Positions 1 through 32,947 of a stretch of DNA of 32,947 bases are shown in pieces (position 1 is the first letter of the stretch; each line of letters opens with the position of its first letter). The translations under genes were made by a program, and so were the position numbers. The notes below the pieces were generated by a model. That model saw only the letters and a list, made by a program, of their open reading frames with translations, was not told where the DNA came from and did not search any database. The stretch lies in the IMG/VR virus record IMGVR_UViG_3300043466_000439, positions 1 through 32,947 of that record, one strand, 5' to 3'. Origin of the DNA: a virus.

Positions 1-368
1 CCTAAAACATGAAAGTGCGTTTTGTCTTCACCTACGTAAAGCCCTACGTGTCCGCCACCATTCCTTTTGAAAGTTAAAACATCGCCTAACATTGGCTCAG
101 TTACTGCCGTCCCCCAATTTGCCCACGATAACGCCCAAAGAGGTTTTGAGGCTATTTCAATGTTTGCAGCATAACAACAATAAGCAATAAACAAACCGCA
201 CCAAGGTATTTCATCTGCGTTATAAATACTTGATATTTTTAATTCACGTGCCCAGCTTAATATGATTGGATTGTGTTCTTTTCCAACGACCTCTTTTACT
301 CCAATACGTTTAACCGCTTGAACTAAAACACGAGGTGCTGTTTCAGAATTTAACCAATCGTAACTCAT
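1..368 (-). CDS. Endolysin-like cell wall hydrolase (TIGR02594-type), partial, from the side branch
   Basis: The first 122 residues of a cell wall hydrolase; the C-terminus runs off the window start. It is a homologue of the complete endolysin at 21861-22379: by eye about 60% of residues are identical over the shared stretch, with no gaps. The putative catalytic cysteine C57 (motif IPWCGLFIAYCC) and H107 (GGGHVGLYVGE) are both kept, as expected of NlpC/P60- or CHAP-like peptidoglycan hydrolases. The ATG at 368 overlaps the stop of the 77-aa gene upstream (ATGA). Base use differs sharply from the rest of the window: CG dinucleotides are frequent here and rare in the full-length copy. With the assembly topology, this says it belongs to a different phage from the main genome. 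Confidence 0.85.
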   Translation of the reverse strand, partial: MSYDWLNSETAPRVLVQAVKRIGVKEVVGKEHNPIILSWARELKISSIYNADEIPWCGLFIAYCCYAANIEIASKPLWALSWANWGTAVTEPMLGDVLTFKRNGGGHVGLYVGEDKTHFHVL

Positions 369-598
369 GCTCTACGCTTTTTAATAGCTTTGGTTATTTC
401 GTCTTTTGGTAAGATAGCAAAACACGTATTATCAGAAATCTCATTTGTAACACTTGATTGTCTTTCTTGACCATAACAATCATATAACCGAGATTTTAAA
501 TCTTGTACTTCTGTATGCGTATAAAATAACCACATGGCAAGAACTCCAGTTGCTCCGTGTTTCTTTATGTTTTCAATAAACTTTTCTATCGGTATCAT
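365..598 (-). CDS. Small membrane-associated protein of the alternative lysis module (77 aa)
   Basis: A 77-residue protein with one short hydrophobic stretch (about residues 16-27, GVLAMWLFYTH) followed by a charged helical part and a basic end (KKRRA). It sits 5 nt after the small fibre-associated gene and overlaps the partial endolysin by ATGA. That position, next to an endolysin, suggests a lysis role such as a holin or inner-membrane spanin-like protein, but no family-specific motif proves it. It has no evident relative among the membrane proteins of the main lysis cassette at 22357-22852. CG-rich like its neighbour, it belongs to the side branch 1-633. Confidence 0.6.
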   Translation of the reverse strand: MIPIEKFIENIKKHGATGVLAMWLFYTHTEVQDLKSRLYDCYGQERQSSVTNEISDNTCFAILPKDEITKAIKKRRA

Positions 599-603
599 TT
601 TAA

Positions 604-834
604 TTAATTTTCAATTGTTGGAAATGTAGGTGTAGGCTTAGGCTCAAACGGACTCAAAGGAATATCTAATAAATAAGCGTATTGAGTTGGAGCAATATCT
701 ACTTCATCTGATTCACTTAAAAATAAAAAATATACATCATTAATATCTTGAACAAATCCAAGAAATGTATCAGCATCAAAGAACACTCCTTGTAGTTCTT
801 CCGCTTGTTGATTTGTTACTATTCTACCTTTCAT
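604..834 (-). CDS. Small fibre-associated protein (76 aa), branch version
   Basis: A 76-residue protein of unknown biochemical role, acidic in the middle (SESDEVDIAP) with a proline-rich C-terminus (FEPKPTPTFPTIEN). It starts in a TAATG overlap with the 259-aa tail protein and so belongs to the tail tip/fibre operon. Bases 634-760 of this gene are repeated exactly at the window's right end, where the C-terminus reads PKPSPPFPPIEN and the tape measure follows. The gene is therefore shared by two genome variants, and only its last codons differ. A virion or fibre-assembly role is inferred from position only. Confidence 0.7.
   Translation of the reverse strand: MKGRIVTNQQAEELQGVFFDADTFLGFVQDINDVYFLFLSESDEVDIAPTQYAYLLDIPLSPFEPKPTPTFPTIEN
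634..760. repeat. Exact 127-bp direct repeat, left copy
   Basis: Identical base for base to 32821-32947. The match stops at 633/32820 (t versus a), and the right copy ends with the window. The length equals a common maximum assembly k-mer, so this is best read as the overlap closing a circular assembly, not a biological repeat. Confidence 0.9.
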
Positions 835-1613
835 TAGACTTGTCTTGATAAAGTTGTTTGATATGCTTGAACCGCTGTATATAAGTTATCACATTCTGTT
901 TGTGTAAAACCATCTGATAAATAACCAAAAGCTATTTGTCTACTACTATTCTGAATAGTTGAATTACTTAAATCTGTTGACCTTGCACCAAATAAAAAAA
1001 ATAAATTTGGCTTAGCAGTTGATGCAACTGATGACGTTGCGTGAGTTGTATTTCTAACTAATCTTACGGCATTTGATGCTGTTCTACTTGCTTGATAAAA
1101 TCCACTTGAATCTGTAACTGCAATTGACGTGTTGGTTGTTGTATTAACTTGACCATAGAAAACATTGTCAGTCCATCTCTCAATAATAAAACAAGAATTT
1201 TGTCCTCCTGCTCCTGCTCCTGCTCCTGCAGTTGCACTACCTGAGCTGTTGGTTCTTGAATATACACCAAAAGCCATACTATTCAATGACATAACACTAT
1301 TAATATTTATTCCAGTGTTTGCATATGTAGCTCCATTAGGAGTCATTCCTGTGCTTGAATGTGTCCACCCAGTTTGAAAACTTAAATTATAAGTTCCTGG
1401 AGTCTTAAGATTAACCGCATGACTTGAAGCTGTGCCCCCACAAATTGGATAGATAGCATTGAATTTTGTCCATATTGAATAACCTTTCAAGTCAACTACC
1501 AAAGTATTAATAGCCGCTTGTTGTGTAGGGTCTGTTATTGCAGCCGCTGTTATGAATGCTTGAGCATCAGGATCTGAAACTGTTGGAGCAAATAAATATG
1601 GATTAATTATCAT
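834..1613 (-). CDS. Tail tip / receptor-binding-like structural protein (259 aa)
   Basis: A 259-residue protein whose opening (DPDAQAFITAAAITDPTQQ, then a LVVDLKGYSIWTK stretch) resembles a widespread class of phage tail or fibre proteins. The rest is Ser/Thr/Asn-rich, beta-type sequence, consistent with an adhesin-like fold. Residues around 125-140 form an Ala-Gly run encoded by four perfect CTCCTG units (1205-1228). It overlaps its neighbours on both sides: the fibre gene by 4 nt and the 76-aa gene by TAATG. Its place at the end of the tail operon, after a fibre protein, supports a host-recognition part; the exact function is inferred. Confidence 0.7.
   Translation of the reverse strand: MIINPYLFAPTVSDPDAQAFITAAAITDPTQQAAINTLVVDLKGYSIWTKFNAIYPICGGTASSHAVNLKTPGTYNLSFQTGWTHSSTGMTPNGATYANTGININSVMSLNSMAFGVYSRTNSSGSATAGAGAGAGGQNSCFIIERWTDNVFYGQVNTTTNTSIAVTDSSGFYQASRTASNAVRLVRNTTHATSSVASTAKPNLFFLFGARSTDLSNSTIQNSSRQIAFGYLSDGFTQTECDNLYTAVQAYQTTLSRQV
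1205..1228. repeat. Hexanucleotide microsatellite (CTCCTG)4
   Basis: Four perfect tandem CTCCTG units inside the 259-aa tail protein gene. On the coding strand they read as alternating Gly and Ala codons, so gain or loss of a unit keeps the frame and changes loop length by two residues. Confidence 0.9.
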
Positions 1614-2584
1614 ACTCTTGTGCCTATTATTGTAACTTTCAGACCTTTTGCAGTTCCGTCTCCTATTTGGTCAATATCAACTGTAATTTCAGCATCATCT
1701 GCTAATGAAGTGTCGCTAATAACTGGAGGTGTTGCAGCTGTTGTTGAAGTCTTTTCTGTATTGTCAATAGTCAATTTTGTGCTTAAAATTGTATTACCAC
1801 CCTCATTAATATCAACAGTAAAAATGTTACCACTTGATTGTGCTGTTGTCAACGAAGCTCTCACCGCAGTTACGGTCATAGCACATGGAGTTCTAAAAGT
1901 AACCTTACCAGCTCCAGCTGTTAAGGCAGTTGTTTCATCTGAACAAGCTACTTGAATCTCAATAGGAAATGACCGCCATGACAAAGTTCCCGAAGCATTT
2001 GTTTGTAATACTTGACCGCTTGTCCCATCCGCTGTTGGTAGTGTGTATGTTGTACTCGCTGCTAAATTATCAGCTGCTTTTAATCCAACGTAGTTAGTTC
2101 CGTTATCACTATCCTCTCTAAATCTTAGCTCAGTTGCCTGTGTTGAATTACCTCCAACTAATACCGATCCACTACCATTTGGCAATAATTCAATGTTGCC
2201 ATTTGCTCCATCATAAATTCTGATTGAGCCTTGACTTGCATCTCCTTCATGAGTTCTTAAAATTAAATCACCAGTCCCTCTTGTAACTATTGTAGCATCA
2301 GCATTATTATCACCTACTCTAACAGAGTCAGTATTTAGATGAACATCTCCAGTCCCATCTGGTGCTATTGTTATATTTCCATTTCCTGTGCTGGTAATAT
2401 TAAATCCATTGACATCTAAATTACCTCCAAGCTGTGGAGATGTATCAAGAGATACTTCTATTAAATCAGCAACAGCTACTTTCTTTGAAACATAACCGCC
2501 TCCAGAGGATTCTGCTATCTCAACAAGATCTGTTGATGCAGCTTTTCCTGTCTTACTTGTTAATTGTGAAATTTTAATTGCCAT
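1610..2584 (-). CDS. Tail fibre protein with G-rich beta repeats (324 aa)
   Basis: A fibre-type protein. The N-terminus (MAIKISQLTSKTG, about residues 1-45) looks like a virion-attachment domain. The next part (about 46-170) has repeating pieces such as PQLGGNLDVNGFNI, ITIAPDGTGDVHL and IELLPNGSGSVLVGG, the pattern of repetitive beta-strand fibre shafts. A 'TYTLPTADGTSGQVLQTNASG' hinge is followed by a beta-sandwich-like C-terminal domain (about 215-324). Such proteins are frequent in aquatic phages. It follows the 49-aa repeat protein with an 11-nt overlap and overlaps the next tail gene by 4 nt. Probable role: host attachment; target unknown. Confidence 0.8.
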   Translation of the reverse strand: MAIKISQLTSKTGKAASTDLVEIAESSGGGYVSKKVAVADLIEVSLDTSPQLGGNLDVNGFNITSTGNGNITIAPDGTGDVHLNTDSVRVGDNNADATIVTRGTGDLILRTHEGDASQGSIRIYDGANGNIELLPNGSGSVLVGGNSTQATELRFREDSDNGTNYVGLKAADNLAASTTYTLPTADGTSGQVLQTNASGTLSWRSFPIEIQVACSDETTALTAGAGKVTFRTPCAMTVTAVRASLTTAQSSGNIFTVDINEGGNTILSTKLTIDNTEKTSTTAATPPVISDTSLADDAEITVDIDQIGDGTAKGLKVTIIGTRV

Positions 2585-2723
2585 CTTCTATTATTCTTTC
2601 TTGATTATCTTCTGTTATTCTTTGTTGATTATCTTCTGTTACTCTTTTTAACACAACAGCAACGGTCTTTTGAATTGCTTTTTTAGCACTTGACCAAATT
2701 GCAGTGAAATAATAACCGTACAT
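2574..2723 (-). CDS. 49-aa tail-region protein with 8-residue repeats
   Basis: A short gene filling the space between the 88-aa protein and the fibre gene. The product starts MYGYYFTAIWSSAKKAIQK and ends in three copies of an eight-residue unit: RVTEDNQQ, RITEDNQE and RIIEDGN. They are encoded by a near-perfect 24-bp tandem repeat at about 2586-2645. The same unit appears at the C-terminus of the upstream tail protein (DRVTEDGQRRLIEI). Repeats of this R-I/V-T-E-D-G/N kind recur in phage tail proteins and probably form coiled coils. The ATG lies 2 nt after the upstream stop, and the 3' end overlaps the fibre start by 11 nt, so it fits the operon well. Confidence 0.7.
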   Translation of the reverse strand: MYGYYFTAIWSSAKKAIQKTVAVVLKRVTEDNQQRITEDNQERIIEDGN

Positions 2724-2725
2724 GA

Positions 2726-2992
2726 TTATAAAATTAAAGCAACTGATCCACTTGTCAATTGAATACCACTAAATTTTTTTCCATCTTTTGGTCTTATCAA
2801 TGCTCCAGCCTTAACAGCTATTGCTGGATTTGTAATCAATTGACTTTTGATATCACTTCCAGCCAACTTAATTGAGCTGAATATTGTATCCTCCAGAATA
2901 AAGATACCATCAAAATTTAATGTTTGCTCTGCTGTTGTGTTAACAATTAATGTCCCTTGCTGAGCTGTCAAAACGCTATTAGATACTGCCAT
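2726..2992 (-). CDS. Small structural protein (88 aa)
   Basis: An 88-residue protein, mostly predicted beta strands (GTLIVNTTAEQTLNFDGIFI ... VKAGALIRPKDG), without membrane segments or Cys. Proteins of this size and style follow the large tail-tip protein in Bacteroidetes phages and are taken as small virion components. It is packed 3 nt after the 794-aa tail gene and 2 nt before the 49-aa gene. No catalytic motif is visible; the structural role is inferred from context. Confidence 0.65.
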   Translation of the reverse strand: MAVSNSVLTAQQGTLIVNTTAEQTLNFDGIFILEDTIFSSIKLAGSDIKSQLITNPAIAVKAGALIRPKDGKKFSGIQLTSGSVALIL

Positions 2993-2995
2993 GCT

Positions 2996-5380
2996 TTAAA
3001 TTTCAATTAGTCTTCTCTGACCATCCTCTGTGACCCTATCCTCTGAAGATTCAACTGCTCTGAAATACTCAGAATAAGGATCATAAGGAGGCGATATGGT
3101 TGTTGTTTTAATACCCTCTCCCTCTATTATGCGAATTAGTTCGACAGTTGTACTGGTATTCTTTCCACTTTGATAATCAACTACTTTCTGCAAACGGTAA
3201 ACAACACCATCAATACTGATTAATTTTCTAAAATCAAGAGAATTAATATCTGATGGTTTCAACATCATTGAGCAAGTTATTTGTTTGCCAAATCTTGATA
3301 TTAATTCTTTTATGAATTTCTCATGATAATGATATAGATTGTTGCTTGTGTAATTTGTAGTTGACCAAAACACATAATTAGGGACACCAAAATTAAAATC
3401 AAATGTTGGAGCTTCAACACTATCTAAATGACCAACATAAGGCTGAAAATATGATAAATGTGAAACATCATTTTCATCTCTATGAAACCAAACAGCAATG
3501 AATGGACTCCCTAATTGGACAATGAATGGCTTCCCTTTCTTTTTTTCAATTGTCCCATTTCCCTCATCATCAAATTTCACCTGAAATGATCTTGGCATTA
3601 TCAACATAGTGAAATTCCCCTGATTGTCCTTTGGTATTTTTACCAATAATTTTTGGCTGAATGGCAGCTTAAATTCTGTGTCGTTATTTGCAAATTGACT
3701 TTGACTTTGAATTAACAATGATCCATATTGCTGCTTAATATCCTCAAAGTATCTTTGATTCCAATAGTCATCTTCCTGTTCAAAATTAAACTTGTAATTC
3801 TTTGAACTAAAATTAATGGTTGGCTCAATGACTATCTCTTTGCTCCTATCTAATTTATCTGACCAATCAATAGCGTCACCACTTGAAAAATAAAAACTTG
3901 ACAATGGCTCAATCTCTAAAACTGATGGATCATCCACTGAAGGCTTTACATATAAATTAAATGCTGTTATTAATCCTTTAAAGAATTGCTCACAAGTCAT
4001 ATCTGGAAGGAACGCATCAAGATATACTGTGCCACCAGCTGATAAAGCCTGTGGTTGTTTTAATAAATTAAGATCAGCAGTATCTGACAAAATACTAACC
4101 TCAAGATTAGCATTGGTTAAGTTAGCTCTTGAGATTGTGCAATATGGTATCTGAAATCTTATATCAAATCTAATGTCATCATTATAACCAATGTTTAACA
4201 TTCTTGAATAATCAAATGAGAATGTTACTGCTGTTGTGGTTGATGTTATTGCTCCACTATACAATAAATCATTACTTATTAAACTATTGCCTTTGTAAGT
4301 GTATAACAATACTTGATATTCACCATTGATTGTAAATGCACCATTACCATTTCCTGTTATTGTAATGGTTAAATCATGATCTCCAGAATAATCAATTTTA
4401 TACAACCCCTCAGATGCACAGACAAATCTGAATTGACCAAAATCTTGCACTTGATCAAGATTATCTTGATTAATAGTACAACCATAATGAGCCAATATCT
4501 CATAATCTGTGATGCTAACATATCCTTTTATTGGAGCAAAAAATGGAGTACCTCCAAATCCATTACTCAAAAATTTACCAGTTGATGTGTAGGCATTACT
4601 TTGAGTTGTGAATACACTCTCATTATCAGCTTGCTCTTCAGTAATTGTTGGCAAATCTCCACCAGGATAAGCCATTAATAATTTTTTAAATAATTGTGTC
4701 TCAAGAAAGTTACTGCTCCATGTAATCCCACAATAATCAAATGCTTTTTTTAAAATGTTATAACAGAACACTTGAGGAGGAATATGCTCAACACCAAAGG
4801 TCTCAGGAGTTGGACGCGTGAACCCGTAATCAATCAAGCCGTAGTAATACCCCAACCCCAGCCACCCTTGGGAATCAACACTATTTGAAGGTGATCCATT
4901 TAATTGAATAATCCCAGCCCATGAATTTGTTTGATTTTCCCTTATCAATGAATGGTTATATTCTGACCATCCAAGCTCATTGACTTTTATTTTGGAAAGC
5001 CTTGAAATGTAATCAATTGTGTCGCTAATTAAAGTGATGTCAAATGACCATACTCCATCCATTAATTTACAATTCATCAACTGAGCAATACCATTGAACT
5101 CAAGTAAACCATTTTGATAGTATTGTGCTTGAGCCTTAATGCTTGGATCAAAATCAACAAAATCAGAGTCTCTGTTTAAAACATTTTCAGTTGCAGATAA
5201 CGTGAACACACTCAACATCAAGTCAGTGTTGTTCTTTGTACCAGGCAAAGTGATAGTCTTTGAATTGTTGCCCTTTCGAGCTGTCAAATTCTTAATATCA
5301 CTTATGTTGAATGTCAATGGGAATGGAGCATCTTGGTTGATGTCAACTAACCTCCCATTTATAAATAATTCACCAGCCAT
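2996..5380 (-). CDS. Large tail-tip / baseplate hub-like protein (794 aa)
   Basis: The second of two large tail proteins typical of Bacteroidetes siphophages. The N-terminus (LFINGRLVDI, then LTFNISDIKNLTARKGNNSK and TITLPGTKNN) is characteristic of this family, whose members are usually annotated as tail or minor structural proteins. The central part (about 300-600) is beta-rich, compatible with hub domains. The last residues carry one RVTEDGQ unit also found in the 49-aa protein downstream. The start overlaps the stop of the 510-aa tail gene by 1 nt. No enzymatic motif is seen. A role in the tail-tip complex is likely; the exact position is inferred. Confidence 0.8.
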   Translation of the reverse strand: MAGELFINGRLVDINQDAPFPLTFNISDIKNLTARKGNNSKTITLPGTKNNTDLMLSVFTLSATENVLNRDSDFVDFDPSIKAQAQYYQNGLLEFNGIAQLMNCKLMDGVWSFDITLISDTIDYISRLSKIKVNELGWSEYNHSLIRENQTNSWAGIIQLNGSPSNSVDSQGWLGLGYYYGLIDYGFTRPTPETFGVEHIPPQVFCYNILKKAFDYCGITWSSNFLETQLFKKLLMAYPGGDLPTITEEQADNESVFTTQSNAYTSTGKFLSNGFGGTPFFAPIKGYVSITDYEILAHYGCTINQDNLDQVQDFGQFRFVCASEGLYKIDYSGDHDLTITITGNGNGAFTINGEYQVLLYTYKGNSLISNDLLYSGAITSTTTAVTFSFDYSRMLNIGYNDDIRFDIRFQIPYCTISRANLTNANLEVSILSDTADLNLLKQPQALSAGGTVYLDAFLPDMTCEQFFKGLITAFNLYVKPSVDDPSVLEIEPLSSFYFSSGDAIDWSDKLDRSKEIVIEPTINFSSKNYKFNFEQEDDYWNQRYFEDIKQQYGSLLIQSQSQFANNDTEFKLPFSQKLLVKIPKDNQGNFTMLIMPRSFQVKFDDEGNGTIEKKKGKPFIVQLGSPFIAVWFHRDENDVSHLSYFQPYVGHLDSVEAPTFDFNFGVPNYVFWSTTNYTSNNLYHYHEKFIKELISRFGKQITCSMMLKPSDINSLDFRKLISIDGVVYRLQKVVDYQSGKNTSTTVELIRIIEGEGIKTTTISPPYDPYSEYFRAVESSEDRVTEDGQRRLIEI

Positions 5381-6912
5381 TAGTTAATCTGTGATCTGTA
5401 AGTAAATGTTCTTTCTATGTTTACTGTCTCTTGAATCAAGCCATCTTTCCTCCTACTCTTAAGAGTATAGGATGAATTGGTTACTTTGACTGGCTCAAAT
5501 TTAAACTCGTAATTTATATAACAATCAGATGTTGTTAGGTTATCAACTTCATTACCACCAACATATTCCCATTGGTCTGTTTTTGGGCAATCATCAACTG
5601 ATGACCAACGATATATGACATTATCTCCAAAAAATGGATTAGTTTCAATATTTGAACTTCCATTTAAATACCAAAAAGGCTCTTCAAGTACCATATTTAC
5701 AGAAGTAACTATCTCTCCACCCTCTTCAATATATAATTCATACAAATCATCCCCAGTTTTTGGCACGTTATATTCATAGTCAACACCATTATAACTGAAT
5801 GTAACTTTCACACATTCACAATCTGATTCAATGACTTCAGGTAATTCAAGATAAACAAGTGGCGAATCATACAAAGATTTCACAAGCCATTGCTGAACAT
5901 CTTGATTAATCCAGTCAGAATTCAATACCAATGTCTCACTCTTTGTCTTTGCGAAGTCAAGTTTCTGACCTCTATTTATTCCGTATTCATAATTAAAGGT
6001 CTCACTGTTCCAATTACCAGGATCTCTCTGATATCCAAAGCTCTGAACATTTGTAGATTCTGTTGATACTAAGCTAAATGTAAATGAATCAAAACTTCCA
6101 TATTTATTTAACCAATGCAATCTGTGAGTTGTGTATCTCTTGCAATCCAAATCCATATAAACGTATATCTCTTCAGACTGTCTATCAAGCTCACCCTCGT
6201 CAACAGTTACTTCAACTTTTATTCTGTAAAAATAACAAAGATCAAATTGCTCATTGGTTATAATTCCAGCATTAATCAAAGCTTGTGGCCCAACATTTAC
6301 AATGTTCATATCCACATCTTCTAATGGAATGTTATCTATTTCAAGCTCATTAAAATTGATATCATAAAGAATAACTCTCAATTCGTAGTAATCAGCACTA
6401 ACATTTGTTAAGTACCCTAAGTATAGATTTTCATTTCTTGCACAAAAAATCTTTTTTGCCCTTGGATAATCAGTTAAAAATAAAGTGTCAATGTTTGGAA
6501 ATGTAAATGAATAATTAGCATAATCAAAATTCAACCATCTCTTGTATTCAAATGCTCCATTGAATGCTTTTAAACCACTTGATGTATCGCTTCCATTTAA
6601 GTCAACAACTGGAGGGGTGCCATATTTGTCATAAACAATTATTGAATATGTTGGTAAATCTATGTTGTTTTCAAAATCATCAGTCAAGGCTGGAGTCATT
6701 AAATAACTTTGAACAGCCTCAGATACATCAATTCTACCGAAATTTAAAAACTGAGGAAATACTTGCTGAGTCAATCTCAATTGACCATAGATATACAATT
6801 CAACAATGAATGAGAAATTTGGCTCATCAGTCTGATCACTGCTGAATATGAATACCAATGGATTTCCAGCTGGCATTAAAATACTCGGCTCATTGGTTAT
6901 GTTTACTGCCAT
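5380..6912 (-). CDS. Distal tail-like structural protein (510 aa)
   Basis: A 510-residue tail protein of the Bacteroidetes-phage type, recognisable by an N-terminal beta-rich part (MAVNITNEPSILMPAGNPL) and a middle motif HWLNKYGSFDSFTF at about residues 265-280. It contains several Cys in the second half (ECVKVTF, DDCPKTDQW). Members sit just before the large hub-like protein, as here, and are usually called tail or minor structural proteins, functionally comparable to a distal tail protein. It overlaps the 174-aa completion protein by 10 nt and the 794-aa protein by 1 nt, so the three are probably made together. Confidence 0.75.
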   Translation of the reverse strand: MAVNITNEPSILMPAGNPLVFIFSSDQTDEPNFSFIVELYIYGQLRLTQQVFPQFLNFGRIDVSEAVQSYLMTPALTDDFENNIDLPTYSIIVYDKYGTPPVVDLNGSDTSSGLKAFNGAFEYKRWLNFDYANYSFTFPNIDTLFLTDYPRAKKIFCARNENLYLGYLTNVSADYYELRVILYDINFNELEIDNIPLEDVDMNIVNVGPQALINAGIITNEQFDLCYFYRIKVEVTVDEGELDRQSEEIYVYMDLDCKRYTTHRLHWLNKYGSFDSFTFSLVSTESTNVQSFGYQRDPGNWNSETFNYEYGINRGQKLDFAKTKSETLVLNSDWINQDVQQWLVKSLYDSPLVYLELPEVIESDCECVKVTFSYNGVDYEYNVPKTGDDLYELYIEEGGEIVTSVNMVLEEPFWYLNGSSNIETNPFFGDNVIYRWSSVDDCPKTDQWEYVGGNEVDNLTTSDCYINYEFKFEPVKVTNSSYTLKSRRKDGLIQETVNIERTFTYRSQIN

Positions 6913-7427
6913 GTTTGTGTATTTTTATCAAATGTTATCTCAAACATCAATCCAGTTATTTCTGCTAAGTCAAGAGCAATCTTATTCAAGACATCATCAT
7001 TAATTACATTCTCTGTTATTCTCTTAGGCTTGAGACCTCTTTGCTTGATATTGTAACTCACAGCGTATGCATGACTCATGTCTAATCCTTTCCACTCACT
7101 AATAGCTGTTGCCATGTTGTGACTGACTCCAGGATATCTGAATGAGAATTGACTCCCATAATTATTTGTGCCAACAGCATTGACTCCTTCATCCACAAAT
7201 GGATAGTAATTCTCAGCCTCTAATCTAAATGATAGCTGTCCTGTTGGAACTGGAATGATTGAAGCAGCCAATGATCCAGTATTCTGAGCCACTTTCTTTG
7301 TGTAATCTCTAAACTCACTGGAAAGCTTATTTGATAGCTCAATTATAAACCTATCATAAGTATTCTGTGGCTGCTCTGCATCTTGAGCAGATACACCAAA
7401 GTCCTCAAGAAAATCAAAGTCTGCCAT
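6903..7427 (-). CDS. Tail completion / HK97 gp10-like protein (174 aa)
   Basis: A 174-residue protein whose central motif YYPFVDEGVNAVGTNNYGS, followed by the aromatic stretch FSFRYPG, matches the pattern of gp10-like head-tail or tail-completion proteins (the 'FVDEGV' signature near residue 85). These small proteins finish the top of the tail or the neck. It lies between the chaperone-like gene and the two large tail proteins. The 66-nt gap in front of it is fully open in the -1 frame of the preceding gene (see findings). Confidence 0.65.
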   Translation of the reverse strand: MADFDFLEDFGVSAQDAEQPQNTYDRFIIELSNKLSSEFRDYTKKVAQNTGSLAASIIPVPTGQLSFRLEAENYYPFVDEGVNAVGTNNYGSQFSFRYPGVSHNMATAISEWKGLDMSHAYAVSYNIKQRGLKPKRITENVINDDVLNKIALDLAEITGLMFEITFDKNTQTWQ

Positions 7428-7493
7428 TATTTAATATGCGTTTATGTTCGTTCTCATCCACTATCCTAAAATAGTTCATCCAGAATAATGTGG

Positions 7494-8204
7494 TCACATA
7501 AGGTTGTTGTGTAATTTTTTCCACACTGACTCCCATTTCTTTGGATAGTCTATGGATGATAGTTGTCCAATTAAACCACTCTGAATCTTTAAGTCCTGCT
7601 CCATCACCATCATCTCCATCCTCTGTCTCGCCATCTGAATTCCTAATATAGCGAGCCTCCGCTTCTCGGATAAGTCTAAAAAAAAACTGAAAAAGTTCAT
7701 AAACTCATCACCAGGGAAATGCTCCTTGAATTCCTTATACCTATGATCATTAGGATTCAAGACTCTTCCTCTGCTATCCTCTTGGCAATACTCCATACCT
7801 TTCTCAACATACATGATTGCCAATGCTTGACATGGATCTTGTGAGATATCCTCAATCAATTTTAAGTCAATGATCTGACCAGTTGAAACATGAGCAAAAT
7901 TCTTTTCAAGATAATACTCCTTGCCATTGATTGTAATATCTGACTTTGGCTCTTGATATTTATAACTGATCAACAATTGCAGTAAATGATTGGATGCCAC
8001 TTGGATTGACTGAATGTCTGCATTCTTTATCTTGTTGATTGACTCACCACTGAATAGACTGAGCAATTGACATTGGAATATCAAGAGCTGAGTGATATCA
8101 TCCTTTTGATCTTTCATTGCCTCAGCCATCATAAGCCAGCGAGTCATCTGCTCTGGTGTGCAATCAGATATGGTTGTCGGTAATTTTATGTCAAGCTGTT
8201 TCAT
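7494..8204 (-). CDS. Tail assembly chaperone-like protein (236 aa)
   Basis: A 236-residue, mostly helical protein starting MKQLDIKLPTTISDCTPEQM, a beginning shared by proteins found between terminase or tail-tube genes and the tape measure in Bacteroidetes phages. No catalytic motif is present. Long Met/Gln-rich helices lie near residues 185-215. By size, helical content and position it resembles a tail assembly chaperone, though here it directly follows the large terminase with a 4-nt overlap. Its 3' end has a run of six A (7515-7520, minus strand) where a -1 slip would add 33 codons, recalling the frameshifted chaperones of other phages. Confidence 0.55.
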   Translation of the reverse strand: MKQLDIKLPTTISDCTPEQMTRWLMMAEAMKDQKDDITQLLIFQCQLLSLFSGESINKIKNADIQSIQVASNHLLQLLISYKYQEPKSDITINGKEYYLEKNFAHVSTGQIIDLKLIEDISQDPCQALAIMYVEKGMEYCQEDSRGRVLNPNDHRYKEFKEHFPGDEFMNFFSFFLDLSEKRRLAILGIQMARQRMEMMVMEQDLKIQSGLIGQLSSIDYPKKWESVWKKLHNNLM

Positions 8205-9403
8205 ACTCTTAAAGCCATGTATCTTCCTCGGTTGGTGAATTCCTTTCTGCTGTGCCAGGCTAATGCTGTGGATATCACACCATCATCATGTAATCCTGAT
8301 GGAGCTGAATAACTCACTGACCTTGTATTGGGATTGTAAATATAGGAAAAATTATCCAACTCATCTATCAACCATTGCTCATTGATAATTGATATTGCAG
8401 ATTGCTCAAATGCAACAGCCAGATCCTCAATGATGATTGGCTTGGTCTTGGAGCTTGTCACAAATGGATGGATCAGATTCTTGCACCTTGACTGGAGCAT
8501 CTCAAAGAATACATCACCTTGATTATTGACCTCGACCAATGTAGTGGCATTGTATTGCTTAATGATCTCAGCAACCTTGTCAATTATCCTGGTCCATTCA
8601 TCATGCCTCCATCTGTGAGCTGCAACCATCTGGCCATCTTGATTGATGATAGTTAGAACAGTGTAGTCATCAGCTCGGCCAATGTCAAGGCCACCATACA
8701 TCTTTGCAGTCTTTGATCCTATTGCAATGCACTGACTGACATTCCTAAATATGCCAGATGCATTGTCTATAAACTCAGCCAAGTATTCCTGTCTGAACAC
8801 ATAGTCAGGAAGGGATCGCTTTCTCTCATCCAATTCTCTTGGATCAATCATGGGATTGTCATAGGACGTGAAATGAAAGTAAGCATAACGGTCATCATAG
8901 TTTGGTTGCATACATAACCTATGGAAATGATTCTTACCTTTTGGTGTTGAGATGAATATAATCTTTTTGCCTTTGACCAGCACAGTTGCACTCAGTACCT
9001 CATCCCATAACTCTGGTCTTGTGAAAGCCATCTCATCCACAACCATGTAATCAAAGGTATTACCTCGGATGTTGTCTGGTCTCTCACCTGAAAAGAATTC
9101 AATGGATGAGCCAAATCCAGTGATCATCAGATCAGATCGGTTGAAAGAGAATAGTCCACTTGCGGATGTTGCTCTCTCCATCTCTGAGAATACTTTCTTT
9201 CCTTGCTTATAAACTGGAGTTACCCAAGCAATCTTGCAACCTTTGTCATTGATTGCCCACCAAAGTAGCTGATTGATTCCAAGCATGGTCTTACCAAACT
9301 GCCTCCCAATGTTCAGAGCGTAGTATTTTTCATGGCCATGGTTGATGGCATCATGAATCTCTCGCTGATTGTCATGTGGCTTGTAACCTTTGACTGTTGA
9401 CAT
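8201..9403 (-). CDS. terL: Large terminase subunit (400 aa)
   Basis: The DNA-packaging motor. The ATPase domain has Walker A GRQFGKT (33-39), Walker B YMVVDE (119-124) and a coupling-type ISTPKGKNH (151-159). The C-terminal RNase H-like nuclease has GGLDIGRADDYTVL (237-250), with acidic residues D240 and D245/D246, and a late acidic pair in GLHDDGVIS near 370-378. At 400 residues it is compact but complete. The ATG at 9403 follows a terminator hairpin and a TAACTTTG box only 4 nt away, so it probably has its own leaderless transcript. It overlaps the chaperone-like gene by 4 nt. Confidence 0.95.
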   Translation of the reverse strand: MSTVKGYKPHDNQREIHDAINHGHEKYYALNIGRQFGKTMLGINQLLWWAINDKGCKIAWVTPVYKQGKKVFSEMERATSASGLFSFNRSDLMITGFGSSIEFFSGERPDNIRGNTFDYMVVDEMAFTRPELWDEVLSATVLVKGKKIIFISTPKGKNHFHRLCMQPNYDDRYAYFHFTSYDNPMIDPRELDERKRSLPDYVFRQEYLAEFIDNASGIFRNVSQCIAIGSKTAKMYGGLDIGRADDYTVLTIINQDGQMVAAHRWRHDEWTRIIDKVAEIIKQYNATTLVEVNNQGDVFFEMLQSRCKNLIHPFVTSSKTKPIIIEDLAVAFEQSAISIINEQWLIDELDNFSYIYNPNTRSVSYSAPSGLHDDGVISTALAWHSRKEFTNRGRYMALRV

Positions 9404-9407
9404 TAAG

Positions 9408-9415
9408 CAAAGTTA
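9408..9415 (-). promoter_or_regulatory. TAACTTTG -7-type promoter element before terL
   Basis: Matches the Bacteroidetes -7 consensus TAnnTTTG and ends 4 nt before the ATG, directly after the terminator U-tract. No TTG/TTTG box lies at the expected upstream distance, so it would be a weak or activated promoter. Confidence 0.45.
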
Positions 9416-9424
9416 AGAAAAAAC

Positions 9425-9456
9425 CCGTTAAGTTTAATTGCTCAGGGACTTAACGG
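9425..9456 (-). terminator. Rho-independent terminator between small and large terminase genes
   Basis: On the minus strand, stem CCGTTAAG/CTTAACGG (9449-9456 with 9425-9432), extended inward by one A-T pair, closes a loop of about 14 nt. It is followed by GTTTTTTC. It lies in the 103-nt gap downstream of the small terminase gene. The same palindrome could also be a small-terminase binding or packaging site, but the T-run favours termination. Confidence 0.7.
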
Positions 9457-9506
9457 AATCCTAAAATGACTTGGTAACTGTTCTAATGGTAAGTAGCCAA
9501 GTACTA

Positions 9507-9905
9507 TTATTCAAAATCAAACTTCTCTACATTCTTAGTCTCAAGCTGTTGTCTATCATGCATACCAAGTCTGTTCTTAGCATAGAAAATTCCTTTACCC
9601 TCATTGCCAACAATGTCAATGGCTAAGCCTTTGAATAGGTCATCTATTTTTTTGATAGTGTCAGATTTGAGTTTGTCATCTGAATTCAACCATGTGTAAT
9701 AAGTCTCTCTTGAAATAGCCTTATCCTTTCTCACAATAGGAATCCAAATCCTAAGAAAATAATCTATTGTTGGAATATGTCTATCTAATACCATTACAAT
9801 ATCTCCTTTATTAGATATCATTTCTTTCTTATGGTTAAGACACTCCTCAATATAAATATGAGCAAGCTCTTCCAGATGTTTTATGAATTCATCGGAATAT
9901 GCCAT
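9507..9905 (-). CDS. terS: Small terminase subunit (132 aa)
   Basis: A 132-residue protein with the layout of phage small terminases: an N-terminal helical/HTH part (SRETYYTWLNSD at about 72-83 is the likely recognition region) and the typical C-terminal sequence KGIFYAKNRLGMHDRQQ (about 104-120), which resembles the oligomerisation segment of this family. Its place directly ahead of the large terminase fits. Role: recognises phage DNA for packaging and regulates the motor. It starts 5 nt after the 56-aa gene, so it is co-transcribed with the glycan cassette upstream, and a terminator follows it. Confidence 0.75.
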   Translation of the reverse strand: MAYSDEFIKHLEELAHIYIEECLNHKKEMISNKGDIVMVLDRHIPTIDYFLRIWIPIVRKDKAISRETYYTWLNSDDKLKSDTIKKIDDLFKGLAIDIVGNEGKGIFYAKNRLGMHDRQQLETKNVEKFDFE

Positions 9906-9910
9906 TGTTC

Positions 9911-10081
9911 TTAATATATATTATTGTTCGATATTATATCCATGCAATGTTTAAACCCTTTAATGTATGGATGCTCTTCATCATTATTGAATATCACTCT
10001 GAGTCTATCATATTGAAATATAAGCTCAGCATTGATATCAACATCACTTTGTTCAATTGGTTTAATTGGTTCGCATCCCAT
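9911..10081 (-). CDS. 56-aa conserved-looking small protein
   Basis: A short gene linking the amidotransferase-like gene and the small terminase. The ATG overlaps the preceding stop as TAATG, and the stop lies 5 nt before the small terminase start. The product begins MGCEPIKPIEQSDVDINAEL and continues with a helical stretch (LIFQYDRLRVIFNNDEEHPYIKGFKHCMDII). No known domain is recognised. The tight, coupled packing and protein-like composition make it a real gene. It could assist the terminase or the glycan enzymes, but nothing in the sequence decides this. Confidence 0.65.
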   Translation of the reverse strand: MGCEPIKPIEQSDVDINAELIFQYDRLRVIFNNDEEHPYIKGFKHCMDIISNNNIY

Positions 10082-11148
10082 TATTTGCAGTATTTAACAT
10101 AGAAAGTATATGGTACAACTTTCAGCTTTGCAAGTATCCAGATAAGATGCTTGTATTTTTTAAAGTCATATCTATCAAACTCTGATCTTTCTCTCTTTCT
10201 GATGTTCACCAGTCTGAGCATCCTTTCTGCACTTGCTCCAAGCTTTGAGAAATCAAACTCAGATTTGATTGAGAATTGCTCTTTGGCTTGCTCCTTTGTT
10301 AGCTTTCCACTTCTCACTTGAGCAGCAAGGTAAACAATACGTTTATCAATTCCAAACTTCTCTGGAAGGAGGAAGGATCCAACAAACTCAGTGTAAACAT
10401 TCTCGCAATGCTTACCTCCGTAATCTTGCCAGTTGATGAGTCTCTTCATTTCAACCTCCATTGAGTCTCTATCAAATCCATAGTGAAATGGTCTCACATT
10501 CTTGATTCCCATTGCCGCATAGAATAGTTGATCTTTGAAAGTGAATAGAGGATAGTTCTGGAGTCTGAGTCCAGAATATTTATTGTAAACTGATTGAATG
10601 TACTTGGCATCCATATAAGTCCATCCTTTTGGAGTTGATCCTTCAGTTCTAAAATCATGACCATTGAGAATGTATTTGATGCCATACTTGAATGCAGTAT
10701 CATACATGAGCTTGGTCATTGCAATATCATTTGGAATATCAGCATCTGGGACACCAGCCCATAAGAATGCATCATTGAGTCTGTCATATTCCTCCTTGTT
10801 CACTGTGTATGTAATTGAATCAACACCAAGCAGCTTGACTAACTGAGTCATGTTGTGAACAGCTTCAGGGGCATTCCAATGATTATCGAAATGGATAACC
10901 AATGGTCTTAGATTCCAATATTTGACAGCAGTGTACAGAAGAGTTGAAGAGTCAATCCCTCCACTGATCCCCATGATGCAGTCATATTTTTTATCAGCTC
11001 CTTTGATTCTTATCTCTTTGATGATATATTTTAGCTCCAAAGGATTGGCTTGCCTTTCAAGTTCATCATGTAGATCACAGTATTCGCATTGATGCTCTCC
11101 AATATGAGCTATGCTTTCATCAAATAAACAGCGTGGACATTCTTTCAT
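10081..11148 (-). CDS. N-acetyl sugar amidotransferase-like PP-loop ATPase (WbpG family, 355 aa)
   Basis: An ATP-pyrophosphatase (PP-loop) enzyme. It has zinc-binding pairs CPRC (4-7) and CEYC (21-24), the PP-loop SGGIDSS (62-68), HFDNHW (86-91) and NGHDFRTEG (162-170). This matches the N-acetyl sugar amidotransferase/WbpG family, which turns an acetamido group into an acetamidino group on surface sugars, using ammonia made by HisH/HisF-like partners. No such partners are encoded here, so ammonia or the partner would have to come from the host. It overlaps the GT-B-like gene by 29 nt and the 56-aa gene by TAATG. The substrate (host surface glycan, virion or other) is unknown. Confidence 0.8.
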   Translation of the reverse strand: MKECPRCLFDESIAHIGEHQCEYCDLHDELERQANPLELKYIIKEIRIKGADKKYDCIMGISGGIDSSTLLYTAVKYWNLRPLVIHFDNHWNAPEAVHNMTQLVKLLGVDSITYTVNKEEYDRLNDAFLWAGVPDADIPNDIAMTKLMYDTAFKYGIKYILNGHDFRTEGSTPKGWTYMDAKYIQSVYNKYSGLRLQNYPLFTFKDQLFYAAMGIKNVRPFHYGFDRDSMEVEMKRLINWQDYGGKHCENVYTEFVGSFLLPEKFGIDKRIVYLAAQVRSGKLTKEQAKEQFSIKSEFDFSKLGASAERMLRLVNIRKRERSEFDRYDFKKYKHLIWILAKLKVVPYTFYVKYCK

Positions 11149-11857
11149 AATTCACAAAGTTATGGTATATTTTGCTAATATAGTAATTATCAATATCTCT
11201 TGTATTAAATTCTCTAATAATTGATTGACAGATGTCATCCACTGATTTCCAATGAATAGAGCCAGGGAGATCACCATTGTAAATTGACCGCCTTCCCATC
11301 AGTCCCATTTCGATATTGGTATTTGGACATCCATCATGAGGAGCCAATCTGAGATTCAAAAAGCATTGAGAGTAAACATCCACCAATTCCTCTTGTGTGA
11401 ATGTATCGTGACCAGCTCTGATGATAGGGATGTTGATACGTTCTTTGATTTCATTGATTATATCTTGACCATAGTATTCAGGAGCATTTCCAGAATACCA
11501 GAATATCTTGTCACCATTAGGCGCCAATGGCCAGTGATGTGGCATCACTGCATTGATAGGACACCATATTGACTCAATGCCTTTGGATTGAAGAGTATCA
11601 AGCACTTGTAAGCTCACAGCAATGTTGACTGAGTCCTTCATAAATCTTGCCCATTCATCTGGAAGATCTTTCGCATCAGATCCAAACCAGACAATTGTAC
11701 TTGCTCCAATATGAGTTGTAAGCATTATCAGATCCTCCTCTCTATACATTCCCATGAATACAGTGTCAACTATTGGCGAATGGTATGGTGTTAAGTTGAA
11801 CTTCTCAATGAGCCCTTTGTCAAGTCCAGCAAGTGATTCTGATATATGTGCTTGCAT
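11120..11857 (-). CDS. GT-B-type glycosyltransferase-like protein (245 aa, short)
   Basis: A 245-residue protein resembling the C-terminal half of GT-B (GT4-like) glycosyltransferases: a nucleotide-sugar-binding type region CFLNLRLAPHDGCPNTNIEMGLMGRRSIYNG-like at about 165-195, with E183 at the place of the conserved glutamate. Family members are usually 350-400 residues, so the acceptor-binding half is short or divergent (IVWFGSDAKDLPDEW near 55-70 may be what remains). It is coupled to the upstream GT-A-like gene (TAATG at 11857) and overlaps the amidotransferase-like gene. Probable role: transfers a sugar in the same glycan pathway. Confidence 0.6.
   Translation of the reverse strand: MQAHISESLAGLDKGLIEKFNLTPYHSPIVDTVFMGMYREEDLIMLTTHIGASTIVWFGSDAKDLPDEWARFMKDSVNIAVSLQVLDTLQSKGIESIWCPINAVMPHHWPLAPNGDKIFWYSGNAPEYYGQDIINEIKERINIPIIRAGHDTFTQEELVDVYSQCFLNLRLAPHDGCPNTNIEMGLMGRRSIYNGDLPGSIHWKSVDDICQSIIREFNTRDIDNYYISKIYHNFVNYERMSTLFI
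11155..11162 (-). promoter_or_regulatory. TAACTTTG element before the amidotransferase-like gene
   Basis: A TAnnTTTG -7-type box inside the end of the GT-B-like gene, 6 nt before the ATG at 11148. It has no clear upstream TTG box. It could give an internal leaderless transcript; alternatively a chance match. Confidence 0.3.
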
Positions 11858-12555
11858 TATAATAATTGTTTTAATTCACCAAACTCTTTCTCCAGGATTG
11901 AGACATGACATTTCTCTGACTTGAGAGCTCCTGTCCAGTGATCAGTGAACTTGTGCTTGTTTATCCATTTGTTTGTTGAGATTGATAGTAGTTGCACTGA
12001 GTTGTCACATTCAAGGATTCCAATCTCTTGATTTGTTTTCAGAGCCTTTAGCCACATTGACCAATCAAGGCCTGAATTAAGTCTTTGGTCAAATGGTGTC
12101 CAATTAATTTTTTCAAGGAATTCTTTATTTAGAAATCTTCCAATTCCAATTGGCTCATTCATTCTAACTGAATCCTTGTATCCTTTCCAATGCACCAGTC
12201 TAATTTCATCAGAGACATCAGCAAAGTGACAGCCAAGTTGACCAATCATTCCAAAGTCCTTGCTGTGCTCTTTACATCTTGCAAGATAACCATCACTGCA
12301 CCAGTCAGATGATCCCATGAAGATAACAGCATCTGCATTGTAATTCTTTGATGCTTGGAATCCTTTATTCCATTTGTTGCCAAGGGGATCATTGTCAATG
12401 GATATGAATTCACAGTCTAATTCTTTAGCTATCTCATTGGCTTGGCTCTCATGCCCTAAAACAATCGGAGTGACTCCTTGTCTCTTAAGTCTTGAGATAG
12501 TTAATCTGAGCAGAGGAAATCTACCAAATGCTGGTATTGGTGCAGTTATTATCAT
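11857..12555 (-). CDS. GT-A-type glycosyltransferase (232 aa)
   Basis: A family-2-like GT-A glycosyltransferase: N-terminal MIITAPIPAFGRFPLLRLTI, then an ADAVIFMGSSDWCSDGYL segment (74-91), where FMGSSDW stands at the place of the nucleotide-sugar/metal-binding DxD motif, and a GLDWSMW segment at about 161-167. Length fits the short catalytic domain alone; there is no membrane segment. It is the first of three coupled glycan genes, overlapping the 78-aa gene by 4 nt and the GT-B-like gene by 1 nt. Donor and acceptor are unknown; modification of host surface sugars is the most usual role for such phage genes. Confidence 0.7.
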   Translation of the reverse strand: MIITAPIPAFGRFPLLRLTISRLKRQGVTPIVLGHESQANEIAKELDCEFISIDNDPLGNKWNKGFQASKNYNADAVIFMGSSDWCSDGYLARCKEHSKDFGMIGQLGCHFADVSDEIRLVHWKGYKDSVRMNEPIGIGRFLNKEFLEKINWTPFDQRLNSGLDWSMWLKALKTNQEIGILECDNSVQLLSISTNKWINKHKFTDHWTGALKSEKCHVSILEKEFGELKQLL

Positions 12556-12788
12556 TGTTTAATTCCTATGAAGTGAATACGTGGCTTCAGTTGATCTCCA
12601 TCATTGATTGATTTGAGCAATTTACTCATGCCATTTCTTATACAAGTTGAGCAAGCAAGATTGAGTTTACCAAATCCCATTGATATATGCCATTGATTAA
12701 GTTCTTTTTTCATCTCTGAATTAAGAGAAAATGATTTTGTCTTGCTGTATCTCTCAGCTTGCTGCATTAGTTGATCACTTACTTTCAT
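12552..12788 (-). CDS. 78-aa protein with CxxC (unknown function)
   Basis: A 78-residue protein with a helical N-terminus (DQLMQQAERYSKTK) and a small cysteine pair in CSTCIRNGMSKLL at about 46-58. It does not match a family I can name, though small proteins with a C-x-x-C followed by a helix recur in Bacteroidetes phages. It overlaps the membrane protein gene upstream by 14 nt and the GT-A-like gene by 4 nt, so it is translated with the glycan cassette. Metal binding by only two cysteines would need a dimer. Confidence 0.6.
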   Translation of the reverse strand: MKVSDQLMQQAERYSKTKSFSLNSEMKKELNQWHISMGFGKLNLACSTCIRNGMSKLLKSINDGDQLKPRIHFIGIKQ

Positions 12789-12987
12789 ATATCAAGATTA
12801 AGTCAGATAATAGATAGGTTGTAAATGCAAGAGGCATTAATTCCCAGTCAATAATTGAGGATGTAATTACGCTAATCCAAAATGACAGACAGCTCTGACA
12901 TGAGAATGGCTTGTAATCTGGTAGATTAAAACTCTGGAGAGCTCTCGCAAATCCGATTGGTAGCGTTATTATAATCAGATAAATCAT
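12775..12987 (-). CDS. Small membrane protein with CxxC (70 aa)
   Basis: A 70-residue membrane protein. I chose the internal Met at 12987 (MIYLIIITLPIGFARAL), because the longer reading from 13023 adds a stretch atypical of the family and overlaps the sigma-like gene further. Predicted segments are about residues 2-15, 33-47 and 50-65, with a cysteine pair in KPFSCQSCLSFW. Proteins with this 'PFSC-x-x-C-LSFW' motif occur in Bacteroidetes phages, function unknown. It overlaps the sigma-like gene by 62 nt and the 78-aa gene by 14 nt. Confidence 0.65.
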   Translation of the reverse strand: MIYLIIITLPIGFARALQSFNLPDYKPFSCQSCLSFWISVITSSIIDWELMPLAFTTYLLSDLILIYESK

Positions 12988-13423
12988 ATTTAAATTGTTT
13001 AATTGCCAAATGAATTGTGTCAAGACTAATCCCAGTCAATGTCCTTATCTCTCTGTATGTCATCCCCATCAGATGCATCTTTGTGATTTCTTTTGTAAAC
13101 ATTTTTTGATCATCCTCAGGGCTTTGATGAAGATAGTCATCCAAGAGCTCTTGAGCCTTTGTGACTTTGTAAGTATCATCATCTGATTGTTTTGAGTCCA
13201 TATCTGGGAGTTGGTCATGTGTCTTGAATAATTTATTAAATGTAGAATCTCGCCAGTTGTACTGGTTGTAGGCATATCTTGCGAATACTTTTGGAAGGTC
13301 TTCTGATCTAATGTCAAGCTCATGCACCAATAAATAGACATGGCTGACCAAGTCTGAAGATATTGGATTCCCTCCAGTGATTTTACTGGCAATGATATAG
13401 GCTTCTTTTTTCCAAAATTCCAC
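12926..13423 (-). CDS. RNA polymerase sigma-70-like factor / HTH regulator (165 aa)
   Basis: A 165-residue protein with two parts like small sigma factors. The N-terminal helical part begins MEFWKKEAYIIASKITGGNP, then SSDLVSHVYLLVHE. The C-terminal helix-turn-helix is LMGMTYREIRTLTGISLDTIHLAIKQ (about 118-143). Similar proteins are common in Bacteroidetes phages and are candidates for switching host RNA polymerase to phage genes. Here it precedes the glycan-terminase transcription unit. The -10-binding region 2 is degenerate, so it could be an anti-sigma or transcription regulator instead. It starts 10 nt after the 72-aa HTH gene. Confidence 0.6.
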   Translation of the reverse strand: MEFWKKEAYIIASKITGGNPISSDLVSHVYLLVHELDIRSEDLPKVFARYAYNQYNWRDSTFNKLFKTHDQLPDMDSKQSDDDTYKVTKAQELLDDYLHQSPEDDQKMFTKEITKMHLMGMTYREIRTLTGISLDTIHLAIKQFKYDLSDYNNATNRICESSPEF

Positions 13424-13432
13424 ATTGCTAAT

Positions 13433-13651
13433 TTATTGAATTTTACAATACCATTTAAACCACTTGATATAGAAATCCTCAGAGACTTTCAAATCATTCA
13501 TAAATCTCCACAGCTGAGTTGTGTTGACTCCAATATCCTCAGCAACATGGATCTGCTTGTATCTGTTGCTGATTCGTGACTTGGTTTCTTTAATCATCCA
13601 AGACTTGATGTTGTCATCTGTATCCTTGAGATAGATTGTAATAGTTTTCAT
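13433..13651 (-). CDS. Small helix-turn-helix protein (72 aa)
   Basis: A 72-residue protein with a probable HTH at about 33-58 (QIHVAEDIGVNTTQLWRFMN), preceded by a short beta/helical part and followed by an aromatic end (FYIKWFKWYCKIQ). The form resembles Cro/XRE-like or phage MuB-type DNA-binding domains without a partner domain. It overlaps the membrane protein upstream by 4 nt. As a small regulator beside a sigma-like gene it may control the switch from replication to late genes; targets cannot be read from the sequence. Confidence 0.55.
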   Translation of the reverse strand: MKTITIYLKDTDDNIKSWMIKETKSRISNRYKQIHVAEDIGVNTTQLWRFMNDLKVSEDFYIKWFKWYCKIQ

Positions 13652-13806
13652 TTTCTAAATTTTATTGACACAAGCCATAAACAAGTGATTGTTATAAATG
13701 AGAATAACCCAATTACACCAAAGAAATGATAAATCCCATAATAGAATAATCCCATTCCAGTAAACATAACGAATAGAATTAATGTCCAAATTATAAACCT
13801 TTTCAT
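13648..13806 (-). CDS. Small two-span membrane protein (52 aa)
   Basis: A 52-residue protein, start taken at MKRFIIWTL (13806), 1 nt after the DUF3127 stop. The upstream Met would lie inside that gene and add a hydrophilic tail. Nearly the whole length is hydrophobic: residues about 4-23 and 27-47, with basic ends (MKR and KFRK). It is a small inner-membrane protein of unknown role, placed in the replication operon and overlapping the HTH gene by 4 nt. Confidence 0.55.
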   Translation of the reverse strand: MKRFIIWTLILFVMFTGMGLFYYGIYHFFGVIGLFSFITITCLWLVSIKFRK

Positions 13807-13807
13807 G

Positions 13808-14080
13808 TTAAAATATTGATGATTCAACTTTATAAGCATTCAGACTGTTGTAATACTTACCATTGTATTCTCTGCCTCTGATGTCAAATGACACCTCAAG
13901 CTCTTCACCAAGTGAATACTTATCCATCTCAGCAATGCGATCATTAAGAATTTGGAGTTGTATTTTCTGATGATACTTCTCATATTGTGTTTCAATTACG
14001 AAATCCATTACTCTGAACTTTTCAGAGATTTGTCTTGGCTCTGATTTTAGGATGAGCTTTCCTTTTAGTTTATGTTCCAT
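13808..14080 (-). CDS. DUF3127 OB-fold protein, likely ssDNA-binding (90 aa)
   Basis: Matches DUF3127: MDFVIETQ (about 25-32), then KIQLQILNDRIAEMDKYSLG, EELEVSFDIRGREYNGKYY (about 58-76) and a final NAYKVE. Family members are about 90-120 residues, have an OB-fold like single-strand binding proteins, and commonly stand in for SSB in Bacteroidetes phages. The context agrees: it follows annealing protein, exonuclease and primase-helicase genes. It probably binds phage ssDNA during replication and recombination. The acidic C-terminal tail of classic SSBs is missing (ends ESSIF). Confidence 0.8.
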   Translation of the reverse strand: MEHKLKGKLILKSEPRQISEKFRVMDFVIETQYEKYHQKIQLQILNDRIAEMDKYSLGEELEVSFDIRGREYNGKYYNSLNAYKVESSIF

Positions 14081-14085
14081 TTTAA

Positions 14086-14604
14086 TTAATTTACGGTGTT
14101 ATTATCTCCATTCCATTCTCGAATAAATCTCTCTACCTTTTGGAATCTAATTGCAATAAGTTTTTCTAATTTTTCCATCCTTATATTCAAGTCATACAAT
14201 TGACTTTGATTGATGGTTGAAATTGTATGCTCAGCACTTATGCCTAAGATATTATTGATTGGATGTGGTTTCTCAAAAGTTATTTTTTGTTGAATGACTT
14301 CAGGTTGTTTTTTTGTTTTGTCTTTATAGTCATAAGAGATATATTTATTGTAAGCAAGCTCAAGATATTTCAATAATGTTGGTCTGCTTGAATTATGTGG
14401 ACAAAACATTTTATCTCCTACTTTAAAAACAGATGCCAATTCTTGATATCTCCAAAGATTATGTTTTCTCCCTATTTTTTGAATGTTGTTTTTTGGTCTT
14501 ATTCCTGTATCTTCATCAGAGCTTTCCAATATAAAACATTCAAAATCTAATCTTCTCATGTGATTAAGATGACACCATTTAGGGTGTTTAGTTTTACTTC
14601 TCAT
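14086..14604 (-). CDS. Unknown protein of the replication operon (172 aa)
   Basis: I do not recognise this 172-residue protein. The N-terminal part is rich in His, Cys and aromatic residues (KHPKWCHLNHMRRLDFECF, then MFCPHN near 67-72), compatible with a metal site. The C-terminal third is a probable coiled coil (DLNIRMEKLEKLIAIRFQKVERFI, about 138-161). It starts 1 nt overlapping the exonuclease stop and ends 5 nt before the DUF3127 gene, so a role linked to recombination or replication is likely but unproven. Confidence 0.65.
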   Translation of the reverse strand: MRSKTKHPKWCHLNHMRRLDFECFILESSDEDTGIRPKNNIQKIGRKHNLWRYQELASVFKVGDKMFCPHNSSRPTLLKYLELAYNKYISYDYKDKTKKQPEVIQQKITFEKPHPINNILGISAEHTISTINQSQLYDLNIRMEKLEKLIAIRFQKVERFIREWNGDNNTVN

Positions 14605-15224
14605 TACTTATTATTTAACTGATTAATATACTGACTGTAATACTCATTAGCTGCTGTGAGCTTCTCTTTCATTTCATCAATGTAATCTAAATTGACTGAG
14701 TATTTCAAGACTGTGATTCTCTTGGCTGGATCAATATGACTGACCTTATGAATGAATCTGTTGTCCCAATCATTTAGCAAGCTGTCATCTGTGTCAATCA
14801 TGCAATAGATTAACTCAGCGTATTGCTTATTTAACAGCCAACAATATGCTCTCAATTGCCATTCGTAATCTTTATTCACTCCTTCATCTGGTGTTGCTGG
14901 CCAAGTCTCAAGTGACCAAGGTGTCTTGATGTCAATGATGCAATCATCCAAAATGATATCTGGCTCTCCAGTTAGGAATTCATTCTCAAATCTTTGCTTA
15001 TTCTTAACATAGAATGTGCCTCTGACTTGATTAACAAGAGCAATTGACTCCTCCTCCCAATCCTTGCCTTTGAGCATTGGCTTGGTTGTGATGGATGTTG
15101 TGAATCCAAAGAACTGCTCCTTTGCTATTTTTCTAACCTCAGACTTTGCTGTCTCAGATAATGTCTCTGACTTTGCCTTTGGCTGAGTCATGAGCTTTCC
15201 TAATGCTGATGGATGCCATTTCAT
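14604..15224 (-). CDS. YqaJ/RecB-like exonuclease (206 aa)
   Basis: A PD-(D/E)XK nuclease of the YqaJ/RecB type: acidic helix DWEEES (55-60), core GEPDIILDDCIIDIKTPWS with D89, D98 and K100, then the helix YEWQLRAYCWLL (about 118-130). At 206 residues the length is normal. Such enzymes process dsDNA ends 5' to 3' and work with an annealing protein; here the ERF gene is immediately upstream with an ATGA overlap, so the two form a two-component recombination system. The product probably acts on concatemers and ends during phage DNA replication. Confidence 0.85.
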   Translation of the reverse strand: MKWHPSALGKLMTQPKAKSETLSETAKSEVRKIAKEQFFGFTTSITTKPMLKGKDWEEESIALVNQVRGTFYVKNKQRFENEFLTGEPDIILDDCIIDIKTPWSLETWPATPDEGVNKDYEWQLRAYCWLLNKQYAELIYCMIDTDDSLLNDWDNRFIHKVSHIDPAKRITVLKYSVNLDYIDEMKEKLTAANEYYSQYINQLNNK

Positions 15225-15736
15225 AACGCTGCCTCCTGTTCTTTCGTTAGTGAATAGCTTGATCTAAGTTGCTCAATAGTATACTTTCCATTGGCAATAG
15301 CATCCTTTGCTTTCTTGAATTGCTCCTCTGATAGTGATGGATTGGCTGCCTTGACACTTGTTGTGACTGTATTGCCATCATCATCCACAGCCTGCAATGA
15401 TAATAGAGCTTGCAATGTTGCTCTTCGGTAGTAAGTTGTTGCACTAATCATCTTTTGTGGATCAGTAATTGATGGCAATGGCAACCAAGACTCAACAAAT
15501 TGTCCTGAATCAATATCAATAATCTGAGTTGTCAGAATATTATCCTTGATTGGTTGCAACAACAAGAGTCCATTCTCATGAAGAATTGGCTCAACTGTCT
15601 CAAGCAATGCGTTGATATCAGCATAGGATCTTTTGAAATGTGGATTTGTGGCATTCTTAACCACTTTACCAATAGACATCTTTGCTCTGTGGAGCTTCAT
15701 GTACAAACTGACATGACTTAAATTTTCATTTTGCAT
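15221..15736 (-). CDS. ERF-family single-strand annealing protein (171 aa)
   Basis: An ERF-type recombinase: VVKNATNPHFKRSYADINALL (about 25-45), 'ILHENGLLLLQP' (51-62) and SATTYYRRATLQALLSLQAVDDDGN (about 97-121), the conserved YYRRY-like core of the family. The core is complete, and the C-terminal tail (SLSEEQFKKAKDAIANGKYT) is a small UBA-like helical unit typical of these proteins. It anneals complementary single strands and is paired with the downstream exonuclease (4-nt overlap). The 18-nt gap upstream has no SD-like sequence. Confidence 0.85.
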   Translation of the reverse strand: MQNENLSHVSLYMKLHRAKMSIGKVVKNATNPHFKRSYADINALLETVEPILHENGLLLLQPIKDNILTTQIIDIDSGQFVESWLPLPSITDPQKMISATTYYRRATLQALLSLQAVDDDGNTVTTSVKAANPSLSEEQFKKAKDAIANGKYTIEQLRSSYSLTKEQEAAL

Positions 15737-15754
15737 AACTATTTATTTAAATTT

Positions 15755-16240
15755 TTACAAATGTAAGGAAAAACTTTCATACCACAATACAAAATCATCG
15801 AAATTTTTTGCAATATAATAAGTTCCTCCAGCTTTCTCAATCATTTCTTGGTATTGTTTCTGAGCATCTGACTGCCTATCCTTGCCATATTTCACCTCAA
15901 TCTTAACTGACCTCCCTCTGATAGTTGCTGAGATATCAGCTGTTCCTTTGGTGCCTTGTCCTGGAGTCCATTTTCCTTTGAGCTCCTTGGTATATGCAAT
16001 CTCACCAGTGCCAACTTGAATCTTTTTACCAGCTCTGTATTGTCCCTGGCTGCTAATCCTCTCAGCTTGACCTCCCATTGCATTGATCCAGAATATTATG
16101 CACTTTGTAAGACCATTTGCTGAGGTATCCTTCCAATCAGTCAGAGGAATGAATCTTGGATCCATGGATGGATACTTGCCTTTCAATGATTCAAGCTCCA
16201 GAGCTTTGAGTTTATCCTTATTTGCTTTATTCATAACCAT
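15755..16240 (-). CDS. VRR-NUC domain nuclease (161 aa)
   Basis: A single-domain VRR-NUC nuclease. ISSQGQYRAGKK (about 62-73), GTKGTADISATI (about 96-107), RSVKIEVKYGKDRQSDAQK (about 110-128) and YYIAKNFDDF are the recognised PD-(D/E)XK-like elements, with D102, E115 and K117 as likely catalytic residues. VRR-NUC proteins are structure-selective nucleases or Holliday-junction resolvases; in phages of this type they stand near the recombination genes, as here. Two starts are possible (16240 or 16234). Both overlap the 61-aa gene upstream. Confidence 0.85.
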   Translation of the reverse strand: MVMNKANKDKLKALELESLKGKYPSMDPRFIPLTDWKDTSANGLTKCIIFWINAMGGQAERISSQGQYRAGKKIQVGTGEIAYTKELKGKWTPGQGTKGTADISATIRGRSVKIEVKYGKDRQSDAQKQYQEMIEKAGGTYYIAKNFDDFVLWYESFSLHL

Positions 16241-16412
16241 TAAATTTATTAAACTCTTCCCTTGTGACTCTCTTTACATCAAACTGATTGATATTATCTG
16301 TGCAATTGACTACAAAGGAATGACCTTGCTCTTTCAATTTATCAGCAATATCAAATACAATTGACTTACTAATATCCTCTCCACAGTGAATGATAAAATA
16401 CTTTTGTTCCAT
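16227..16412 (-). CDS. Unknown small protein (61 aa)
   Basis: A 61-residue protein (MEQKYFIIHCGEDISKSI ...) with an alpha/beta pattern and no membrane segment or recognised domain. It starts 1 nt overlapping the zinc-finger-like gene upstream and overlaps the VRR-NUC gene by 8-14 nt. The packing supports a real gene; its function is unknown. Confidence 0.55.
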   Translation of the reverse strand: MEQKYFIIHCGEDISKSIVFDIADKLKEQGHSFVVNCTDNINQFDVKRVTREEFNKFNGYE

Positions 16413-16654
16413 TATATTTGATTATTATTTACAAACCATTTAGAAACCTCGTTTATTGATTCAAAGTTAATTACCTCAAATTTATTTAATTCAAAGTTGA
16501 AGTTTACTAAACTCAATGTCTTTATTGCTTTTTCAAAGTTGCATATCTTACAAACCTTAACCACTCCCAAATCTGATTTTAACTGATATTTTCTGTTTGA
16601 CTTATTGAACTCAGATAAAGGCAGGTTTCTTTTACAATTAAAACATTCTTTCAT
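16412..16654 (-). CDS. Small zinc-ribbon-like protein (80 aa)
   Basis: An 80-residue protein with two cysteine pairs, CFNCKRNLPLSEF (4-16) and VCKICNFEKA (about 34-43). This is the treble-clef/zinc-ribbon head often found in front of HNH nucleases, but no HNH histidines follow. It could be a stand-alone zinc-binding protein or the remnant of an HNH endonuclease. It lies 1 nt after the 62-aa gene. Role unknown. Confidence 0.55.
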   Translation of the reverse strand: MKECFNCKRNLPLSEFNKSNRKYQLKSDLGVVKVCKICNFEKAIKTLSLVNFNFELNKFEVINFESINEVSKWFVNNNQI

Positions 16655-16655
16655 T

Positions 16656-16844
16656 TTATTCTGATTTAAAGGTTTTGTTGTAGTATTGTTCTGATGAGTG
16701 ATAATCTGCTGTGGTTAATGAATTAATCCAAGCATTTTTTATCTGCTCCTTTTCCATTGCTTTTGCTTGTTCAAGTATCTCAATTGATACATAACCCATT
16801 TCAGCAACTACTTCTGCTAACCACTCTACTGCTGTCTGTTTCAT
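16656..16844 (-). CDS. Bacteroidetes-phage small acidic protein (62 aa)
   Basis: A 62-residue protein with the pattern MKQTAVEWL ... EQAKAMEKEQI ... EQYYNKTF, which recurs in Bacteroidetes phages and prophages, usually near replication genes. It is helical and acidic. No biochemical function is known to me. The start lies 1 nt after the primase-helicase stop, so it is expressed in the same operon. Confidence 0.65.
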   Translation of the reverse strand: MKQTAVEWLAEVVAEMGYVSIEILEQAKAMEKEQIKNAWINSLTTADYHSSEQYYNKTFKSE

Positions 16845-16845
16845 A

Positions 16846-19191
16846 TTATTTATTTTTAAAAGTTATATATCTACCTTTATTATTTCTGCCTTTCTCCATA
16901 GTCCAACCTTTGTACTTGCCATACTCTGCAATCCATTTAGAGAATTTCTGAGGATTCATTTCTTTGTATCCATTGTATTCATTCTGAAATTGGTTAAGTA
17001 ATTCTGTATTGAAATAATAAACATCAAGCAGCAAAGGATTATCAGATATAAAATCAAAAAAGTCCTTGCTTGTTGCCTGGATGAATCTCTTGGCCTCTGC
17101 ATTGATGCTGATTGTATTTGTCAATCCATTTCTTAAAAACATTTGCAAGTTCTTAATCATATAATTGTCAAATCTTGACCAGTCATCTGTTGACCATTGG
17201 TCAAATAACAATCTGCCATATTCCTTTAAAGGTGAATTTGTGGCATTAAAATACTGAAAGAATTCAATCTCATGCCTTCTCCTATCATGTGATCCACCAG
17301 CTCCAGATATAACATAATTGGTTGTGATAACAATCTTTGGTGATCTGTTGAATGGAATGAATATCTCATCCTTGTTTTTTCTGTTTACTGTGATTCCTTC
17401 AGAAACAATCATAAATAATTGCTCAAAATCAAAGTTCTTTTTGACATCATCAAATGCAAGGATCTGAGTATCAAGATTCACTCGTTGATAAACAAAGTCA
17501 GATTTGCTTGGATTGAATGACTTACCATCAATCTTAACTGTCTTTCTGAGATATCCAAGAGCTGTCAACATCAATGACTTACCACTGCCCCCATTTGGAT
17601 TATCATCAATCTCCTGGTCATTAAAAATAATTGCTTTCTGATTAGTCTTATCCTTGTATGAATGGATTAAGTATCCAAGAGTTGACTCAAGACTTGCAAT
17701 TCTTTTATGATCTCCATTGCTCACCTTGTGGACAAGATCTCTAAAATCATTATGAAAATCAACAACTAAATTAAATTCTCTGTCAATTATCTGATTCTCC
17801 CAGATATAACCATCCACATCAATATAGCTCAATAATTCAGTTGAATCCTTGGTTACTTTAATAACACCATTCTTAAAAGGAATATAACTTTCTGTCTCAG
17901 TATCTTGCAACATTTTAAGATAGATTGAATCAATCATGTTTAGATGATTCTCTGAAAATAGATAAGTTGACTTTGAGCAAAAATTCCAGACATTGATATG
18001 GCCTTTCTCAATCAGATAAGTCAAAACAAAATCTTTTATCTGATCAACTGATGAAAGCTTGACCTTATTCTCAATGACTCTGACAAATGTAGGTTTCTCA
18101 GCATTCTCTGGATAAAACTTATTGAATCCATTCTTAACCAAGAATTGAGCATATTTCAATGGCTCTATGATAACGACTTCACTATCTTTTTTTTTGACTA
18201 TTGTCCAGAATACATCATCAGAATTGGTTGCATTATCCTTGATATCATTCAGAATATCATCTGAGATATTGTGTTGCTTTTTAATCTCATCCTCATTGAC
18301 TCCATTCTTAAGCTTTAGCTTGACTCTTTCAATGGTTGATCTATCCTCAAAATACTTTGAACTGAATTGACTCTTTCGATATGCTGATTTGATTGCACTC
18401 AACATCTCATTATGAGTAAAGTCTTGACTTGTTGGATATTTTGAAGATAGATGGTGTTCAGCTACATCTTGAGATATGCCATAATCACAAAAGCAACAAG
18501 CTACATCAAAGATAAATTGATTACGACTACCATCTATAAAAGAATGCTTGAATTCAAATTTTTCAATGAGCTCTATTTTCTTAGCCTCATCATTGAGAAT
18601 ACAAACTGGAGCTCTTTCAATATACTGAAATCCTTTATCCTCTGTAATTCCTTCAAATACTTGACAGAATTCATTGTAATATATTCCAGGATCATAGCTT
18701 TCAAAACAAACTCTTGACACATCTTGATTTTTGGTATCAAAATAATCTGACTTAAAATAATCAGCATAAGCTAAGAATCTTCTCTTATGTTCTGATGCAT
18801 TTGATTTTGGTATTCTGATCACAGCCTTGAGTCCTTTTCCTCCAGGTGATGTGAATACAATCATCACATAAGGATCTAAAATCAATCTTTGTCTCTCAGC
18901 TTCCATGATGTCATCAGATGGATATCCATCAAAATCAAGAACACAAAGTCCTGAATGTTCAATCAATCCATTGGCAGTCCTTTCTGAGAATGTACCATTG
19001 AACATAATTGCATATAGTTCCTTTTTAGCTTGGTCATATTCCTTTTGACCTTTGCTCATTGTCCTAATAATCTCAATCTTTTTTTTGAGATCAGGTGTAC
19101 CATTTTGAATCCTTGCAACCACTTCAGGAATGGTCAGAGAATAGGCAGTCTCTTTGGTGTTAAATAATGATTTGAATACTGATATTTTCAT
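16846..19191 (-). CDS. VirE-N/primase-type and SF3 helicase fusion protein (781 aa)
   Basis: A two-part replication enzyme. The N-terminal part (about 40-190) is the VirE-N/BT4734-like domain with GLCVLDFDGYPSD and FTSPGGKGLKAVIRIP, related to primase-type folds. The C-terminal part is a superfamily 3 helicase: Walker A NGGSGKS (about 532-538), Walker B ILAFDDV (about 577-583) and motif C KIVITTNY (about 619-626), with a DRRRHEIEF arginine-finger region after it. It very likely primes and unwinds phage DNA. It is the first gene after the TGACA-repeat control region and probably uses the promoter at 19278-19306, with a leader of about 80 nt. Confidence 0.85.
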   Translation of the reverse strand: MKISVFKSLFNTKETAYSLTIPEVVARIQNGTPDLKKKIEIIRTMSKGQKEYDQAKKELYAIMFNGTFSERTANGLIEHSGLCVLDFDGYPSDDIMEAERQRLILDPYVMIVFTSPGGKGLKAVIRIPKSNASEHKRRFLAYADYFKSDYFDTKNQDVSRVCFESYDPGIYYNEFCQVFEGITEDKGFQYIERAPVCILNDEAKKIELIEKFEFKHSFIDGSRNQFIFDVACCFCDYGISQDVAEHHLSSKYPTSQDFTHNEMLSAIKSAYRKSQFSSKYFEDRSTIERVKLKLKNGVNEDEIKKQHNISDDILNDIKDNATNSDDVFWTIVKKKDSEVVIIEPLKYAQFLVKNGFNKFYPENAEKPTFVRVIENKVKLSSVDQIKDFVLTYLIEKGHINVWNFCSKSTYLFSENHLNMIDSIYLKMLQDTETESYIPFKNGVIKVTKDSTELLSYIDVDGYIWENQIIDREFNLVVDFHNDFRDLVHKVSNGDHKRIASLESTLGYLIHSYKDKTNQKAIIFNDQEIDDNPNGGSGKSLMLTALGYLRKTVKIDGKSFNPSKSDFVYQRVNLDTQILAFDDVKKNFDFEQLFMIVSEGITVNRKNKDEIFIPFNRSPKIVITTNYVISGAGGSHDRRRHEIEFFQYFNATNSPLKEYGRLLFDQWSTDDWSRFDNYMIKNLQMFLRNGLTNTISINAEAKRFIQATSKDFFDFISDNPLLLDVYYFNTELLNQFQNEYNGYKEMNPQKFSKWIAEYGKYKGWTMEKGRNNKGRYITFKNK

Positions 19192-19203
19192 ACAACTGTT
19201 TTA

Positions 19204-19241
19204 TGACACTGATTAAAAATAGGGGGAAAGGTACAGTGTCA
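19204..19241. promoter_or_regulatory. 8-bp inverted repeat in the primase leader
   Basis: TGACACTG (19204-19211) and CAGTGTCA (19234-19241) are perfect inverted copies separated by 22 nt. They contain the same TGACA core as the cluster upstream. They could be an operator for a dimeric protein or form a hairpin in the leader mRNA. Confidence 0.5.
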
Positions 19242-19277
19242 AACCTTTTACTGGGCAGCTAACCGCAAACCCCTCTG

Positions 19278-19306
19278 CAAATATAAACATTTTTTTAATT
19301 ATCAAA
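19278..19306 (-). promoter_or_regulatory. Flavobacterial-type promoter for the primase-helicase gene
   Basis: On the minus strand, a TTTG box (19303-19306), 17 nt, then TATATTTG (19278-19285). This matches the described flavobacterial consensus TTG-N17-23-TAnnTTTG. The start of transcription would be near 19273, leaving a leader of about 80 nt before the ATG at 19191. TGACA repeats begin directly upstream. Confidence 0.65.
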
Positions 19307-19309
19307 ATC

Positions 19310-19402
19310 CATGACAATGTTTATCTATCATGACAAGTTTTTTAATGGCTTGTCATGGCTATAAATCAAGCTGGTATTGAGTTTCAACAAAATCATGACA
19401 AG
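19310..19402. repeat. CATGACAAG repeat cluster, candidate replication origin or operator
   Basis: CATGACAA at 19310-19317, CATGACAAG at 19329-19337, its inverted copy CTTGTCATG at 19349-19357, and CATGACAAG again at 19394-19402. The middle pair is a perfect 9-bp inverted repeat with an 11-nt spacer. Further TGACA-core copies lie on both sides (19204, 19237, 19479, 19535). The block lies between the DnaA-like gene and the primase promoter, as expected of an initiator-binding origin or a control site. It also explains the longest gene-free gap in the window (19192-19392). Confidence 0.6.
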
Positions 19403-19860
19403 ATGACGAGCATTTTTTCTACCCCCCCCAGAAAAAAATAAAAAAATATAGGAACGCACAATAAGAGACTTGTCGTGTTGTCATACCAACCATCTGTAAT
19501 TCTCTCCTTAATCATCCTCAATTGAGTTGTGTTATGACAGTTCATAACATCATCAAAGATTGAATCCTTTTGCACCTTAACAGATGGCTTAAATATTTCA
19601 TCAAATTGCTTGATATAGTTCATGTAGATTTTATCCTTGCCATAATAAGCATCATGAACTTTAAGAGCATTGATGATGGTTGCATGGTTTCTGTTGAATA
19701 ATCTGCCAATCTTAGCAAGATGCCATCCTTCCTCTCTGAGTAAAGAATAAAAATAAGCTCTGTGGTACACCTTATCTCTATCTCTTGATTTCGATGTAAG
19801 GTCATATTCTTGGATTATTTGTTTAATTCTCTCTTCCACTGTACAATTGTCTGGACTCAT
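19393..19860 (-). CDS. DnaA domain-IV-like DNA-binding protein (155 aa)
   Basis: Residues about 30-70 (VYHRAYFYSLLREEGWHLAKIGRLFNRNHATIINALK in pieces) match the C-terminal DnaA domain that binds DnaA boxes; the AAA+ ATPase part is absent. The start is fixed at the ATG 19860 by a strong AAAGGAG Shine-Dalgarno 6 nt upstream, unusual in this genome. An in-frame GTG further up is less likely. It probably binds the repeats just downstream of its own gene as replication initiator or regulator. The last 30 residues are oddly hydrophobic (LLLCVPIFFYFFLGG) and are coded by runs of T7, T7 and G8, so the true end may differ if a slip or sequencing error is present. Confidence 0.7.
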   Translation of the reverse strand: MSPDNCTVEERIKQIIQEYDLTSKSRDRDKVYHRAYFYSLLREEGWHLAKIGRLFNRNHATIINALKVHDAYYGKDKIYMNYIKQFDEIFKPSVKVQKDSIFDDVMNCHNTTQLRMIKERITDGWYDNTTSLLLCVPIFFYFFLGGVEKMLVILS

Positions 19861-20086
19861 CTTGAACTCCTTTAAATAATTCACTATTAGTTTTAATCAT
19901 TCCAGTTGCTTTCATAAAGTCAACCTCTACTTTTGCACTGCTTATTATGACATTGCCTATCTGAGCAACAGCCTCAGCCTTGTCCAGTTCTTTTTGTAGC
20001 TCCTCAGCTGTGAGCTCATCATTGTCTAATCTCTCTAATGCTGCAAAGAGATGATCTCTAAGATCATTGATTTTGTTTCTTGCCAT
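19823..20086 (-). CDS. Conserved Bacteroidetes-phage protein (87 aa)
   Basis: An 87-residue helical, acidic protein opening MARNKINDLRDHLFAALERL and carrying IISSAKVEVDFMKATG at about 48-63. This pattern recurs in phages of Bacteroidetes next to replication initiator genes; its function is not known. It overlaps the HNH gene end by 23 nt and the DnaA-like gene by 38 nt. The Shine-Dalgarno of the DnaA-like gene lies inside it. Confidence 0.7.
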   Translation of the reverse strand: MARNKINDLRDHLFAALERLDNDELTAEELQKELDKAEAVAQIGNVIISSAKVEVDFMKATGMIKTNSELFKGVQDESRQLYSGREN

Positions 20087-20669
20087 TGATTTTCTTTTTT
20101 AGTTTTGAGTTTAATTTAATTATTTGTTGTACTTCTTCTGGATATCTTCTAATTGTGTTTCTATCTATATTTTCGGTTAATGTTATCAATTCAAGATTAT
20201 TTAATTCACAATTCATCCTGTTCTTATCTCTGAACACCACAATAGATCCTTTTGGAATTTCACCATTTACATCCATCCAAATTTTTTGATGATATAAAAT
20301 CCAGTTACCATCTGAAATTTTGTAATATAAATATCCATCTGATCTCAGCAATACAGTTCCATCAGGCTTCCAGTTGTGAGGTCTATGCCCAGGCTCCCAC
20401 ATTGTGCCTTTGACTTTTTGATAAACATCATCAGACATTTTCTTGCCTTTGTTGTGAGGTGTATGCCCTTTGGTGAATCTGCTTTTTTTACCTGCCTCAA
20501 TTAGATTGTGCCTTCCAGAATGTTCTGACATTTTGAATTCATCTGACTTTCTTATTCCCATATTGAAAGCTCTGTTGGCAACTTGATAATAAGTCAAGCC
20601 AAGTTCATCAGCAAGATTTTGAGTCCTCTCCTTTGGAAATCTCTCTCTTATTATTTCGTTGATATTCAT
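20064..20669 (-). CDS. HNH homing endonuclease (201 aa)
   Basis: A free-standing HNH endonuclease. The N-terminus (start taken at MNINEIIRERFPKE) carries an HTH-like part, NLADELGLTYYQVANRAFNMGI (about 18-39). The middle has basic 'NKGKK' and WEPGHRPHNWKPDG segments, and the nuclease core is ILYHQKIWMDVNGEIPKGSIVVFRDKNRMNCELNNLEL in pieces (about 126-163). The first histidine in YHQKIW, the central asparagines and DKNRMNCELNNL fit the family. Such genes are selfish and move between phages. The reading frame extends upstream, but that part lies in the frame of a small 54-aa gene, so the shorter start is preferred. Confidence 0.8.
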   Translation of the reverse strand: MNINEIIRERFPKERTQNLADELGLTYYQVANRAFNMGIRKSDEFKMSEHSGRHNLIEAGKKSRFTKGHTPHNKGKKMSDDVYQKVKGTMWEPGHRPHNWKPDGTVLLRSDGYLYYKISDGNWILYHQKIWMDVNGEIPKGSIVVFRDKNRMNCELNNLELITLTENIDRNTIRRYPEEVQQIIKLNSKLKKKINGKKQNQ

Positions 20670-20772
20670 AAAACGCATCAATTGTTGTTGGTAAATCATT
20701 CTCAATAGCCATTCTGCTATACTCCCAAGCCTCTTCAATCCATGACTTTGGTTTCTCTTCAGTCTCTTTCAT
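20608..20772 (-). CDS. Small protein (54 aa) overlapping the HNH gene
   Basis: A 54-codon gene beginning MKETEEKPKSWIEEAWEYSR and continuing NDLPTTIDAFYEYQRNN, acidic and helical. Its ATG overlaps the stop of the 58-aa gene (ATGA), which supports translation. The 3' end overlaps the HNH start by 62 nt and turns basic there (KREISKGEDSKSC), so its original C-terminus may have been replaced when the HNH gene arrived. Function unknown. Confidence 0.5.
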   Translation of the reverse strand: MKETEEKPKSWIEEAWEYSRMAIENDLPTTIDAFYEYQRNNKREISKGEDSKSC

Positions 20773-20945
20773 AGCTCCTCGACTTTATATCCATTATCAA
20801 TAAACCATTGTGGAGTATCTGGAAGATCATCAGGATACTTATCATCTTGTAGGCGTCCATTCTCATCAAGGTAGCAATTCCACCAGAAGCCTCCTTCAGG
20901 CTCAACTGAATCCTCTAACCAAACTCTATATCTTCTTTCTTTCAT
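20769..20945 (-). CDS. Small acidic protein (58 aa)
   Basis: A 58-codon gene: MKERRYRVWLEDSVEPEGGF, then WWNCYLDENGRLQDDKYPDD and ending in a KVEEL tail. It is strongly acidic, Trp/Tyr-rich and compact, like small phage host-takeover proteins, but no family is recognised. It starts 12 nt after the 71-aa gene and overlaps the 54-aa gene by 4 nt. Confidence 0.55.
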   Translation of the reverse strand: MKERRYRVWLEDSVEPEGGFWWNCYLDENGRLQDDKYPDDLPDTPQWFIDNGYKVEEL

Positions 20946-20957
20946 ATCTTCTCAACT

Positions 20958-21173
20958 TTAATTATTAACTCTGGCCACATATCCATCCTCCTGATTGCAT
21001 CCTCTGGACTGTTGGCTTGAACTGTTCTCTCTTGGATTATCCATTTGACATCCTTGACTTTGTAAGTTACTCTGAAATTCTTCATCTCTTTTTGCTTTTA
21101 AATAGTTATTATATAATTCAATGTTGAATCTGCCTGACCTCTGCCACCAGTATTCGTAGTGTGCTGTGCTCAT
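20958..21173 (-). CDS. Unknown small protein (71 aa)
   Basis: A 71-residue protein (MSTAHYEYWWQRSGRFNIEL ...) with an aromatic N-terminus, a helical YNNYLKAKRDEEF part and a Gln/Ser/Asn-rich tail with two cysteines. No domain is recognised. It overlaps the 63-aa gene upstream by ATGA. It belongs to the small-gene early cluster. Confidence 0.55.
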   Translation of the reverse strand: MSTAHYEYWWQRSGRFNIELYNNYLKAKRDEEFQSNLQSQGCQMDNPRENSSSQQSRGCNQEDGYVARVNN

Positions 21174-21361
21174 TGGAATTTCTTTTTATAGTTTTGCAAT
21201 CTTCCAATGGCTCTTGCATAGGTATCAATCTTGTCCTCATACTTATCAGCAAGCTCAAAGAGATAGCCTCTTCTAAGCTCAGGAATAAGTCTCTGATTCA
21301 ACTTCATTTTATATTGAAATGAGTAAATCATGTCATCAATTTTTTCAATTTTACTTTCCAT
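21170..21361 (-). CDS. Small coiled-coil protein (63 aa)
   Basis: A 63-residue basic, almost wholly helical protein: MESKIEKIDDMIYSFQYKMK, then RGYLFELADKYEDKIDTYAR and a KKKFQ end. The heptad-like pattern suggests a coiled coil. It overlaps the 71-aa gene by ATGA and the tiny 24-aa frame at its 5' end. Function unknown. Confidence 0.55.
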   Translation of the reverse strand: MESKIEKIDDMIYSFQYKMKLNQRLIPELRRGYLFELADKYEDKIDTYARAIGRLQNYKKKFQ

Positions 21362-21425
21362 TGCTGATGATTTTAAGGGTTGCCACTACTGAATAAAGTA
21401 GTAATAAATAAACGAATGTTGCCAT
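21351..21425 (-). CDS. Possible 24-aa membrane peptide
   Basis: A short frame coding MATFVYLLLLYSVVATLKII plus four residues, i.e. a single hydrophobic span with a basic end. It overlaps the start of the 63-aa gene by 11 nt, as many neighbours here do. A TAAATTTG box (21449-21456, minus) lies 23 nt upstream, without a matching upstream TTG box. Too short to be sure. Confidence 0.3.
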   Translation of the reverse strand: MATFVYLLLLYSVVATLKIISNGK

Positions 21426-21515
21426 AATTATTGTTTTTAAATGTTCATCAAATTTAATAACTATTTTCACTTATAAAATAATTTTAACAAATTTTAACAC
21501 AATAGAGACAAGAAA
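21426..21515 (-). promoter_or_regulatory. Probable promoter region of the early small-gene cluster
   Basis: A very AT-rich stretch with no gene, between the late-operon terminator and the early genes. It holds a TAnnTTTG-type box (TAAATTTG, 21449-21456) but no TTG/TTTG at 17-23 nt upstream. Its position after a terminator and before a co-directional gene cluster makes a promoter likely, though not fixed. Confidence 0.35.
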
Positions 21516-21537
21516 AGCCACTCAAATTTGAATGGCT
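21516..21537 (-). terminator. Rho-independent terminator of the late (head-lysis) operon
   Basis: On the minus strand the sequence AGCCATTCAAATTTGAGTGGCT folds end to end (A-U, G-C, C-G, C-G, A-U, U-G, then UCA/UGA) and is followed by TTTTCTTGT. It lies 45 nt after the stop of the 93-aa gene and separates late from early genes. Confidence 0.75.
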
Positions 21538-21582
21538 CCTCCTGATTAACTTAAAATCTATAATTATGCGTTGTAAAGATAC

Positions 21583-21864
21583 TTATTTTTTGAATCTCTT
21601 TACTAAAAATTTGGCTATTTTTCCAACGATCCCAGATTGTTCATTGACATCAACCTTAACCTCTCCTTTATCAATTGATACATCAACTTTATCAGAATCA
21701 ATTTTTAGACTTTTACCCTCATCATCTTTATGAAAGTCAACATCAACCTTTGGTGTATCAACTTTAATGTCTGTAACGCCATCTTTTCGCGTTATTTTAA
21801 CATCCACATTCTTTGTGTCAATGTTAATGTTCAAATTCTTTTTTGGTCTCCCTGGCTTTTTCAT
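21583..21864 (-). CDS. AT-hook-like protein with VDV repeats (93 aa)
   Basis: A 93-residue protein that opens MKKPGRPKKN, containing the GRP core of an AT-hook flanked by lysines. Then comes a set of short alternating strands, each with a Val-Asp pair (NVDVKI, IKVDTPKVDVDF, KVDVSID, VKVDVNE), about residues 18-76. It ends in an amphipathic basic helix (GIVGKIAKFLVKRFKK). It overlaps the endolysin by 4 nt and is the last gene before the terminator. I know no family for it. It may bind DNA or membranes late in infection; both ideas come only from composition. Confidence 0.65.
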   Translation of the reverse strand: MKKPGRPKKNLNINIDTKNVDVKITRKDGVTDIKVDTPKVDVDFHKDDEGKSLKIDSDKVDVSIDKGEVKVDVNEQSGIVGKIAKFLVKRFKK

Positions 21865-22379
21865 ACTTCATTATTTGTTATTATTCCTTTTGGCTCAAGT
21901 TTAATGACTCTCACATTGGATGGTTGTGCAATCTTCCATGCTGTCCTCCTTGCTTGACTCAGTCTTGATTTTAATATCCTTGCAACATTCACTGAATTGT
22001 TCTGGTTGCCACCTAATACATGGTAGTGAGTATCATCCTCACCAATATAGATCCCAACATGACCGCCTCTGTTTCTTTTGAATGTCAATACATCTCCAAG
22101 CATTGGTCTTTCGGCTTGTGTTCCATATTTATTCCAGTTCAATGCCCAAAGAGGATTCTTAACAACTTGTAATCCTTGAGCATGGCAACAATAAGCAATG
22201 AATAAACCACACCATGGAATCTCATCATTGATGTATGTTCTTTCAAGTCCAATTGCTTTTGCCCAGGATAGAATGGTTGGATTGTGTTTTGATCCAATAA
22301 TCTCCTGAACACCGATGTGCTTAATAGCTTCAACCAATATCTTAGGAGCTTTCTCTTTATTTAACCAAGTGTAAGTCAT
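21861..22379 (-). CDS. Endolysin, TIGR02594-type cell wall hydrolase (172 aa)
   Basis: A 172-residue peptidoglycan hydrolase of the TIGR02594 type (NlpC/P60/CHAP-like): SKHNPTILSWAKAIG (30-44), IPWCGLFIAYCC with the likely nucleophile C57, PMLGDVLTFKRNRGGHVGIYIGE (in pieces, 92-114) with H107, and HVLGGNQNNSV (120-130). It has no signal peptide, so release depends on the membrane proteins upstream, with which it overlaps (23 nt with the 87-aa gene). Its role is degradation of the host wall at lysis. A second, more CG-rich homologue lies at 1-368. Confidence 0.85.
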   Translation of the reverse strand: MTYTWLNKEKAPKILVEAIKHIGVQEIIGSKHNPTILSWAKAIGLERTYINDEIPWCGLFIAYCCHAQGLQVVKNPLWALNWNKYGTQAERPMLGDVLTFKRNRGGHVGIYIGEDDTHYHVLGGNQNNSVNVARILKSRLSQARRTAWKIAQPSNVRVIKLEPKGIITNNEV

Positions 22380-22620
22380 TCGAGTCTTTCTGAATGTAAA
22401 TGTACTTAATTTTCCTTTTGATTGATAATAAGCTATCTACATCATGTTTAAGAGCTTCAACTTTAAGCTCATTCTCATGCTCAAGATCATGGAGATATTT
22501 CTCAGCCTCAATGACAACTGAATCTTTTTCAGGTGTTTTATATTCATGCACTGGCATTGGTGTGAATATGGCAAACAAAGAGCTAACTATTGTAGCCACT
22601 AAAAGAATTTTATTCTCCAT
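22357..22620 (-). CDS. Lysis-cassette membrane/coiled-coil protein (87 aa)
   Basis: An 87-residue protein with one N-terminal hydrophobic segment (ILLVATIVSSLFAIFT, about 5-20, signal-anchor or signal peptide), followed by a long charged helix (VVIEAEKYLHDLEHENELKVEALKHDVDSLL) that reads as a coiled coil. This form, between a second small membrane protein and the endolysin, resembles an inner-membrane spanin or an antiholin. No lipobox cysteine is present, so an outer-membrane spanin is unlikely. Overlaps 11 nt with the 80-aa gene. Confidence 0.6.
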   Translation of the reverse strand: MENKILLVATIVSSLFAIFTPMPVHEYKTPEKDSVVIEAEKYLHDLEHENELKVEALKHDVDSLLSIKRKIKYIYIQKDSNDLHLVK

Positions 22621-22852
22621 TTAACTTATCATTTAGTTGTTTTTGAAAGAGTATATCTTGCATAAGCTTTTTATCAGCCTTTCTCTCATTATCACAGTCA
22701 TCAATTTTCTTTTGCTGAATTTTGATTTCATTGTCTTTGGATGTTATGACATATCTTCCTATCACAATAAGCACTGTTAAAAGTACAAAAAAGATATAGG
22801 TAAATGGGCTCTTTAAAAATGTTTTGAAATCAAGCTTAAATATATTCTCCAT
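22610..22852 (-). CDS. Lysis-cassette membrane protein (80 aa), holin- or spanin-like
   Basis: An 80-residue protein with a single strong membrane span (YIFFVLLTVLIVIGRYVI, about 19-36) after a basic, cytoplasmic-looking N-terminus, and a charged helical tail (NEIKIQQKKIDDCDNERKAD). One span plus a coiled-coil tail suits either a single-span holin or an inner-membrane spanin. It is first in the cassette, 11 nt after the completion-protein stop region, and directly upstream of the 87-aa protein and the endolysin. Confidence 0.6.
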   Translation of the reverse strand: MENIFKLDFKTFLKSPFTYIFFVLLTVLIVIGRYVITSKDNEIKIQQKKIDDCDNERKADKKLMQDILFQKQLNDKLNGE

Positions 22853-22863
22853 ATATATTATGC

Positions 22864-23328
22864 TTAGTCGTTTTGAAAATCATAATTGTCAAAAGGAATA
22901 TCACACCAGGCATTCTCATCATATATTGATGCGTTAACTGATATTGTCCATCCAGCTGTCATATCTTGACCACGATTAATGAAAGGCTGAGTTGTTATAT
23001 CTCCATTAATATCCATAAACTCCTCAAATCTCCATTGCTTGAATGTTATTCTGATGTCATTACAGATGCTCAAGCAATCGGAATGAATCTCATTCACTTG
23101 TCTATATTCTTGAAGATTATATTTGTCGCAAATAGTGATTATCATATTTACATTGACAGCTTGATCAGTCATAGATCCAGGCTGTAATGTAACAACCATC
23201 AAAGGATATTGAGCAGCATCTCTTGAGATAGCATCAAGGAAATCACCTTGAAAGAATTCGTTTATCTGCCTGTGCTCTGTTGCTATTGTTTCCAGCTCTT
23301 TCATTAGCTGGTTTAATGTCCTTTCCAT
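22864..23328 (-). CDS. Tail completion / neck protein (154 aa)
   Basis: A 154-residue protein with the pattern ERTLNQLMKELETIATEH, FFQGDFLDAISRDAAQYPLMV and later GWTISVNASIYDENAWCDIP, found next to portal and connector genes in Bacteroidetes phages and consistent with tail-terminator or neck proteins. It follows the connector gene and precedes the lysis cassette. Alternative start at an internal Met (23304). No enzymatic motif. Role inferred from pattern and order. Confidence 0.6.
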   Translation of the reverse strand: MERTLNQLMKELETIATEHRQINEFFQGDFLDAISRDAAQYPLMVVTLQPGSMTDQAVNVNMIITICDKYNLQEYRQVNEIHSDCLSICNDIRITFKQWRFEEFMDINGDITTQPFINRGQDMTAGWTISVNASIYDENAWCDIPFDNYDFQND

Positions 23329-23380
23329 GGTTATTGAGATATGCTTTTAATTTATCAATCTGTTTCTTTGAGAATTTCAT
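23243..23380 (-). CDS. Possible small basic protein (45 aa) overlapping two genes
   Basis: A 45-codon frame beginning MKFSKKQIDKLKAYLNNHGK, very basic. Its ATG overlaps the connector stop as ATGA, the pattern seen at true gene junctions here, and it covers the otherwise empty 48 nt before the next gene. However, 86 nt lie inside the completion-protein gene, so it could be chance. Confidence 0.35.
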   Translation of the reverse strand: MKFSKKQIDKLKAYLNNHGKDIKPANERAGNNSNRAQADKRILSR

Positions 23381-23889
23381 TGCATCCAATTTATTGGCCT
23401 ATATCCAGTCTTATCTTTTTTAACATATTCATTGCAATGATCAGAGCACATATCACAATACTCAGGATATTTTGTGGCTTGATCATCCATAAGGAATCCA
23501 ACCAATCTCTGCTTATAAAAATAAGCATCCTTTCTAAGTTGATCTCTAAGCTCATTAACCTCAGCCAAGCTATCTGCCTGAATGTTTTCATCCTGTACTC
23601 TTCCAGCTGTTTTATTGGTTAGCTTTTCAGTTAAGAACAAAGCTGCTCTGTAATCAACAAATGCAACCAAACATGGCACAACATAATCATTCATCAACGT
23701 GAGATAATCAGGTGTCCAAGTGTTGGTTTCAACTCTTGTAAGCAAAGCCTTATATAAGGGAGTTCCAAGAGCTGGTTGAATATGCATATCTTGACTTCTC
23801 TTAATAGCAACTGCTAAGAGTTTTGTGTCTGTATTGCTGTGGATGAGTCCTAATTTTTTAAGATTTTCCACTGAAAGTAGGTAGTTCAT
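23377..23889 (-). CDS. Head-tail connector protein (170 aa)
   Basis: A 170-residue, mostly helical protein: N-terminus MNYLLSVENLKKLGLIHSNT, then AIKRSQDMHIQPALGTPLYKALL (about 28-50), a pattern of gp6-like head-tail connectors in Bacteroidetes phages. The C-terminal part has four cysteines (YCDMCSDHCNEY), possibly a metal site. It lies immediately after the portal (3-nt gap), as connectors usually do, and would form a ring between portal and tail. Confidence 0.7.
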   Translation of the reverse strand: MNYLLSVENLKKLGLIHSNTDTKLLAVAIKRSQDMHIQPALGTPLYKALLTRVETNTWTPDYLTLMNDYVVPCLVAFVDYRAALFLTEKLTNKTAGRVQDENIQADSLAEVNELRDQLRKDAYFYKQRLVGFLMDDQATKYPEYCDMCSDHCNEYVKKDKTGYRPINWMQ

Positions 23890-23892
23890 AGC

Positions 23893-25854
23893 TTATCTTT
23901 TTACAACTAATTGCTGAATCCATTCATGTCTGCACCATGGTGTTGATGCTTGAGTATCTGGATTGGTGTACCATCCACCTCTGTATCTCCAGACATCTCT
24001 GTCAACTCGACCAGAGATAGTGTTAATCTCTTCTTTTGTATATAATCTATTGAGGCCAAGTAATCTTTCGCAGAATTGTCTTGATCCACTCTTTGCTGGA
24101 GGGACATCAAGTCTTGTTCTGTATCCATATCTGACCTCAAATCTTTCAATCGGAATATCAACCTCTCTGACAAGTGACTTTCCCAAGTCAGTTACCTCAC
24201 CTTTTGTGATGACTTCCCATTTCATAAGCTTAGCCATTGACTTGGCAATCTCTTCAATGTTGCTATTTAAAGCCTTTGCAATAGCATTTGAATCCTCACC
24301 ATCACCAATCATCTTAAGCACGTTCTTATCAAAGTCATTTAGCTCTGCTGATATCTCTCCAATGGTTGCAAATAACTGATCTTGCTTTGAGAATACTTCA
24401 GCTGATGGAGTATCCCAAGCAATTGGAAAGGTTGCAATCACATCATAATGATTAGCCGATTCACCATACTGAGCAAAGTAGCCAATCTCATCATCTGAGA
24501 ATGTATGCACATGCTTGCAAGATGACATCTGTTGTGGAGCTGAATCCAACCCAACAATTTTGCGAGCTTGTGTCTCATCAATGGTTGGAAATGAGGCCAA
24601 TAATACTTGAAACGCTTGTTCTGGAGTCAATATTCCCTCTTTAATCTTAGCAACCACATCAATAAGTGATGCTATTTGAGCACCATTCAATGCACTCTTA
24701 GCAACATCAACCTGAGTTTCTGCTATTGGCTCTCCATTTGGTGATTGTACTGGTGCAACTTCAGTCACTCCAATTGGTTTAACATCTTTGAGTTTAACTG
24801 TACCAACATCTCCAGACAATTCAATCATGTAGTTGAGCATCCACTCAAGTCTCTTTTGTCTTGTGTCAACATAAGTTTTCTTGAATATCTCAAATAATTC
24901 AGCTGATTCTGCTGCATTGAATGATCCCTCTGGAGCAACTCCAAATAAAGATGGAGATACAACTGCATGAGCCACAAGGATATTCTGTTGCACACTTGAC
25001 TCAAGAGATTCATATCTTTTATCTAAGTCATTACCAGTTAAACTCTCAACTCTTGGAGCTTGATCTGCTGATGGTGCAAATGTGATGATTATATCACCAC
25101 TATTCTCAATGTTTGATGCTGGTCCTTTTATTTGATTCTTGAATGACTCTGCCTCCTCTTGAGTTTCTGGGAATCCATCCATGAATGTGATCATAGTTCC
25201 TGACTTGAAGCCGTTCTGCAATTCATAGCAATGGAATTTAGCAATGTCAACATCAGTCTGAATAGCTGTGATACCTCCATTATAAGGAGGCTTTGGATAG
25301 ACTCCTTGTTCTTTGCGACCTTTCTTAGCTGGATCTTTGTAATAGATAACAAATGATCCAACTTTATTATTCTCATCAAGAGCTGGGATTGTTCTTAGAT
25401 TTGTTTTTTCAGCAGATTGTTGTTGCACAGTCCAGTCATCTGATAGATAGTACATTCTTTCATCAGCTGATATTCTTATCATATCAATTGCAAGATATTC
25501 CCATCTTACAACTCTTGTCCCTTCCTTATTCCATGTACCTTTTACAGCAAATGCACCAAATAATTCATAATCAAATGCCAATTGCTCAACAATCTCATCC
25601 ATTGTAAAGTCAGAATAAGGATTCTCAAGGAATCTTTGTAGGTTGCCAGTGACAACTTCAATCCCTCCACCAGCAATATAGTGAGTTTTATTCTTGATTA
25701 TTCCTTGATGCCAAGCTGATCCATTAAAAAGATCCACTAAAAAAAATGGATAGTCATTCTTTTTTCCCCATTTGATAAAGCCAAGCATTCTATCTTGCTC
25801 CTCAACTGGTAGGATAAAGTCCTTTCTAAATGACATTGATTCGAACTTATTCAT
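23893..25854 (-). CDS. Portal protein with C-terminal extension (653 aa)
   Basis: The portal ring subunit. The N-terminal 370 residues show the Bacteroidetes-phage portal pattern: IKNKTHYIAGGGIEV, YELFGAFAVKGTW, QNILVAHAVVSPSLFGV and SAELFEIFKKTYVDTRQKRLE. The last 215 residues are extra: an EIGYFAQYGE segment near 462, a winged-helix-like piece (NDFDKNVLKMIGDGEDSNAI), then FEVRYGYRTRLD, SRQFCERLLGLNRLYTKEEI and DVWRYRGGWYTN. That end resembles the minor-head/MuF-like tail of other portals. It overlaps the 122-aa gene by 8 nt. Confidence 0.8.
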   Translation of the reverse strand: MNKFESMSFRKDFILPVEEQDRMLGFIKWGKKNDYPFFLVDLFNGSAWHQGIIKNKTHYIAGGGIEVVTGNLQRFLENPYSDFTMDEIVEQLAFDYELFGAFAVKGTWNKEGTRVVRWEYLAIDMIRISADERMYYLSDDWTVQQQSAEKTNLRTIPALDENNKVGSFVIYYKDPAKKGRKEQGVYPKPPYNGGITAIQTDVDIAKFHCYELQNGFKSGTMITFMDGFPETQEEAESFKNQIKGPASNIENSGDIIITFAPSADQAPRVESLTGNDLDKRYESLESSVQQNILVAHAVVSPSLFGVAPEGSFNAAESAELFEIFKKTYVDTRQKRLEWMLNYMIELSGDVGTVKLKDVKPIGVTEVAPVQSPNGEPIAETQVDVAKSALNGAQIASLIDVVAKIKEGILTPEQAFQVLLASFPTIDETQARKIVGLDSAPQQMSSCKHVHTFSDDEIGYFAQYGESANHYDVIATFPIAWDTPSAEVFSKQDQLFATIGEISAELNDFDKNVLKMIGDGEDSNAIAKALNSNIEEIAKSMAKLMKWEVITKGEVTDLGKSLVREVDIPIERFEVRYGYRTRLDVPPAKSGSRQFCERLLGLNRLYTKEEINTISGRVDRDVWRYRGGWYTNPDTQASTPWCRHEWIQQLVVKR

Positions 25855-26215
25855 ATATATTGAATGTTATGTTTTCATTGTACTCATTGGAAGGAGAATC
25901 TTGCACATATACATGAGCTCTCCCTTCCTCAACTAATCCATCTGATAATTCAGGATCAAGATTGGTTGATGATGTTTGCTGATAAATACGATAGGTATAA
26001 TACCCATCATAATCAAAGTTAACATCTACACCATCCTCAAGCAAGAATTCATCATATCTTGATATGCCTGTACTGATATTAGTCAGGATGCAATAGTATT
26101 TCAAGAATGATTGCTCATGCTCAAATTCAAATAGATAATAAACTGGGCTAACTGTTGTCAGTTCCGTTACTGTTACTATCAGATTTGAAGAGGTTGCTTT
26201 CTGTATTCTCAGCAT
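25847..26215 (-). CDS. Small beta-rich virion protein (122 aa)
   Basis: A 122-residue, all-beta acidic protein: SPVYYLFEFEHEQS (about 23-36), YCILTNISTGISRYDEFLLEDGV (about 41-63), GYYTYRIYQQTSSTNLDPELSDGLVEEGRAHV (in pieces, about 71-103). The 'SPTNLDP...VEEGR.V' style is common in a family of small Bacteroidetes-phage proteins next to capsid and portal genes. Function not known; a capsid or neck accessory is the best guess. It overlaps the 71-aa gene by 68 nt. Confidence 0.65.
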   Translation of the reverse strand: MLRIQKATSSNLIVTVTELTTVSPVYYLFEFEHEQSFLKYYCILTNISTGISRYDEFLLEDGVDVNFDYDGYYTYRIYQQTSSTNLDPELSDGLVEEGRAHVYVQDSPSNEYNENITFNIYE

Positions 26216-26363
26216 TTTTAATTAATTTAGGTTTTCTTTTTTCAAAGATGTGAAGGAATCCAAGAGATACATAATAATCCTCTTTACCTTTCTCAATGTC
26301 AACCCATCTGCTCAATAAAGCTGACCATTGTTTTGATCCAATAAACTTTGATTTTATTTCCAT
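26148..26363 (-). CDS. Small basic protein (71 aa) with its own promoter
   Basis: A 71-residue protein beginning MEIKSKFIGSKQWSALLSRW, lysine-rich through residue 50 and Ser/Asn-rich at the end. It has no recognised domain. It directly follows a terminator and a TATATTTG box 5 nt before the ATG, so it is probably the first gene of a separate transcript leading to the portal. The 3' end overlaps the 122-aa gene by 68 nt. Confidence 0.55.
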   Translation of the reverse strand: MEIKSKFIGSKQWSALLSRWVDIEKGKEDYYVSLGFLHIFEKRKPKLIKNAENTESNLFKSDSNSNGTDNS

Positions 26364-26368
26364 GGCTT

Positions 26369-26376
26369 CAAATATA
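26369..26376 (-). promoter_or_regulatory. TATATTTG -7-type promoter element after the tail-tube terminator
   Basis: A TAnnTTTG box 5 nt before the ATG at 26363 and immediately after the terminator T-run (TTTTTTTG TATATTTG). No clear TTG box at 17-23 nt upstream, because the terminator stem occupies that place. Confidence 0.45.
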
Positions 26377-26384
26377 CAAAAAAA

Positions 26385-26402
26385 GGAGGGACACTGCCCT
26401 CC
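26385..26402 (-). terminator. Rho-independent terminator after the tail-tube-like gene
   Basis: On the minus strand, GGAGGG-CAGTGT-CCCTCC followed by TTTTTTT (26378-26384). The stem can be extended by a G-U and A-U pairs. It ends the capsid/tail-tube transcript 26 nt after the stop. Confidence 0.8.
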
Positions 26403-26428
26403 CTTTATGATAAGAGTTTATTCAATTC

Positions 26429-26962
26429 TTAGATTGATGGTGATTGTTGTGCTATTAATGAAGCATAAACAGCTGGATCAACATCTGGAACTGGATCATT
26501 TTCTAATCCAGCCAAGATGATATCGTGTCCTAATCTGTCAGACTTCAATACTCCAGATCCATAAGCTGAAGCTTCAGCAATCTGAAGTCCTTCGCCAAAT
26601 CCAAGAGCAACAACAGTCCCATCAGCTTTCTCAACAAGAGCAACCACTTCATTCTGTCCAAGCAAGTGAATCTCAGAACGTAATTCCTTTGTGTCTGATG
26701 CTAAGATCATTGTCAAAGTTTGCTCATACCAAAGAGTTCCATTTCCTTTATTCACTCTAATTGGAGCAGTGTAGCTTGATAAGTTAGATTTCAACTTATA
26801 CAAAAACACCTCACCAGATACAGTCAAAGAGTCAACTTCATTACTTGCTGAAACATTTGAAGCAGTTACATTGCCTAATGGAAATAACAACACTGACTTG
26901 ATACCACCTTTTCCATTGGTACAAGTTCTGTCATTATATCCGGCAGTCATATTACAAGCCAT
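26429..26962 (-). CDS. Tail tube / major tail-like protein (177 aa)
   Basis: A 177-residue protein beginning MACNMTAGYNDRTCTNGKGG, then KSVLLFPLGNV, GTLWYEQTLTMILASDTKELR (in pieces, about 75-96) and VALVEKADGTVVALGFGEGLQIAEAS. This pattern, with Cys at positions 3 and 14 and a 'GIKSVLLF' strand, is the one of tail-tube-type proteins in Bacteroidetes phages. The position after the major capsid gene and the terminator after it suggest high expression. The tail terminator or decoration role cannot be excluded. Confidence 0.65.
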   Translation of the reverse strand: MACNMTAGYNDRTCTNGKGGIKSVLLFPLGNVTASNVSASNEVDSLTVSGEVFLYKLKSNLSSYTAPIRVNKGNGTLWYEQTLTMILASDTKELRSEIHLLGQNEVVALVEKADGTVVALGFGEGLQIAEASAYGSGVLKSDRLGHDIILAGLENDPVPDVDPAVYASLIAQQSPSI

Positions 26963-26990
26963 TGTTATTTCTTTTTAATGTTATACAATA

Positions 26991-27010
26991 GGGAGGAGTT
27001 ACCCCCTCCC
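26991..27010 (-). terminator. Hairpin between capsid and tail-tube genes
   Basis: GGGAGG (26991-26996) pairs with CCTCCC (27005-27010), loop 8 nt. On the minus strand it is followed by TATTGT, not a real U-run. It is either a weak partial terminator that lowers tail-tube relative to capsid mRNA, or a stabilising 3' hairpin of the capsid message. Confidence 0.5.
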
Positions 27011-27021
27011 ATTATTATTTA

Positions 27022-27993
27022 TTAGTTAGGTGAAGATGTTCCGTTCCACACTCCGATTTGATTCAAGAATGGCACTTGTACACCAGCTCTAAATTTAGAT
27101 CGTAGGTAGATCACATCATCATCTTGTGAATACCACAAGTCAAAGTTTTCAAAGTCAGATGACAAGTCAGTTCCAAATACAAACTGAGATGAGCGACCAG
27201 TGTAGATGTTATCAAGGCCATTCAAACCATTAACCTTAACGATTCTCATGTTTGTACCTGGTAATACAATCTCATTTAAGTCACCAATTGCAGCTGGATT
27301 GTAGTGGAATAAGTTATCATCAACTAAATTCTTAGTCAAGTAGTTGAAGTTTTCACGACCTGTGAAAGCAATGAAATCAGATGCCTCAGCAACATTTGCT
27401 GGAGTATTGATGAAACAGTTGTAGAATACATCAAAAGCGTTAGATGCAGAGATGCTTGCAACTGAGTTATCATTCAAGTTAACACAACCATTTGCTGTTG
27501 TCAAGAATTGACGGAATCCATTCATGAAAGCCAGGTTACCTGTACCAGTAGCTTTGTTACCTTTCCAGATTAATTTGTCTAATTCAAATGAATGTAACTG
27601 CAATAAGTAGTTAATTATTTGTTGCTCAAATGGAAGAGTCTTATCTTCAGCAGATGCTCCTGGACGTAGACCTAATTGAGTCCAAAATCCATCAAGATCT
27701 TTCTGACAGAAAGACTTCATATAACCAAGAGTCTCAACTGCAATAGCTCTGTCAGTGAATACTGTATCTCCTGATGGAGTCATTGTACAATCACCAGCTT
27801 GATAAACAACTGAGTCATCCATTAATTTCAATTCTTGAGATCCTTTAATCCCTTGTTGAATTGCAACATATTGTAATGTGCGAGCTTCAGTTACTGATCT
27901 TACAATTAGATCTTCTCTTGACTCATCCACATAAGGTGCAAGTCCATCGACATCCCAGTCAAACTTGCCTTTAAGATACTTTTTTAGTGACAT
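27022..27993 (-). CDS. Major capsid protein (323 aa)
   Basis: HK97-fold-type major capsid protein of Bacteroidetes phages: MSLKKYLKGKFDWDVDGLAP at the start, then VRSVTEARTLQYVAIQQGIKGSQ (in pieces, about 31-55), GYMKSFCQKDLDGFWTQLGLRPG (about 90-112), NLAFMNGFRQFLTT, 'AFTGRENFNYLTKNLV' (about 218-233) and DLWYSQDDDVIYLRSKFRAGVQ near the end. The length is normal. It follows the scaffold gene by 4 nt and lies downstream of the protease, the usual protease-scaffold-capsid order. A hairpin closes the gene. Confidence 0.85.
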   Translation of the reverse strand: MSLKKYLKGKFDWDVDGLAPYVDESREDLIVRSVTEARTLQYVAIQQGIKGSQELKLMDDSVVYQAGDCTMTPSGDTVFTDRAIAVETLGYMKSFCQKDLDGFWTQLGLRPGASAEDKTLPFEQQIINYLLQLHSFELDKLIWKGNKATGTGNLAFMNGFRQFLTTANGCVNLNDNSVASISASNAFDVFYNCFINTPANVAEASDFIAFTGRENFNYLTKNLVDDNLFHYNPAAIGDLNEIVLPGTNMRIVKVNGLNGLDNIYTGRSSQFVFGTDLSSDFENFDLWYSQDDDVIYLRSKFRAGVQVPFLNQIGVWNGTSSPN

Positions 27994-27997
27994 TTTA

Positions 27998-28576
27998 TTA
28001 TACTTTAGAATTTTTTAAGAATAGTTGTCTGGCTGTCAAGTTGCCAACTTTGCTGAATTTCTCAGCTTCTTTGGTTTCAATTGATGGTTGTGCCTTGAAA
28101 GTCTCGAAATCACTTTTCAAAGTGGTCAACTCATTAACCAAGTTTTTGTTTGTCTCTGCAATAGCTTTGGTCATTTCAGCCAACCCTTCGACAGCTTTGG
28201 AGAATGCCTCAAGCTTTGCATTTACTATTGATTCAACTTGCTCAGCACTCATTGACTCAGCTGATGTTTCCTCAACGTCAACTTCACCTTCTCCTTCATT
28301 CTCTCTCTCGTCAATGATCTCAGTGATGATACCTTCAGCATCAACTACAATAGATACACCAGCAAGATCACCGCTCAATGCGTGAGTTCCTTCAGGAGCT
28401 GGAATTCTTTCGTCATCAGCAACAACAAAAACTGGCATTCCAACTTCAAGAGCATCATACTCAATTGTTGTAACACCATCAGCCAATACAGCTGATTCAA
28501 ATGTGTCAACTGATTTTGAGAATTGTGCTTTCATTTCAGCAATCAATTCCTTAATAGTTTGCAATTCTTTGTTCAT
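27998..28576 (-). CDS. Scaffold-like protein (192 aa)
   Basis: A 192-residue acidic protein between protease and capsid. It has a helical N-terminus (MNKELQTIKELIAEMKAQF), a small beta domain (about 35-85, VLADGVTTIEYDALEVGMPV onwards), an acidic linker (ENEGEGEVDVEE), and a long helix (AEQVESIVNAKLEAFSKAVE to DFETFKAQ) that would form a coiled coil. Size, charge and order match phage scaffolding proteins, which are removed or cleaved as the head matures, here presumably by the upstream protease. Confidence 0.7.
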   Translation of the reverse strand: MNKELQTIKELIAEMKAQFSKSVDTFESAVLADGVTTIEYDALEVGMPVFVVADDERIPAPEGTHALSGDLAGVSIVVDAEGIITEIIDERENEGEGEVDVEETSAESMSAEQVESIVNAKLEAFSKAVEGLAEMTKAIAETNKNLVNELTTLKSDFETFKAQPSIETKEAEKFSKVGNLTARQLFLKNSKV

Positions 28577-28588
28577 ACTTATTATATT

Positions 28589-29491
28589 TTATTGTTCGAA
28601 AATCCCTAATTCTTTTAACTTAGCCTCTGACCATCTCTTTGCTGCAAGTCCACCCCATAATAAATAAGAGATTGTCCCACAAGCTGATTGATCATTCTCA
28701 TCATAGTATTCCTCAGCTCTTGACAGATAAGAATACATTCTCTTGATGATTGCCACTGATAGAGTTTGTTTATTGGCTAAGGTTGTGGCTCTTAAGCGAC
28801 CTACTCTTGTGGCACATTTATTACCATACTTTTGATTGAGCTCAATTCCTTTCTTGGCATTGTTGCTCACAGCCTCTGGATAGTCATTGTAAAATCTGAT
28901 GTATTCTTGAACTTGCTTAAGCTCTTGGTAAATTGTAGCAAATTCATGCTCCCAACCTTTGCCAGTCTCAAGCAATTGAAAAACTCCCTCAATTGAAAAT
29001 CCTGTAAACATTCCAGACTTAGCTGCATCATATACATCCTTGTTTGTTACTTTGTAGCTGACAATCCAAGAGCCATCATTCTCATCCTTGAATCTTTCTG
29101 GAGCTGTGAAACCTTTTGACTCATCAATGATATATGACATGATCATATAGATTCCATCAACCACTCTCTTGCTATCATGCTCAAGATTAACATTATTGAA
29201 ATTCTCTCTCCTTGCGTAATCAAATACAATATCCTTGATTGCAGATGGTGAAAAATTCACATAATACTCTTCACCAGTCTGAGGATCTCTTCTGAATATG
29301 GGAGTGTTCGCAGATATAGCCACTCCAGTGATGACTTGCTCCTCATCATTGAATTGATAAGCAACCTTTTTGGAAAATGTTTCAAATGATTTCTCATGTG
29401 CTGGATTAGCCACAAGGCTGTTGAATGATACCGTTGTCTCTGGATCTTCAAGATCTATGACAATATCATATAATGGTAACTCTCTTAGCAT
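28589..29491 (-). CDS. XkdF-like prohead protease with C-terminal extension (300 aa)
   Basis: A prohead serine protease of the XkdF type: MLRELPLYDIVIDLEDPET, SFNSLVANPAHEKSFETF (about 22-39), VITGVAISANTPIFRRDPQTG (about 54-74), and NVNLEHDSKRVVDGIYMI (about 98-115), where H103 is a likely catalytic residue, followed by GSWIVSYKV. The C-terminal part (about 205-300, YPEAVSNNAKKGIELNQKYG, AEEYYDENDQSACGTISYL) is a separate helical domain often fused to such proteases. I chose the ATG at 29491: homologues start with this strand, and the longer form from 29545 would overlap the divergent plus-strand gene. Confidence 0.75.
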   Translation of the reverse strand: MLRELPLYDIVIDLEDPETTVSFNSLVANPAHEKSFETFSKKVAYQFNDEEQVITGVAISANTPIFRRDPQTGEEYYVNFSPSAIKDIVFDYARRENFNNVNLEHDSKRVVDGIYMIMSYIIDESKGFTAPERFKDENDGSWIVSYKVTNKDVYDAAKSGMFTGFSIEGVFQLLETGKGWEHEFATIYQELKQVQEYIRFYNDYPEAVSNNAKKGIELNQKYGNKCATRVGRLRATTLANKQTLSVAIIKRMYSYLSRAEEYYDENDQSACGTISYLLWGGLAAKRWSEAKLKELGIFEQ

Positions 29492-29503
29492 ATAAATATT
29501 ATG

Positions 29504-29511
29504 TAAATTTG
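29504..29511 (+). promoter_or_regulatory. TAAATTTG -7-type promoter element for the plus-strand gene
   Basis: A TAnnTTTG box in the 26-nt divergent gap, 6 nt before the ATG at 29518. No good TTG box at 17-23 nt upstream. The only visible promoter signal for the only gene on this strand. Confidence 0.45.
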
Positions 29512-29517
29512 TTCGAA

Positions 29518-30201
29518 ATGATTTTTGTTTATCCATACCATTCAAGAGCTGAGTCTGACTTTGAAATCAACCAATCTATTGCAATGATTTTAAATGTTTA
29601 TCCTAATGCTCAGATATGGACAATTGGCAAAGCTGTGCCTGGAATTAATAACATTCCTTGCAATCAGCATAATAATATCAGAGGCTGTGATGTAACCAAT
29701 AGAATACTGACCTTTGCTAAGGAGATTGGGGGAGATTTTATCTATATGAACAAAGATTTTTTTATCACTAAGTTTTGGCAACCCCATGTGGCAATAAACA
29801 TGAAGAGTATTATTGTTAATGACAATCATCCACCTCATACTCAAGCAGCTCAAATAAACACATTGGAATTCTTAAAACATAATAACTTTACTACCTACAA
29901 TTATGAGACACATACTCCATGTGTAATGAACAGCAAAAAAATAATTGACCTATTTGACAACATTAACTGGCAAGAGGATAATCACTTTGTTAAATCAATC
30001 TATTGCAATGTGTATCAAGTCCCATCAAAGGAAGGATTCAATTGCAAAGTATCTGTGCCATCCATAGCCAAGGCTCAAGAATATATTTCAATCCAAGGAT
30101 GTTTCTCAACTGGTGATAATTTCTGGAATAAAACCTCTGTTGATTGGATTAAAAAACTGAGTTTAATTCTTGTAGCTGAACTTTTTTCTGTGTTTTTGTA
30201 A
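29518..30201 (+). CDS. Stealth/GT-A-like glycan transferase-like accessory protein (227 aa)
   Basis: The only plus-strand gene. Its middle, GGDFIYMNKDFFITKFW (about 71-87), resembles the Stealth-family motif with 'FIYFNDDFF', where the acidic pair binds metal; here the second residue is Lys (MNKD). A later 'ETHTPCVMNSKKI' (about 130-142) resembles the H-x-P region. Stealth proteins transfer hexose-1-phosphate to capsule sugars, so a surface-glycan function is likely, but the changed acidic pair leaves activity open. Start 29518 preferred over 29473 because of the TAAATTTG box and the protease gene. The 3' end runs 53 nt into the tape measure gene, antisense. It reads as an independently transcribed accessory gene. 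Confidence 0.55.
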   Translation: MIFVYPYHSRAESDFEINQSIAMILNVYPNAQIWTIGKAVPGINNIPCNQHNNIRGCDVTNRILTFAKEIGGDFIYMNKDFFITKFWQPHVAINMKSIIVNDNHPPHTQAAQINTLEFLKHNNFTTYNYETHTPCVMNSKKIIDLFDNINWQEDNHFVKSIYCNVYQVPSKEGFNCKVSVPSIAKAQEYISIQGCFSTGDNFWNKTSVDWIKKLSLILVAELFSVFL

Positions 30202-32791
30202 TATCAGACTCTAAAACAACCACTTGAGATGTCGTAGCCTGAGCTTGTTGACCTTGAGCAACTTGTGTTAAATCAGTTGTCTGAGCATTTGTATTGGCTG
30301 TAAATTCACTTGATCCAGCTCCAGCTGTTGCACCGCCACCAGATGATAATTGCGGAGGTGTTGGAGCTGATCCAGATTGATACTTTTGATTCATGATAGC
30401 CAATGCCTGAGTAATTCCAATCAATGAGGCTGATGCAATGGCAGCAATACCAGCTGGTGATGGAGGCGGCCCAAATTGAGCAATACCTTTGACAATTGCT
30501 GATGCTGTATCAATTCCAACTTGAGCCAATCTCAAAGCTTTTTCCCTCGCAAATTGTGCTTTCTTTATTTTTTCCTCCTCATTATAAGCCTTCAGTTGTA
30601 CTTGATACTTTTGTTGTGCAAATCTTTCCTCAATCTGTGTCTTTTGATCAGCAGTCAATCCCTCTTGATTAAGTTGTGCCTGAAGATTCTTATCAAGATT
30701 AGCAAGATCCTCATCTCTATTCTCTGCAATCTTATTCAATCTGGCTTGGTCAATCTCATTGACAAGAGCATTTATTTTCTTGAGTTCATCCAATCCTCTC
30801 TGAGCTCCTTCAATTGCATCTGTTACTCCCTTAAGAGATTCCTCTCTTGCTTTTATTTCATTGTCTTTGGCTTGATCATCATATTTCTTATCAATCTCAG
30901 CTTTCTTTTTTCTGTATTCCTCTTGAGCTTTTAATCCAGCATCATAGAATTCCTCCTCATCAATAGCATCACTCTGAAATGCTTTAAGATTGATTGCCTC
31001 TTGTTGTTTGTACCATTCCTCAAGATCAAGCAATTCATTCTCTCTATCTGAATTTGTAAATCTTATAACTTGATCTCGCAATGCTTTTTTCTTAGCCTCT
31101 TGCTCAGCAATCTTATCAAGCTCCATTTGATTGTACTTGTTTATGATTGCCATTCTTTCTGTTTGCTCTTGCACTCTTAACTGATATTCGAGCTGAGCAT
31201 TACCATGAGCCAGTTCATATTTTTTATCATAGCCAATTGAAAGCTCAAATAATTCTTTCTCTTGGCCTTCCTTCATCAAATCAAGACTCAATTGGAATTG
31301 GTCATCCTCAGCCTTGATTCTATCTTCATTTGCTTTGCGTTCAATCTCAGCCAATCTCTCAGCCTCTTTCTTAGCTGCCTCTGCTCTTTTATCAGCTCTT
31401 GCCTTAGCCTTTGCAGCTCTATCTTTTGCAGCATCATCCTCAGCTTTATCTTGCTCAATTCGTAATACAGTTAAATCCTCTGCATTCTTTCTGTTTGCTT
31501 TGTATTGTTCACTTGCATTTTTCTTGGTTTCATTTAGTGATTTCTGTAATTTCTTAGCTCTATCACTATCAGCATCACCAGATGCTTTTAATATCTTTAT
31601 TTCAGCTTCATATGCTGCAATCTTCTCTCTTTGCATTTGCAGAATTGCACGACCAGATTTCAATGCAGCTTGGAGTTTTTTCTCCTCCATCTCCTCAGTA
31701 TTTTTTCCAGCTGCTTGTGCTTTGCGAATTTCAAATGATAGGTTATCATCAACAGCTTGTGCTTTTTTCTTTTCAGCTGCAATCTTTTTATTCATCTCTT
31801 TCTCAGTGGCATCAGTCTTGGCTCTTGCATTTTTTTTCATCTTTGCAGTTTGCTCATCATCAACCACACCAAAGTATTCAAGAGCTTTTATGACTCCATA
31901 AATTACACCAATGAAAGGAAACATCACAGCAATTGCAAGCTTAACTGATGGTCCAAGTTTATTAAACCAGTTATAAGCCTTCATCACTGCTCCACTAACC
32001 TTGTCAAAGTTGGCAATCAATAATCCAACAGCAACCACAATTGCTCCAATCCCTGTGGCAATCAATGCAAGCCTAAATAATTTCAATGCTGTGGTTGAGG
32101 CTGTTGTCGCAGTTGCAAGTCCAACATTGGCACCAGCTTGAGCTGTGGTTGCAGCTGTGTTTGCTAATGCTGGAGCAATGGATCCAGTTAGAATAAAGTT
32201 CTTAGCTTTCTCAAGACCATTTCTTAACTGTAATCCAAGAATTGACTCTTTATTTAAGTTATTAGCAATGATTGAAACTGAATTAACCAATCCTTGTGCT
32301 GCTTGCAACTTGACCATTGTCTGAGTCAATGCCTCTGATTCAACACCAGCCAATGCAACCGCTGATTGAATTCCTTGAAATGCAGCTGCTCCAGTCTCAA
32401 CTCCTTGCAAAGTTGTATCAAGGCCAACAAAATCAGATGATAATGCTGTTGTCTGAGCCTTTAAATCTCCAATTTCATCCTTAAGATTTGCAGCGTTTTT
32501 GATTGCTTGCTGACCAATAGGGGTCTCAGCTCCAGCTTGAGCCGCCAAGTTTTGATATTCCTTCATGGTCTTGGTCAACTCCCTCATGGTAAGTCCACCA
32601 GACTCAACTCTCGCATTTAACTCTTGGAGTTTTTTATCAAATGTATCAATACCACTATTATCTGATGCTGTCTTTTGTGTTGTCTTGAGATCTTGATTCA
32701 AGTCATTGACAGCTGCATCCATAGCTTGGATGTCATTAACACTATTACCAGTATTAACTTTAAGTGAAAATACAACTGATTTTTCTGCCAT
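30149..32791 (-). CDS. Tape measure protein (880 aa)
   Basis: The tail-length ruler. N-terminal helical part (about 1-220), two hydrophobic segments at about 235-262 (LFRLALIATGIGAIVVAVGL) and 277-305 (VKLAIAVMFPFIGVIYGVIK), a very long charged coiled coil (about 315-740, Lys/Glu/Ala-rich), then an Ala/Gly segment, a Ser/Gly/Thr linker and a conserved-type end VVVLESDITKTQKKVQLQEL. At roughly 1.5 angstrom per residue, 880 residues suggest a tail near 130 nm, which fits a siphovirus. It starts in a TAATG overlap with the small fibre-associated gene, confirming that junction as real. It ends inside the convergent plus-strand gene. Confidence 0.85.
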   Translation of the reverse strand: MAEKSVVFSLKVNTGNSVNDIQAMDAAVNDLNQDLKTTQKTASDNSGIDTFDKKLQELNARVESGGLTMRELTKTMKEYQNLAAQAGAETPIGQQAIKNAANLKDEIGDLKAQTTALSSDFVGLDTTLQGVETGAAAFQGIQSAVALAGVESEALTQTMVKLQAAQGLVNSVSIIANNLNKESILGLQLRNGLEKAKNFILTGSIAPALANTAATTAQAGANVGLATATTASTTALKLFRLALIATGIGAIVVAVGLLIANFDKVSGAVMKAYNWFNKLGPSVKLAIAVMFPFIGVIYGVIKALEYFGVVDDEQTAKMKKNARAKTDATEKEMNKKIAAEKKKAQAVDDNLSFEIRKAQAAGKNTEEMEEKKLQAALKSGRAILQMQREKIAAYEAEIKILKASGDADSDRAKKLQKSLNETKKNASEQYKANRKNAEDLTVLRIEQDKAEDDAAKDRAAKAKARADKRAEAAKKEAERLAEIERKANEDRIKAEDDQFQLSLDLMKEGQEKELFELSIGYDKKYELAHGNAQLEYQLRVQEQTERMAIINKYNQMELDKIAEQEAKKKALRDQVIRFTNSDRENELLDLEEWYKQQEAINLKAFQSDAIDEEEFYDAGLKAQEEYRKKKAEIDKKYDDQAKDNEIKAREESLKGVTDAIEGAQRGLDELKKINALVNEIDQARLNKIAENRDEDLANLDKNLQAQLNQEGLTADQKTQIEERFAQQKYQVQLKAYNEEEKIKKAQFAREKALRLAQVGIDTASAIVKGIAQFGPPPSPAGIAAIASASLIGITQALAIMNQKYQSGSAPTPPQLSSGGGATAGAGSSEFTANTNAQTTDLTQVAQGQQAQATTSQVVVLESDITKTQKKVQLQELNSVF

Positions 32792-32947
32792 TAATTTTCA
32801 ATTGGTGGAAATGGAGGTGAAGGCTTAGGCTCAAACGGACTCAAAGGAATATCTAATAAATAAGCGTATTGAGTTGGAGCAATATCTACTTCATCTGATT
32901 CACTTAAAAATAAAAAATATACATCATTAATATCTTGAACAAATCCA
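32791..32947 (-). CDS. Small fibre-associated protein, main-genome version, partial
   Basis: The last 52 codons of the same gene as 604-834; its 5' part lies beyond the window end and, through the circular overlap, at 761-834. From 32821 on it is identical to the left copy. The final codons differ (PKPSPPFPPIEN against PKPTPTFPTIEN). The stop overlaps the tape measure start as TAATG, so this is the arrangement of the main genome. Confidence 0.8.
   Translation of the reverse strand, partial: GFVQDINDVYFLFLSESDEVDIAPTQYAYLLDIPLSPFEPKPSPPFPPIEN
32821..32947. repeat. Exact 127-bp direct repeat, right copy
   Basis: Identical to 634-760 and reaching the last base of the window. See the left copy: this is the closing overlap of the circular path. 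Confidence 0.9.

Follow-up and report, generated by a model that had tools for sequence, protein, structure and literature searches.

Introduction

Assemblies produced by metaSPAdes are documented to carry end overlaps of the largest k-mer length (maxK) at branch points (PMC10914622), and a JGI-style pipeline employing k = 33, 55, 77, 99 and 127 has been described (PMC11003980). Here, we analysed the viral record IMGVR_UViG_3300043466_000439 from IMG/VR; the window studied is the entire record, with a length of 32,947 nt. Among described systems, the self-circular metaSPAdes contig with a maxK end overlap (COBRA, PMC10914622) resembles it in that the overlap is exactly 127 bases long and closes the sequence to the unit length of its family. 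However, the matching copy lies 633 bp inside the record and is preceded by a foreign branch. Comparing only the two contig ends therefore does not reveal the closure, and circles preceded by foreign sequence escape such plain overlap tests.

The relatives of the record are uncultured phages in IMG/VR, of which we found 63 by scanning IMG/VR with the tape measure protein; we refer to them as family A. The record shares with these phages (G005-G011, L007-L040) the gene order and most structural proteins, which are about 71-97% identical. In contrast, the fibre cassette differs, the fibre tip being mostly 41-54% identical to theirs. No relative of the major capsid protein was found among 50,697 deposited phage records.

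An exact 127-base repeat reaches the contig end

An earlier reading made from the letters alone (the sequence-only reading) had noted that the last 127 bases of the record exactly repeat an internal stretch. Indeed, no difference separates positions 634-760 from 32821-32947 (127 bases), and the first mismatch to the left is found at 633 (T) and 32820 (A). This pair is the sole direct repeat of at least 20 bp in the whole 32,947-nt record, in which no inverted repeat of at least 20 bp was found. A 127-bp exact match in 33 kb cannot have arisen by chance. The first copy is located inside a gene encoding a protein of 76 amino acids (the 76-aa gene, 604-834), while the second is flush with the contig end. 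The sequence-only reading had also described several differences in the 30 bases to the left of the repeat, which can be refined: weaker similarity extends leftward to 603/32790, with mismatches only at 618, 627 and 633 (603-633 compared with 32790-32820), amounting to 98% identity over 158 bp (603-760 compared with 32790-32947). Full divergence begins at the stop codon of the 76-aa gene. Beyond this point the neighbouring genes are unrelated, as had been stated, with a 77-aa ORF and a truncated endolysin to the left of the first copy and the tape measure gene to the left of the second.

The length of the repeat equals the largest k of the documented JGI-style pipeline, which may not be the one used for this record. 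Exactly 127 bp is also the start-end overlap of six other full-length contigs; three of these belong to relatives of the record (G009, G010 and G012) and three are circular records from other families in which the 76-aa gene is also present (G002, G025 and G026). These contigs and the documented use of k up to 127 (PMC11003980) agree with the proposal that 127 is the k of the assembly graph. The left copy starts at 634 and is thus internal, which therefore points to a lasso instead of a plain circle. A biological direct terminal repeat is likewise at variance with the internal left copy, and with the full-length relatives being cut at differing places.

Closing the record restores the gene order and unit length of family A

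When the genes of the record were mapped onto its relatives, unbroken sequences gave the order TerL, structural genes, fibre genes, 76-aa gene, tape measure, a plus-strand gene, protease, capsid and portal. The fibre gene, the 76-aa gene and the tape measure gene follow each other without interruption in L009, L012, L014, L015, L022, L032, L033, L047, L121 and others, a distant homologue occupying the place of the 76-aa gene in L012. A zero-gap overlap, as in the motif TAATG, joins the stop codon of the 76-aa gene or its distant homologue to the start codon of the tape measure gene in eight distinct contigs. The same motif is present at 32791 of the record, where the sequence-only reading had placed it (CATTA on the plus strand, TAATG on the coding strand). 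Once 32820 is joined to 634, the order of family A is obtained, with the tape measure directly after the tail-fibre operon as had been expected of a closed circle. Across the junction the reading frame stays open and specifies a complete 76-aa protein with the C-terminus PSPPFPPIEN, as in the relatives L009/L134 and L121; the 3' part of the gene in the true circle would be the version at 32791-32820.

The tape measure protein (30149-32791), whose gene directly follows the 76-aa gene in the relatives, was assigned from its location, its length and its coiled composition; Pfam and PHROGs gave no match to it. Between the tape measure and the protease lies a conserved gene on the plus strand (29473-30201), opposite to its neighbours and overlapping both, whose product had no match in Pfam or NCBIfam. 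Adjoining the terminase is a three-gene cassette (10081-12555) encoding an N-acetyl sugar amidotransferase-like protein, with a WbuX match of 180 bits against a cut-off of 203, and two ORFs without a family match. The amidotransferase-like gene and the ORF at 11857-12555 are well conserved in family A.

The proposed extent of the genome proper, 634-32820, corresponds to 32,187 bp and is arithmetically right. Judged from the gene order and the unit length of the relatives, this interval would represent a circle, i.e., a circularly permuted or terminally redundant genome of a family-A phage. Full-length family-A relatives have units of 31.4-33.1 kb (31,441-33,065 bp), and the closed record falls within this range. 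Among these, the records overlap themselves by 123 bp (G006), by exactly 127 bp (G009, G010 and the more distant G012; distant as compared with G005, G006, G007, G009, G010 and G011) or by 242 bp with 1 mismatch (G011), and have units of 32.1-33.1 kb. Two further relatives are spiral contigs: the ends of G005 (L150/L151) overlap over 1540 bp at 90.5% identity, with a unit of 31,441 bp, and those of G007 (L154/L155) over 397 bp at 95.5%, with a unit of 32,060 bp. Both are strain-mixed assemblies that run past one full turn. Our record resembles them in exceeding one full turn and in having overlapping ends, but the overlapping ends of the spirals are strain variants of 90-95% identity, whereas the extra piece of the record comes from another phage family.

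The first 633 bases probably stem from a second phage family

Two features occupy the left end of the record. One is an endolysin gene (3-368; TIGR02594) of which the contig start leaves only the first 122 codons; it is 61% identical to the genome's own endolysin (21861-22379), which lies at the site of the sole endolysin in six full-length family-A relatives. The second feature is the 77-aa ORF (orf365, 365-598), which is holin-like by position only. Both endolysin genes and orf365 lie on the minus strand, as do the 76-aa gene, the fibre-tip gene (834-1613) and the tape measure gene. Neither orf365 nor a second endolysin was found beside the 76-aa gene in any of the six full-length family-A genomes.

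In contrast, orf365 follows the 76-aa gene in many members of a second phage family (family B), whose portal, where present, is about 22-25% identical to that of the record. Fibre tip, 76-aa gene, orf365 and endolysin occur in this order in L073, L075, L077, L081, L095, L125, L126, L130, L139 and L143; the 76-aa gene followed by orf365 and endolysin goes together with a distinct portal in L073, L081, L126 and others. The family-B phage L003, with a portal 23% identical to that of the record, has an orf365 that is 96% identical to the one found here and is 96% identical to the record over 366-888. A similarity profile gave the same assignment: from about 376 to 633, similarity to the family-A relatives compared was zero versus local identities of 0.92-1.00 to family B (L003), while rightward of 1600 family A is the main match. 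L003 is 100% identical to the version at the end of the record (32790-32947, 158 bp), yet only 96% to the version at its start, so at least two B-like versions exist. Exact 26-mers across the junction at 32790 and near the left end matched no other IMG/VR record, although near-identical records may lie outside the searched set.

Gene order and similarity thus assign 1-633 to another phage family. The sequence-only reading had proposed that these bases are a side branch, which our data uphold, and the proposal can be refined in that the source would be another phage sharing the fibre cassette and not a strain variant. Most likely, 1-633 comes from a co-assembled family-B phage that shares the 76-aa gene.

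A lasso path best explains the record

Very probably, the record is a lasso consisting of a circularly mapping family-A genome of 32,187 bp (634-32820) and 633 bases of a family-B phage. This is supported at the level of sequence, as three predictions testable there hold, namely the gene order, the overlap of 127 and the foreign nature of 1-633. The record would then correspond to a lasso path in a de Bruijn graph with k = 127. The real molecule would be a circularly mapping genome of an uncultured family, with the tape measure directly after the fibre cassette. A second phage, from a different family and presumably in the same sample, would carry a near-identical 76-aa fibre-associated gene followed by its own orf365 and endolysin. 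With at least one identical 127-mer (634-760) common to both genomes, the graph would have a node at which two incoming paths merge. The assembler would have begun on the branch of the second phage (1-633), entered the node through the first copy, circled once and stopped on meeting the same node again at 32821-32947, so that the contig end repeats 127 bp of an internal site. Such an artefact is of an ordinary kind.

The assignment of the adjoining cassette deserves closer attention, as the approximately 940 bp at 634-1574 are common to families A and B and to a further family (C). One might suppose that the entire left stretch to about 1574, with the fibre tip and the 76-aa gene, is of family-B origin and that the switch into family A occurred inside the shared cassette, in which case the circle would hold the wrong 0.9-kb cassette. 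Consistent with this, 1-1574 is colinear at 77-79% identity with the family-B phages L081 and L126, 603-1575 is 91.6% identical to L111/L112, a phage of family C, and the identity to family A over 1-1574 is lower than or equal to that of B or C. However, a second identical stretch of at least 127 bp between the two phages would be required, similarity to family A is continuous from about 634 on, and in the family-A member L033 a fibre gene reaching 80% identity with that of the record is linked without a break to the tape measure gene. We therefore consider this larger chimera unlikely. The interval 634-1574 appears to be a traded cassette that could derive from either phage; its place in the circle is favoured by parsimony, as a single shared stretch suffices where otherwise two would be needed, and by the L033 fibre gene.

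Taken at face value, the deposited sequence reads as a linear genome with a true internal or terminal repeat, two partial 76-aa genes and two endolysins. Such an arrangement is highly improbable and was rejected, considering that the repeat matches the overlap length of the assembler exactly and ends flush with the contig, and that orf365 and a second endolysin are both absent from this site in the six full-length family-A relatives, all of which close as circles or spirals. A template/variable repeat pair of a diversity-generating retroelement, as a repeat of about 130 bp at a tail-fibre locus might suggest, was dismissed as having a negligible chance of being correct, with identical copies free of adenine-directed differences, a second copy that is a mere contig end and no reverse transcriptase among 20 of the record's proteins scanned in Pfam.

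With the lasso opened and the circle closed, the linear record becomes a complete genome, and a false second endolysin as well as a false host or lineage signal are removed. Wrong linkage at host-range genes would mislead host prediction. The record thus serves chiefly as a warning, while also hinting that the same fibre genes are traded among phages that are unrelated.

The fibre cassette recurs in phages that are otherwise unrelated

The 76-aa gene was found in at least 123 stretches of IMG/VR. Its copies in A and B contexts have a median DNA identity of 0.825, compared with 0.81 within family A, and 8 changes of the A/B context label occur along the gene tree, versus 7-12 (mean 10.5) when the labels are shuffled. 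Identity between contexts is as high as within family A and, together with the 8 label changes, this suggests that the gene is nearly uncoupled from the phage backbone. The assembly graph would branch at the 76-aa gene because it is shared across backbones. No match to it was found in deposited phages or in one genome per prokaryote species, so that no host can be named from this gene. Its product has a predicted fold (pLDDT 85) with weak and scattered PDB matches (best Z 3.2), the best viral matches being uncharacterised proteins, mostly of uncultured caudoviruses.

Together with the 76-aa gene, the tail-fibre tip, a putative receptor-binding protein (834-1613), forms a cassette present in three or more phage families that are otherwise unrelated. 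Identity across families is mostly 75-95% for the 76-aa protein and mostly 40-58% for the fibre tip. The model of the tip (pLDDT 92) shows a lectin-type (concanavalin/LamG-type) jelly roll matching carbohydrate-binding domains, a predicted fold as expected of a receptor-binding fibre tip. The matches to these domains and to neurotoxin binding domains, at 8-13% identity, reflect a common lectin fold and imply no relation to toxins.

The lasso may owe its existence to free and recent exchange of this two-gene receptor-binding cassette among at least three to four unrelated families, with breakpoints at gene borders and the 76-aa gene as homology anchor, perhaps via the phage's ERF annealing protein; we regard the chances of this scenario as evenly balanced. 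If true, phages with portals of about 23% identity can carry identical fibre DNA. As a by-product, our analysis thus points to a receptor-binding cassette, composed of a predicted lectin-fold tip and a conserved 76-aa partner, that would move between unrelated, uncultured phage families, which is testable.

The record also encodes an ERF-type single-strand annealing protein (15221-15736; Pfam ERF), a plausible agent of cassette exchange. Family-A assemblies can break at the borders of the fibre cassette, and chimeras of the present type are to be expected at host-range genes. Two family-A contigs, L017 (1-2) and L030 (1), begin exactly at the start codon of the tape measure gene, which suggests that the borders of the fibre cassette are recurrent assembly break points.
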